In this document: piece by piece, positions 1-64,000 of the stretch
Position numbering within the stretch: the stretch's first letter is position 1
Layout of the letters: each line of letters begins with the position of its first letter
Assembly (NCBI RefSeq): GCF_026914185.1
Contig: NC_070560.1
Coordinates: forward strand, 4,331,501 to 4,395,500
DNA from: Puccinia triticina
Lineage: Eukaryota > Basidiomycota > Pucciniomycetes > Pucciniales > Pucciniaceae
Direction: 5' to 3'
DNA length: 64,000 nt
The notes under the pieces: generated by a model
What the model was told of the DNA's origin: nothing
Seen by the model: only the letters and a program-made list of their open reading frames with translations
The model's database searches: none
Position numbers and translations under genes: made by a program

Positions 1-1257
1 TTTAAATAACCTTGACTATCCAGAAGGAAGCTAAAAAATTGTGGCTGGATTAAACTTGTCTAATCCAGAGACCCTCCACGTTTCTTTGGTGAGAGGAGGC
101 TGTAGCACTCTCTAGCACAGCTTGGCAGCACTCTCCTGAAGAGGTAGCATTGCCAGTGGATGTGCATTCCCACCAGAATAATCTTGAATATCTGCTTATC
201 TTGAACCTGCTCAGTTTCTCTCTCTCTTTCTCTCTTCCTCTTATATTTGTATTTTCTTTATCCAAAGAAATCCAAATATTGTCCCCCATTTTCTTGTGTC
301 CTGCTGTCACTATAGAAACTCAGGCTCACACAAGATAAGACTCCTGTGGTCTGTCTGGGGTGTTTGGGGACGGCAAAGGTTCCACCCGGCGGGTGAGAGT
401 GAAGAATTCATTGGGCGATTGGTTCAAGGTGGAGGTCCTTTTTTCGGGAGGCATGTCCTGGAAATATAGCAGAAAATCTAGCGTTGTGCAAAAGCTGCAA
501 AGGGTGAAAGGGCAGGTGGGCTGGCCCTTCAAGTGGACTCACGTCAACCAAAATTTTCCAGACAATGATACTGATCCAATGGTCTGCAGTGTGTTGAATT
601 GAGACCAGCAGGGGGGATGACTCTGAGATGGGACTCAGAAGTCAGCACAATGTGACAGGGGATCAACCGAGGGGACAGACTAACCTAGGGCGGGATGGAG
701 CCGGGTTTTTTGGGGAGGCCAGTGATGTTTTTTCTTTTTTGCGGGCTGGGTGGGTGGGGGGGGGGGGGGGGGGGGGGGGTGGCCGGTTTGTGGTTGGGTC
801 CAATCAGAGGGGGGTGGGCTGGATTGGGTGCCATGGCTGAGGGGGGGAGGTGTGAGGAAGTATGTGGAAGAAAGGAAGAATTGGAAGGTCATACAGCCCC
901 CAGCTGGGCAGGGGGCTGAAATGTGAAACCGTGTTGGTTGGATTTTCAGCCACACAGAAAAGCAAGCTTTTTTGCGTTAGCTGTACAGTAGCTCCTCTTG
1001 GGTGGGTGACTTGTGGGCTGTTACATTAAATTCACAAAGTTTGGGCTGCATCCGCCGCCTTTACAGCCCCAAAACTACCGCCTCCGCTGGAGATGCTCTT
1101 ACATGAATCAAATGATTTATCATAAAAATAGTGTATGATAGATCTCTGTTGACAATTAAATATGAAAAAATTATTATTTATTCCACCATCACCACCTGTA
1201 GAGTCCCTACCCTACACCTACCCTGGAACAACTACAAATATGTACCCACCACCAAAC
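1..1257. other. No gene seen; contains a 24-G homopolymer
   Basis: No convincing coding region is visible on either strand. The only notable object is an uninterrupted run of 24 G at 756-779, inside a G-rich stretch from about 735 to 860. The short open frames across it encode poly-Gly or poly-Pro and look like by-products of the run. Confidence 0.6.
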
Positions 1258-1478
1258 TGGTCATCAAGAGCACTGTCAGCCATCAATGATTGGCTGTCCT
1301 GCTAACTGTCTGCCCGGTCATTGAGAGAATCAAAAGCAATCAATGACCGGCTACACATATAACCAACCATAAAGAATATGGCAAGCTCTCAATGACTGGC
1401 TATACTGGTCATCAAGAGCTTTCTCAATGACTGGCTATACTGGTGATTGAGAGCTCTCTCAATGACTGGGTATACCGG
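1258..1478. repeat. Alternating-palindrome minisatellite, left block
   Basis: Diverged units of about 31-35 bp combine two palindromes: ATGACYGG-N5-CCGGTCAT and GAGAGCTCTC. Units repeat head to tail, so both strands look alike. The array resumes at 2462 after a solo LTR and again at 18350 after element A, which shows that both retroelements landed in one pre-existing array. I see no coding potential. Confidence 0.8.
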
Positions 1479-2461
1479 TGTGGTGTTCCATATGCGTGTC
1501 AATGCCAAAAGCACATTGCAGAGGTATTATAGTAGAGGGAGTGTGTAATACAGTGCGGGGGAAGAAGGGAAGAAGGAGCAAGATGGCAGGAGAGGCCTTG
1601 ACCCCCCACATTGGGGATGGAACAGGTTAGACAGTGGATGCAGAGTGTGTGGAAGAGGATGGAAGGTGGCTTGGTTGCATAGCAACACATGACATCATGC
1701 AGTGCAGTACATGCATGAAAGTGCTGTGTAGCTCAGCGCCTCATGCAGCATATATCTCTCATTGTTTGTACGTATAGTACAGCATATGCAGGTAGATAAG
1801 CTGTACAGGAAGTGTCTCCTGCAGCATAAACCCCTCATTGTTTGTACATGCAGCGCAGTACATGCATGAGAGTGCTGTGTAGTGGAGATCCCCTGCAGCA
1901 ATAATCCCTTGTGAGGAGCTTCCCTGGAGCAAAAATCCCTCACCCTTCAATATATAAGGAGGCCCTTTCCCCCCTCATCAGCCTAGGAAGGTTTGGTCAC
2001 AGTAGCTAGTTTAGTCAGCAGTGGTTATTAGTGGTATTAGTGATTAGTACAAGTAGCGTAGAAGTTTAGTAGCGGTATAAGTGTGTCAGAAGTAGTAGAA
2101 CCAAGAATAACACAACAACAAATTTGAGTTAAGCAGCATATTAGTAACGTGTAGTACGGGTATAACAAAGTAAGTATATTGCCTGCGTGCGAAGAAGTTA
2201 TAACAGATTTGCTAGCCTGTTGAATCAAGTGATCTAGGTCTGATAGAGATTACTATATGAAAGTAAGATCTATCTTGGAATCAGCCATATCTTTATAAAT
2301 ATTGATTACAAGACTCTTAGATATTTGCATAGTATTATTAGAGGGGCAGGTCTTTCAAACCACCCGTAAGTTGTAATAGCCTTTCAACCTATTAAGCAAT
2401 TTATTTCCCCCTCAGCAGATATTTCACCAACTTATATTTAGTGTCCCACATGAGTCCTACA
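1479..2461. mobile_element. Solo LTR (983 bp) inside the palindromic array
   Basis: It starts TGTGGTG and ends CCTACA, and is flanked by CCGG on both sides (1475-1478 and 2462-2465), consistent with a short target-site duplication inside the array. A TATA box (TATATAAG, 1951-1958) lies about mid-length, followed by a strong donor-like GTAAGTA at 2170 and acceptor-like CAG sites near 2410, the same promoter-then-intron layout as other LTRs here. Short repeats around CTCATTGTTTGTAC lie at about 1700-1900. No internal coding region accompanies it. Family unknown. Confidence 0.6.
1951..1958 (+). promoter_or_regulatory. LTR TATA box
   Basis: TATATAAG inside the solo LTR, followed by pyrimidine-rich sequence where initiation would be expected. 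The + orientation is inferred from this box. Confidence 0.45.
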
Positions 2462-2669
2462 CCGGTCATTGAGAGCCCTCTCAATGACTGGATATACAGT
2501 TATCAAGAGCTCTCTCAATTGGTATATACCGGTCATCGAGAACTCTCTCATTAATGACTGGCTACACCGGTCATCAAGAGCGTTCTTGATGACTGACTAT
2601 ACCGTTCATCAAGAGAGCTCTTGATGACTAAATTTACCGTTCATCGAGAGAGCTCTCAATGACTGACTT
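2462..2669. repeat. Alternating-palindrome minisatellite, middle block
   Basis: Continuation of the array at 1258-1478 with the same two palindromes. It ends in GACTT (2665-2669), the left copy of element A's target-site duplication. Confidence 0.8.
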
Positions 2670-2981
2670 TGTCAGGTTCCAAAACAAGGAGCTGAACACT
2701 TTCTATCCTGTAAGTGTCCTCTTTGAGCAAGACAGCGCCGCTGTTGGACGCGAAGAACCAGCCTTGTTCTGAACTTGGCTTGTGTACTAATCATAAAACC
2801 CTACCGCAGCTTTGGCAGGCAAAGCTTTAGCCTTCAACCCTGATTCCTGGTCAGGTGTGGCGTCCAACCCCGACTCTTGGGCAGGTGTGGCGCTTATTTC
2901 TCCTGAACCCTGAGTTTCCTCAGCAAGAAAGGTTTTCCCGATTCGTCGGATCTCTAACCAGTCAGTAACCTGACTTGTGTC

Positions 2982-2988
2982 TATAAAA
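2982..2988 (+). promoter_or_regulatory. TATA box of LTR A
   Basis: TATAAAA followed by TGGAGCTG; the same box is at 17072-17078 in the 3' LTR. This is the likely RNA polymerase II promoter of element A. Confidence 0.6.
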
Positions 2989-3425
2989 TGGAGCTGCTCT
3001 GTTGCCAGAAGCTAACTCTTCATCCTCTTTTCATTGTCATCTTCAAACACACTAGCATCAGCACCTGACCAACAAAACTCCTTAAAACCTTTACAAAAGA
3101 ACCTTTAGTCTTTCCCATAATAACTCGCTTAAACTTGTTGCCATACTTGGCCTCTATCTTTTTCTTCATTTTAATCTCAAACTTCTCGCTGCCGAACTCG
3201 GCATAATCTTCCTTTTAAATTAATCTCAAAATTCCCGCGTCCTGCACCTCGGTGCTTTCCTCACGATTCTCATCTACCAGTGTCTCTTCAGTAACACTTT
3301 CAATCTTTGTCTCAAATAATATCCGCTTAAACTCTACCCTTGCTCTTAGGTAAGAGCACCAGCTTGTTTCTGCTTCCCATCTCTTTTTCACGACTCCTAG
3401 TCTGATCTGAAATATATTGCTCTTA

Positions 3426-3808
3426 GGCCCCGTTTGGCACCAATATAATTATAGGTGATATAATCGCTGATTAATTCAATAAAAAATAGAAAATTCAACA
3501 TAAAGCCTCCAAATTTTTTTTGTAAGCAATCTAAAGTGCTGGTCTCTTCAACTTTGAAATCAGATTCAACTGATTCAGCCATCTTCAGCACCATAATACC
3601 ATTATATTACTTTTGACCAACATGAAGTGATATAATGGTATTATGATGCTGAAGATGGCTGGATAAGTTGATTCTGGGTTCACAGTTGAAGAGACCAGCA
3701 CTGTAGGTTGCCTACAAAAAAAATTTGGAGGCTTTATGTTGAATTTTGAATTTTTTATTGAATTAATCAGCAATTATATCACCTATAATATTGGTGCCAA
3801 ACGGGGCC
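3426..3808. mobile_element. Harbinger/Tourist-like foldback MITE (383 bp)
   Basis: Ends GGCCCCGTTTGGCACCAATA and its inverse, flanked by TTA on both sides (3423-3425 and 3809-3811), as expected for PIF/Harbinger MITEs. Almost the whole element is one inverted repeat with a small centre near 3600-3620, so it can fold into a single long hairpin. It lies exactly in the 3' splice-site-like TTAG of the LTR intron-like unit. The 3' LTR lacks it, which gives the empty site for comparison. No coding capacity. Confidence 0.88.
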
Positions 3809-3935
3809 TTAGTTCTCTTAATTCTCACAGATTTACAGTCTTGAAGCAGAAAACCGGTACGCCTCAAAACACCCAGAAATCATAAGAGCAAGGACGACCA
3901 CGACTTCAAGCAAAGAAGAATTGTCAACCCTTCCA

Positions 3936-5552
3936 ATGCTAATTGGCAACAGCAACTACCCAATGTGGTTGCAGCGATTGACGACATACCTTGGCCATAA
4001 GGACCTCCTCACCACGGTCAACACTGATCCTGGTCCAAACCCAAACCTGAGCACCACCAAGAAACTAAACGAGGCTGCTTTCATCATAAGCTCCAAAATA
4101 GGGGACCGAATCTATCACGGTATTGTCACTCAGCAGCGTGCGTCAAACGGGTATGCCATCTGGGCCAAAGTCAAAAGGATGTATGGTTCCAACAGAATTC
4201 ACAATTGGATCCGCGCGACCAACAAGTGGAACAACTTGTTCTTCAACGGTGATATTAATCAGTTCTTGGATCTGGTCGAATTATCTCTTGCCAAATTCGC
4301 TGCAATTGGAAAAATCACATCCAAAAGCAACATCTGCGGCTTTATTATTGCTAAAATATCCTCAAAACGACTTGGCCTGACCGATCCACTTTTAACCAAT
4401 GAGGTCTTGCAAAGCGACTCAGAAGCCCTTATTGAGAAACTCAGAGACCTAGCCAATCATGAAGAATTGAGCCACAAGCCCAATCACACCAAAAGGACTG
4501 CCATCGCATTGACAAGCAACTCTTGTGTTAGGCCGCCGCCGCGATGCAAAAAGGTCCACAATCCGAATGCAACTCACCCTGAATTGAAATGCTGGGCGCT
4601 GTATCCACACTTAATACCAGTTCGCGATCTTCCAGCAGCCAGTAATAGCACCACGGTAGCACCCGTTCCACCATCATCCCAAGCCACCGCCTATGAAACG
4701 CCAGCTTTTGCCAACATCACCACAGCTCAGTGTCTGCTTACCAAACCGCACCAACTTGCTCCAGTTCTTGATTCAGGAGCCTTGCACCATATGTTGAATG
4801 ACCTGTTGTTCTTCACTGAAACCAAAGTTGTAAACATCCCAATCAGCACGGGCAAAGGTGCAAATGACTTAACAGCAACCCAAGGAGGCATTGCAAAGAT
4901 CTTTCAATCAACAGGAAAGCTGGTGGTTCTTAGAAACGCCCTCTATGTCCCAGGTCTCACGCGCAACCTGATCTCGGTGGGGCAGCTTATGGAGAAGGAT
5001 ATCCGAATTTGCAAAGTAGCAGGCACCTATGAAGTTGTCATTGACAACTCCATCTTCTTTTCCTGTAACTTAATCAACGGCATCTTTGAGTTCAACTCAC
5101 CTATAGGTCCAGTCTCAGCTCTTGTCACCAATCTTGCTAGCACGACACATTCTCTAACCACATCGCCATTTCAAACCTGGCACAACCGCCTCGGGCATGC
5201 CAGCGCAGGAAAAATCAGAGTCGCAGTCAACAACGCCTCTCTCAGCCCATCATCAGCCTGTGACTCATGTATGCTTGGAAAGACCTCAAAACTTCCGTTC
5301 AAGGGTAGCTTTGACACCACGAGAAATCCACTTGAGGTGATTCATGGTGATTTGGTTGGCCCCATCTCTCCCTCAACCAATTCAGGGGCTAAGTACTTCC
5401 TCACCTTGGTTGACCAACACACCAGGTATATCAGTGTTACTCTTCTCAAAGAAAAGTCGGCCGCATGCAAGGCGATTATTGATTTCAAAACCTTCTTTGA
5501 AACCCAGACTGGATTCCGCATAAAGAAGCTCATCACGGACGGAGGCGGCGAA
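3936..5552 (+). pseudogene. Element A gag-protease-integrase N-terminal part
   Basis: Open frame from the ATG at 3936. It shows the copia Gag (UBN2-like) start with GNSNYPMWLQ, the aspartic protease motif DSGA, the HHCC zinc region of integrase (WHNRLGH ... CDSCMLGK), and the first two catalytic Asp of the integrase core (HGDLVGP and TDGGGE). It stops at the insertion point of element B, between the Glu codon of TDGGGE and the next Phe. Remaining pol lies at 10808-11979 and 13332-14468. Confidence 0.85.
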
Positions 5553-5858
5553 TGTTGAGGTTTTGTGTTTTTTTCCTTTCTGTTTCAGTATGCTTCCAAC
5601 CTATCACTCGTCTTTCATCTTTCTTCATTCTGTGACATGTGTATGTAGGCATCTAGCTCAACGGGTGTGCGTGCGTGGAAGCTCCTTTTCCTCATCCTTC
5701 CACGCATGTACTCATCACTGTTGTCCGTTGAGCTAGGTGAGTTCTTTTCTTTCTCTTCTTTCTTTCCTTTCTTTTCCTTTCTTTGTTGTTGCAATGAATC
5801 TTATCCTTCCACGCACGTACTCATCACTGTTGTCCGTTGAGCTAGGTTCATTGCAAGA
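5553..5858 (+). repeat. 5' LTR of element B
   Basis: 306 bp, TGTTGAGG...TTGCAAGA (the end is not the canonical CA). It holds a direct duplication of about 40 bp ending GTTGAGCTAG, at about 5694-5736 and 5806-5845, and an inverted copy upstream. The first copy is followed by GTGAGT, so 5737-5845 reads as a GT...AG intron-like unit. Confidence 0.85.
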
Positions 5859-5942
5859 GGTTATGAGCACCTTCTACCGCTGACGTGAACACCATCAATA
5901 CTGCTTGAGGATCCGTAAGCTTCACGTTAAAGCTAGAGACAT

Positions 5943-8900
5943 ATGCAGTCTCCACCATCGCCTTTTCTGAAGAACGCCGAAAATACCATCAACCAATCAT
6001 CATCACCCACAAACTCCCCACCCAACCCCAAGCCAACCATGTCTGCGAGCACTGGCCAGGAAACCTGGACACACCCCGCCGTGAAAACCGCCACTATTGA
6101 ACGTCTCAAAGCGCCTGCGCCAGGGTCCCACTATTCTGAGTGGACCTGGTTCATGCAAGCACATCTTAACACGACCGATGTGATTTACGTTATCGACAAA
6201 CAGCCGGAGAAAGCCAAAACCAACCCGAACCATGTCCGCAACAACAAGGCCGCTTTTGGAGCCATCTCTGGCACCATCCATTCCGCCCATGTCCGACTGG
6301 TTTGTCACATCACCAACAACGCACGCGCCCTCTGGATCGCCCTCAAGGCCGCCCATCAGGACTCCTCAGCCGGAGGTATAACCTACTACCTCAGGAGGCT
6401 CACCTCCGCTCGCATGCACGGTGATGATCTCCTCGCTCACCTGGAAGGCATGGCCAAAGATTTTGACCAGCTCGCCACGCTAGTAACCCCTGAAGCCCCC
6501 CTCACTGTCGACGACATCTACTCCACCTCAATTCTTACTTCCCTCTCTCCCGACTGGCTCTCTTGCGTCTCTTCAATGATGAACGAGCCGAGAGGTGCGC
6601 CAACCAAGCTAATTGACGCACTCAAGTCGGAGCATCTCAGGCAAAAGACAAGGAACAAGGACCAGAGCCTGCTAGAATCCATGGCCAGGGCTTCCCTTTC
6701 TCAGCCCAACTCATCTCGACCTCCCAGGCCTCCTCTTGACCACGCCCTCTACTGTTCCTTCTGCAAGCGCTCCGGACACAACCTCGAGGTGTGCGAGAAC
6801 GCTGCCAGGATCTTAGCCAAACACAATCGCCGGAACTCATCATCAAATCGCCGCTCTGGTGCAGGCAGCCAGTCAGGGAGGTCTTTGGGCAACCGTTTTA
6901 AACATTGTCCCCAAGCAAAAGCGGGCCAGACTACGGTAGTAGATCTAGGGGGGAATGATAACAACGACGAGTCGGACTACTCCGGGTCTGAAGTTGATAA
7001 GTACTCCACCTCCTCTCCTCCCCCTGCCAAAGCAGGCAACGCCACAGCAGTACTACAGCGGTCCGCTGAAGTCTGTTTGGGCGCCATGAGAGACGCAAAC
7101 CTCGACTTGGGCTGCTCCATCTCAATGACGCCCTACATGGATCAGGTCAAGAACCCAGTGTCTGATGACACTCCCATTCGCCTGGCGGATCACTCCCTTG
7201 TCAAGGCAACTCACCGAGGCTCCTTTACTCTCCCAGTAGAGTCCAGCACATTGATTCCGGCACTTGTTGTCCCTGCTCTACATGAACCACTTGTATCAAT
7301 CTCCGGTCTTTGCAATGCCAACTTGACGGTCGTATTCAACAAATTGACCTGCTACATCTATAGATCTAATAAGGTCGTGGTGTCGGGCACTCCAATTGGC
7401 ACAGGGTACAGGAAAGAAAATCTCTATTATCTTCCCTCGGACAATGTGAGGTCTCATTCAGCCTCCTTTTCCATTCTTCCAAGGCATGATGATTCCCTAA
7501 TGGGATTCCATATTCGCCTGTCTCACATAGGCCTCCGGCCCCTGAAACAACTTCTTCGCCGTCTCGACATACACCCGACTATCCTGAACGAGGTGGAAGT
7601 TCAGCAATGCCCCACGTGCATGCAATCAAAAATGCATCGGCGCCCATTCCATTCACGCGCCTCCTACCAATCCGATGAACCCAGAAAGATTATTCACTCC
7701 AACGTTGGCTCCTTCAAGGTCCCCTCAAGAGAGGGCTATAAATATTTTGTTACTTTTGTCAACGATTGTTCCAAATACACTTCCGTTTTTCCCATGAAAT
7801 TAAAATCCCAAGTTCTATCCTGTTTCAAAATTTTTCGCGCATTTTTCGAGAAGACTGGTCAGCACAAAATCCTCTCTCTGCTTTTGGATAACGGAGGAGA
7901 GTATGTCTCAAAGGAGTTTGAGCTTTACCTGAGTCAAGCGGGAATTACACACGAGCCTGGCCCTCCCCACTCACCCAAGCTAAATGGAGTGGCGGAAAGA
8001 ACTAACAGAACAATAGGCAACTTGGTGAGGTGCTCTTTACTCAATGCGCATCTCCCCAAGATCTTCTGGGCAGACACTTTGCGTCATGTGTTTCACTCCT
8101 TCAACTCCTTCCCCTGCCGCACTCCGACCGGTTTTCTGGCACCCAACAAAATCCTGGACAAGCCTCTTGTCTCCCCCAAGCATCTCCATCCTTTCGGCTG
8201 CCTGGCGTGGTACAAGGTGCCAGAGGCCAACAGGAAGAAACTCAACAATAAAGGTAGAGCCACCGTTTTTCTCTCATATCTCCGTGACGGAAACGGGTTT
8301 TGGGTCTGGGATCTGGAAAATCATTCAGTGGTCAAAACTCGCGATATCATCTGTGAGGACACTGTTTTTCCTTATGCCTCCCCCCTCTCAAAGCCAGCCG
8401 ATCCTGTGTTTGTTGAACTACCATGGCCATCCAACTATTGCCGTCCCAAACCTCAGTCCGCACCACCAGATTCCCCTCCAGACGTGCCTCAAACTGCGCC
8501 GGATCCAAACCCTCCGTCCCCAGTGAGGACACCCACACCAGATCTACCTCTCCTGAACATTCACCTTGAACCGCGTTTTGACAGACGCCTAACAGCATCA
8601 ATACATGCGCCGCAAATTGAGTCCGGACCCCTTCCTCCCAAATCTCCCTCCCCTCCCCCTCATCAAACGTCACCATCTGAAGATATCTTGCCTCCTGCAC
8701 CGCAACCCGCGCTCCAGCCCTCCAAATCAAAAAAGAAGGTCAACGTACAACCAACACTTTCGCTGCAAAATTTGTCTAGGACCAGCCGTCCACCGGATGG
8801 CTACGGGGACTGGGCCAAATCAACTGGTCCAGCGGGAGATATCAACACCCCCAAGACCTGGAAACAGCTCATGAAATCGCCAAACAAAAGCAAATGGTTG

Positions 8901-10349
8901 AAGGCGGCGGACAATGAATTTTCTTCCTTACTAGGTATGTCCACCTGGCGCCTTGTTCCCCAACCGGCGAAGCGCAAGATCATCAAATCCAAATGGGTAT
9001 TCAAAGTTAAACGGCGGGCAGATAAAACTATTCAAAAACTTAAAGCGCGCCTGGTCGCCATGGGGTACACACAAGTGCAAGGCGTGGATTACAAAGAAGT
9101 TTTTGCTCCTACTCTACGCTTGGAAACCCTGAGGCTAATTCTTTCTTTAATGGCTATCAAGGGCTGGAAGGGACGACAAGTTGATTTCAAAACAGCTTTC
9201 CTCAACGGCAAACTGTCCGAACCAATCTACATGGAACAACCGCCGGGATTTGAAGACTCAGAACACCCTGATTGGGTCTGCAAAGTGAACAGATCAATTT
9301 ACGGTCTTAAGCAGTCACCAAGAGAGTGGAACATTGAGCTTCATCGCGGCCTTATTGAATGCGGTCTCAAACAATCGAAATACAACCCCACCCTGTACTT
9401 CAAGTTGAATGACAACACTCTAGTTGGTGCAGTTACCGTCCACGTCGATGATCTCGCCATTGTCAGTGACTCATCCTTTGTGGACCCCCTAATCACCAAC
9501 CTTGGCAAGAAATTCAAAATCAGAGCAGATGAAGACCTACATCTTTTCCTGTCCATGAAGATCACGCGTGATCTCTCCAACAGTCACGTCTATGTCTCAC
9601 AATCTCACTACATCGACAAGCTTCATCAACGGTTTCTCCGGGACAACCACATACCTGTCTCGACTCCAACTGACTTGTTGTTTAAGAATCTAGTTCCCCG
9701 CACGGCAGATGAACCACCCTCATCGGGGCCGTACAATCAGCTCATTGGCTCCCTGCTTTGGGCAGCGCAGTGCACTAGACCCGACATCTCCTTTGCAGTC
9801 AATTGTCTATCGCAATTTCTCAGAGATCCCTCTGACTCCCACTGGAAAGCCGCGGTTAGAATTCTGAACTATCTGATCAAAACTAACAATCTTCGTCTCC
9901 GTCTGGGTGGGTCCTTAAACTGCTCAGGTTACAGCGACTCAGACTGGGCGGAGGACCGCCACAACAGGCGCTCGACCTCGGCGTACACATTTCGCATAGG
10001 GGACGGCGCAATCTCCTGGAAATCTAGAAAACAAGCAACGGTCTCCTTGTCCAGTACCGAGGCGGAGTACAAAGCGATGTCGGATTCATGCAAAGAAGGT
10101 CTTTGGATCCGATACATTCTGTCGGAGCTACGCCTTTGGCCCAAATCAGCTCTCCCACTCCATGTCAATAACGCGGGCGCTAAGGCCCTGGCGAAAAACC
10201 CCGAGCATCATTCCCAGACAAAGCACATCCACACCCGTTTCCACTTTGTGCGCAACTGTGTCAAGGCCAAAAGACTGGTGGTCATGCACGTGTCAACTAA
10301 GGACATGTTGACAAAACCACTCTCCAGGACTTCTCTCGAATCTCAGTGA
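5943..10349 (+). CDS. Element B Gag-Pol polyprotein (1468 aa), catalytically suspect
   Basis: One uninterrupted frame. In order: Gag with a CCHC knuckle (CSFCKRSGHNLEVC), protease, integrase HHCC region, integrase core ending LDNGGEY...GVAER, RT with HVDD, and RNase H (SDSDWAED, STEAEY, QTKHIH). Length is normal for copia. Several key residues are altered: protease DSG is DLG (7108), the integrase HSD is HSN (7701), FVDD is FVND (7761), and the RNase H VDN is VNN (10167). Every one is a CpG transition. The frame is intact yet the enzyme is probably dead unless supplied in trans. A downstream Met at 6039 is an alternative start. Confidence 0.88.
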   Translation: MQSPPSPFLKNAENTINQSSSPTNSPPNPKPTMSASTGQETWTHPAVKTATIERLKAPAPGSHYSEWTWFMQAHLNTTDVIYVIDKQPEKAKTNPNHVRNNKAAFGAISGTIHSAHVRLVCHITNNARALWIALKAAHQDSSAGGITYYLRRLTSARMHGDDLLAHLEGMAKDFDQLATLVTPEAPLTVDDIYSTSILTSLSPDWLSCVSSMMNEPRGAPTKLIDALKSEHLRQKTRNKDQSLLESMARASLSQPNSSRPPRPPLDHALYCSFCKRSGHNLEVCENAARILAKHNRRNSSSNRRSGAGSQSGRSLGNRFKHCPQAKAGQTTVVDLGGNDNNDESDYSGSEVDKYSTSSPPPAKAGNATAVLQRSAEVCLGAMRDANLDLGCSISMTPYMDQVKNPVSDDTPIRLADHSLVKATHRGSFTLPVESSTLIPALVVPALHEPLVSISGLCNANLTVVFNKLTCYIYRSNKVVVSGTPIGTGYRKENLYYLPSDNVRSHSASFSILPRHDDSLMGFHIRLSHIGLRPLKQLLRRLDIHPTILNEVEVQQCPTCMQSKMHRRPFHSRASYQSDEPRKIIHSNVGSFKVPSREGYKYFVTFVNDCSKYTSVFPMKLKSQVLSCFKIFRAFFEKTGQHKILSLLLDNGGEYVSKEFELYLSQAGITHEPGPPHSPKLNGVAERTNRTIGNLVRCSLLNAHLPKIFWADTLRHVFHSFNSFPCRTPTGFLAPNKILDKPLVSPKHLHPFGCLAWYKVPEANRKKLNNKGRATVFLSYLRDGNGFWVWDLENHSVVKTRDIICEDTVFPYASPLSKPADPVFVELPWPSNYCRPKPQSAPPDSPPDVPQTAPDPNPPSPVRTPTPDLPLLNIHLEPRFDRRLTASIHAPQIESGPLPPKSPSPPPHQTSPSEDILPPAPQPALQPSKSKKKVNVQPTLSLQNLSRTSRPPDGYGDWAKSTGPAGDINTPKTWKQLMKSPNKSKWLKAADNEFSSLLGMSTWRLVPQPAKRKIIKSKWVFKVKRRADKTIQKLKARLVAMGYTQVQGVDYKEVFAPTLRLETLRLILSLMAIKGWKGRQVDFKTAFLNGKLSEPIYMEQPPGFEDSEHPDWVCKVNRSIYGLKQSPREWNIELHRGLIECGLKQSKYNPTLYFKLNDNTLVGAVTVHVDDLAIVSDSSFVDPLITNLGKKFKIRADEDLHLFLSMKITRDLSNSHVYVSQSHYIDKLHQRFLRDNHIPVSTPTDLLFKNLVPRTADEPPSSGPYNQLIGSLLWAAQCTRPDISFAVNCLSQFLRDPSDSHWKAAVRILNYLIKTNNLRLRLGGSLNCSGYSDSDWAEDRHNRRSTSAYTFRIGDGAISWKSRKQATVSLSSTEAEYKAMSDSCKEGLWIRYILSELRLWPKSALPLHVNNAGAKALAKNPEHHSQTKHIHTRFHFVRNCVKAKRLVVMHVSTKDMLTKPLSRTSLESQ

Positions 10350-10501
10350 TCATGATTTGGCATTGTCTAATTTCTGACTCCCTTTTTTTTTGGTTGTTTT
10401 CTCTTCCTTCTCTCTAAATTTTCCCTTTTTTTTTTTTTCTTTTCTCACTTCTAAAATGTTTTCATTTTTTTTTTCTTCTCTAGGTTGTCAGCAAGGGGGG
10501 G

Positions 10502-10807
10502 TGTTGAGGTTTTGTGTTTTTTTCCTTTCTGTTTCAGTATGCTTCCAACCTATCACTCGTCTTTCATCTTTCTTCATTCTGTGACATGTGTATGTAGGCA
10601 TCTAGCTCAACGGGTGTGCGTGCGTGGAAGCTCCTTTTCCTCATCCTTCCACGCACGTACTCATCACTGTCGTCCGTTGAGCTAGGTGAGTTCTTTTCTT
10701 TCTCTTCTTTCTTTCCTTTCTTTTCCTTTCTTTGTTGTTGCAATGAATCTTATCCTTCCACGCACGTACTCATCACTGTTGTCCGTTGAGCTAGGTTCAT
10801 TGCAAGA
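10502..10807 (+). repeat. 3' LTR of element B
   Basis: 306 bp, near-identical to the 5' copy. It is preceded by a purine tract ending at 10501 and followed by the GCGAA duplication. Confidence 0.9.
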
Positions 10808-11979
10808 GCGAATTCGTCAACAAAGCACTCTCCAAGCAGCTCAAAGTCGCGGGTATTCAGCACAATGTTGCTCCGCCTTATACACCGCAGCAGAACGGTG
10901 TGGCTGAACGAGCCAACAAGACTATAATCAACATGGCGCGGTGCATGATGATTCACTCAAATTTAGCAAAAGAGTGGTGGGGAGAGTCCGTCAAGACCGC
11001 CATGATGACGACCAATTGTCTTCCTTCTCTTAGCCGCAGCAAAACCTCCCCGCTTGAGCAACTGTTCAAGAAAATACCAAACCTCAAATTCTTCAAGCCG
11101 TTTGGGTGCAAGAAGTGGATGATCAAGCCAAAGCAGCTACGCACAGGCAAATTCGACCCAGTTGCCTGGGAAGGCATCTTCATTGGCTATAGCAACAACT
11201 ACTCGGCTTATTGTGTTGTCCGACTCAGTGACAGAAAAATAATTGAGACTCGCCACGCGTATTTTGATGAATCCATTTTTCCCCTTCTTTCAGCTCTAAA
11301 TCCCAGCCTGGATTCTTTCAGCAATTTGCCGTTTGCAGAAATCATTTCCTCTCCTATCCTGCCATTTGAGTCTGCTTATCGCGAATCATCCTTGGACCCC
11401 GCTCTTGAAATCAATCAACAATTTGACTCCCAAGAAAATCCGGCTGATCAAGACCCTGACTCCATGGATCTGGATGAAGAGGACAATGATGTCAGCAATG
11501 ATGAAGATACCCCGGAACCGCCTCGGCGCAGGCTCATTATTCATGAACCTTGACACCCAACTCTGATCCAAAGCAATGTTAATGAATCCAACATTCTCAA
11601 ATACTCCAGACGCCGCCCGCAGGCCTTCTCGACGATCATGATGGATCCCAAGAATCATTGACAGGCCATGCAGAGCCCTGACGGTACTCGGTGGAAGGAA
11701 GCCGAAGAAAGAGAGATCCAGAACATGGTTGATCACAACGTCTGGATCAAAATCCCTCATCAAGAAGGCTTGAATCCAATCCCCTCAACTTGGGCTTACC
11801 GCAAGAAGCTCGGCCCAAGAAACAAGATCATTGAATACAAGGCCCGGGTTTGTGCCCAGGGATTTTGACAGACGTATGGTTTAAATTTTGGTCTGAAATA
11901 TGCTCCAACAGGGAAGCCTTGCTCTCTTTGATTTCTCCTCTCATTCGCAACTATCAATAATCTTCTTATCCACCAACTA
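10808..11979 (+). pseudogene. Element A integrase C-terminus and RT N-terminus
   Basis: This continues the integrase core after element B: FVNKALSK, then PPYTPQQNGVAERANK with the catalytic Glu, a linker, and the RT start (WKEAEEREIQNMV, YKARVCAQGF, YAPTGK). The frame holds four TGA stops (11551, 11659, 11866, 11929) with no indel between them. At each one the copia consensus or context allows Arg, CGA. It is cut by the TIR element at 11980, between codons for HQL and DVKSAFL. Confidence 0.82.
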
Positions 11980-13331
11980 CACAGCGGAACAAGTGGGATG
12001 TCAGGAGGGCGGCCGACCGGACGCCAGCAGGGCCCCGCAGTAGTCGGACGCCCTGATGCCGCCGTTCTGCCACACGCCGCCAGGGCGTCAACCAGCCCTG
12101 CCCTGCGGCCATCTTGGGTGGCGCACCTAGGTCAGCCCAGATGGGCGCCAACCCGACCGAGGCGCAGGGGGGGCGACCTCAGGGCGCCAGGGCGGGATAT
12201 CCCCCGGGCGTCCATGCTGAGATTGTTGGGACATCTGTTTGGGCGATGGCCTCAGGGCACCTATGGGGATGCAAGGTAGACGTGCTCTTCGACGGCATGC
12301 TCCTGCGTCTGCGGTTGCCATGAAGACATGCCTTGAGGCCGCTGTGAGGTTCGCAGGTGGATTGGGCCCCGGAAGGTCATCTGGGCATGATATCGGCAGC
12401 AGTCATAGAAGCTGACTGGGGTAGCATCTGTGCATCGGTGTGACACGGTGGACGCGGGCACTGGGCTGCCGATTTGCATGGTTAGGGTCTCACGGGCGAT
12501 GGCGCCTGACTGAAATGCTTGCATGTATTATATATTTAATTTTACTTATACAAACAGCAAGGAAGGGGACATATGAGATACAACAAGGTGCACATATAGG
12601 CTATTTGCACGGCAGGGATACACATGGAGGGTGAGGGAAGGGGGAGCTACATAGAATAGGGATGGAATCTTCCGGAGGACTCTTAATGAGGGGAAGGTGA
12701 CATACATATCTGCAATCTTGGCACCAAGGGCACTGAGATGAGCATCACTGCAGGAGGATGTTGAGGAAGAGTCAGGAGAGGTTGGAATGGTACCCCACGC
12801 ATGGGGGTATTCAAGCAGCTGAACATTGAGGAGCGGAGTTGTTTGGGGCACAAGGAGAGTGGTCTTTATAGACCTGCGCGTGCTGATCAACCACATTTTT
12901 TTGTGGCATTATTATTGAATACGCATACGAACTAATCCAAGCTGGCTGGATTGCAACATGGGCCCTTTGATCACCCGCACCTGGACGGGGAGCCCATCGG
13001 GCGTCCTAGCCGCTCTAGCGACCCCAGGACGCAGTGGCGGCTGCCCATAACCAGTGGCGCCATCTGGACCCCTGCGTCAGCCAGGCGACCGGCATGGACA
13101 CCCCCCTGACAGCCGGCGGTGACGCCTCCCCTACCGGTGCGTCACGCTGGCATCTCACCGGGGCAGCCATCTGGCGCCTAGGTTGGTGGCATCTCAGTGG
13201 CGCCCGAGGGGCGCCACCTATGCCCACAGTCCCGGTGGCGCCCCCTAGCATGACAGAGTGGCGCCTGTACGGCCCTGGGTCCCTGTCACGCCAGCTGGAC
13301 GCATCGGCTTTGCCCGATCTGCCCCGCTGTG
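11980..13331. mobile_element. GC-rich TIR element with TA duplication (1352 bp)
   Basis: Terminal inverted repeats CACAGCGG...CCGCTGTG flanked by TA (11978-11979 and 13332-13333). Removing the element and one TA restores the RT reading frame exactly. The two arms are GC- and CpG-rich, with many GGCGCC words (GTGGCGCC recurs in the right arm); the centre (about 12500-12960) is AT-richer. It has no recognisable transposase, so it is non-autonomous. The TA duplication suggests the Tc1/mariner superfamily, but the ends are not a classic match. Its CpG density contrasts with the decayed host element. Confidence 0.75.
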
Positions 13332-14468
13332 TAGACGTCAAATCCGCTTTTCTCACTTGCAACCTGAAGGAAACCGTCTATCTCACTCCTCCGCCTGGTT
13401 TCAAACCCGAGTGTCAACTCCTCCTCAAGCTAAACAAGGCAATCTACGGGCTTAAGCAAGCATCACTTGCTTGGTACAACAGGCTTAGTGAGTTTCTTGT
13501 TTCCATTGGCTTCAGCATCTCAATTGCGGACCCATGTGTTTTCTGGAAACTCAATGGGATTCCCACCTGGATCTTTGCTCATGTGGACGACCTTGTTGTA
13601 ATTAGTCGTGACCCCTCTGCTTTTTGCACGCAGATGGAAAAGGAGTTCAAAATCAAATATATAGGCAAAGCTTCCTTTCTTCTAGGCATGAAGCTGGACA
13701 AAACCGACTCCAGCTTCATCCTTCATCAAGCCCAGTACATCGAGCGCAAATTGCTAGAGTTCAAAGCTTCTGACCTTCCCCCTGCGTCATGTCCTCTCAA
13801 TCCAAAGGTCCACCTTGGCAAGGCCACGCAAGAAGACATTGATCAGCTGACTCCGCTCAATATCAACTTTTGAGCTCTGATTGGTTCATTAAACTATCTG
13901 AGCATACTGACCCGACCTGATATATCCTACGCTGTCAGTAAGCTTTTGCAATATCTCAAGAACCCCGGATTGTCACATTACTCCGCTGCCATCCAAGTCT
14001 TTTGCTACCTAAAAGGTACACGCATGACAGGCCTGTCTTTTGCCAGGAACAACGTCACTCCCCTTTACGTCTCCGTAGATGCCGATTGGGCAAACTGCCC
14101 AGACTCAAGGTGCTCGCACACTGGATATCTCATCACCATGAATTCCCATCTTATCTCATGGAAGTCATGCAAACAGTGTACCGTTTCTCTGTTGTCAACG
14201 GAAGCGGAGTACAAGGCTCTCTCAGACGCCGGCAAAGAGGTCATGTGGATCACCAACCTCATCAACGAAGTCACTCCCGCAAAACAACCATCTATCCCGA
14301 TTGTCTTGGTCGACAATCAAGGTGCAATCGACCTTGCTATTAGTCAAACCAGTCAGAACGGTTTTCGCACAAAGCACATGGACTTGCGCCTCCATCACGT
14401 GCGAGAACTCATCAAAAACAACCAAATCAAGCTTTGGTATGTTCAGTCACAAAGCAACACGTCTGTAC
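13332..14468 (+). pseudogene. Element A RT C-terminus and RNase H
   Basis: Resumes with DVKSAFLTCNLKETVYL, then IYGLKQA, HVDDLVVIS, a TGA at 13871 within the conserved segment NF-ALIGSLNYL, then RNase H (DADWANC, STEAEYKALSD, VDNQGAIDLA, RTKHMDLRLHH). It stays in the same frame on both sides of the TGA. It is interrupted at 14469 by a foldback element. Catalytic residues of RT and RNase H remain visible. Confidence 0.82.
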
Positions 14469-16636
14469 GGAAGCCGAGGGACAACACCAATTGCGCCATC
14501 GCGCCATTGCGCCAAATCACTGTGTTGCGAGTCGCAACACAGTGATTTTGGGGGATCAGTCGCAACTTGCGACTGATCCCCCAGAAAATCTCCCACACTA
14601 TGTGCACATCACCCCCTAGAAAAACATCCAGAAGGAACGATACATCACTTGTATCGATACAGGTGTATCAATACATCGCGTGTATCAATACATTGGTACA
14701 CTGATACATTTGTATCGCTATCATACGTATCGGCATATCGGTACATCAATACATATGTATTGGTAATTCGATACATCCATACTTTTGTATTGGTAATTCG
14801 ATACAGATGTATTGGCACACAGATGTATTGGTACATTGATACAGATGCATTGATACATCGATATCGAATAATTTAGAGCTGGAACCCGCGGGGTACGGGG
14901 CGGATTTCTTCCCGCCTGTCAAAATCCCGGCAGGTATACCCGCCCGCGGGTACCGACTCGGGGATACCCCTTGGGGCCTTCCGGGACATGGATACCTGCC
15001 AACCCGCGGTGTGGTAGACGCTTTAGTTCTGGATGGAAAAGTTCAAAAATTTCTAGTTTACATATGTAGTGTTACATTACACCATCTTTTGATACACACA
15101 CTCCCTTCAGTTTACATACACAGTTTTACAAAACTGCATGTATATAGCTTACATACTACCCTTTTACATATATATGTGGCTGTGTAGCAACCAGCCAGCC
15201 TCATATGCAGCTGTGTAGCAACCACAAGCCACTTATTACAGTAACCTAGCAACCACAAGCCACATTAATAAAGCGGCATAGTAACCATGGGGCTGTGCAA
15301 GTCAATCAAGCAGACTACACAGCAATACAGAAAGCTGTGCAGGTCACTTGAGAAGACTCCATAGCAACCAGAGGGCTGTGTAAGCCACACTTGTAACTAG
15401 ATCACCAGCTAAATTTGCTCATGTATACACTGCCACACTGTACATAGCTGTATTTGCACAGAATTTGTAAAGGCACACCAGCCAAAACCCCTCATGTACA
15501 TAGACCACCAGCATAAATGCCTCACATTTTCCTATATAAGGAGGGGCTCTCTCTTCCTTTTCCCATCATCCATTGAAGGAAGGAGATCATTCCCCCCCAA
15601 GATTCAAATAAATTGTCACCCTCACACTCTCCGCCACATAATAAAATACTAGCTTTATATTTTGAAATACACAGTCCGTTGTGAGCCACTTGTGAGAAAA
15701 GTATTCAACTACACTAGACCACTGTCTTCTTGCTTCCAGCCTAGCTGGGGGTGTTGTCAGTCTTTGTCTTTCAGAGAAGCAGGGGTTTCCCCTCACTTCC
15801 TTCTCTAAATTCAGCCATAAGAGGTGCAAACTGCTTTTGGAGTCTCACAGCGGGACACGGGTATATGTACCCTGCTGACCTGTGGCCCCCGGGGGATACA
15901 ACACACCTCCCCGTGGGATACGATACACCTTCCCGCGGGATACAATAGGATAATCATACAATTCACGCAAGCTCCATACTCCCGCGGGGCGGCACTGCCC
16001 TGCGGGAACGTGCACCGCAGGAGTCATCCCAAAACCCCTTCCCGCGGGTATGCCCCGGCACCTCGGGTACGGGTTCCAGCGCAAATCAATACCTCAATAC
16101 ACAAGTATCGCTACATTGATACAGATGTATTGAGTTGCCGATACGTCTGTATCGATGGAGCGATAGTTACCGATACATCTCTATCAATGTAGCAATAGTT
16201 ATGTATCGATACATCTGTATCGACTTACCGATACATCTGTATCAATGTACCAATACATCTGTGTACCAATACATCTGTATCGAATTCCCAATACAAATGT
16301 ATGGATGTATTGAATTACCAATACATATGTATTGATGTACCGATATGCCGATACGTATGGTAGCAATACAAATGTATCAGTGTACCGATGTATTGATACA
16401 GGCAATGTATCAATACAAGCAATGTATCGATACACATGTATTGATACAAGCAATGTATTGTTCCTTCTGCTGTGATGTTTTTCTATGTAGGGGGTGATGT
16501 GCACATAGTGTGGGAGATTTTCTGGGGGATCAGTCGCAACTTGCGACTGATCCCCCCAAATCACTGTGTTGCGACTCGCAACACAGTGATTTGGCGCGAT
16601 GGCGCGATGGCGCGATTGGTGTCGTCCCTCGGCTTC
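14469..16636. mobile_element. Long-TIR foldback element (2168 bp)
   Basis: Ends GGAAGCCGAGGGAC and GTCCCTCGGCTTC, with a likely TGTAC duplication at 14464-14468 and 16637-16641. Inverted arms run about 400-550 bp: CGCGCCAT tandem words, then palindromes TTGCGAGTCGCAA and GTCGCAACTTGCGAC, then a minisatellite of TGTATCGATACA-like palindromes (14640-14870 and 16090-16450). The core holds CCCGCGGGTACC-rich stretches, tandem repeats of CTGTGTAGCAACCA and a TATA box at 15533. No protein is recognisable. Transposon superfamily unknown. Confidence 0.72.
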
Positions 16637-16641
16637 TGTAC

Positions 16642-16759
16642 ATCTGACTTTCTGACAAAGCCTGTGGGTCGGATCTCAATTCATCGAGCTCTTGCCCCCT
16701 TGACTCTTCAAGCATCCTCCAACTTTGCTTGTCACATCAATGCTCCAAGCATGGGAGCC
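16642..16759 (+). pseudogene. Element A Pol C-terminal tail
   Basis: DFLTKPVGRISIHRAL is the usual copia RNase H tail, lying between the foldback and the 3' LTR. A purine-rich GCATGGGAG just before the LTR is the likely polypurine tract. Confidence 0.7.
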
Positions 16760-18349
16760 TGTCAGGTTCCGAAACAAGGAGCTGAACACTTTCTATCCTG
16801 TAAGTGTCCTCTTTGAGCAAGACAGCGCCGCTGTTGGACGCGAAGAACCAGCCTTGTTCTGAACTTGGCTTGTGTACTAATCATAAAACCCTACCGCAGC
16901 TTTGGCAGGCAAAGCTTTAGCCTTCAACCCTGATTCCTGGTCAGGTGTGGCGTCCAACCCCAACTCTTGGGCAGGTGTGGCGCTTATTTCTCCTGAACCC
17001 TGAGTTTCCTCAGCAAGAAAGGTTTTCCCGATTCGTCGGATCTCTAACCAGTCAGTAACCTGACTTGTGTCTATAAAATGGAGCTGCTCTGTTGCCAGAA
17101 GCTAACTCTTCATCCTCTTTTCATTGTCATCTTCAAACACACTAGCATCAGCACCTGACCAACAAAACTCCTTAAAACCTTTACAAAAGAACCTTTAGTC
17201 TTTCCCATAATAACTCGCTTAAACTTGTTGCCATACTTGGCCTCTATCTTTTTCTTCATTTTAATCTCAAACTTCTCGCTGCCAAACTCGGCATAATCTT
17301 CCTTGTCAATTAATCTCAAAATTCCCGTGTCCTGCACCTCGGTGCTTTCTGAAAGAATTCAGGAAACTAAGATTTATGATTGCCGTTAGATATCTATTTT
17401 TAATCTAACTACAATCTCTAATTTAAAACTGGAAAGAACTGGAAGATGTGTTTTACCTAAGAGCAAGCAACAAGCCGCTTTCTACTTAAGTGAAGAGTTG
17501 AGATGAGGAAGTGGGAACCCGAGGCGGTCTTTTTCCTTCTTGGTAGAGAATTCGAGTTACTCGATAGATCTGAGGACACCAGATTATATCCGTCAGTATT
17601 CTCGGCTTTCTTCCTCTTGAAACCTTTTAGGTTCTTACTTGAGTAGAGCGTTCTGCTCTCTTTCTCCAGTTCACTTTTGGAAACGGCGTAACAGTACGGC
17701 AACGTTATCTGCTTTAACAGACAGCTCGTAAGTCTTTTCGCCTTTTGTTTCTGCCATAAGCTTCTGTCTAGCACTGAGTGCTTACCGATTTGGTTACCAG
17801 CGATTTGCTTGGAATCGGCTCCGTCCGAGTTATCCTTTTGGTTAACAACGTCTGGTAGGTTCGAATGCAGCATTAGCTTTCATTCTGATCAATTCGACAG
17901 ATTCCGACCCAGCTGCTTACCTTTGGCGCTTGCTGTGGTTATTCGATCTGTGAGAGACTTGTTGCTGAGATTTTCCGCAACCTTAATCTTCCTGCTCGCG
18001 TGCGTGGCACCTGTTCGCATCCAAGAGATGTGATCAGTCTTTTCTGCCCCGCTGCGGCGGTTTTGGACTGCGGTTCAGGGTTCGCTTTGCTCACCTATCT
18101 CCGCAGCTGATTGGGCTCCCGACCTCTTTCTCAATTTATGAGACTGAGGTCGTTCACTTAGGCGTGTATCTTCACACTTTCCTCACGATTCTCATCTACC
18201 AGTGTCTCTTCAGTAACACTTTCAATCTTTGTCTCGAATAATCTCCGCTTAAACTCTACCCTTGCTCTTAGGTAAGAGCACCAGCTTGCTCTCGTTCACG
18301 ACTCCTAGTCTGATCTGAAATATATTGCTCTTAGTTCCAAATCCTCACA
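16760..18349 (+). repeat. 3' LTR of element A (with solo LTR inside)
   Basis: TGTCAGG...CTCACA. It is split by a solo LTR at 17350-18176; the native length is about 758 bp. TATA box at 17072-17078; intron-like unit GTAAGA to TTAG at 18272-18334 with a CTGAT branch-like site. Followed by the duplication GACTT. Confidence 0.88.
17350..18176. mobile_element. Solo LTR (827 bp) within the 3' LTR of A
   Basis: TGAAAGAATTC...CTTCACA flanked by CTTTC on both sides (17345-17349 and 18177-18181). The 5' LTR of A gives the empty site. It is unrelated in sequence to the other LTRs here, and no internal region is present. The open frames inside it are not recognisable. Confidence 0.78.
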
Positions 18350-18690
18350 GACTTTACCGTTCATCGAGAGAGCTCTCGGTGACTGGCTACACCGGTCATC
18401 CAGAGCGATGACTGACTATACCGTCCATTGAGAGCTCTCTCGATGACTGCATATACAGTCATCGAGCTCTCTCAATTGGCTATACCAATCATTGAGAGCG
18501 TTGCAAGCTCGAGCTTTGGAAGCTATCAATGACTGGCTATGTATTCCGGTCATCGAGAGCCTTGCAGCAAGCCATCGACAACCGGCTATACCAGTCATCA
18601 AGAGCTTGGCAAGCCATGGATGACCGGCTATACCGGTCTTAGGGACCTTTGCAAGCTATCGCCAATCAGTGACTGGCTGTATTGTTCATT
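18350..18690. repeat. Alternating-palindrome minisatellite, right block
   Basis: Same units as 1258-1478 and 2462-2669 (CCGGTCAT, GAGAGCTCTC), decaying toward 18690. It marks the right side of the array into which element A inserted. Confidence 0.75.
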
Positions 18691-19164
18691 AGGTTCGTTG
18701 TGACTCCATTTGATGACTTGGTCATCTTGGAGTGCTTCTGGATTATATCAGGGTGTGTGCCACAGCTGCGCGGGTTGCTATATGCAAAAATTGAGTTGCC
18801 ATCCCGGGGTTTTAGCAACCCGCTTTTACCTCCCCGGGTGGAGATGCTCTAAAGATGTCTGAAAAAATATACAAGTCCAAAGGTTGTTTTTATACGGGTT
18901 GACGTTTTCTGGAGATGGATTGGCGAAGAAATATTGTGGGGAGTGACTGATGTGTGACATGGGCAGGACAGCCTGGTGGGATGGCCGATCGAGCTGGTGT
19001 GGGGCCTCAGGCTGGCCAAAAGCTGTGGACGAGCCACCACCAACACACAACATTCCTAGCAGGACTCACGCCAGCAAGCCGCGAACCGAACAGGCGACAA
19101 AAAACCCAGTTGAAATCCCGGACGAAGGATCTATGGGCCTTGTGGGTTGAAAGCATCGCCCATC
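18691..19164. other. Upstream region of RPB2; no gene seen
   Basis: 474 bp between the palindromic array and the RPB2 start. It contains a CCCGGGGTTTTAGCAACCCG-like stretch but no clear TATA box. It presumably holds the RPB2 promoter, so the transposon nest ends within about 0.5 kb of an essential gene. Confidence 0.5.
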
Positions 19165-20488
19165 ATGACAGGTCAAGCAACGTTCACCGCGGCTCAGGTT
19201 TCCCAAATAGAGGCTGACAAGTGTGTTCGACAGACGTGTTTGCAAGCTACGATTACGATGCGATCCCATCGCTGGATGAGCAGCCGGACGGCAGCGGCAG
19301 CGGCCAGCACGGCCACCCGCAACCCAACTACCACACGATCACCCAGGAGGACTGCTGGCAGGTCATCTCCGCCTTCTTCAACGAACGCAACCTCGTCAGC
19401 CAGCAGATCTCCTCCTTCGACGGCTTCGTCAACACCACCATGCAGGAACTCGTCGACGAAACCGGATCGTTGGTCTTGGAACAGTCCATGCAATATACCG
19501 ATAAAGCCGGCGACTTGACCGTCAGTCTCCACCCCAACCCCAAACATTATTCGTTTCCCCACGCGCGTCTTGTGGGACGCTCTCCTGACATCTGCTGCCG
19601 ACGACGCGCGCTCTCTGGTGCACTTTGTTTGGCGTTACTTCGTAGAAACGATTCGAGATCACGTTTGGCCAGATTTATCTCTCCAGACCCACGATGACTG
19701 AATCCGATGGAACAGTGTCACCCATGTTTCCCAACGAGGCCCGTCTGCGTAACCTAACGTACGGCCACAGAACCTTACTCTTTTATCACCCTGGTCTGAC
19801 ATCGCTTGTGTATATGTGTTCTCTTCTTCGCAGATACTCTTCTCCCCTCTACGTCGACATGAGCAAGTCGAATAAACTTGCAACCGGCGAGTTCGACGAA
19901 GAGACTGGGGAACCAATTTACATTACTGACGACACAGACAACGAAGAAAAAAACTCGACTCAAATTTACATCGGCAAAGTTCGACCATCCCCTCTCATTC
20001 GCAGCAACCCGAAAATATTTAACCTCGTCAAGAGTTTGCTGATTTCTGCTGCTGTTTGTTTGTCTTGCTAATTCGCATATAGGTGCCCATCATGCTGCGG
20101 TCAGAGTTCTGTATCCTCGACAAGCTGGATGATCCGGGTTTATTTGAGCTGAACGAGTGTCCATTCGACCTCGTATGTCCACACACACACACACCTCATC
20201 GTTTTCTGGAGATTGCCGTGGCTCATGCATGTTTTTTTTTTTGCACACTCCTAAAACAACAAACAAAAGGGCGGCTATTTTGTCATCAACGGCTCGGAGA
20301 AAGTGCTGATTGCCCAGGAAAGAATGGCGGCCAACCACGTCTACGTGTTCGCCAAGGCCGCCCCGTCGCCGGTCTCGTTCTTGAGCGAGATCCGTAGTGC
20401 TGTCGAGAAAGGAAGCAAGACGGTCAGCTCGATGCAAGTCAAAATGTATGGTGGCCATAAGGCGGAAAAGACAGTGGGTCAACCCACC

Positions 20489-20524
<36 letters not shown>

Positions 20525-23500
20525 CATAATACTGACCACCATTCCTGTTACTTTCTCAACAAAAAAAGGGGGGAGGTGCCACGATTAAAACTACCCTGCC
20601 CTACATCAGAAACGATATCCCGATTGTCGTCGTCTTCAGAGCCCTGGGAATCATCCCGGATAAGGATATCCTTGAGCACATTTGTTACGACCGTAATGAC
20701 ACGGCCATGTTCGAAATGCTCAAACCATGTTTGGAAGATTCCTTCCCGATCCAAGAGCAAGAGGCAAGCTCCATTTTTCCCTATCGTTCAAGACTTTCTC
20801 GAGTCTGATTTCCCACATCTGTGTTGGTTTGGATAGGTTGCCCTGGATTTCATCGGAAGGCGAGGAACCGCCACCGGATTATCGCGAGAAAAACGACTGA
20901 AATATGCCGAAGAGATTTTGCAGAAAGAGATGCTGCCGCACATTTCGATGTCGGAAGGACAGCAGGGGAAGAAGGCGTATTTTTTCGGATACATGATCCA
21001 TCGACTCTTGCTGGCTGCCCTAGATCGACGAGACCTGGACGATCGAGATCATTTCGGGAAGAAGCGGCTCGATCTTGCGGGGCCTCTTCTAGCCGGTCTG
21101 TTCCGAATGTTGTTTCGTAAGCTGACGAAAGATGTCTATCGACATCTGCAAAAGGTCTGCATCGCGCCTCCCACCCAAAGTTGTGTTCACCGGTGCTGAC
21201 CCTGATATGATGTACAGTGTGTGGAGATGCAAAAGCCATTCAATCTGAATGCTGCAGTCAAGTCGAATACGATCACAAACGGCCTCAAGTATTCACTGGC
21301 CACCGGAAACTGGGGGGACCAGAAGAAGGCCATGCAGGCCCGTGCGGGGGTTTCGCAGGTGTTGAACCGCTACACGTTTGCCTCGACCCTTTCCCATCTC
21401 CGGCGATGTAACACGCCGATCGGCCGAGACGGGAAGATCGCCAAGCCCCGGCAGCTGCACAACTCCCACTGGGGTATGGTCTGTCCCGCCGAAACACCGG
21501 AAGGCCAGGCGTGTGGGCTGGTCAAAAACCTTGCGCTGATGTCGTACATCTCTGTTGGCTCACCGTCGGCGCCGATCGTCGAGTTTCTGGAGGAGTGGGG
21601 GATGGAGAGCCTGGACGAGTTCTCGTCGGACATGTCGAATGGCACGAAGGTGTTTGTGAACGGGGTGTGGCAGGGCGTCCATCGTGCGCCGGCGGAGCTT
21701 CTCGACACCATCAAGCGTCTCCGGCGATGTGGAGACATCGAGCCCGAGGTCTCGGTGATGCGGGACGTGCGGGAGCGGGAGCTCCGGGTGTTCACGGACG
21801 GCGGCCGGGTCTGTCGGCCGTTGTTTATCGTCGAGAACCAGCAGCTGCTGCTCAAGAAGGAACACATCGAGTGGCTCAGCAACGGATATGTGAGCGCGTC
21901 CGAGGACCCGAGCGCCGAGGCGCCGGAGGACGAGGGGCAGCCGTTCGGATGGAGCCAGCTGGTCTCCAAGGGCATCGTCGAGTATCTCGATGCCGAGGAG
22001 GAGGAGACGGTGATGATCTGTATGACCCCCGAAGAGCTCGAACAGTCTAGGGAGTACCAGGAGACCGGCCAGGTCCCTAAAGAAACTTACGATCCTGCGG
22101 CCCGACTCAAGGGGAATATCAGCATGTATTCGCATACTTGGACGCATTGCGAGATCCACCCCGCAATGATCTTGGGCATCTGTGCCTCTATTATCCCCTT
22201 CCCCGACCACAATCAAGTGAGTGCAATGTGGACATTCGAGACAGTATATATATCCTCTGATGCACTTTTCCTGGTTTAGTCTCCACGAAACACATACCAG
22301 TCGGCAATGGGAAAACAAGCGATGGGGGTCTATCTGACGAACTTCCGGATGCGGATGGACACGATGGCGAACATCCTGTACTACCCGCAGAAGCCGCTGG
22401 CGACGACGCGGTCGATGGAGTACCTGCGGTTCCGGGAGCTGCCAGCGGGGCAGAATGCGATTGTGGCGATCCTGTGTTACTCGGGCTACAACCAGGAAGA
22501 CTCGGTGATCATGAACCAGTCGTCGATCGACCGGGGCCTGTTCCGCTCGTTCTACTACCGCTCGTACATGGACCAGGAGAAGAAGGCGGGGGCGCTGCAG
22601 ATGGAGGAGTTCGAGAAGCCGACGCGGGACAGCACGCTGCGTCTGAAGCACGGGACGTACGACAAGCTGGACGACGACGGGATCATCACTCCGGGGACGA
22701 GGGTGTCGGGGGACGACATCATCATCGGCAAGACGGCGCCGATCCCGAAGGATAGCGAGGAGCTCGGACAGCGGATGAAGACGCACACGAAGCGGGACGT
22801 GTCGATGCCGCTGAAGTCGACGGAGAACGGGATCATCGACCAAGTGTTGGTGACGACGAACCAGGACGGGCTGAAGTTTGTGAAGGTGCGGATCCGGTCG
22901 ACGCGGATCCCGGAGACGGGGGACAAGTTTGCGTCGCGGCATGGGCAGAAGGGCACGGTTGGGATCCTGTATCGGCAGGAGGACATGCCGTTCACCTCCG
23001 AAGGGCTCTGTCCGGACATCATCATCAACCCGCATGCGATCCCGTCGCGGATGACGATCGGCCATCTGGTGGAGTGTCTGCTCTCGAAGGTCTCGACGAT
23101 CACGGGCTCGGAGGGCGATGCGACGCCGTTCAGCGAGGTGACGGTCGAGGCGATCTCGAACCTGCTCAAGCAGAACGGCTACCAGTCCCGCGGCCTCGAG
23201 ATCATGTTCAACGGCCACACCGGGAAGAAGCTCCGGGCCCAGTGCTACCTCGGCCCGACTTACTACCAGCGCCTCAAACACATGGTCAACGACAAGATCC
23301 ATTCCCGGGCGAGAGGGCCCGTGCAGATCTTGACCAGACAGCCCGTCGAGGGGCGCTCCCGAGACGGCGGGCTCCGGTTCGGAGAGATGGAAGTTGAGTC
23401 TCTCTCTCTCTCTTGTCGCATGTAGTCTCCCCTTGGCTTACAGCTTTGGATGGCAGCGTGATTGCATGATCTCCCACGGGATTGCGGCCTTCTTGAAAGA

Positions 23501-23956
23501 GAGGATGTTCGACGTGAGCGACGCGTATCGGGTGCACGTTTGCGACTTGTCAGTCTGCCCGCTCTCCTTCCGCCGCCTGCTGCCCGATATCTGATGCATG
23601 TTCTTGGGGTGTGTGTGTAGCTGCGGGATGGTGGCGATTGCGAATCTGAAGAAACAGTCGTTTGAGTGCCGGTCGTGCCGCAACAAGACTGCCAGTTGCG
23701 TGCTCTCTCTCTCTCTGCCTGTGTGTGTGTTGGGATGGTGCTGATGCTGTGGGTGGATGCAGTCTCGCAAGTGTACATCCCGTATGCGGCCAAGCTGCTC
23801 TTCCAGGAACTCCAGTCGATGAACATCGCCAGCCGGTGCGTCTATTTTCTGTCCTCTCTCCCTCTCTCGGATGCATGCTCACTGTTGGTGTGTGTTTTTA
23901 GGTTTGTGTTTGAGAGTGCTGGTGAACATGTTTCCCGAGGAGACATGATTATGTAA
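19165..23956 (+). CDS. RPB2: RNA polymerase II second-largest subunit RPB2 (14 exons)
   Basis: Catalytic-core subunit of nuclear RNA polymerase II. Exons inferred by hand: 19165-19171, 19234-19520, 19646-19758, 19834-19978, 20083-20172, 20270-20473, 20569-20763, 20837-21154, 21218-22216, 22280-23392, 23457-23548, 23621-23694, 23763-23835, 23902-23956; total 1254 aa, the usual length for the family. Seen: [30 protein letters not shown] with the Mg-binding Glu859/Asp860 pair, [22 protein letters not shown], and the C-terminal zinc ribbon CDFC...CRSC (Cys 1186-1207). The 7-nt first exon is inferred because the second exon has no in-frame ATG; a CTGAC branch site and correct phase support it. Intron 7 (20764-20836) is GC-AG. 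All domains are intact. Confidence 0.95.
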
Positions 23957-24019
23957 AAGCCTAGTGTTATTGTGTTTTTTTTTTTGTGTTTTTGTGTTTG
24001 TTTTTTGTTTTTTGTTGAA

Positions 24020-26034
24020 ATGGAAGTGCTCGCCTCTTTTGAGGTTTCTGGTGCAAACCATCCGATGAGGGTCTCCGCCGCCACCCGCCGAGTGCTCTCC
24101 TTCCTGCCCTCGACGAAAACGCTCGAGCTCCGGCTGGCCCACCAGCAGCGCCAGCAGCAGCCCCGCCTGCCCACGCACCCCAGCCGCCCCGCCGAGCCGC
24201 AGAAGCCCACCGACTTCCCACGGAACTCGCTCGCCCGCAGGGAAGACTCCGCCGCCATCCGCCCCATCCACATCGACCGCAATGGTATGCTCCTGCTCAC
24301 CCGATTCGGCCCAAGCTGTCACTGACACTCCTCCGCTCCAGCCCGCATCCTGCCCGCCCGGCCGATGTCCAAGAGCGAGATCTGCGCCCAGAACCGCCTC
24401 CAGGTACATCCATCTCTTCCCCCCCCCCCACACACACCCTACAACGAAGACACTGAGGGATGCCTGGGTAGCCTCGCGATCTGCGCAAGATCGACTCGCG
24501 CATCTCCAACGTCGTCCCCTCGATCCTGGTCCGCGACGAAGCGATCATCGTGAGTCCCGCCACCCGCACTCACTCACCCTCCCTCTCGCCGCCCACTGAA
24601 GCGTGTGTCTCGCCCAGTTCAACGTCCTCAACATCCGCGCACTGATCCGGGCGGACTCGATCCTCATCTTCGAAGACCCCACCTGCCCCGCCGCCCCCGC
24701 GCCCCCCTCCGCCGAGACCCACTACGCCGTCCGCTCCGCCTTCCTCCACAACCTGCTCAACAACCTCGTCGACCATGGCCCGGCCGCCGCCGCCCCTGCC
24801 GAGCAAGCCACCGCGCTGCCCTACGAATTCAGGTGCCCAATCCCACACCCTCTGGCTGTGAGAATGACGCTGACCAGCTGCGGGATGTGTGTGCAGGGCG
24901 TTGGAGACCATGCTGGGCGCGGTCGCCGCGGCCTTGGAGAGCGAGCTGGGCGTGCTCAAGACCCTCGTCTCCAGCCTCCTGGACGGCCTCGAGCAGAACA
25001 TCGGTCCGTCGCCCCTCCCCCCCCTCCACATCCCCCCCCCCCCCCCACTCTGCTAAACTGTTGCTTCCAGAGCGCGAGAAGCTCAAGCAGCTGCTGCTCT
25101 ATTCGCGCCGTCTGTCCGCGTTCAACGGCCGCGCACTCCTCGTCCAGCGCTGTCTCGACGAGATCCTCGAAAACGGTCCGCCCCAAGTCCCTGTCCACCC
25201 CCTCACAAAACAATGCTGACTTTGGGGCGTGTGTAGAGCAAGACATGGCGAATGCCTATCTGAGCGAGAAGATCCTGAAGAAAAGCCCCAGAGCGTGTCA
25301 TGACCACGAGGAGTTCGAGCAGCTGCTGGAGTCCTTCTCGAAGTACGTGGAAGAGATCGTGCACGAGGTATGTCCGATCCCGATCTCAGCCTCTCGCGCG
25401 CCCGATCTGATGCACACATTCTCCACCATGTCCTAGGGCACGTCGACACTGGTGAGTCGCCGGTCTTCCGCGCGAAGAGAGACGGAGAAGACTGACACTT
25501 GGCAGCCGCATCATGCAGACCAACATCAAGAGCACCGAAGAGATCATCGACCTGATCCTCGACTCCAACCGCAACACGCTGCTCGCGCTCGACCTGAAAG
25601 TGTCGATCGGGACGATGGGGCTCGGCGTGGGGGCCCTGACCGCCGGTGCGTCCCTCCCTCCCGCATTGGCGCGGGCCGCCACTGACCTTCGCGCGCATGT
25701 GCTGCTCCTTGTTGTCCTTTTGGAAACAGGCCTGTTCGGGATGAACCTGCGCACCCACCTGGAGGCCCATCCGTCGGCGTTCTATGTGGTCACGGGGGCC
25801 ACCTTGGCCGGCGTGGCGCTGACGATCGGGGCGGGGTGGCGGCGGCTGTACCGGCTCCGCCGCGTCGGCCTCTCCTCCTCGCCCGCCGCTGCCGGCTCCC
25901 TACACCGCATCTCCTGGGGGCCCCCCAAGCATCTTCCCCCCGTCGCCCCCGCCCATCCCTCGGCCGGAGCCGCACACAACGGCGGCATCTTGGACTGGGA
26001 CGTCCCCCGTAACTCGCCCTCTTCTCATCATTGA
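24020..26034 (+). CDS. MRS2: Mitochondrial magnesium channel MRS2/LPE10 (CorA family, 10 exons)
   Basis: Inner-membrane Mg2+ channel of the CorA/Mrs2 family. Exons: 24020-24284, 24342-24403, 24472-24549, 24618-24832, 24897-25003, 25071-25175, 25237-25367, 25437-25451, 25519-25645, 25730-26034; 469 aa. Seen: PRDLRKIDSR followed by SILVRDEAII, a long helical region, STEEIIDLILDSNRN, the signature GMN at 372-374 after TM1, and TM2 at about 386-405. The N-terminus after Met16 (24065) is rich in Arg, Ser and Ala like a mitochondrial presequence, so 24065 may be the true start. Exon 8 is only 15 nt (GTSTL) and fills the family alignment exactly. It begins about 63 bp after the RPB2 stop. Confidence 0.92.
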
Positions 26035-26508
26035 CCTCCGCTTTTCTTCTTCTTGCCATCCAAAATAAAAACCCTGCTCTTTTTCGTACTTTCTTTACGC
26101 ATGTATACGTATGTGTGGCATATCCCCACACCTCAGAGGTCTTGTTCTTTCCTTGGTGTGGCTTTTTATTTATTTGGGACGCAAGGAAGCAGGGGAGCCC
26201 GGGGAGCGGCTGGTGCCCCTGTCTCCAGGTGCCTGTTTTGCTGCGTTTTGGGAAGATTGCCCTTGGGGTATTCTTTTCATTATGATGTTGCCGAACAGTC
26301 AAATGGAACATCAAATTGGACTCGATATCAAGGAAAAAGAAATACATATGTATCAAGCACGAAACAGTAGACATGTATAAATAAAAGAAACTGGGCCTTT
26401 TCTGCAAAGTTTACATGTCATTCAAGAAACACCAAGTAACGCCTTCCCCCGCCCCAACAAGAAAGTATTCAAGCCGGAAAGAGAGCTAATGGGAGTGATG
26501 GTTTATAT
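26035..26508. other. Convergent 3' intergenic region
   Basis: Separates the ends of MRS2 (+) and the prenyltransferase gene (-). It is AT-rich, with AATAAA at 26066-26071 (+) and TTTATT-type signals readable on the other strand near 26165 and 26385. No gene seen. Confidence 0.55.
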
Positions 26509-27734
26509 TCAGTGAAGAAAGGGGAGGAACCGGTGGATGATTGTTTCGGCTTGCCATCCGAGAAGGACCGGCAAGACGTCGAGGAGGCCGAAGTCGGGCC
26601 AGAACTTGGGGACGAAATGGACGGATGCGCCGGCGGTTGTGTTCCGGCGGGGGCCGCGGGCGGTCTTGCGCCTTTCTTGGCGCGGCTCGGGCGGATCGAC
26701 GGGGTCTGCCGGCCGCGCGTACTCGCTCGAGTTCAGCGTGGTCTGCCACAGCAGGAAGTCCGACAGCCGCGAGACGCCGGAGGTGCGGATGAGGATGTCG
26801 AGCGGCGGGCTGTGCGCCGTGTACAGGTTGCCGGCGATCGTGTCGATGTCGATCGCCCTTCGGTGGCCGAAACAAAACCGAGAAAACAGTCAGAGCGGCC
26901 GACGGAGTGTCTGGGCAGAACGGGCACCTACGCGGCGGGCACGTGCTGCGCGATCGCGTCCTGCGCCGTCGTGTAGATCGCGCTGGCCATTTCCTCTTGC
27001 GACGAGTACGGGAACGCGACGTTCAAACACCCGCTGTTGGATCCCGGCCGACCAAGGCCCAGGAGATGCATGTCAGCCACTGGAGACACCGGGGCGCAGA
27101 TCGCGCGCGCTCACTTCTTGTTGTTCGCCGTCATCTCCTCGACTCGTTCGACCGACGCCTTGATGTCCGCCGGCAGCAGATCTTTCCGCCCGATCACTAC
27201 CACCCGGATCCCGTACCTATCCAACAACTGTCTACGTCCCAAACCAAGCCCTCCTCAGCATTCTCTGCGAGAGAGAGAGAGAGAGAGGACATGGATGCTT
27301 ACCCTTTCTCGCAGATCTGGACGAGCTTGGTGCGCGCCAGATCCATCAGTTTGTTGACCTCCTCCGGCGACCGCTTGAAGTTGCCGATAGCGAAGGCATA
27401 GACGGTGACGTGGGGGACGTTGAGCCGGAGCAAGAGCTCCAAGATCTGTGCACACAATCCGGGATAAGACATATGACGGGGAGAGAGAGAGGGGTGGAGA
27501 GGAGCGGACTCTTTTGAGGGCCTCGAAGCCGGCGCGATGGCCGTCGGCGACGGAGAGGCCGACGGCGCGACTGAACCTGCGGTTGCCGTCCATGATGAAC
27601 CCCACATGGCCGGGCAAGGGCCCGATCTGGAGCGTCCTGATCAGCAGCGTGCGCAGCGACGGGTACAGGAAGGCCGGGACCAGCCGGCTGAGCTGGGTCA
27701 GCATCGTGTTCATCGTCGGCAGCCCCACCTCCAT
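26509..27734 (-). CDS. RER2: cis-Prenyltransferase, dehydrodolichyl diphosphate synthase (5 exons)
   Basis: Adds isoprene units in cis to farnesyl diphosphate to make the dolichol backbone for glycosylation, on ER or lipid-droplet membranes. Exons on the - strand: 27734-27510, 27445-27303, 27231-27115, 27033-26932, 26857-26509; 311 aa. Seen: [14 protein letters not shown] with catalytic Asp49, [54 protein letters not shown] with substrate-binding Arg220/Arg226, and a C-terminal FWPDFG. About 40 residues are inserted between LLWQ and the FWP segment. RER2 and SRT1 paralogues cannot be told apart here. Start chosen at MEVGLPTM. Confidence 0.9.
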
Positions 27735-28253
27735 CCTCTCGCTCTCTCTTTGCGCTCCTTCCGCCGTCGAAATCTGCCGCTGTCTGGCGCTTCGTTCGTG
27801 TCCGCCCCGCGTTGCAACTTTGGTGGTCGGTCGTCGGTGTCGGTCAGTCTGATGGTCGTGCCAGCAGCCATGGTGATCTGGGGCTGTGACACCCAACCTG
27901 TCACGCGACAGCACCGCAGCTGTCCAGGGAAATGTTAAGATTCAAAATATCGAGGCCAAAAGTGGATCAAATAAGTACAGCCAGAAAATGTCTCTTCCCA
28001 TCAAAAGTGCGTAGTACTTGTATTTTACAGTACCGACATGTAGACATTCTTTCAAAGTGGAAGCAAGGAGGATTGTTGGTTTGTTTGCGCATGTGCATTG
28101 GACCGAGCTCTTCTGTGGTCAACAACAAAACGAAGTAGCTTGGGTTGATGATGTTTTTTCTTTTTCAAGTTGGTACATAGAGATATAGAAACATTCAGTA
28201 GAAATGTCATTGATTTGAAGGGAAATACAAAAAAGTGGATGGCACTAGGCTTT
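27735..28253. other. Region between PRP18 and the prenyltransferase gene
   Basis: 519 bp holding the promoter of the prenyltransferase gene and the 3' end of PRP18, both on the - strand. CT/GA-rich near 27740-27760. No further gene seen. Confidence 0.5.
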
Positions 28254-29848
28254 TTAGCCCATCCTACACAGTTGAAACAAGAGGGAAGAATGCGGTGACA
28301 AGGAGGGGACAATGATGTTGATGTGAGTTAGCTTGGCTATTCTTGGGTCATGTTTCATGGGGAGAAGGGGTTGAGAGAAAGCGCACTTTCTTGCCAGGTC
28401 GTCTGGAGGACGTTTGGTTTGGGCGAACGTCAAGATCCTAAGAAGTCGAAGGAACAAATAATCACAGAGTTGGCACGACAACACACGGAAAAACTGCGCC
28501 AAAGTGGAAAAGGAAGAAAAGAGAAGCTAACCGTTTCAAGCTCTGGATATATTTCCGACTGACTTCGTCGTTCAAGACATGAGCGACATTGTTACTGAAG
28601 ATTTTCTCCCGGCCACTGCGTTCGTGGATGCCGACCATCGTGACTCCGATGGGCCAGGGCGCATTGCCGATGGAGAGTCTGAGATAGGCGTCGTTTGCAC
28701 GGATGTATTCCCGCGTTTGCATGTGGTGGACGATCTCGGCGACTGCTTGTAGCACGTCTGGCGCGAGCTCCTTTGGGTGCGGCCGGACGATCCAGACATA
28801 ACGTTAGATTCATGGCTAGCTCTTTCGGTCGCCAGTCACTTACCCTTTTCCTTAGTGACTTGAACAGTGGCTTCAGATATTCGGCGGATTGTTTCTGGGT
28901 CGCTGCGACTAGTTTTCCTTGGGCACTGCGCCGTATATGGTCTATATGGTAATGTAAACAAAGGAAACAATTTGGGGTAATTCGAGATGATTAGTATGCG
29001 CTGATGGAATATGTATTGATCGGACGTTGACTCACCTGGGCGTTCAGCCATTGATTGTTCCCATTCTTTCAAGACACGCTAAACGACCCAACGAAAAAGA
29101 CAGAGTCAATAACCATGACAGTCTGGGATTCTTGGATGTGACAATAGATTACTTTAAGGGCGAAGTAAATCTGAGGATAGATTTTGCGAGGGTCGGTTTT
29201 GATGAGATTGAGGTCAACGGTGACTTCGCCGTCCTGAGCAGCAGCCAAGTCGCCATCGGAGTCGTTACCGGAGCCATCAAGCTCACCCGGCCCTTGGCCC
29301 GCGGCCTTCGAAGCGAGATTACCGCTGTTCTTGGTCTCTTTAGTTTGTTTGGGCAGGACTTCCAGGTCCATTTTGCCTTCGACACCTTCCAAGGCTTGCA
29401 TCAGTTCGTTCCGCCCTCCTTCCGTCCGTTCTTCGATCAGCTGGAGCGCCCTCAGCCGGAGTCTGCGTTCCTTGTCGCTCTCCCCAAATAGGCGGATCGG
29501 TTGGCCTTTGTTCCTCAGCCTTCGGACGGCTTCTTCATTCGAGATGTTGAACAGCTCAGGTTGGTTCTCGTTTTCTGCTTCCGTCTGTGGGTTCGTCGGA
29601 GTCGCACTTCCACTGTTGTTGATTCCCTTCGAATTAAGATTGATACCTTCTCTGATATTCTTCTTTTGTTTTGATTGATCTCTTTCGATCTTCTCTGCGT
29701 CACTCTTCTTCTTCTTCTCCTCCAGCTCACGCTCTGCTTCTAGCTTGGCCAGGTCGCCCTTGCGCATGTACTTCTTCTTCGTCGGTTGTCCCTCTGTGGT
29801 ACTACTGCCTTTTCTTTTCAGTTCGATTTCTGCCTTGAGGATGTCCAT
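28254..29848 (-). CDS. PRP18: Pre-mRNA splicing factor PRP18 (5 exons)
   Basis: Second-step splicing factor that acts with Slu7 in 3' splice-site joining. Exons: 29848-29153, 29078-29036, 28941-28844, 28770-28532, 28437-28254; 419 aa. Seen: the start [13 protein letters not shown], a charged coiled-coil region, an SFM/PRP4-like segment at about 99-150 ([20 protein letters not shown]), then the Prp18 fold with [43 protein letters not shown] and [17 protein letters not shown]. The tail after [10 protein letters not shown] runs about 40 residues longer than I expect, so the last exon may read past a missed intron or be a real extension. Confidence 0.93.
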
Positions 29849-30841
29849 CTTGCTTGAGTTTTTCTCGCGTTTGAATTGCGGAGGTGCTGGTGAGATATGT
29901 GAGGTTGTTTGGATTATCGAGGTGGGAAGTTGGAAGTCGTTCTATGAAAGTTGGGCGAACTTGACAACACTCGAACGGGGGTCCTTCGGGACCCCGCGTC
30001 CCTCTCGGGACACTCTCCGGGTCTAATTTTCACATTTTTTACACTCATCAGCTATTTAAAAAGAAAATAACATCTTGAGGGTGATTCTGAGCAGATTTTT
30101 TTTTAGCTTTGCGCCTTGGGAATCTTCGGATTTCCTTTGGGAACAATCTGGCCGAAAATAGCCCGTGGCTTGTGAATTGCAATCTGTCGTCCGAGTGCTC
30201 AACTAATGGGTTTCTCCACCCAGTGGCTGGTAGTGGTACACAAAGGGATTCTCCACAGACCAATGTGTCAACAGCCACTATATGCTGGCCATCCAGCTGG
30301 GCTTTTGCAAGCTGGGTGGCCAGTACATGCTGGCCATCCAGCTGGGATTTTCCAAGCTGGTTGGCCATTATATACTGCCTACCAAGCTTGGGAAGGCTGG
30401 CTTCATTAGGTTTGAGTTCAGAGAGGCAGTGGATTGATTTCCAGCACAAAATTTGGCCAATCATTGCAGTGGAAAAATGACAGGGGTGCCTTAGTCAGGG
30501 AAGCCCTATCCCAATGACCAGCACATACTGGTCATTTCACTGGCCTTCCTGAGCTTGTTAGAAAGTATGCACTGTCAAAAAAGCTTGGAAAAGCCCAGAT
30601 GGATGGCCAGAAAGTGGTTTTCAACAATCCAGGACTTCCCCAGCATGATGAACAGCTTATACTTGTTCATCAAGTCCAGATACAGGTGTTAGCTGCTGGT
30701 CAATGTCCACCTGAAAATGTGGGTGGACATTAGTAAAATCTCTTCTCCCGGAGCTGGAGATGACTGGATATCATTCTTGCTGACCGACTTTAATTTTAAA
30801 TCAATGAACCCAAGAGATGCAAGCTCAAATTAAATGAAATA
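29849..30841. other. Intergenic region with hairpins and a palindromic repeat
   Basis: Upstream of PRP18 and downstream of the carboxylesterase remnant. Contains GGGTCC...GGACCC-type hairpins at 29978-30025 and a repeat block at 30268-30400 (separate entry). No gene is supported; the open frame across the repeat merely translates it. Confidence 0.5.
30268..30400. repeat. Short palindromic repeat block (GGCCATCCAGCTGG)
   Basis: About 2.5 units of roughly 51 bp. Each joins TGCTGGCCATCCAGCTGGG to its imperfect inverse AAGCTGGNTGGCCA through a TTTT linker, the same two-arm design as the larger arrays in this window. Confidence 0.55.
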
Positions 30842-32311
30842 TTATTGGGATTTGGGGGTCAAGGCATCAAGGTTGGATAAGTAAAACTCGATGGCTTCTG
30901 AGCGAAAGTCGTCGAGTGCAGCGCCATCGGCGCCGTGTTTATCAATGACCAAATTTTGGGTCCCTTTATCATAAGTAGGCCACTCCGCAAGTCCGGGGTG
31001 GTTTGGGTTCAAGTTGTTTACAAAGGCAATCCAGCGGGTCTGATACTCTTTTTTCTGTCCACCTGGGACCAATCCAAGTAGTGCAAGCAGGTCCAACCCA
31101 TGGAATGCTCCTGTTTCAGATAAATTGTCTAATCAGTCAGTTTACCAACAGGATAGCAGTAGCATAGTGAAGTTAATTAACCAATGAAAGGGTCATGTTG
31201 CATTGATTGATCAATATAGCTCCAAGTGGGCATGTATGGGGAGGTCAATCGAAGAAATAGGCGCCTCAGGCCCTAAAAGAATACCAAAAATTAAAAAAAG
31301 ACAAATGGCCTTGAATTTCACGAGTGGCTCACCTGGAAGCCTATATCACCCAGCATTGCTGAATACTTCTTGTAGACCGGCGTGAGAGCGTACTTATCCC
31401 CTGCGGCAAAGGGTGAGCCTGATTTGGGATCAGAAGGCCACAGTTTGAGTATCTTTGCAATAAGCTCGGGTGTTGGGTTCTGGAACTTCTTGGTGATGAC
31501 TAAGTTGAATGAAATCGATTGGTTGCAAGAATTACTAAGGATCAAGAGGTTGAGGGGCACTTACAGCTCCTGAGCTCCTCTTTGGTGTGCAGAGGAAGCG
31601 TTCCCAGTGCCAAAATTGTGCCTTCATCCAGAACGTCTCCAGTGATAACAAAGATTTTAGCAACTACAAGTTTTGGAATTCAATCATCAAGTTAGAGTGT
31701 GAGAAAGATTGGAGCTACCGAATCAAACAAACATTCTCCTGCTTTGAGTGCATTCTGGATAGATCCTGTGACAAATTCACCGTCAACTACAGGTGAAAAT
31801 GTCGGAGGGAACGCGCCCAAGGAAAGCATTCCTGGAAACAGTCCCAAAGCCTTGCTATGTCACACCAAATGCGAAAGGGTTAAAAAAATTTCACTTTGGT
31901 TCGTAAAAACCCATGAATCTCACAGAATTCTTTTGAAAGGCGCCTTTCTTAAACAACCCAGTTTATCAGATGCATCTTCGCACTGTACAAACTTGGCAAT
32001 ACGATCGAAAGCTTGTTGGCCGGCGCCATCAGATAATAGCTCTGAGATAGGCCCAACCAGTGACCTTAGATGAAATCGACTTTTTGAATGCTAAGTAAAA
32101 TATAAATCACTCACTGCCAATTGGAATTGCAGTTCCACTGTGACATATAGCGGCACGGAAAAGGTTGTTGTGCTGACCCATGATGCAATACCAAAATGGC
32201 GCCAGCTATGAAGCCAAAGGAAATGAAATGAGGTGGTTCAGGTGTTGAGTACCTGTCCGAAGAAAATTTCATGAAAATGTACAAACATGATTCTCCATAG
32301 ATCGTCACTTG

Positions 32312-32472
32312 TATGGTATTCAAAATTGCATAAGATTTTTTTACACAAAATCATAAACTGCAATTTTGGCTGGGAGATGTCACTTTAAGTTTTATGCACG
32401 CTGACATCTCCCAGCCAAAATTGGTTTTATGATTTTATGTAAATAGTGACATATGCAATTTTGAATACCATA
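32312..32472. mobile_element. Foldback MITE (161 bp) in a carboxylesterase exon
   Basis: Ends TATGGTATTCAAAATTGCAT and its inverse. An inner inverted pair (GGCTGGGAGATGTCA / TGACATCTCCCAGCC) makes most of it one hairpin. TA at each end may be the target duplication (element 32314-32470), but the empty site cannot be restored cleanly. It splits the exon between DPNK and VTIYGES. Confidence 0.75.
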
Positions 32473-32594
32473 TTTGTTAGGATCGCCGCCAAACTGAGAG
32501 ATGTAAGTCTGTTACAACAGCTTGGGCATCTCAGAACCTCTTACTTAACTGACAGAGATAAAACAAAACGGAAATTGACAACTGACTTTGATCC

Positions 32595-32934
32595 TGTTAG
32601 AGTAGTCATGCACTTATGCACGAACTACAGCTTAGAGACTATGTACTTACTTAACATGTACATAGTTTCTAACCTTGTTGGTGACAGGCACCGAACCTAA
32701 CCTGTCACCGACACGCGCCTACAGTCCCGGCTCTCACCTGCCCGGGCTCTCCTCTCTTTCCTCACCGAGATTGGAGACCCGGGTACCGACACGTGAGAGC
32801 TGACACCACCGCCGGACTGTATCGCGCAGGTTAGTCAGTATGATAGCAATGTACCGAGATTGGAGACCCGGGTACCAACACGTGAGAGCTGACACCACCG
32901 CCGGACTGTATCGCGCAGTTTCCGAGCCTTTATA
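32595..32934. mobile_element. Solo LTR (340 bp) in a carboxylesterase exon
   Basis: TGTTAGAG...CTTTATA flanked by GATCC (32590-32594 and 32935-32939). Length, ends and internal plan resemble the LTR of element C, although the sequence differs. A duplicated block of about 65 bp (CCGAGATTGGAGACCCGGG...) is separated by GTTAGTCAG, forming a GT...AG intron-like unit at 32830-32918 with a CTGAC branch-like site. It sits a few bases from the 3' end of the exon encoding EWIK. Confidence 0.85.
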
Positions 32935-33864
32935 GATCCATTCCATGGCCAATCGTTGATCTTTCAATCCAAGATTTCCAACGCCCGCCTCAGCAACTTC
33001 TTTCCCACCCAAGAACCCAAAGGCCTAATCCGAAGTGATCACATTGTAAGCATATACACAAATATCAAATTGACATCGATTCCTAACCATACTTACATTT
33101 AATCTATGATTTGCAGTGACGTGTATGATTGGAAGGCCCATATCCATGCTATTCTTGACCAAGAGTTTGGGAGTTAGCTCCCAGCTAACCCCGAAATTGA
33201 AGCCACCAGGGACTGGTGCAGGGAGTTTAGCTAGAAGTCTTGCTCAATAGACAAGCAAAATGAAGACGTACAAATGAAAAACATCACTGGGAGATGGGAG
33301 GAGTTGGTTGTACCTGCTGGTCTAGTGATCTGTGAAAGACGCGAGAAGGCAAAAAGTCATGAACATATATCATTCAAAAAAATATTGATCTCACGTCAAG
33401 CAATCCTCTTGACCAGGACCAAATGCTTTAACGTATCCCAGAGGATTTATTTTATTTCCGTTGAGCCAACTCTGGTAGGGTTCACTGGAAGTGTTTCCGC
33501 CAAAGGTTTGCTGAGGACAGGCAGGGGTACGCTTCTTTTTTTCGAGATCGCAACCCGATAATAATATGAACAAGGAGAGAAAGCAATAAGTACTATATTA
33601 ATCTGGAGATTGTTTGCCAGTGATATTCGGGCAATAAATTACGGTAGCGTCTCGATTATAGTAAGTCTGGGTTGGTTGGATCGGATTTGCAAACCGCAGC
33701 TTCCCCACAGGCGGCTCAGCCTTTTGCGTTGATGTTAAAAGAGACACACATGTTAGGTGTTTTAGGGCCCCATCAGAGCGACTGCATGTGACTTGATCAC
33801 AACAGGAGAATACAAGGTTCTAAAAGATACTGACAAAAGGGATTCCATAGAAGCGCTCTAGAGT

Positions 33865-34732
33865 CTAGACGGAGGATTTGCTGTGTTTTACCGATGAAGG
33901 AGCCATAATCTGAAAGATTTAGAGCAACTAAAATAGATTTCTTTGTCTTAATAACTCTTCTGTATATACACGTATTTTCTGGATAAGAAAAGTAAAGTTA
34001 TTGAGAGAGGAAGTTTACCTAAAAGCAGCACTAGGTTATGCTGGATTCTGGATAAAGCTTCCTGGTTGCTTGCGCTGATGCTTCGCTTGTGTGTGACGAG
34101 TTTAACGGGTCTGGAGCGATAGAATGCGCATCTGTCAGAGACATCTCCAGACTGGTTTTGCTGCACTTTTTCTGTTTCTTTTAACTCACCGATGCAGGGA
34201 CTAGTTATATAAATAACTTAGTCTTTTCCTGTCTGTACGGGTGGTCTTGGTCTGGGTCTGTAGCAAGAAGCATGATTGGCTTCGCTTTAGTTCTATTGCT
34301 TTCTTTGTTTGCTAGATCTCCAGAATGGGATCTGCTCACCTTGGTCGGTGCTGGCCGTGATCCTGGCTAGGAGTGAGTTCTGCGCCTTGTTCCGAATACG
34401 CCGCGCGAGGGTTCTGTCGAGTATAAAGTTGGTCAGCTTTGTCTGCATATCAACTTTATCTCTTCTTGGCTACGTACCCGGAGGCATGTTCTATTTTACC
34501 TTTTTCCTCTGCGGTTGCCGTTGCGAATGCCGTGTCTGCAAAGGACCGTGCGACTCGCGTCAGCTAAAGCTTTGGTTTAGGGTTTGGCTTGACTGCTAGA
34601 GGGGCTTACCTCTTTGCGCAGCTGGGTTGTGGTTTGGGTCTGTCCGCGCGAGCTCTCTGAAAGATTGCTGCGGGTGGTCTGGGTTCTGGTCTAACCGCGC
34701 TAACTTCCGCGGGGGTCGTTGCTGGTCTGGGG
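33865..34732. other. Upstream region of the carboxylesterase remnant
   Basis: 868 bp with no gene that I can support. It should contain the missing first exon and promoter of the esterase (- strand). A TATATAAATAA stretch lies at about 34206. Several CAG|GT-like sites are present, but no signal peptide frame is convincing. Confidence 0.4.
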
Positions 34733-34929
34733 CTATAATCTCACATAATCCAGTTCCACCTTGAAATCTGATGGGGCGGAAAAAAACTAGGCCAAAGCTG
34801 ATGTGATGGAAGTTGGGTGGGTTGTAACTTACGCGGATCATTTTTGTTGAAGAAGAACTGCAGGCCAAGGGCCAGGAGGTGGCTGGCGATACTAAGAAAC
34901 GAAAGACCCTTGCCCCAGTATTCCAACAT
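34733..34929 (-). CDS. Possible small single-span membrane protein (2 exons)
   Basis: Not recognised. A Met at 34929 opens MLEYWGKGLSFLSIASHLLA, a hydrophobic segment of about 18 residues ending LQFFFNKNDP. A strong donor GTAAGT follows at 34832, and an acceptor at 34768 joins in frame to HFKVELDYVRL and a stop, giving 43 aa. The frame continues upstream without ATG to about 34989, so a 5' exon may be missing. The splice phase works, which is the main support. It could equally be a chance frame. Confidence 0.25.
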
Positions 34930-35175
34930 TCTGCTGTCGAGCACTACATAGTGACGGAAAACGAGAAAAATCTGTGAGGATAGAATCACCTTTTTCTCGC
35001 GGTGGAGAATGACAACAGTGGTTCAAAGATCCTACCGGCAGGAAGCGGTCTTTCTTCTTCTTTCTTCTTCTTGATGCTCCTCTATTTATTCTATAACAAT
35101 GCCATTACGAATTGGGATATAGCTGATTGGGAAAAATCGTAGAATCTTAGTCAATCAACATTAGACAGGCAAATT

Positions 35176-35321
35176 GGAGGACTTCCCGTCGATCTGGGAA
35201 CCCAGATTTTTCCAGATTTTGCGGGGAAATCTGGGCTCGATTGTCCCAAATCCTAGATCTGCCTAGATTTCCCTGCAAAATCTGGGAAAATCTGGGTTTC
35301 CAGATTGACGGGAAGTCCTCC
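35176..35321. mobile_element. Foldback MITE with GGAGGACTTCCCGT ends, copy 1
   Basis: 146 bp; both ends are GGAGGACTTCCCGT and its inverse, and the interior is mostly self-complementary AGATTT/AAATCT words. A second copy lies 18 bp downstream and a decayed one near 43340-43425. No coding capacity. Confidence 0.75.
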
Positions 35322-35339
35322 ATTCTCAAAACAATCAAT

Positions 35340-35508
35340 GGAGGACTTCCCGTTGATCTGGAAAGTCAGATCTGAGCCACCAGATATCAAATTTCGCAGG
35401 GAAATCTGGGTCCCCGAAGATCCCCGAAGTGATCCAGAGTTCCAGATTCCAGATTTCCCTGCGAAATCTGAAATTCCAGATCTGTTCAAAAGTGACGGGA
35501 AGTCCTCC
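35340..35508. mobile_element. Foldback MITE with GGAGGACTTCCCGT ends, copy 2
   Basis: 169 bp, same ends as copy 1. CAATG occurs at both its edges (35336-35340 and 35508-35512). Element C begins immediately after and carries the same CAATG as its own duplication, so C inserted exactly at the edge of the MITE. Confidence 0.75.
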
Positions 35509-35512
35509 AATG

Positions 35513-35842
35513 TGTTAGAGGGCCGGGACAGCCAAGATGGTAAACTTAACTCATCCCGAGTTTATCCATCAGTATATGCATGTATCAAACCTTTGTACAT
35601 ACTTGCATACTGCGGCTGCGCCTTGTACCTAGTCTAACTCAGCCCGCCGGTACCGGTTCCAACCTTTCCTCACCGAGGTTGGACACGATACCGAGCGAGG
35701 CTGACCGATCTGCGACGCATTTCTTGTCGTCAGGTATGTGCAATTATCAAACCGAGGTTGGACACGATACCGAGCGAGGCTGACCGATCTGCGACGCATT
35801 TCTTGTCGTCAGATTTGCATTCGCTCCGTCGAGCGTCTTATA
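35513..35842 (+). repeat. 5' LTR of element C
   Basis: TGTTAGAG...TCTTATA. It has a duplicated block of about 60 bp (CCGAGGTTGGACACGATACC...) whose copies are joined by CAG|GTATGT, giving an intron-like unit at 35734-35812 with CTGAC about 30 nt before the terminal CAG. Confidence 0.9.
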
Positions 35843-35902
35843 GGTTAAAAGCCGGTTCTGCTATTCGGTATCTGAGTCCACAGTTCGGGAGACCAACATT
35901 GA

Positions 35903-37249
35903 ATGGTCGGTCGAGGAGGTAAACTAAAAGAGATTCAAGAGAAAGCGATACAAGATACGCTAGAGAAACAACGAAGAGAAAGAGAGATCGAAGAAAAAGA
36001 GAGACTCGAAGCGATCAAAGAATTTGAAGAAAAAACTCGAACGTACTACAAAAATAACCATCAACCAGTACCCTCATCCTCGACTTCAGTAGCAATGGGG
36101 GCAACCCCATCCGCCGAAGACTACTTTCATCTAAAAGGCGAACTGCAGCGCCTCGAAGGACTGCTCAACAACGCCACTCTCCTCCGCCCAACTCCGCCAG
36201 CCGAAGGAGTCAACAGCGTGCTCCAAAGCTTCCATAAAAAGCCGCTGGACCTACACTACATGCACAATCCCAAGAAAACCCGACTCGCGAAAGGAAAAGC
36301 GAACTTCAAAGTCTGGGACCGCAAAATCAACCGGACTTTGAAATATGTCTTTGAAAACCAAGGGACTTTTACCGAGCTCGAGGTGAACTTCGTGTCCAGG
36401 TCAGCCAAAGATCAAGCAGCCATCGCTTGTCTATTGCGGTCAACAATCAAAACGACTCTGTTGGACATCGTGGACGGGGTTAACTCTGATAACCCATGGA
36501 CCATCTTCACTCAACTCAAGAATCAATGCGACAGGTCGGACAGGCAGCATAAACTAGACGTGATCAACCAGTTTGCCGAGCTCATCGGCGACAGATCGCC
36601 TGGGACAGATGTAAACCTAGCAAATTGGAGCAAGGTGTGGACCGAGATGACTCAGCTGAAGATATCGTGGGAAGAAGCTGGAGGCCTCCTCCTCCAAAGC
36701 AGCTTTGCGGCTCCGGTCGGCATAGATGCGAAGACTTTTGAGTTTATGGTTAGCCAGAAGCTGGAAGCCACTAAGGATGCGACATTCAACGACGTCATGA
36801 CAGTGATTCAGGCTGCGTCTGGCAAGTCCCAAAGCAAGGCATCCCAAAATCTAGACGACTCATACACCCCGATGGACTTAGACGCGGTGAATGCAGTCAG
36901 GTCGATGCCGGGAAGGTACGCGCCACCTCACAAGCACAATCCCCCGCAATTTGGACAACAGCAGAAGGCCGTACAAAACCAGCAGAGCCCACCGAATGTC
37001 AGCCAACCCAAACCGAACCTGTCGGTTGAGAAAGCGCTAGCCTACCGTGGATATCCTCTCACCAACCACCTCGCTGGGAAGTGGGGCATCCGCTGCCACT
37101 ACTGCAAGCAGGACGGCCACTGGCACAACAATTGCCGGCTATTCTGGGAGGACGTTGGGTCAGGAGCTATAGGACCGCCTCCAGACGGACACGATACACC
37201 CGGTTCGAACTACCTTCCACCTGAACAACCGCTCGGAAAGAGCAATTGA
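35903..37249 (+). CDS. Element C Gag (448 aa)
   Basis: Begins with a highly charged helical segment rich in Lys, Glu and Arg (about residues 1-45). A copia Gag core follows, then the CCHC knuckle CHYCKQDGHWHNNC near the C-terminus. It ends at TGA 37247-37249, directly followed by CTT; the next in-frame codons lead into the protease. Whether the stop is original, read through, or a CGA-to-TGA mutation is open. Confidence 0.8.
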   Translation: MVGRGGKLKEIQEKAIQDTLEKQRREREIEEKERLEAIKEFEEKTRTYYKNNHQPVPSSSTSVAMGATPSAEDYFHLKGELQRLEGLLNNATLLRPTPPAEGVNSVLQSFHKKPLDLHYMHNPKKTRLAKGKANFKVWDRKINRTLKYVFENQGTFTELEVNFVSRSAKDQAAIACLLRSTIKTTLLDIVDGVNSDNPWTIFTQLKNQCDRSDRQHKLDVINQFAELIGDRSPGTDVNLANWSKVWTEMTQLKISWEEAGGLLLQSSFAAPVGIDAKTFEFMVSQKLEATKDATFNDVMTVIQAASGKSQSKASQNLDDSYTPMDLDAVNAVRSMPGRYAPPHKHNPPQFGQQQKAVQNQQSPPNVSQPKPNLSVEKALAYRGYPLTNHLAGKWGIRCHYCKQDGHWHNNCRLFWEDVGSGAIGPPPDGHDTPGSNYLPPEQPLGKSN

Positions 37250-40210
37250 CTTCGTCAACTAGATCTACCGGAGGTCGGCGACGGGAAAATCTTGCTTGAT
37301 TCGGGGGCGTCTACTCATGTGAGTGGTTCCCTGTCACTCTACACCTCGACTGAAGAACTCGAACGACCTAGAAAAATATTGCTAGCAGTAGCTGACTGCT
37401 CCGTTGATGTCAGACTCAAGGGGACGATCACGATCCCAATGAAGCAAGGCAAGGTGAAGATTGAAGACGTATATTATTGCCCTGGCGTAGACGGAATAAT
37501 TCTCTTGGTTGGAAGACTAACGAGTGTAGGATGGCAGCTGAAATTTCGCGGGCAAGAAGCAACTTTGACTAGCCCCACAAATTTAGTCTTTAATACGTTG
37601 TACCGAAATTTTTGTTGGTTTTTGAGTAATTTAAACCAGTCTCTCCATCTGAATAAAGTCACCCAACGGCCATCATTTGACACATTCCTATGGCATAGAC
37701 GCCTCGGCCACGTATCGGAAGAAGTAGTGAGGAAATATCTACGACAGCATTATCCGGATGAAATTGATGGAAAAACATGGGACTTGTTTTTCTGCACTCA
37801 ATGCGCAAAATCCAAGAGTGTTGATAAGAAGTCTCCTGGTGGGAATTCTCTGATCCCACGTGATGAGCCACTAGACTTGCTCGTATCGGACGTCGCAGGA
37901 CCTTTCTCGTACGACCTATCCGGAAAGCGCTACATTCTGACAATGAGGGACCACGCTACAACATACATATATTGCGACGCACTAGTAGAGCGTAGCAAAG
38001 TCCCGGCGAAGATCATGGAATGACTGCATCATCTGAACGTCGTCATTGGTTGGTACCCCAAGAACATCCGGTGCGACAACGCTCTGGAGTACACATCATC
38101 TCTGAAGAAACTCCTCAAGCCCATCGGTGTTTCCCTAGCTCCGGTACCTCCTTACAGCCCAGAGCAGAACGGCGAGGCGGAAAGGGTAAACCGGACACTT
38201 GGTGACATGGCCAGGACGATGTTGCACGAATCTGGTATGCCCCGCCCGTACTGGAGCTACGCTTACAGGATGGCAGCTCACATTCACAACCGGATCCCAA
38301 ACAAGAAGATCGACAGCTGCCCCCTGCAGGTGTTGTACAACATCAAAGTGGATCCAAATGTACTATATCCGTTTGGGGCAGATGCGATTGTACACGTCCC
38401 AAAAGAGAAGCGCGAAAAACTGTCGGAGCGGGCCATAGCGGGAAAACTCATTGGTTATCCGGCAGCTGGAGCAGGATGGTTAGTGCACTCGAATCAAAAC
38501 GGTCGCATCTTACACTCGACTTCTGTAATATTTCCGGAGTTTCAAAACTTACCAGTTAAGAAGAAAGAAGCCAAGCGAGGAGATCTGGACTTCATCATCA
38601 ACCAGATAGTTTTGAAATTAGGGGAAGAGACCACTGACGAGCATGCTAAAGCGGAAGAGAAAGCCATAACAAATTTGCCCATCAATGAAGATCGAAGAAT
38701 TCCCCTCAACATCAGATCAGCACTTCAAGCAAGAGATTCGACTGCGTGGCGAGCTGCGGCGAACTACGAAATCGACAAATTCTTTGAGTTAGACGTCTGG
38801 GTGCCTGTAGATCCATTTCCTGGAGCAAAAGCTTTAGGATGCAGGTGGGTATTTGCTATCAAGGAGGGCATGGGACGTGACGACCCGGAAATTTTTCGCG
38901 CCAGATACGTCGCGAAAGGATTCAATCAAGTTATGGGCCGTGACTGCAACAAAACATACGCTCCTACGGCATTGTTGGTCACACTCCGACTGTTGATTTC
39001 TCTGGCTATCAAATATCATTACCCGATTGCGACTTTCGACGTTAGTTCGGCGTACCTATACAGCCCCATTGAAGAAGAAGTATATGTACAACCGCCGATA
39101 GAAATTCGACCGGAATTGAAAGGAAAGATCATGAAGCTCAAGAAAGCAATGTACGGCACGAAACAGGCCGCACGATGCTGGTGGAAATTTTTCAAATCAA
39201 AAATGGAAAGCCTGGGATTCATTGCTTCAGAGTTAGAACAATCTTTATACATATATCGGCGCGGAAATGGTTTCATTATCATTTGGTTACATGTGGACGA
39301 CAGATTTGCGGTGGCATCAAATGAGGGACTCATGGGCGAACTTCGGAAGGCGATGGAGAAGGAGATGAAAATAAAATGGTCGGATGAAGTTACAAAGCTA
39401 GTGGGTATAAACATCAAGTTGAAAGCTGATGTAGTGGAGCTTGACCAGGAAAAGCTTGCCAGCCAAATCGTGGCGGATTACTCAAGGCCGGTCTTCACAC
39501 AGCGGAGCACACTGCCGGATGAAGCGCTAGAAATACACTCAGGCGAGCCTCTAGATCAGACGGAATATCGATCAACACTCGGATCGCTGATGTACCTTGC
39601 AGCTGGGACGCGGCCAGACCTGTCTTATGCCGTGAATCTACTAGCAAGGTACAGTGAAAATCCATCGCCAAAGCACTGGAAAGCGCTGGACTTTCTGATT
39701 GGTTATCTGAAGCGGTCGAAATCGGTAAAGCTAAATCTGAAGGGAGGTGGAAATTCTCTGGATCTGTGGTCGGATGCGAACTGGGGCGGCGAGCATGAGC
39801 GGTCGACGTCTGGATTTGTTATCAAGCATTTGGGGGATTCGATTGCGTGGGGAGCGAAGCGGCAAAGTGTTGTGGCATTATCAACTTGCGCGGCGGAGTA
39901 TGTGGCTTTATCGGATGGGGCGCAACACTTGGCAGGACTCTCAATCCTTTTGGAAGATATTCATCATTCGATCAAGATGAACATTTTTTGCGACAATGAA
40001 GCGGCGATATTAATAGCAGGCGACAATGCATCAAAGAAAAGGACAAAATATTTGATGCGGGCTTTCTATTTCATCAACGATTTCGTCAGGGAAAACAACA
40101 TCAAGATCTTCTGGACGAATACACATCTTCAGCAAGCGGACATTTTCACCAAGAAACTAGGACCAAACAAGATGGAAGGAGCGATGGCGAATCTTGGTCT
40201 GAGGGCGTGA
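37250..40210 (+). pseudogene. Element C Pol, one internal TGA
   Basis: Same frame as Gag. Protease LDSGASTHVSG; integrase WHRRLGH...CTQCAKSK, SDVAGP, CDNALEY, GEAERVNRT; RT YAPTA, FDVSSAYLYS, MYGTKQAARCWW, HVDDRF; RNase H SDANWGG, STCAAEYVALSD, CDNEAA, KRTKYLMRAF, ADIFTKKL. All catalytic residues look present. One TGA at 38021-38023 lies in the integrase core between the first and second Asp. Apart from that stop the frame is open to 40210. Confidence 0.82.
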
Positions 40211-40232
40211 AGTTTACCAGCTTGGGGGGGGA

Positions 40233-40562
40233 TGTTAGAGGGCCGGGACAGCCAAGATGGTAAACTTAACTCATCCCGAGTTTATCCATCAGTATATGCA
40301 TGTATCAAACCTTTGTACATACTTGCATACTGCGGCTGCGCTTTGTACCTAGTCTAACTCAGCCCGCCGGTACCGGTTCCAACCTTTCCTCACCGAGGTT
40401 GGACACGATACCGAGCGAGGCTGACCGATCTGCGACGCATTTCTTGTCGTCAGGTATGTGCAATTATCAAACCGAGGTTGGACACGATACCGAGCGAGGC
40501 TGACCGATCTGCGACGCATTTCTTGTCGTCAGATTTGCATTCGCTCCGTCGAGCGTCTTATA
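40233..40562 (+). repeat. 3' LTR of element C
   Basis: 330 bp, one visible difference from the 5' LTR; followed by the CAATG duplication. Confidence 0.92.
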
Positions 40563-41335
40563 CAATGCAGTCGGATATAAGAATAATTGGCGAAATCCAC
40601 TCAAGTTAATGCGCAGATGCTCGGCGGTTCAGTAGTGAATGTGGGGCAAGCATTACAAGGCATTTCGGAATTGTTGTGGTATGAACTCGATTCCCCCATG
40701 ACAAACGGGAGCATTTGTCGCGAAAGCTTGGCCATCCGATGCGACCAACCACGATGGAACTCTTACAGGGGCACACAGACACAAAGAACATCACAAATCT
40801 CGAAGGATGAAAGGCCTATTGAGAACAAAGGAGGTGAAGTGTAGGGACGATTGCCATATAGATGTGGGTATAGCGCCTGATAAGCCGCCGTCCCTTGACC
40901 AGCGGGAAAAATGTTTTTAGCGTGCAGCCCAAGATCCGTCAAAAAGGATGAGGCAGGAACGGAGTGTCGGTAGAGTGAAATACCAGCACGCTCAAGTGTG
41001 TAATCGTGCGTACGAAATGAGAGGGAAAAATCTCACCAAAGAACAATCATCCACTGGCCCTTCCTGGGGCGGCGGTATAACGAACTTAGCGATTTATGTC
41101 AAACTGTGCAAGATGAGCCGAACGAGCTTAGGGGGCCGAGTTGCGTATACGGACCGATGATGGACGGTGAAGATTTACATATTTATACCAAATCAAAATT
41201 TGTGAGATAATCAATATTAAATAATCAAAAAGGAACATGCTGCATCCCATAACACCGGATCCCATAACAGAAGTTTAATGATTTGTTTATTACAAAAAGA
41301 AAAACACAAAGCATTCCAGAGATTCTATTTGATGT
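40563..41335. other. Region between element C and SED5; no gene seen
   Basis: 773 bp downstream of SED5's stop. Open frames here (about 85 aa or less) show no recognisable motif. AT-rich from 41165 to 41330, where SED5 transcription would end. Confidence 0.5.
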
Positions 41336-42868
41336 TCACGTGAGTAAGACGAATAACTGCGAGGAAGTAATAATTGGATATAGAATCAGTAAGGAAAGTG
41401 ATGACTTCGAGGTGAAAATAGTGGGGGTGGTAAGAAGGGATGAAAGAAGAGGAACATACCAAGAAGAAGATCATGATCATCCCAAAGACTTTGAACATTA
41501 ACATGCGATTACCAGAGATACTTGAATAGAATTTAAGCAATTCAGATTGGGCGGATTGGATGTTACTTTCGATGTCGATCGTGTCCTGGTCGATCCGTTG
41601 GACTTGTTCTCCTTGTTGAGCAACCATTGTTGCTAGCTGACTGAAGATCGAACCAAGCTCAGTGATCGTCGATTCAATCGACTCGATGGCTGTTGACCGC
41701 TGTTGTAGATATGCATCCTTTAGAGGAAATAAGAAAAATGGAAGGAGACCCAAAAACTTTAATTTCCTGAAATAATTTAACAAACTTCACACGATTTAGA
41801 TTTTCACTCAACTGAATTATCTTGAGCTAACTGCATCTGCATGTATCCTTGAGGGCCACCAGATTCAGCCGGATTGGAGTTTTTGCCCATATCCAATGCC
41901 AGATACTCATTTTGATGGTACCCTTCTTGAGTAGATTTTCCTTTACCTTTAGAGTCATACAGTGTTCTATTGACAGCGGAAGCGACTCCCCCTGCTTGTT
42001 GGGCTGCGTAGAGTGGCGAATCTGTCGATTGTGAATTATATGGGGTGGAAGACGTGGGGCGGGAACGGAGGACTATCAGTGGGATCAATAAGCCACGCTT
42101 TGTTTTGGTCTTCCACCGTCATCGAATACAGCGATAAATACCTGATTGAGACGCTGTGGCAAGCCCGGGGGTATTGAATTGGAATTGTTCGGTCCGGTCT
42201 CGAGTAGCTTTCATGTTCTGTCGAGGTACAGATCCCGTGAATGAGGGGTTTCAATGAGTGTCAATATAATCTCACACAATGAAAGAAAGATTGACCTGAG
42301 TGCGAATTTCGAGGACATCTTTGAATCCCATACTAGTATCGGCCAGTTTACTCTGTAGCATCATCACAACGTTGTTGTTATGTTCGTCTACGGGCTGTTT
42401 TTGACCACGATTTGAAGACAAGTTCTGCTTGACGAAGGTTTGTAACTGGGCGATCTGTTGGTTTAGTTGAGCGATATCTTGTTTGATGATATATGTCAAT
42501 TCCGAGATTTCTACTGGTCGGTCATCAAATAGAGTCTTTCGTTTGGCAACTGAAGGAAAGGACAGAACGAAAGAGGGGTTTCATGTTAGCGGAGTACGGG
42601 GGAAATAACAGTGAGCGAGTCCAGAGGATGAAGCTCTTCTGGAGACTCAACGTTGTGCAAGTTGGCTAAGTTTGACGGTGGTTTGTTGGATGTCCTTTCC
42701 AATCATTCCGGCTAGCCTTGCGAATTCTCCACGGGCTCCAGGGGCTCGTTGGTTCTTACGATTGGGCGATGAATTATCCAGCAATCGTTGTTTATGTTCG
42801 GGGACCAGTTGAGACGCCGTCCTCGAACGAATTGATGCCACGCATGATTTGAACTCCTGACTGTGCAT
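41336..42868 (-). CDS. SED5: Golgi Qa-SNARE syntaxin-5/SED5 (6 exons)
   Basis: Qa-SNARE for ER-to-Golgi and intra-Golgi fusion, anchored by its C-terminus. Exons on -: 42868-42652, 42549-42296, 42217-42142, 42072-41813, 41717-41460, 41356-41336; 361 aa. Seen: an N-terminal SQEFKSCVASIRSR, the Habc region with LAKRKTLFDDRPVEISELTY, a Gln/Ser-rich linker, the SNARE motif YLQQRSTAIESIESTITELG to QQGEQVQRIDQD (zero-layer Gln near 304), and a membrane span at about 340-361. The last exon is only 7 codons (LFVLLT, stop) and completes the anchor. Start at 42868 gives MHSQEF; a short upstream exon is possible because other SED5 proteins have a few more N-terminal residues. Confidence 0.92.
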
Positions 42869-44675
42869 GGTCGCCAATAGTCAATTCAGCAGAATATGTG
42901 TAGTCCCATCAATCCCACATTAGTTGGTTTAACGCCTGAAGTTCAACAACCATATTTATACTGACGTTCGGTCCATTTAGTTTCGCAGTAGATTCCCGAT
43001 TTCTAGCGGAGCCCAGAAGGTCCAACGACAGCTGGATGATGATGTGGTGGTGGTGGTGATGAGGTGGATGTTGTCACTTCAAAGTTCACCTTCAGCCTCG
43101 ATTTTCGGCCCCGAACAGCATCCTTCGGGGTGGCAATACAAGTCTCGGGGGAGCGTATAGCAACCTCCGAAGGAGACTTGAATCCAACATTTGGCTTGAG
43201 CCTGGCCAGTCATTTGTCTGAAATTTCCTTCTAACCCATTTATCACCCCTTAACCATCTGTTTTTTTATGGCCAACAGATCTATCAGCATCAGATTTTCT
43301 TTCTACATATGTTGGACACAACACCACCACTTGGAAAATCTTTGCAGGGAAATCTAGCTTTTTGGGCTCTAGATCACTTCTGGGAGGCCCGCAGATCTTG
43401 ACAGGAAGTCATCCAGTGTGTCTGACCTCAGCCTTTGGATTATCTGATGGATTCATCGCATTGATCAAGAACAGCCCTCACAAGAATGGCCTGTACAAGA
43501 CAGCTGAGATCAAGGGCTGCAAGATTGTATGTGAGGGTTTGAAATTTCAGCTAAGAATAGGTATTAACAGAGATTTAAAAGCAAAAAACAGTATTTTATG
43601 TGTTGTGTCCTGAGGCTGTGGTACCGCTGGGTGTTTGCCTGCTGGAGATGTTGCTTCACTTCGCCCCTGTGAAGCTATATCAGCTGGCGCTCTCTTGTAG
43701 AGAGCAGGCAGGAAAAAACTTAATGTAAAATTCTTAATATGAATTAGATATAATTTACTAGATATAAATGTAAGAAGGGGTGAAATTAATAAAGAAAATG
43801 GATTTTAATGTGAATGATTCACTTTTCTATTTATTTACGCTAGTCAAGCAGATCTATCCTAGTTTATGAAGATTGACTTAGCCAGCAAAGCCTGGCCTCT
43901 TCAATAAAAGGTATTGAAGGAACAATTGAGATAAGTTTTGGATCATGATAGTTTCTAGTTGGCTGAAGATCCCAATGTTTTATTACTATCAACCCCAGAC
44001 TTTTTCTTGTTATACCAATTGAGATAGTTTAAAAGAGATATAAAGAAAAGGAAAGTATGGATAGATTTGAATGATCTAATGGAAAAGATCAGGAGACAAG
44101 GGTATCTAGAATTACAGCTAGTAGGATTCCGTGTAATGAGTTTAAAACAAGTTGAAAGATTCTAAAGTTCCAAGAAAAGTAACCAATTATCAGGAGAGAT
44201 TACTTTGAAGAATGCTCTGTACAGAAATCTTACTACAATTCAAGGATGATAAATTTAGACCAATACTAGGCTGTTGGTTCCAGCAAGCCAGTACAAATGT
44301 AACTTATATATAAGGGTTGATATTGGGGAAGGATTTCTCCATAGTATTTGTTCTGGTTAAATCTGAGGAGCGGCTTCCTTCTCTTGATCACAGAAAGTTT
44401 TCTCCTTGCTAGCCAACTCAGGAATATTATTTTTCATCCTGCTTATTCTTGGCTCCTGAGTTCAATCTGTCTATACTGCAGCTCTGTAGATTTCCTTGAT
44501 TTCTATTATATTATTTGTGTGTGTTTATTCTTGCCATGTGGGTATTATTGTTTATTAAGATGCTCCCCACTTTGTCTAGTTATACACCAGGAAAAATAAA
44601 TTATCGCCAATGACTGCTGCTTTAAAAATATGCTACAATTACCCCTTTTTTTCCTAATGGGGGCTGTCCATATGG
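42869..44675. other. Upstream of SED5 and AT-rich spacer; no gene seen
   Basis: A GTGGTG/GATGAT microsatellite at 43032-43072. Remnant of the GGAGGACTTCCCGT MITE family at about 43340-43425 (GGGAAATCTAGC, GACAGGAAGTCATCC). From 43700 to 44600 the sequence is AT-rich with frequent stops on both strands. Confidence 0.5.
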
Positions 44676-45306
44676 TAAAGATGGCAATTGGTACCCGGGT
44701 ACCGCCTGTTTTTTGGACTCAGATGAACACCAGGTACCGCACCCGGCACTGCCTGGCGGGTGCCAGCGGGTGTGGGCGGTACTTGAGGGGGGCACCAGTG
44801 GTACCTGGGAGTGTGTAGTGAAGCCAATGCGTCTCATCCCAGCCATCCTCATCCTTTTCTCTCCCCTCCACCATGACCCACCTCCCTTGCTACCGGCGGC
44901 TCCTCCGCCAGCTCGCAACCACCCGGCTTGCCCGAGGACGACCAGCGCTGCAGGGCGTGCCCGGCAGCAGTCCAACCGGCGCTCGGCTTGGCTTGTAAGA
45001 CTTGTGTCACTTGCAGGTGGATCCCATGGTCGAGGAGTGGGCTGGTGAGGTGGTGATTGGAAGGGCCCAGAGGTCAGTGATTGGATTTTAGTGATCAAAG
45101 AAGGGGAAAAAACCCAGCTCAAGGCCCCCTAGCTCCCTGGGTATAAGGCGGGTACAGCTAGCAGTACCCAGGTACCCGCTGGTTTTGGAGACAAAACAGA
45201 CACCAGACACCGCACCCGGCACCGCCCGGCGGGTGTCTGGCTGGTGCGAGCGATACCCGCCCGTGGGTGCCGGGTAACCTCAAATGGGTACAAAATGACA
45301 TATTTA
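44676..45306. mobile_element. Non-autonomous hAT-like element with GGTACCCG ends (631 bp)
   Basis: Starts TAAAGATGGCAATTGGTACC and ends as the inverse of TAAATATGTCATTTTGTACC, flanked by the 8-bp duplication CCATATGG (44668-44675 and 45307-45314). An 8-bp duplication and a TANRGATGGCAA-type end are typical of hAT. Both subterminal parts are packed with GGTACC, CCCGGCACCGCCCGGCGGGTG words. The middle (44820-45120) is unrelated, with no protein recognised. Confidence 0.75.
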
Positions 45307-45314
45307 CCATATGG

Positions 45315-45860
45315 CCAAATGTGCAAATGGTGGGAAGCTCATTGGAATTAGGCTGATGTGACCTGTAGTCTAGTGAAGGTTTATTTTCCCTGGTGTATAT
45401 AGGGCCAGTGCCTTGTCTGACATGCTTGAATTTTATTCATTATTCTCCCATCCCTTGTGCTAGCACCTCTTTGGGGCTCCTGTGCTGTATCTAATACAAT
45501 TTGAACCTTTTGGACATCTAAAATGTATCAATGTTGACAGCAGAGGCATTCCTTGATGTATTTTCTGGAAATCTGTGGTTGATGTCTTTGTTGGAAATCT
45601 GTGGTTCTTGATGTCACTTTTGAAGCTGGAGTCTTGGTCCTTGTGGTCAAAATGAAGTTCTGCTGGATTTTTGGGGCAGTCACAGTTTCATCCACAGCTG
45701 AAGGATGTGGGATTGTGCCTTGCAGCCCTGGTTCAGTTTTTGTACCTTGTGGTGTTGTTCTAGTAGATACACCTTCCGTTGTTGGTTCTGTTTTCCTACC
45801 CTGTGGTGTTGTTTCATTCAGTGTGCTCAGTGGCGGCTGGCTGGCTGGCTTGCCCTGTGG
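45315..45860. other. No gene seen
   Basis: 546 bp between two mobile elements. The open frames here are short, and I recognise none. Confidence 0.45.
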
Positions 45861-45865
45861 TTTTC

Positions 45866-46616
45866 TGTCAGCCCTTGGCTAGTCCAGACAGCGCCAAGGC
45901 TGACACTGCACGCACAGCAGAAGAACTGTGTGCGCATAGTGCCGCTCCAAGCACAGCACGCGCCAAAGACAAAGAGTGCGTGAGTAAGCGCGACTAAGTA
46001 GAGTTCCACAACACTCACGGGTTGTTGAGATCAAGTGAAGCACAATCCACGCGAATGTTCCATGCGTGGACTTAGTCTGTCAAGCTTGAGTGAGTACAAT
46101 CCACGCGTGGACTTAGTTTCAACCAAGAACGTTTTGAAGACCTGACGTCTAAGTGCGGCCATCACATTTGGCTATAAAAGACCTGGGGCCTCCGCCCCAC
46201 AAAAGGTCTGCCAGATCATTTTTTAGAATACAACACCCGTCTACCTTGTTTGATACAAACAACTGGGGCTTTTACTTCTATTCCACATCTCAACCCTTTT
46301 TCCTTTAAGTTCTTCTCCTTTACTCCTCCCTCCTCTCACCGCTCCGCAACCTCCTTCAAACTCCACTTCCGTACCAAACCCCGGACCCAACTCCTTCTCC
46401 TTGACCATCTTCCTTCACTCACTACCTTTTAAGGTAAGCTAGAGTTTACAAACCACTTTTAGGGTTCAGGTACAACTAAGCTCTACCAGCCCCTCCTCCG
46501 GAGGCGCGGCTTTCTCCTCCCACTCTGTGGTTGAGTCAAGTGTGTTTTCCTCTTTAGGAACTCACCCTTTGTTATTTCCTATTCAGGCGTCGTCACTTTA
46601 GAGACGCGCCCTGACA
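45866..46616 (+). mobile_element. Solo LTR, Ty3-like ends (751 bp)
   Basis: TGTCAGCCC...GCCCTGACA flanked by TTTTC (45861-45865 and 46617-46621). TATA box TATAAAAG at 46173-46180. Downstream of it lies a GT...AG unit, GTAAGC at 46434 to TTCAG at 46586, in the expected leader. Perfect TGTCAG/CTGACA ends are common in Ty3-type LTRs, but without an internal region the superfamily is a guess. Confidence 0.78.
46173..46180 (+). promoter_or_regulatory. TATA box of the solo LTR
   Basis: TATAAAAG, followed about 30 bp later by CA-rich sequence suited to initiation. It could still start transcripts toward element D. Confidence 0.6.
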
Positions 46617-46621
46617 TTTTC

Positions 46622-46821
46622 TCTCAATCAGTGGATTGATCCATGATCCACCTTCTCCAGATGTCTTTGATCCACAGTCCCCAACTCCATCTTTCCTTCA
46701 ATCACTACCCTGCCTGAAACACAGGTACTTTCTGCTCACATATGTGGTAAATGGAAGAGCTTCAAAGTTGTTCACCGCATCCAGCCCTGCAGGTTAAAAA
46801 TTGGGAGGACTTAATTACACG
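46622..46821. repeat. Dispersed repeat related to 56700-57090
   Basis: The stretch GCTCACATATGTGG ... AAATTGGGAGGACTTA at about 46735-46814 recurs at about 56740-56775 and 56935-57015, which suggests a partly tandem repeat split by element D and its host element. No gene seen. Confidence 0.5.
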
Positions 46822-46959
46822 TAGGGATGAAACCCGGTCGGGTTTGGGTTGGAAAACAGTGCCCGAACCTGACCCGGAATTTAGCGTGGGTTGGGTTGGG
46901 TTGGGTCAGATTTGAAAATATGCTGCCCGAACCCGACCCAATGTCTTACTGTTTTGGGT

Positions 46960-47492
46960 TATTGAGGCGCATAGTGGAGAGGCCACCGGAGTTCGTTACT
47001 GCGGAGCAAACTATGATATTGTAAAACTAACCATGATGTATATAGTTCAACTTTCTCTCCACACGTTGTACCATATTCATCATCACTTCACAATATCATC
47101 CACACACTCACTCCGCACTCCCTTACCGGTCGCCCGCAGGTATGCGCTCATTTCTATCACTCTCATCTTTGGATTCATTGTTCTCATCTCACTCTTTGTG
47201 CTCTCAGGTGTGCATCCACCGCTGGTTGTCGTGTCTACTGTTTGCGTGCTCACAGCTCATACGCTGTATTCTCAGGTTGGTATATTGTTGTTTTGCTTTC
47301 ATTTCATTCATCATCACTTCACAATATCATCCACACACTTACTCCGCACTCCCTTACCGGTCGCCCGCAGGTGTGCATCCACCGCTGGTCGTCGTGTCTA
47401 CTGTTCGCGTGCTCACAGGTCGTCGTGTCTACTGTTCGCGTGCTCACAGCTCATACACTGTATTCTCAGGTCCCCTGGCTTAGTCTCCATTA
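46960..47492 (+). repeat. 5' LTR of element D with modular CAG|GT repeats
   Basis: Built of modules of about 68-95 bp, each beginning GT and ending CAG. The module GTGTGCATCCACCGCTGG... appears in full and in part. The 3' LTR (570 bp) has one more full module copy, so it is longer by about 37 bp. Confidence 0.82.
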
Positions 47493-47554
47493 GGTTATGG
47501 GCCCAGAAGCGTAACCGGACCTACCTTGAACAACGTCACAACGCGATCATTATA

Positions 47555-48505
47555 ATGTCCGAACACAAGAGTGCCCTGCAATCCCTCGACAATGTCCCAT
47601 TCTCTACATGGAAGGGACAGATCAAGGCGTACCTTCAAGTACAAGGTCTCAAAATGTACATCGACAACACCATCGCCACACCTACCGACGCCTCTGCCGC
47701 ACTCACTCACAGCAAAGAGATGGGAAAAGCTGCTGGAATCCTGTCTCTCTACCTCGGGACCAAGTATCGCACTCAGTTCGTCAAACCCGCCAACAAGAAT
47801 GATCCCAGAGCCATTTGGCTCCTCATCGAAGCGCACTTTGAAGCAAAGACAGGTGACAACCAAGCAAAGGTTGTACAAGAATTCTTATCAATCACGTTTA
47901 AACGCGACGACGTTGCTGGCTTCCTCACCGACCTAAATGATCGTCTAAGCAGCATCAAAGCAGTTGGAGTCAAAATCGTAAAAGCTCCAGTAGAATTTAC
48001 TCTCCATGAAACATGGATGTCTGAATTTCTACTTTCTCGACTTCCCTTGTCGCTCAACCTTAGAGATATTCTTATCACCAAGCGTCCCCTCACTCTTGAC
48101 ATCCTTAGAGATCTACTAGAAGGCCAACAACGAGATCAAGCACCGATTTCATCATCATCCACAGCTCCAGTCATCAAGCAGGAATCGGCTCTTGCAGCAT
48201 CTTTGACCAGAAAAACCCCTTCCGCATCGTCTGGAAAAGCTCCATCCTGGCCAGTTTGCTCTCCCGGTTTTCACAATCCAAAGACTAAACACTCAGCCTC
48301 CGAGTGTCTTCAACTCAAGAAGAAGAAGCCGGCAGCCAACGCAGCAACTTTGACAACTCCTCACAACAACAAGGACTCTTCCTCCGTCAGCACCACTAGC
48401 AGCGGACTTTTGTGCATCCGTCAAGCTCTCGCCGCAGTCAAATCAGCCGATGTCTGCTTCCTCGACAGCGGAGCAAGCCATCATATGTTCAGTGATCAAT
48501 CCAAG
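47555..48505 (+). pseudogene. Element D gag and protease start
   Basis: ATG at 47555. Copia Gag core (FSTWKGQIKAYLQVQGL, TKYRTQFVKPANKNDPRAIW, LLSRLPLSLNLRDIL), a Lys-rich region with CSPGFHNPKTKHSASEC as a diverged zinc knuckle, and the protease motif LDSGASHHMFS. The frame is cut by the hAT insertion right after the protease active site. The open frame extends upstream through the LTR, but that part is probably not translated. Confidence 0.8.
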
Positions 48506-51500
48506 CAACGGTGCAACAGATACAAGACACGTATTGGTATTGTGCCCGTATTGTCTTGCAATCCAAGCCAATACCATGTATTGGTATTGGTAAAAACAGC
48601 CAATACAATACATAGTATTGGCGCAATGAGTATTGGTAAAAAGATACAATCCAGATATTTCCTGGGAGATGGATTGGGCCGGCCAATACAATACAGCCTG
48701 AGTCCCAAGACGTATCTCTGAGTATCCCTAGTATTTTATGTAGGTGCATACATTTTTGCTCAGTCTTGGGTATTACCCATCCCTTCATCATTGATAGCTG
48801 ATCAGCTAATTGCGGTAAGTCATCATAAATTTCCTGGAAAAGAAAGCAGAGGAGTACCAGTTCAAGAACAGGCCCACACCACCAATTGCTGACAGAAGAG
48901 TCAGGTCCACACCAAGCCACAACACCCCTCAACGCTGTCGCCCGAAAATCATCCATCCAACCCGCTCCCGCCAAGTCCAAACATAACAAGGCAACCTGGT
49001 TGCCACGATTCCTACACCGCATCCGCCCACCTCTCCTGCCGAGTCCAAGCACAGCAAGCCAGTCAAGCTGGTCGCCACAATTCCCACACCGCCCGGAAAT
49101 CATTCCCCCCCTCCAGCCAAGTGAGTCCAAGCATAATAAGCCAGCTACACCGATGATTGCTGACAACCCAGGCTTATTTGATAGCAGCCAGTAGAGCCAG
49201 GTCGCCAAGCTACAACACCTCTTACCTTCGCCACCCAAAAGTTATCCATCCAGCCATCCCGCTCCTCTCGCCAGCTCTCTTCACTTCCCCCCTCACTAGC
49301 TTCCACTCCCACTGGTTGGTGTCCCACACTTCCGAAAGAAAATGTCACAAATTCCCAGATCAGCACAGCAGACTCCTCCTTGACCACCTTCTCGGCAGTC
49401 CACTCGCATAGTCACTCCAGTCCGTCCCAACACAAATTTTGTTCGGCCAAGCCAAGATTCTCGTAAATCATTGTATCAGCTTCGGCAGAACACCGCCAAC
49501 GATAACATACGGCCTTCGGGGGATGAAAGTGATACACGTAGTCTGGTCCAGTTATCTCAATCTCTTAAACGGAAGAAAACCCAAAAATCAACCTTGTCAA
49601 GCCAAGCCCCAATTAAGAGACCCGTGACTAAAAAAACACAGAACAAGGGAAAGAAAAAGAGAACAAATACTCCTAGTGCTTCTGATAACGATTCCGATGC
49701 GGCTTCACACATAATAGATCACATTCAAGACTCTGACGAAGAGAACTCAAAGGTTCAGAAGCATACAAAGAACAAATCTGAATTTGACGACATTGACGAT
49801 TATTTTGAGCCGCCGATTCCCAACGAAAAAGGAGATGCAGATAAGAAAATCATGCACCGTTGCAAGTGGTGCAAAAAGTTATACATGAAAAGCCGAGGAT
49901 CACGTTCCAATCTCACAAAGCATCGCGATGGGACCATCGATCGAATACCCTGCTCTGCTCGGGCGCACGCAATCGCTGCAGGTTGCAAGCTGCCAATGAC
50001 TGCGAAAGATATCGAAAAGTTTGATGAAACTCATCATCACGAAGCGATGACCAACTACCTTCAGCACAGAAAGTTTGACTTGAAGGTGTTCAACCAGCTC
50101 CTTGTTTTCTGGCTCATCCGATACTCGCTGCCTTGGAATCGGATCGAGGATTATCTTCTCTCAGTGGCTTTCAAGTATGTCCAACGCGGCATTCACCTCT
50201 ACTCTCGCACTTGGGCTGCGACTGAAGCCCATCGGCTGTACATGAATCTGCAGAAAAATGTTGTCTCGGTTCTAACGGTAAAACCTTTGAAGCTTATCTG
50301 ATTCTTCATGAACAAAGCCATACTGATTTTTTGTTTCCTGTCAGTCACTTAGCTCAAAAATTACCCTTATTCATGATATCTGGACTACAAAGGGTAATCA
50401 TCACGCATTTTTGGGGATCTCTGTGGCTTACATCTCCGAAAACTGGACGTTCCAAATCTTGCATCTCGGCCTGAAGTACATTGCATCAAGTCACAAGGGA
50501 AAACTCTTGGCCATACCATTCGCCAATATTATATCTAAGTTACACCTCGAAGAAAAGATAAGCGCATCTGGCCTTGATTGATGATCAATCTTTACGCTGT
50601 GGCTAACCTTTTTTGATTATAATTTCAATACATATTGGCGCAGACAACCGACTCGGGATCAAACAACTTCACCATGGCAACCGAAGCTGATCGTCTTATT
50701 CGCAAGAAGACAGGAGTCAAGCTCAATCTCAAAGGCAATCATATACGATGTTTCTGCCACAAGGTCGCCCTCATCCTCAATGCCGGTCTCCACGCAATCG
50801 AACTTTCCAGCAAAGGGTTGATTTCTTCGAAAGCGGAGACCCTTGGTTTTGTTCCTGGACTCGCTCCAATAGTGGAAGAATCCGAAGAGAAAGAACCAGA
50901 AGACAGCTTTGTTGTGGAGGATGTAGTGTTGGCGAAGGATAATGAAGAAGTGGTGAACGATGGAAACCTCGAAACCAACTTACCGAGTAGAGCCGATTCG
51001 CCAAGCAAAGCCAACTCGCTGAGCATCACCGATTTGCCGAGTGGAGCCGATTCGCCGAGCGGAGCCGAGTCGCCTGACGAGCCAGACACCTGGGATCCAC
51101 CAGAAGAAAATAAGAACAAGGTCGACTTCATCTTGAAGAAGGTCGACTTCGTAATCCAAAGGATTACTTCCTCTGCTGCTGAACGATGCGAGTACGCTAC
51201 TTGGTGCAAAAAACTCGATTTTGATGGGCCCAGCCTCATTGCTGGGTACGGGATCCGCTGGAACATCAAGTTCCAAAGCAGGGATCATGGATACCAAGCT
51301 CGCAAGATCATCGGCAAGCTCATCGAGAATGAGAAGGACAGGCAGGAGCGAGAGGGAGGGAAAAACTACTATGACAATGTCGATATCTTACGAGGCGAAT
51401 GGGAATTGGTCAAAAACTTGAATGAGACCCTCAGCGTGAGCCAAATCTTCAGTTACGCACAACAAGATGTACTAGAATTGAAAATTTTCCTTATAACAGG

Positions 51501-52687
51501 AGTTCTACTACATCACCAAGAAAATGGAGGGTGACAACTCATCAGGGAGCTTGATGATTTCTGAATACCAGAACATCAAGGATTTTATTAGTGAGAAGAT
51601 AGAATCAATCTCCGAACCAGAATTCCAAATTATGCTCGAGAAGATGTTGGTCAAAACGGATGCGTATCTTGACGAGGCCCTCAACTGTGACGCCATTGTC
51701 ATTGCTACTGCTCTTAACCCCAGTTTCCGACTATCTATCTTTCAGATGTGGTTTCCTGGCCGCTACGCTTACACCCTTGATTTGCTCAAGGATCTGTATG
51801 ACGCCAAGAAAGCCGAAGTCAATGCTGCCAAAACTCTTAAAGAACCGCACCAGCTGCTAAACCCGCCAAAGGCAAGCAATCAACGTTCAAAGCACACAGA
51901 CTTCTTCCCAGAAACGACTAAGGCACCTTTGGCTGACGAGCTCAACTCATATATTGAGGGCAAGCACAAGCTACCAACGTGTGAAGCAGCCAATTGTTTG
52001 GATTGGTGGAAAGTAAGTAGATACCTCAAGTGACTTTCAACCAACAGCTTTCCCGCAACTAATCTCATTGTAATCCATTTTGATCGGTTTTTATGCTTTA
52101 GGAACACTCCCAAGAGTTTCCAATCTTGTCCCTCTTAGCTAGGGATTACCTGGCTTGCTCAGCAACGTGGAGAGGTGCTTTTCAGCCGCGGCGGATACTT
52201 GTGGGCACGATTGAGGCAGTCTTGCTGCTAGGACCATTGAGCGCTGTGTTAGCTCTCACCAATGGCTTGTTCAAGGAGTTGAGCCAAACGGAGAGTTTGA
52301 AGCAGCTCAGAAAATTATTACTCAGGCCAAACAAGAGGAGGAATACAAGCAGGCCAGAAAAAAACGAGTTGCTAATATGGACAACTTGCCATCAAACCAC
52401 TAGTCCATTTTTATGTGGTTTTCCCTCCCTCTGCTCCTTTTGTATGGTTTGCAGTCAAAAAATAAAATGTCAATCCAATCCCTGTGAGACAGGATTGCAA
52501 TCCAATTGGTATTTCCAAGCAATACCAATACAACCAATACAATACCAAGGGGTTCTGATACAATACCATGTTACTGTCTCACATTCTCAAGACAATCCAA
52601 TGTCTTGATAATTTGTGTATTGGCACAGAAATACAAGACACAATACTCCACCAATACTGGATCGTATCGTATTGTTTCACCATTGAG
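48506..52687 (+). mobile_element. hAT transposon 1, inserted in element D protease
   Basis: Inverted ends CAACGGTGCAACAGATAC and (inverse) CTCAATGGTGAAACAATAC. An 8-bp flank AATCCAAG (48498-48505) and ATTCCAAG (52688-52695) match at 7 of 8. Dense subterminal GTATTGG/CCAATAC words lie at 48531-48700 and 52495-52675, as expected for transposase-binding sites. It encodes a BED-finger hAT transposase, now broken. Confidence 0.85.
49342..52402 (+). pseudogene. hAT transposase with BED zinc finger (degenerate)
   Basis: Start ATG 49342, then TGA at codon 14 (49381). Seen: a basic/acidic N-terminus, BED finger CKWCKKLY...SNLTKHRDG, LPWNRIEDYLL, ITLIHDIWTTKGNHHAFLGI, TTDSGSNNFTM with the catalytic Asp, NHIRCFCHKVALILN, a Ser-Pro-rich insertion (DSPSGAES repeats), ALNPSFRL, and the hATC dimerisation region WWK + EFPILSLLARDYLACSA. 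After LACSA the frame shifts to VERCFSAAADTCG, followed by TGA at 52212 and WLVQGVEPNGEFEAAQK. At least two introns (near 50285-50345 and 50577-50640; another at 52014-52102) are inferred. It cannot produce full-length transposase. Confidence 0.8.
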
Positions 52688-52695
52688 ATTCCAAG

Positions 52696-55600
52696 CTCAC
52701 AGAATACCACGCTAGATCCACTCTCATTTCACTCGCCGACGGCAATACACTCGAGTCCTCTGGTGAAGGCTTTGTTTCCATCATCGCCAACGATGGATCA
52801 AACCTCAAGCTGAAAGCGCTTCATGTTCCTGATCTAGCGGGTACCTTAATCAGCTTTGGACGACTCTTCAAGCAAGGCTGTGACGTAGCAAGAACTGGAC
52901 CGAAGACCTTCGATCTAGTCCGCAACAACGCAGTCATCCTCTCAGCAGCTGTATTAGGAGGAGTCTGCAACATCAAGCTAGCTCCCGGAACTCAAGGTCA
53001 GTCTTCTCATTCAGCATTGGCCAAACAAGCGACATCAGTTGACGCAAACACACTTCACAGATCTGCAGGCCACCCAAACCTCAAGGCTCTGAAAAAGATG
53101 TTTCCAAACATTTGAGCCGCTAGGATTAATTGTGAAGCTTGTTCGCTGTCTAAATCTCATCGATTGCCATTCCCGGGTTCTCTACCTGAAGCCTCACGAC
53201 CGCTAGAGTACGTCTACATGGACCTCAGCAGTCGAATCAATCCACCATTGTTTGGAGGCAAGGAATACTATCTTAAAATCACAGACTACTACACACGTTA
53301 TCATCATCTGTACTTGCTTTCCAAGAAATCTGAGACATTCTCATTCTTCATGCAATATTACCACAAAGTTACAAATCATCACTCTTGTAACATCAAAACG
53401 GTCATCTTTGATGGTGGCGGGGAATTCAACTCAAACAAGTTCCTTGATTTCCTGAAATCAAAAGGAATTACAGTGCAAGTAACTGCTCCATACACTCCAC
53501 AACAAAACTCAGTTGCCGAGCGCGGGAACCGATCGACGTCAGAAAAAGCCAGGTGCATGCTCAAACAGGCGAACCTTCCTTCCGAATACTGGGGAGAAGC
53601 GGTATCAACAGCGGTCCTGCTTGAGAACATAACTCCCATGCGCAAACTCAAGTGGGATACGCCCCACAACCTGTGGTTTGGTTCTCCTTTCAACTCCTCA
53701 CGTCTCAAACCCTTTGGTTGCCAAGCCTACGTGAATATTCCGAAACAACTTCGCAATGGAAAATTCGGCGACACTACAAAAAAGGGCCTACTCGTTGGTT
53801 ATCAGCTGGGGACACACAACTGGCGTGTCCTCCTCCCAGGGGGGAAAGTGGAGCGCTGTCACAATGTAACCTTCAGCGTGACAGACTTCCCAGGAGTCTC
53901 CACCTTCTTCCCAGCTGATCCATCGTCCCACTTCGATCCTCTCACTCCATCAGACTTTGATGAACTAGTCGAAGAGCCACCTCTCAACGAATTTCCCTCA
54001 ACAGCTGCAATGCAAGACGTCCTAGACTGGAGATCCGCTGAAGACAAACTGGACCCTGATCCTTCCTACCTCGACTCTAACTCCTTCTTCCACGCCCCTG
54101 AAGCCAACAAGCAAAATGACAGGCCTCAAGAAATCGATCCACCGCCTGCCCCACCGCCACAACCTATTGCGCCTGCTCCGCCTCGTCCAGGATATGACAT
54201 TATGCTCACCTCCAATATTGCCCCAAGGAACATCAGCTCAGACATAGACCCTTCTCACATTCTCCACACAAAACAAAGAGCTAACCTCGCAATGGCTCTT
54301 GCGGCATCCAATATCCCCAAAACTCACAGGGAAGCAATGCTGTCATTGGATGCGTCCTCCTGGACCCAAGCAGTGGAGTCGGAACTAGTGGCGATGAGAG
54401 ACCTGAAAGTTTGGTCCGTTGAAATTCTTCCGGGAGACGAGTCCTTACTCGGAACAGTCTGGGCCTTCAGAAAAAAGAAAAACTCAGAAGGCGTGGTGGT
54501 CAAATTCAAGGCCAGGCTCTGCGCGCAGGGATCTCAACAAAAGGAAGGCTACGGATTCACCTACGCGCCAACAGGTCGTTCAACAAGTCTCAGGGCCGCT
54601 CTTATTGTTGGATTATCTTGCGGATACTCGATTCATCAAATGGATGCAAAAAACGCATTCCTCAACGGCAACCTTCAAGAGTCAGTCTATCTCCGCCCCC
54701 CACCCGGGCTGGACGTTCCCAAAGGCTACTGCCTGAAGCTACACAAAGCTATCTACGGCTTGAAGCAAGCGCCAAGAGTATGGTACGCGGAGCTAAAGTC
54801 ATTCTTTGTCTCCATCAACTTCAAACCCTGTCCCGCCAACCCCTGTCTATTCACGTCTCAAGTGGAAGGATGGGAATGCTTTGTTCACATCTACTCGACA
54901 ACATGATCATCATCAGTCACGACGTCAATAGGTTTAAAAAACTAATCTCGGCTAAATTTTGCATGGAAGACCTTGGCGAAGCACAACATATTCTCGGGAT
55001 CAAGCTATCAATACCAACAAAATCAAGTATTCTACTCAGCCAGGAAACCTACACTCAATCAATCCTGGACAACTACGGATTCTCAGACTGCCGCCCAACC
55101 TCGATGCCTATGATTCAAAACACTCACCTAGTAAAAAGCTCCGAAGAACAATATCAATCCTTCTTGCAACTCAAGATCAATTATTGCAAGGCGCTGGGTC
55201 TTCTCAACTACCTAGCCGTCTCAACGCAACCGGACATCTCTTTCACTGTCTCTCAACTCTCCCAACACCTCGAAAAGCCAGGGATTTCCCACTGGAAAGC
55301 AGTTCAGCACCTGCTCAGATATCTAGCTGGCACCAAATCTCATGGAATACTACTCAAAGGGACAACTAACCTACAAGACGTCTTGGTCTACACAGATGCA
55401 GATTTTGCAAATTGCACCGACGATCGTAGATCATACTCCGGCTACGTGACTCTCCTTGGGGGCAACCTTCTATCATGGCGTTCTAAAAAACAGCAAACAG
55501 TCTTGACATCAACAACCGAAGCAGAATATAGGGCGATGTTTGAAGGTGTTCAAGAATCCGTCTGGCTGAAATATCTCTTCGCAAGCCTATCAATCAAGCA

Positions 55601-55846
55601 TACAAACAATTTGAGATCTTTGTAGACAACCAGAGTGCCATCGCCTTAGCAACAAATCCAATCTTTCAACAGCGCTCTAAGCATATTGACATCTTATACC
55701 ATTGGTTGCGCGAAATCCACAACACCGGCCTCATCCACATCAACTACATTTCAACAAACAAGATGAAGGCTGACATGTGCACGAAGGCACTCGGCAAGCA
55801 GAAACATCACAATGTCTTAGCCGATCTCAAGATCAACCGGCAATGA
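52696..55846 (+). pseudogene. Element D protease end, integrase, RT and RNase H
   Basis: Continues the protease (SLADGNTLESSGEGFV, LHVPDLAGTLISFG), integrase (LHRSAGHPNLKALKK, TGA at 53113, CEACSLSK, YMDLSSRI, FDGGGEFNS, QQNSVAERGN), RT (YAPTGRSTSLRAAL, MDAKNAFLNGNLQESVYL, IYGLKQAPRVWY). A frameshift near 54890 falls in the HVDD motif, which now reads HIYSTT in one frame and DNMIIIS in the other. RNase H follows (DADFANC, STTEAEYRAM), with a second frameshift near 55605 before VDNQSAIALATNP. Ends at TGA 55844-55846. Confidence 0.82.
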
Positions 55847-55857
55847 GAGAGGGGGGG

Positions 55858-56427
55858 TATTGAGGTGCATAGCGGAGAGGCCGCCGGAGTTCGTTACTGC
55901 GGAGCAAACTATGATATTGTAAAACTAACCATGATGTATATAGTTCAACTTTCTCTCCACACGTTGTACCGTATTCATCATCACTTCACAATATCATCCA
56001 CACACTCACTCCGCACTCCCTTACCGGTCGCCCGCAGGTATGCGCTCATTTCTATCACTCTCATCTTTGGATTCATTGTTCTCATCTCACTCTTTGTGCT
56101 CTCAGGTGTGCATCCACCGCTGGTTGTCGTGTCTACTGTTTGCGTGCTCACAGCTCATACGCTGTATTCTCAGGTTGGTATATTGTTGTTTTGCTTTCAT
56201 TTCATTCATCATCACTTCACAATATCATCCACACACTCACTCCGCACTCCCTTACCGGTCGCCCGCAGGTGTGCATCCACCGCTGGTCGTCGTGTCTACT
56301 GTTCGCGTGCTCACAGCTCATACGCTGTATTCTCAGGTGTGCATCCACCGCTGGTCGTCGTGTCTACTGTTCGCGTGCTCAAAGCTCATACGCTGTATTC
56401 TCAGGTCCCCTGGCTTAGTCTCCATTA
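55858..56427 (+). repeat. 3' LTR of element D
   Basis: 570 bp, same ends and modules as the 5' LTR, with an extra GTGTGCATCC...TTCTCAG module. Visible differences such as GGTGCATAGCGG versus GGCGCATAGTGG are at CpG sites. Confidence 0.85.
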
Positions 56428-56707
56428 TGGGTTGGGTCGGTTTCTGACCCGACGGGTCTTGGGTCGACCCGGCCTACTAGGCGCCAAAAACCCCAAATTT
56501 ACTATTGGAGGCGTCGTAGTTGTGTCACAGGCCGACCCAATTAGAAAATAGGCTGCCCAAACCCAACCCAAAAATCTTGCGGGTCTGTGGCGGGTTGGGT
56601 CAAAAACCAGTTTTTGAGACAAAAGCCAACCCAAACCCGGCCCCAGACCCGACACGGGCCGGGTACCTGCCAGGTTGACCCGACCCACTTTCATCCCTAC
56701 TTACACG

Positions 56708-57240
56708 CCACCTTGCCTTGCTATCATGGGATCCAGCTTTGGAGGTTCAAAATTGGGAGGACTTACTTACACACCACCTTGCCTTGCTAACACTAGTTTA
56801 GTCTCATTGCAGAGACAGTCTCCACTTTCTATGCCAGAGTCATGTGGTCCACCTTTCCCAATAGTCCTAGCTTCTGCCATCTTCGCCATGAGTGCTACAT
56901 TGCCTGAGAAATGAGTTCCACACGGGGTTTTCTGCTCACATATGTGGCACTTGGTAGAGCTTTGAAGGTCTTTGACATCCAGACCAGGAGTTGCACAATT
57001 GGAAAGACTTACTTGCACTCTGTGTTGCCTTCGTAAAGCTAGTTTAATCTAATTGTAGAGGTGGTCTCCATCATCCATGCAGGGGTTCCATGGCTCTGGA
57101 GGCCCGTCATTTAGACATTAATTTTGGGTTTGAAGTTTGGGCTCTTCCTTGGGTCTTTGTTTTGGAAAGATGGGTTGGAGTTGTGCCTTTGACTGTTAGG
57201 TTCTGGGTCTTGCAGGGCAGAGGGTTGGTATCTGCTTGTG
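56708..57240. repeat. Dispersed repeat, about two units; no gene seen
   Basis: Units containing CACCTTGCCTTGCTA, TTTAGTCTCATTGCAGAG and CATATGTGGCACTTGGTAGA appear twice, at about 56703-56830 and 56935-57070, and resemble 46735-46814. No recognised protein. Confidence 0.45.
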
Positions 57241-57246
57241 TGATTT

Positions 57247-58026
57247 TTAGGCGGGTACCCGGGTACCGCCGCTTGATACCCGCCAATACTGCTACCTCTT
57301 TTCCGCTGTGTATGTCCCCGACCCACTTCTGGACTTGCAGTCTCCTGCAAGTCCTGTGTGATATCCCCGGCTGCAGCGCCACCAGCTTGCCGAGAGGGAT
57401 TAGGGATTCCTCTCGGGGAGCAGGTATACGCCCACCAGCCCGCCAAGAGGGATTCCTCTTGGCGAGCAGGTATGCACACACCAGCTCGCCGAGAGGTCGG
57501 AGAGCAGGTATGCACACACCAGCTCAGAGGTCGGAGAGCAGGTATGCACACACCAGCTCGCCGAGAGTTCGGAGAGCTGGTGTACACACACCAGCTCGCC
57601 GAGAGGGATTCCTCTTGGCGAGCACTGGTATACACACACCAGCTCGCCAAGAGGGATTCCTCTCGGCGAGCAGGTATACACCCACCAGCTCGCCAAGAGG
57701 AATGCCTCTCGGCGAGCTGGTGTGTGTATACCAGTGCTCGCCGAGAGAAATCTCTCTCGGCGAGCAGGTATAAATCCTCTCTCGGCGGCAGGTATACTGA
57801 TACCAGCTCGCAGAATCCCGAGAGGGATCCCTGAGAGGGATCCCTCTCGGCGAGCAGGCACATATCTACAAAAAACAACTTGGCGGGTACCGCCGGTACC
57901 CGCCAGAAAGACCCGGGTACCGCCGCCGCGGGTGCCAAGTACGGGTACGGGTATCTGTTTTGGGCCAAAAAAGCAGGCGGTACCCGGACACGCGGCGGGT
58001 ACCCGGGTACCAATTGCCATCTCTAT
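57247..58026. mobile_element. GGTACCCG-ended element with palindromic minisatellite
   Basis: The right end, GGTACCAATTGCCATCTCTA, is the inverse of the AGATGGCAATTGGTACC start of the element at 44676, so it belongs to the same hAT-like family. The left part begins GGCGGGTACCCGGGTACCGC near 57250, but the exact left terminus is not clear. Between them lies the array at 57397-57860. TTTGACAG follows the right end; TTTGACTG at about 57189 might be its partner duplication (7 of 8). Confidence 0.6.
57397..57860. repeat. Alternating-palindrome minisatellite (CTCGCCGAGAGG)
   Basis: About ten units of roughly 25-50 bp. Each joins CTCGCCGAGAGG-N4-CCTCTCGGCGAG, a perfect or near-perfect hairpin, to GCAGGTATACACACACCAG, itself partly palindromic around GTATAC. 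Long open frames on both strands here are translations of the repeat. Confidence 0.8.
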
Positions 58027-59544
58027 TTGACAGTAGTGTCAACCTGCACCAACTTTAGCAATAAAGTTGGCTGGGTGAGGAAAATCCCTGGATGGAAGAT
58101 CCAAGACCCAACTGCCATTCTTTTTTGAAACTGCTGTAGATTGCAGGATGAGGAAGATGCCTGGATCTTCAGCATCTCAAACTATGAGTGTGCAGAATGT
58201 AACATGCATGTTACAGGTTATGTACATCATGATGTCCCTGCTAAAGCTCATAACAGGTACCTGCCACACTTCAGAACATGCCCTCCACACCACAAGCCAC
58301 CATTCATGAAGGTAGAGAGGGTGTAGTAATGACAAAGGTTCAGCACTGGAGCCTCTGGAGGTTGTTATTTCTCTGGAGAAATAATTGAGGAATTTTAACA
58401 CCAGGGGGGAATGCGTGGCCCTCTCTAGAGAGTTCCAGACCACAATTTTATCAGTCAAATGGTCTGATGTGAGTTCAATGTCAACTGTAACCCTTTTCTC
58501 AACTTTTTTCTCAATCCAAACGTAAATTTAGGTGAAGTTGTTTCCAACTGATCTTCCTCAACGCCAACACATGCAAATCTCTGGTGAAATTGTTTGTCGG
58601 GTCCATCTTGATCACATTCTGGATGTTAACTTCAATGCACAAGATGTGGTGCCAAGCATTTGACTATACTTATGCTAAAAATATCCTTGACTAAGTGACA
58701 AGGAATATTTTGGAGAGCTGATTTCTTTCATTCAAAACACATTTAAAATGAGATTGTGCAAAAAACTTGTAAAATGTAGCAACTGCAACCAAGTGGTAGA
58801 TGAATCCTTCGGGCATGTTTCTGTCATGCCTATTCCTGTAACAAATTGGGAGGCAAGTGATGTTAAAACCAAATGTCTATTCCTTGAGTATCAAACAGTG
58901 CCAAAGCTGGGAAAAGCTGTGTAACTTATAACTTTCCACATTGCAATGCAGTGGAATGTGAACAATACCGGGGGCTGTTTTCCCTACCATGTTAAACAAA
59001 GGATGGAATACTCATGAAAGGTAAAGTTTGAAGTTTCATCAGCTGTTACTTTTGTACCATACCTGGCATATGAGAATACACATTGCAAAATTTTCATAGT
59101 TTTACCGCCACCTGACTAAAAAATGTGGCTAGTTGTGAAATTAATCAAGTTTCTCAAGAGAAAGTGGTTAGATTGGTGGATATCAATATAGGTTCATCAA
59201 TATTTCAGTGATACTGGAACCAGCAGGCAAAGAAATTCAGAAACTGGTCTGATAAATCCAAGGTGAACAGTGAATTCTTAAATGCCCATGCACATCCCAG
59301 CATGGGTAACACCTTTTGTCTTGTAGATTGATTATCTTCACATCTTTTCCCTGAATTTTTCCGCCCATTTGTTCCTACAGAGAGCATGCTTTCATCACAG
59401 GTACCATCATGTTGATGAGCATTGTGCAACAACATGGTGTTGATTGCTATTATGACATGGTACATAGTAGCCCAGTTCTTAGATAACATTGATGCAATTT
59501 GTAGTAGTATCTGCTTTATCCAGACCAATCAACATAATTCACCT
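58027..59544. other. No gene seen
   Basis: About 1.5 kb, AT-rich, with many stops on both strands. A small hairpin at 58200-58220 (TGTAACATGCATGTTACA) is the only structure that I noted. Confidence 0.5.
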
Positions 59545-59658
59545 GCACCAGGAAAAAACAATCATCACTTGTCTGCAAGTGACATAGCAAAGTAAAAAGG
59601 GGCCTTTGTACTTTCTCATGTCACTTGTAGGCAAGTGACCATTGTTTTTTCCTGGTGC
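59545..59658. mobile_element. Small foldback MITE-like hairpin (114 bp)
   Basis: GCACCAGGAAAAAACAAT and its inverse at the ends, with an inner pair TCACTTGTNNGCAAGTGA on each arm. No clear target duplication found. Confidence 0.55.
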
Positions 59659-59799
59659 TGGGAGGAGGAGCATTTGCACCCATGTATATGTGGTAAAAAG
59701 CACAAAAAAAGCAGGGATTTTCAAGGTGGGAATAAGTCAACAGCAGCTGCAGCGGGACAACAGAGATCAGCTCTGCATCTAGAGATGTCCCCAACAAAC

Positions 59800-60460
59800 C
59801 CGTTGCAGGTACCTGCTATCCGCTGGCGGGTACCCACACATGTTCGGCGGGTACCCGCCAGCGTGTGCGTGTTTGGGTGCAGATGCTGGATTTCTGGGAG
59901 AAATTGAGTGGTTACCTGCTCTTGTTTGGCAGGTGGTGGCTGCCATGACGACCAGAAGGACTGGGAAGGCCTTCCTTCCGGTCAAATAGGTTTTGTAACC
60001 TCTTTGACTAGAAGGATTCCTTCCGGTCAACGAGGTTTTGTAATCTCTTCAACTGGAAGGCTTGCCCCCTGCTCACAAGCTGAGGAAGGCGCTGCAAACC
60101 TCAAAATATGCGGAGTTAGGTAAGCAAAGCAAACCCTTTCTTGAGTTTCTGACCAGTAACAACAATCAACAGAGGTTTTCTGTTTTAGTAATCTTGCTGC
60201 CCTTCCAGTTGAAGAGGTTACAAAACCTCTTTGACCGGAAGGATTCCTTCCAGTCATAGAGACAAAACCTCTTCAACCGGAAGGATTCCTTCCAGTCAAA
60301 GAGGCTACAGAAACCCTTTGACCAGAAGGAATCCCTCCTGTCAAAGAGGTTTTGTGACCTCTTTGAGTGGAAGGAATCCTTCCAGTCAATTTTGAGGGGC
60401 AGGTACCCTCCGGTACCCGCGCGGGTACCTGCACGCTCTGACCCACTCCGCGGGTGCGGG
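59800..60460. mobile_element. GGTACCCG-rich element with palindromic minisatellite, cut by hAT 2
   Basis: The left part holds GCAGGTACC and GGCGGGTACCCGCC words (59803-59870), the right part GGTACCCGCGCGGGTACC (60411-60428), and between them the array at 59960-60400. It resembles the elements at 44676 and 57247. Its right end is interrupted by the terminal repeat of hAT 2 at 60461, so boundaries are approximate. Confidence 0.55.
59960..60400. repeat. Alternating-palindrome minisatellite (GGAAGGATTCCTTCC)
   Basis: Units combine GGAAGGATTCCTTCC with GGTCAAAGAGG-TTTTGTAA-CCTCTTTGACC, two palindromes of different sequence in strict alternation. An unrelated 140-bp stretch (60065-60200) interrupts the array. 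Confidence 0.78.
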
Positions 60461-63400
60461 CAACGGTGGGCCGCTACACTACTTTTAGTTTTTAGCGTAG
60501 TTTAGTGTAGTATTTTTACGCTAATCTACACAAAAGTTACCTGTAGCGCCAATTTTAGCCAACTAAAAACTAACAAAATGAATTATTTAAAAAAAAACTG
60601 GTAGCGTAGCGTTAGTTTAGACCTAAATAAGAGAACTAACGCTAACATCTTTCATCGATAGATGCTGTTTAGTCAGCGTAGCATAGGTATCAGCTGCACT
60701 ACTTTTCAGTGTAGCGCAATCATCAGCTACACTACCTTTCAGTGTAGCGCAATCATCAGCTACGCTACCTTTCAGTGTAGCACAATCATCAGCTACACTA
60801 AAAAACGGTGTAGTTTTTTTTAGCTAAAGTAGTTATTAATGTAGCACCCAAGTTAGCGTCAGTTTAGCTCATGTGTAGCATAGTTTAGCTGAGTTTTAGC
60901 ACATTTTAGCGGAAGTGTAGCGCAATTCAGTGGAGTTTTTGCATCAGTTCACTGGGTTCTGTCATGGGGGAGATGTAGTGTCAAGAACTTGACAGAGAAA
61001 GTTGAATAACTTTATTTGATAAAGCCAAAGGCGTATAGTTGTTGTATTCAATATTTTTTCTACTTGGTAATCTAAGTCGTGTATATGTGATAGATTTTGA
61101 GGGAATGTGTGATATCGTGTATTTTTTGAGATGGGAAAGAAATTAGGAATAGGAAGCACATGTTTATTTATTTTTTTGATTAATTGAGCAAAAACAAAAT
61201 GAAAAATTCATTTACTTGCTTTCTATAGATCTTTATCAAAATGGTTGGTGAAAGCCGTGAAAATGTTTTGCGCCTTTTCAAATTTTCCAGTGATTTTCAA
61301 TCCCGCTTTGAGCCACATATGACTACTGACACATCGTTCTATCATTCGTGGTATCAATCTTCCCCGACCACTGGTGCAGACATCGGCAGCCAAAGAAAAT
61401 GTACGCTCGGCCGCGCAAGATGATGCAGAACAACCTAGGTAGTCCTTCGCTAACGATGATAGGACAGGGAACGTGCTTGAATGATCCTGAAAGTCACATA
61501 TGGAATTTCATGAGTCGTAAAACTTTGAAATCAAGTAAATTCAAATAGAAACATACCTTCCACCATATCAAAGCACTCACGGGATCCTTGGAATTTGGGG
61601 CTGCAAAACAATCCATGTTCTTGAGGTAGAGCTCGAGTTCCTTGCTTTCTGCAGCCGCCGCAGTAGAATTGAATTCGTCAAAGATATTTTTGTTAATAAC
61701 TTCCTTGGGCTTTCTTTATCTTCGTCCAAAACCTCAATGTTGTCACTTTCTCTTTTTAACAAAGCTTCCCTCGCCGCAAAGTGTCGCTCCAACAAAGCTT
61801 GAGCCTCCCCGCTTTTTTCCGGCCAGCACTTGGATAATAATTTTAACCGAAAACTAGGGTGAAGGAGAGTCGCCATTACCAAAGTTTCACATCCTAGTGC
61901 CTCGTCTTCGTAAACCTTTAATTTTTCAATCATCTTGATGTACATTGGATGCAATGCATCATCTTTCCCACATCGCTCATCCTTGTTCTTCAAATCAGAA
62001 ATGGTTTGAAAATAGTTTGGAAGAACATAAGGACCGGTAGGACCATCACCTTCCATCATCTTTGTAAGACGGTCAAAAGGCTGAAAAAAAATAACATCAA
62101 CAAAACAAACTAAGTAAATTGGATAAGAGTTGAAAAATTTCTCACTTCTAACTCGTCATTTAATTGAGCAATCAGCAGCCACTCCTTTTTAGCAAATTGT
62201 ATCTCGTTGAAGTGACCATACTTTTTGCGATGGTCTTTACGGCTTGCTCGGGCAATTTTCTCTTGAAATTTGACATACTCGGCACGGAGCATTTCATCAA
62301 TAACCTGCAAAATAATATGTGAATAAAGTATTCAAATCTGTCTGAGTTTTATGACATACATCTCTTGCTTCATATGCACGCCTTCTACTTTCATACTTGA
62401 TATTCCAACGAATCCCATAACCAGCAATCAGAGTTTGCAATCCTTTTCCAGCAGCACGTCACTCAAATTCCTGCCTCCATGCGCTAGAGCCAGTTATTTT
62501 CAGTATCACAAAATCCAACTAGTATCAAAAATAAAATCAGTACAGTTTTTTTTATACATAAAATTGAAAAGTATTCTCACCGCCTTGGTTAATTCGTTCA
62601 ACTCGTTAGATTTGTTTTGATTAGCGGCTGATTTTGTATTTTTATTTCTTGACATATACTTCGGATCGGTCTGTTCTTCTTCCTCTTGCTCATCTGGCTC
62701 ATTGTCTTCATCAACCATATCTTCCTCGTATTTGTCAAGCTCCTTTGGTCGTTTTCTCCATCGGATTCGCTGTTGACCACCTTATTCTCATTGTTGGCGT
62801 TTTCTTCATCTTCTTCCGCTATTTTCTCCATTATATCGGGAAAGGGAAAAGAACCAAGGAACGCTTTCTTGACTTTTGGTGGAGGTGGAGCTTCAATACC
62901 CAACTCCCACAAACCCGCATTGACCACCAACGCCATCTTATGACAAAAGCATTTGATATGCATCGTTGCATAATCCCATTCAAGATCGCTCCCTATGAGG
63001 CGCAATTTACTGTGCATCTTTTCGGCCATGGTATTATTGTTTGATCCTGAATCTGTAGTCTGGCAAAGCATGTAAATTAATGCAAAGAAGATAAATTTGT
63101 TTTTTTTTGCATTTATACGTCAGCAGAAAACTGTTGAAAAGAACTTATTTTATTCTGAAGATTGTGCTTTTTCAAGATGTTGACAATTGGTTCGGCCAAC
63201 AAGCTTCCCTTATGATGCCAGGCAACTAATTTCATACTCAAATGGAGTACTACATAATTCCACTGATTGTCGATAAATGAAACAGAAGCATCAATAAAAC
63301 CATGGCGGTTGCCTTTGGTTGTCCATACATCATGTACCAGATTGAACTTGCTATCTGAAGCCTAGTAATTTATCACAAAAAGATTCAATACACAATCCCA

Positions 63401-64000
63401 ACTTGAAAAGGGAAAACTTTGAATAAAATACGCACTTTCAAGCGGTTCAACATAGAATCTTGTAATTCCAAGTATAACTCTCTTGCCGAAGTAGCTGCCC
63501 ACTTGCGCTTGAACAAGATCGCCAATGCTCCACAGTAGTTGAATGCGGCACGGAGATATGGGTCTTCGACACGATTCCAAGGGAGTGCTTGACAAACAAG
63601 CCACATTGTAATGATCTGGTTGAGCGTAACATTATCGAATTTTTCTACTCAAGCAAAATGGTTGGTAATCTTTCCAGTTTTCCTTTCGTTTTTGTGCTGT
63701 ATCCGTAACTCATCCACTGTTGGTGGAAGCTTAGCTCCATCAGCAATTGCTTTATGGCGATTTCGACATCCAACTGGGCACCTTCCTTCTTGAGAAGATC
63801 CGTCACGGTGGGTTTTTAGATTCGACAAGGTACCCTGGGAGACTCGGATAGGCTTCTTACACCACAAGCAGTCATACGTTCGTGGTCCTTCATCGGCGCT
63901 CTGGAAATGATGATAATTAGATATAATTTTGAACCTTTTATGTTAAATAAGGACTTACATCGTTTGGGAGACGGTAAGGAGCACCAAAAAACAGCAGTGG
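60461..64000 (-). mobile_element. hAT transposon 2 (partial, runs off the window)
   Basis: The end CAACGGTGGGCCGCTACAC matches hAT 1 (CAACGGTG). Subterminal sequence 60480-60960 is dense in GTAGC/GCTAC words, including about four tandem units with AGTGTAGCGCAATCATCAGC, different from the GTATTGG words of hAT 1. The transposase gene reads leftward. The other terminus lies beyond 64000. Confidence 0.78.
61223..63867 (-). pseudogene. hAT transposase 2 (BED finger, degenerate, 5' end incomplete)
   Basis: Right to left: BED-like MWCKKPIRV...SNLKTHRDG, TGA at 63649-63651 before VEKFDNVTLNQ, LPWNRVEDPYLRAAF, TTDSGSNNNTM, MHIKCFCHKMALVVN, an acidic linker, ATLLHPSFRLKLL, ELELYLKNMDCFAAP, and an intact hATC end (FPVLSSLAKDYLGCSASS, AAERTFSLAADVCTSGRGR, MIERCVSSHMWLKAG), stop at 61223. 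Two frameshifts near 62750 and 61715 interrupt it; both lie in A/G-rich runs, so assembly error is possible. Introns are inferred between blocks. It is a paralogue of the hAT 1 transposase, not a copy. Confidence 0.75.

What the first reader, a model, noticed from the sequence alone, without database searches (positions are those of the whole stretch)
1258..60400. Six unrelated minisatellites share one design: two alternating palindromes
Loci: 1258-2669 plus 18350-18690 (CCGGTCAT and GAGAGCTCTC), 14640-14870 and 16090-16450 (TGTATCGATACA), 30268-30400, 57397-57860 (CTCGCCGAGAGG), 59960-60400 (GGAAGGATTCCTTCC with GGTCAAAGAGG). Primary sequences are unrelated, yet each array can form strings of hairpins on both strands. 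Several lie inside transposon-like ends. This points to a common process or function, such as hairpin-driven amplification, protein binding or replication slippage at cruciforms, acting on different sequences.
Basis: partly seen in the sequence, partly recalled or inferred. Interest (0 to 1): 0.75.

Follow-up and report, generated by a model that had tools for sequence, protein, structure and literature searches.

The report
Mirror-image repeat arrays inside rust transposons
In the wheat leaf rust genome, several kinds of jumping DNA carry arrays of a short sequence repeated in regularly alternating directions, common enough to be a genome-wide design; the arrays look more like rows of protein-binding sites, or a by-product of ordinary duplication, than like products of hairpin copying.

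Summary
The observation largely holds, with corrections. The window is Puccinia triticina Pt15 haplotype A. The palindromic arrays are real, fold better than shuffles and are common: 12 in 200 kb sampled elsewhere, none in Markov sequences. "Two alternating palindromes" is one property: a tandem array equal to its own reverse complement has exactly two centres per period.

The window holds five array families, not six. Four sit inside non-autonomous DNA transposons: PIF/Harbinger-like (TTA/TAA duplications), IS3EU-like (6 bp) and two hAT-like (8 bp). The 1258-18690 locus is one array cut by two LTR insertions. The five half-sites are mutually unrelated by my test, but outside the window one half-site, CCGGTCATYRAGRGG (12,430 exact copies, control 5), marks 6 of 12 sampled arrays; the window's first family carries a one-letter variant.

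Hairpin-arm copying is not supported. Half-sites are better conserved than spacers, and symmetric arrays cluster at periods of 40-48 bp. My reading is arrays of binding half-sites growing by whole-period duplication, resembling VANDAL motif arrays. The protein is inferred, not shown, and a neutral origin is a close rival.

The parts
1195..1478 (+). Left remainder (boundary about 1195, by eye) of a PIF/Harbinger-like MITE with the first stretch of the CCGGTCAT array (1258-1478); no terminal repeat was found at its left in this copy
   Evidence: complete copy on contig 7 (L057+L050) has GAGCATCTCC ends and TTA on both sides
1479..2461 (+). Solo-LTR-like insertion (TGTGGTG...CTACA) flanked by CCGG, splitting the array; multi-copy
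   Evidence: 40 of 796 candidates scored
2462..2669 (+). Second stretch of the same array, ending in the target duplication GACTT (2665-2669)
2670..18349 (+). LTR retroelement, with other elements nested in it, inserted in the array; repeats at 2670-3259 and 16760-17349 are 99% alike; GACTT on both sides
   Evidence: described only
18350..18849 (+). Third stretch of the array (18350-18690) and the right end of the PIF/Harbinger-like MITE (...TGGAGATGCTC, followed by TAA)
14466..16640 (+). IS3EU-like non-autonomous element; target duplication CGTCTG (14460-14465) / CATCTG (16641-16646)
   Evidence: 6-bp duplications in 8 of 8 copies looked at (6 exact, 2 with one mismatch, this one included)
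14640..14870 (+). TGTATCGATACA array, left half
16090..16450 (+). TGTATCGATACA array, right half (mirror of the left)
15008..15853 (+). 845-bp high-copy insert inside the IS3EU-like element
   Evidence: 40 of 182 candidates scored; 39 besides the window, 89-98% identity
30268..30400 (+). Palindromic array (45-bp period) of a multi-copy element of undetermined type; inverted partner stretch at 30543-30610
57236..58025 (+). hAT-like MITE lacking its left end here; right end TTGCCATCTCTA
57380..57860 (+). CTCGCCGAGAGG array (46-48 bp period)
59780..60460 (+). Second hAT-like MITE, left end TAGAGATGTCCCC, right end missing here
59972..60389 (+). CCGGTCAAAGAGG / GGAAGGATTCCTTCC array (45-bp period)
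   Evidence: copies of the family
60689..60813 (+).
   Evidence: it did not pass the TRF symmetry test (p 0.32)
35173..35511 (+).

Best explanation
The arrays are internal modules of non-autonomous DNA transposons of at least three kinds in Puccinia triticina. SHOWN: half-units alternate in orientation in most steps; four families have TIRs and target duplications of expected lengths; in the family measured, arrays vary in length between copies more than their flanks do; direct neighbours, not hairpin arms, are the most alike, which fits growth by duplication or unequal exchange of whole periods; outside the window one half-site class is very abundant and is better conserved than the loops and spacers between its copies. 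INFERRED: the half-sites, about 22 bp (two helical turns) apart in most symmetric arrays, are binding sites for a dimeric DNA-binding protein of a transposon or of the host, and multiplying them helps the elements (escape from silencing, or recruitment of transposase). That function is a proposal.
For: Ends and duplications, read by eye from the outputs: hAT-like family one, 8 bp exact in 4 of 7 copies with both ends (L029, L038, L040, L041), one mismatch in L030 and in L042 (7 flanking bases available), none in L039; hAT-like family two, 2 of 2 copies with both flanks (L032 one mismatch, L033 exact); IS3EU-like 8 of 8; PIF/Harbinger-like 2 of 2 copies with both ends, of 4 fetched. Alternation: 403 of 445 close steps in 18 arrays, at least 90% in 11 of 18. 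Half-site count 6,279 + 6,151 against 0 + 5 for the reversed pattern. In an interval that the pattern leaves free, an inverted half-site lies at offset 7-8 in 19 of 19 clusters on contig 1 (12-15 of 15 matches; shuffled mean 7.7, 99.9% point 11). Column identity there: core 0.79, loop 0.55, spacer 0.52. Period 40-48 bp in 11 of 16 symmetric TRF arrays against 7 of 43 clearly non-symmetric ones, p=0.0002 (12 of 71 arrays between the cut-offs dropped). The inner CpG of exact half-sites reads CA 21, TG 16, CG 16, TA 0 of 53, as expected of decaying methylated CpG.
Against: No binding protein is known, and none was sought. The exact half-site does not occur in the window; family (i) carries a one-letter variant (...AGAGC) and the other four families have no close match, so sharing across transposon types rests on few cases: family (i), and L009, whose element has other ends (TAGAGAATC, direct repeat AAACAC; type unresolved). 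The TET-like-gene-bearing relative L043 has no array. Half-units were picked by similarity to the core, so the within-array core scores are biased; only avoids this, and it uses one contig and one spacing class. The 18 arrays and 16 TRF arrays include several of the same family, so they are not independent. Seven of the 18 arrays alternate in fewer than 90% of steps, the lowest in 13 of 19.
Confidence: 0.45

Rival explanations
1. Neutral structural by-product. A MITE already contains a hairpin; a tandem duplication of a hairpin automatically gives two alternating palindromes, and slippage or unequal exchange then makes an array. No function is needed.
For: Direct neighbours are the most alike; arrays lie in TIR elements; the five window families have unrelated half-sites as far as tested; tandem repeats inside MITEs and foldback elements are known (passages of PMC12628747; PMC4079207).
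Against: Does not by itself predict half-sites better conserved than spacers, the abundance of one half-site class, or the common 40-48 bp period.
Confidence: 0.38
2. Hairpin- or cruciform-driven amplification: an arm is copied from its partner by template switching, so arrays grow and stay symmetric.
For: The arrays fold strongly as single strands. Inner arms (+0.001) lie slightly above distant opposite-direction pairs (-0.022).
Against: Inverted pairs 60-110 bp apart lie above that baseline about equally (-0.003), outer arms do not (-0.025), and direct neighbours are higher than all (+0.045). With flanking bases the contrast is larger.
Confidence: 0.1
3. A pre-existing CCGGTCAT minisatellite was captured by, or spread into, several elements by gene conversion or nested insertion, and has no present role.
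For: The half-site class is in family (i) and in arrays of differing flanks (L009, L011, L012, L016, L025, L027); array-bearing elements insert into arrays of others (L030, L033).
Against: Loops, spacers and period differ between these arrays (35 bp in family (i), 42-47 bp elsewhere) while the half-site stays.
Confidence: 0.2
4. Chance or composition.
For: Many single TRF units do not pass the shuffled-unit test.
Against: 0 arrays in Markov sequences against 16 observed; reversed-motif control 5 against 12,430.
Confidence: 0.01

Closest known systems
VANDAL transposons and VANC anti-silencing proteins of Arabidopsis (PMC5735166, abstract and passages seen)
   Same: Short motifs piled up as fast-changing tandem repeats in non-coding parts of DNA transposons; motif classes differ between families; a motif also occurs in an unrelated element (AT9TSD1).
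   Different: Alternating palindromic half-sites are not mentioned there ('palindrom' occurs 0 times in its main text); here no binding protein is known.
Tetris / Galileo / foldback elements of Drosophila (PMC4079207, abstract and passages seen)
   Same: Internal tandem repeats in terminal inverted repeats; in Galileo they hold extra transposase-binding sites (as that paper cites).
   Different: There the unit is about 220 bp. Here the unit is itself reverse-complement symmetric, about 30-48 bp, and in hAT-like family one it lies in the middle of the element.
TET+ IS3EU transposons of rust fungi (PMC12730594, passages seen)
   Same: 6-bp target duplications, ends TAYGG..CCRTA, known from P. 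triticina; the end-sharing copy L043 encodes a Tet-like 2OG-Fe(II) oxygenase.
   Different: The window element carries the array and no gene that I recognised; L043 has the gene and no array. The passages seen do not mention such arrays.
MITE-derived satellites (Xstir, miDNA4 of Xenopus; review PMC12628747, passages seen)
   Same: Copy-number change of tandem repeats inside MITEs.
   Different: No alternating half-site design is described in the passages seen.

Membership tests
PIF/Harbinger (element at 1195-18849) | 3-bp TWA target duplication (recalled; PMC12730594 states 3 bp for canonical Harbinger) | tested here: met
   TTA/TTA on contig 7 and TAA/TAA on contig 15: 2 of 2 copies with both ends, of 4 fetched
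PIF/Harbinger (element at 1195-18849) | Harbinger transposase in a related autonomous copy | not tested
   no autonomous copy was sought
IS3EU (element at 14466-16640) | 6-bp target duplication | tested here: met
   8 of 8 copies, 6 exact
IS3EU (element at 14466-16640) | TIR longer than 30 bp ending TAYGG..CCRTA (PMC12730594) | tested here: met
   inverted match of about 400 bases in the window and 37 nt at 97% at the ends of L043; ends TACGG; the right end of the window copy and of L049 differs by one base
IS3EU (element at 14466-16640) | IS3EU transposase; TET/JBP gene in TET+ lineages | tested here: inconclusive
   PF20515 (Tet-like), E 3.8e-54, in L043; only one of its three ORFs of 90 aa or more was scanned, so the transposase is untested
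hAT (57236-58025) | 8-bp target duplication and short TIR (PMC12730594 states 8 bp as usual for hAT) | tested here: met
   TIR TAGAGATGGCAA; exact in 4 of 7, one mismatch in 2, absent in 1 (L039)
hAT (59780-60460) | 8-bp target duplication and short TIR | tested here: met
   TIR TAGAGATGGCCCC; 2 of 2 copies with both flanks (L032 one mismatch, L033 exact)
hAT (both) | hAT transposase in a related autonomous copy | not tested
   no autonomous copy was sought; two window ORFs that I suspected (49384-51534) gave no Pfam match
VANDAL-type anti-silencing array | tandem array of a short conserved motif in non-coding transposon DNA | tested here: met
VANDAL-type anti-silencing array | cognate DNA-binding protein and methylation loss | not testable with these tools
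   needs methylome and binding data
Foldback element | very long internally repetitive TIRs | tested here: inconclusive
   fits the IS3EU-like element; in hAT-like family one the array is central

The most novel reading that the evidence does not exclude
Several kinds of rust DNA transposon have come to carry the same type of regulatory module: phased arrays of inverted half-sites for sequence-specific factors that lift or recruit silencing. The decaying CpG in the half-site and the TET-like genes of IS3EU relatives hint at methylation as the battleground. CCGGTCATYRAGRGG would then be an address used by more than one element, a fungal parallel to VANDAL/VANC.
Probability: 0.15. Interest if true: 0.8.

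Novelty: new variant of a known kind. Interest (0 to 1): 0.47.

Why it matters
If the half-sites are bound by a protein, this genome offers about 12,000 exact copies of one address, and existing methylation data could test directly whether such arrays protect or mark transposons. If they are not, the arrays still show reverse-complement-symmetric minisatellites growing by ordinary direct duplication inside several transposon families. They make up about 3% of the 200 kb sampled, and the passages of rust repeat papers that I saw do not describe them.

Tried and rejected
Hairpin-arm copying: tested, not supported. A first half-unit finder missed many units; I discarded its figures and rebuilt it.

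LTR elements targeting the arrays: the solo LTR at 1479-2461, and a similar sequence in L016, sit at CCGG inside arrays. Of 17 right flanks of other copies, 2 have two or more near half-sites (L067 with 8, L070 with 2), against 43 of 940 background windows; 14 of 17 flanks have CG within the first bases, by eye. Array targeting rejected.

One element with arrays at both ends for 1258-18690: rejected; the middle is LTR insertions. TET gene and array always together: rejected (L043).

hAT transposase at 49384-51534: no Pfam match. RPB2 protein search for the species: inconclusive; assembly size, contig number and N50 settled it. The type of the 30268-30400 family is unresolved. The CpG count covers exact half-sites in fetched loci, many chosen for having arrays. 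A match count with up to 4 mismatches is loose: the unrelated 57380 array scores 9 by it, all at exactly 4 mismatches.

In print: ten searches listed no paper whose title or abstract start names palindromic arrays in Puccinia transposons. The library holds open-licence papers only, and I saw listings and passages.
Full report
WHERE. The window is contig 3, 4331501-4395500, of an assembly of 122,823,596 bases in 18 contigs. Table 1 of PMC9927501 (passages seen) gives the same total, contig number and N50 (7,485,535, the length of our contig 8) for Puccinia triticina Pt15 haplotype A, the wheat leaf rust fungus. I therefore describe only.

WHAT IS THERE. (i) 1258-18690: a CCGGTCAT array of about 0.77 kb, cut by a solo-LTR-like insertion (1479-2461, CCGG on both sides) and by an LTR element (2670-18349, GACTT on both sides). 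A complete copy on contig 7 (L057 with L050) has GAGCATCTCC ends and TTA on both sides; one on contig 15 (L076 with L053) has TAA on both sides; of the other two copies fetched, neither showed both ends. The window copy keeps the right end (18849); its left end was not found. (ii) 14466-16640: an element with mirrored TGTATCGATACA arrays and an 845-bp high-copy insert. Its ends and 6-bp duplications recur in 8 of 8 copies looked at, fitting IS3EU as described in PMC12730594 (passages seen). The end-sharing 4.2-kb copy L043 encodes a Tet-like 2OG-Fe(II) oxygenase and has no array. (iii) 57236-58025 and (iv) 59780-60460 are two hAT-like families with TAGAGATG ends and 8-bp duplications, both truncated here; the searches scored 40 of 940 and 40 of 419 candidates. 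(v) 30268-30400 belongs to a multi-copy family (40 of 197 candidates scored) whose type I could not settle.

HOW COMMON. A scan that needs at least six inverted-match centres found 12 arrays in 11 of 20 stretches of 10 kb elsewhere, 6,231 of 200,000 bases, and none in Markov sequences. Six of the 12 (L009, L011, L012 second array, L016, L025, L027) hold 11-41 matches with up to 4 mismatches to CCGGTCATYRAGRGG; the other six hold 0-3. That count is loose; at 0-1 mismatch L009, L011, L016, L012 and L025 are clear (6-32) and L027 is weak (1) (counted over the whole 10-kb stretches). Genome-wide the exact half-site occurs 12,430 times against 5 for the reversed control.

ARE THEY RELATED? Within the window the exact half-site does not occur. 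Family (i) has five one-mismatch copies, because its variant ends in AGAGC, and three exact copies of that variant. The arrays of families (ii)-(v) have no match with two or fewer mismatches. Sharing between transposon types rests on family (i) and on L009, whose element has other ends (TAGAGAATC) and a 6-bp direct repeat AAACAC; the ends around the others are not determined.

THE DESIGN. A tandem array that equals its own reverse complement must have two symmetry centres per period, so "two alternating palindromes" is one property. In 18 arrays half-units alternate in 403 of 445 close steps; 59 of 59 in the best, 13 of 19 in the worst, at least 90% in 11 of 18. In an interval that the pattern leaves free, an inverted half-site was found in 19 of 19 clusters of contig 1 (one row per cluster, rows of one spacing class). 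There the 15-base core has column identity 0.79, loop 0.55 and spacer 0.52; with transitions merged, 0.93, 0.66 and 0.75. The inner CpG of exact half-sites reads CA 21, TG 16, CG 16 and TA 0 of 53, which looks like decay of methylated CpG. Periods lie at 40-48 bp in 11 of 16 symmetric TRF arrays against 7 of 43 clearly non-symmetric ones; 12 of 71 in between were left out, and several share one half-site. Family (i), with 35 bp, and family (ii), with main TRF units of 16-32 bp, do not fit that period.

HOW IT GROWS. If arrays grew by hairpin copying, the two arms of a hairpin would be the most alike. With core letters only and relative to each array's mean: inner arms +0.001 +- 0.007 (n=209), outer arms -0.025 +- 0.008 (n=198), direct neighbours one period apart +0.045 +- 0.007 (n=406), two periods +0.033 +- 0.007 (n=410), inverted pairs 60-110 bp apart -0.003 +- 0.006 (n=475), distant same-direction pairs +0.007, distant opposite-direction pairs -0.022. 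Inner arms are thus a little above distant opposite pairs, but no more than inverted pairs of neighbouring hairpins; direct neighbours exceed both. Growth by whole periods fits. In family (iii) the array part ranges 441-557 bp over 7 of 8 copies measured, the left flank 219-246 and the right 150-199 (169 in 5 of 7). In family (iv) fetched arrays span 318-1,338 bp, but some spans are inexact, because one copy (L033) sits in another array.

WHAT IT PROBABLY DOES. Conserved half-sites about two helical turns apart, with freer spacers, suggest binding of a dimeric protein. [quoted passage not shown] Rust transposons exchange TET-like genes between superfamilies (PMC12730594, passages seen), so shared addresses would not be out of place. 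None of this is shown here, and a neutral by-product is nearly as likely.

VERDICT. A real and common repeat design inside known transposon types; a new variant of a known kind. The arrays are established, whole-period growth is well supported, and the function is a proposal.

Noticed in passing
L043:2451-3605 (contig 5): Tet-like 2OG-Fe(II) oxygenase (PF20515) in a 4.2-kb element sharing the ends of the window's IS3EU-like element.
   Followed up: partly
15008-15853: 845-bp repeat inside the IS3EU-like element; 39 further copies scored at 89-98% identity.
   Followed up: no
1479-2461: Solo-LTR-like repeat; 14 of 17 right flanks of other copies begin with a CG-containing site (by eye). Not specific to the arrays.
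   Followed up: yes
L030:308-1198 and L033: Array-bearing hAT-like elements inserted within arrays of other elements.
   Followed up: partly
L078 (contig 14, 1704280-1709200): An IS3EU-like element with two further long palindromic arrays between its ends (58 and 53 centres).
   Followed up: partly
46956-47492 and 55854-56427; 35513-35842 and 40233-40562; 5553-5859 and 10502-10808: Direct repeat pairs at 92-99.7% identity that look like LTRs of copia-like elements; the first pair holds non-palindromic tandem repeats.
   Followed up: no
21206-23425: Gene pieces that look like the second-largest subunit of RNA polymerase II (RPB2).
   Followed up: partly
29069-29941 (- strand): ORF with a PRP4-like splicing-factor domain (PF08799).
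   Followed up: no
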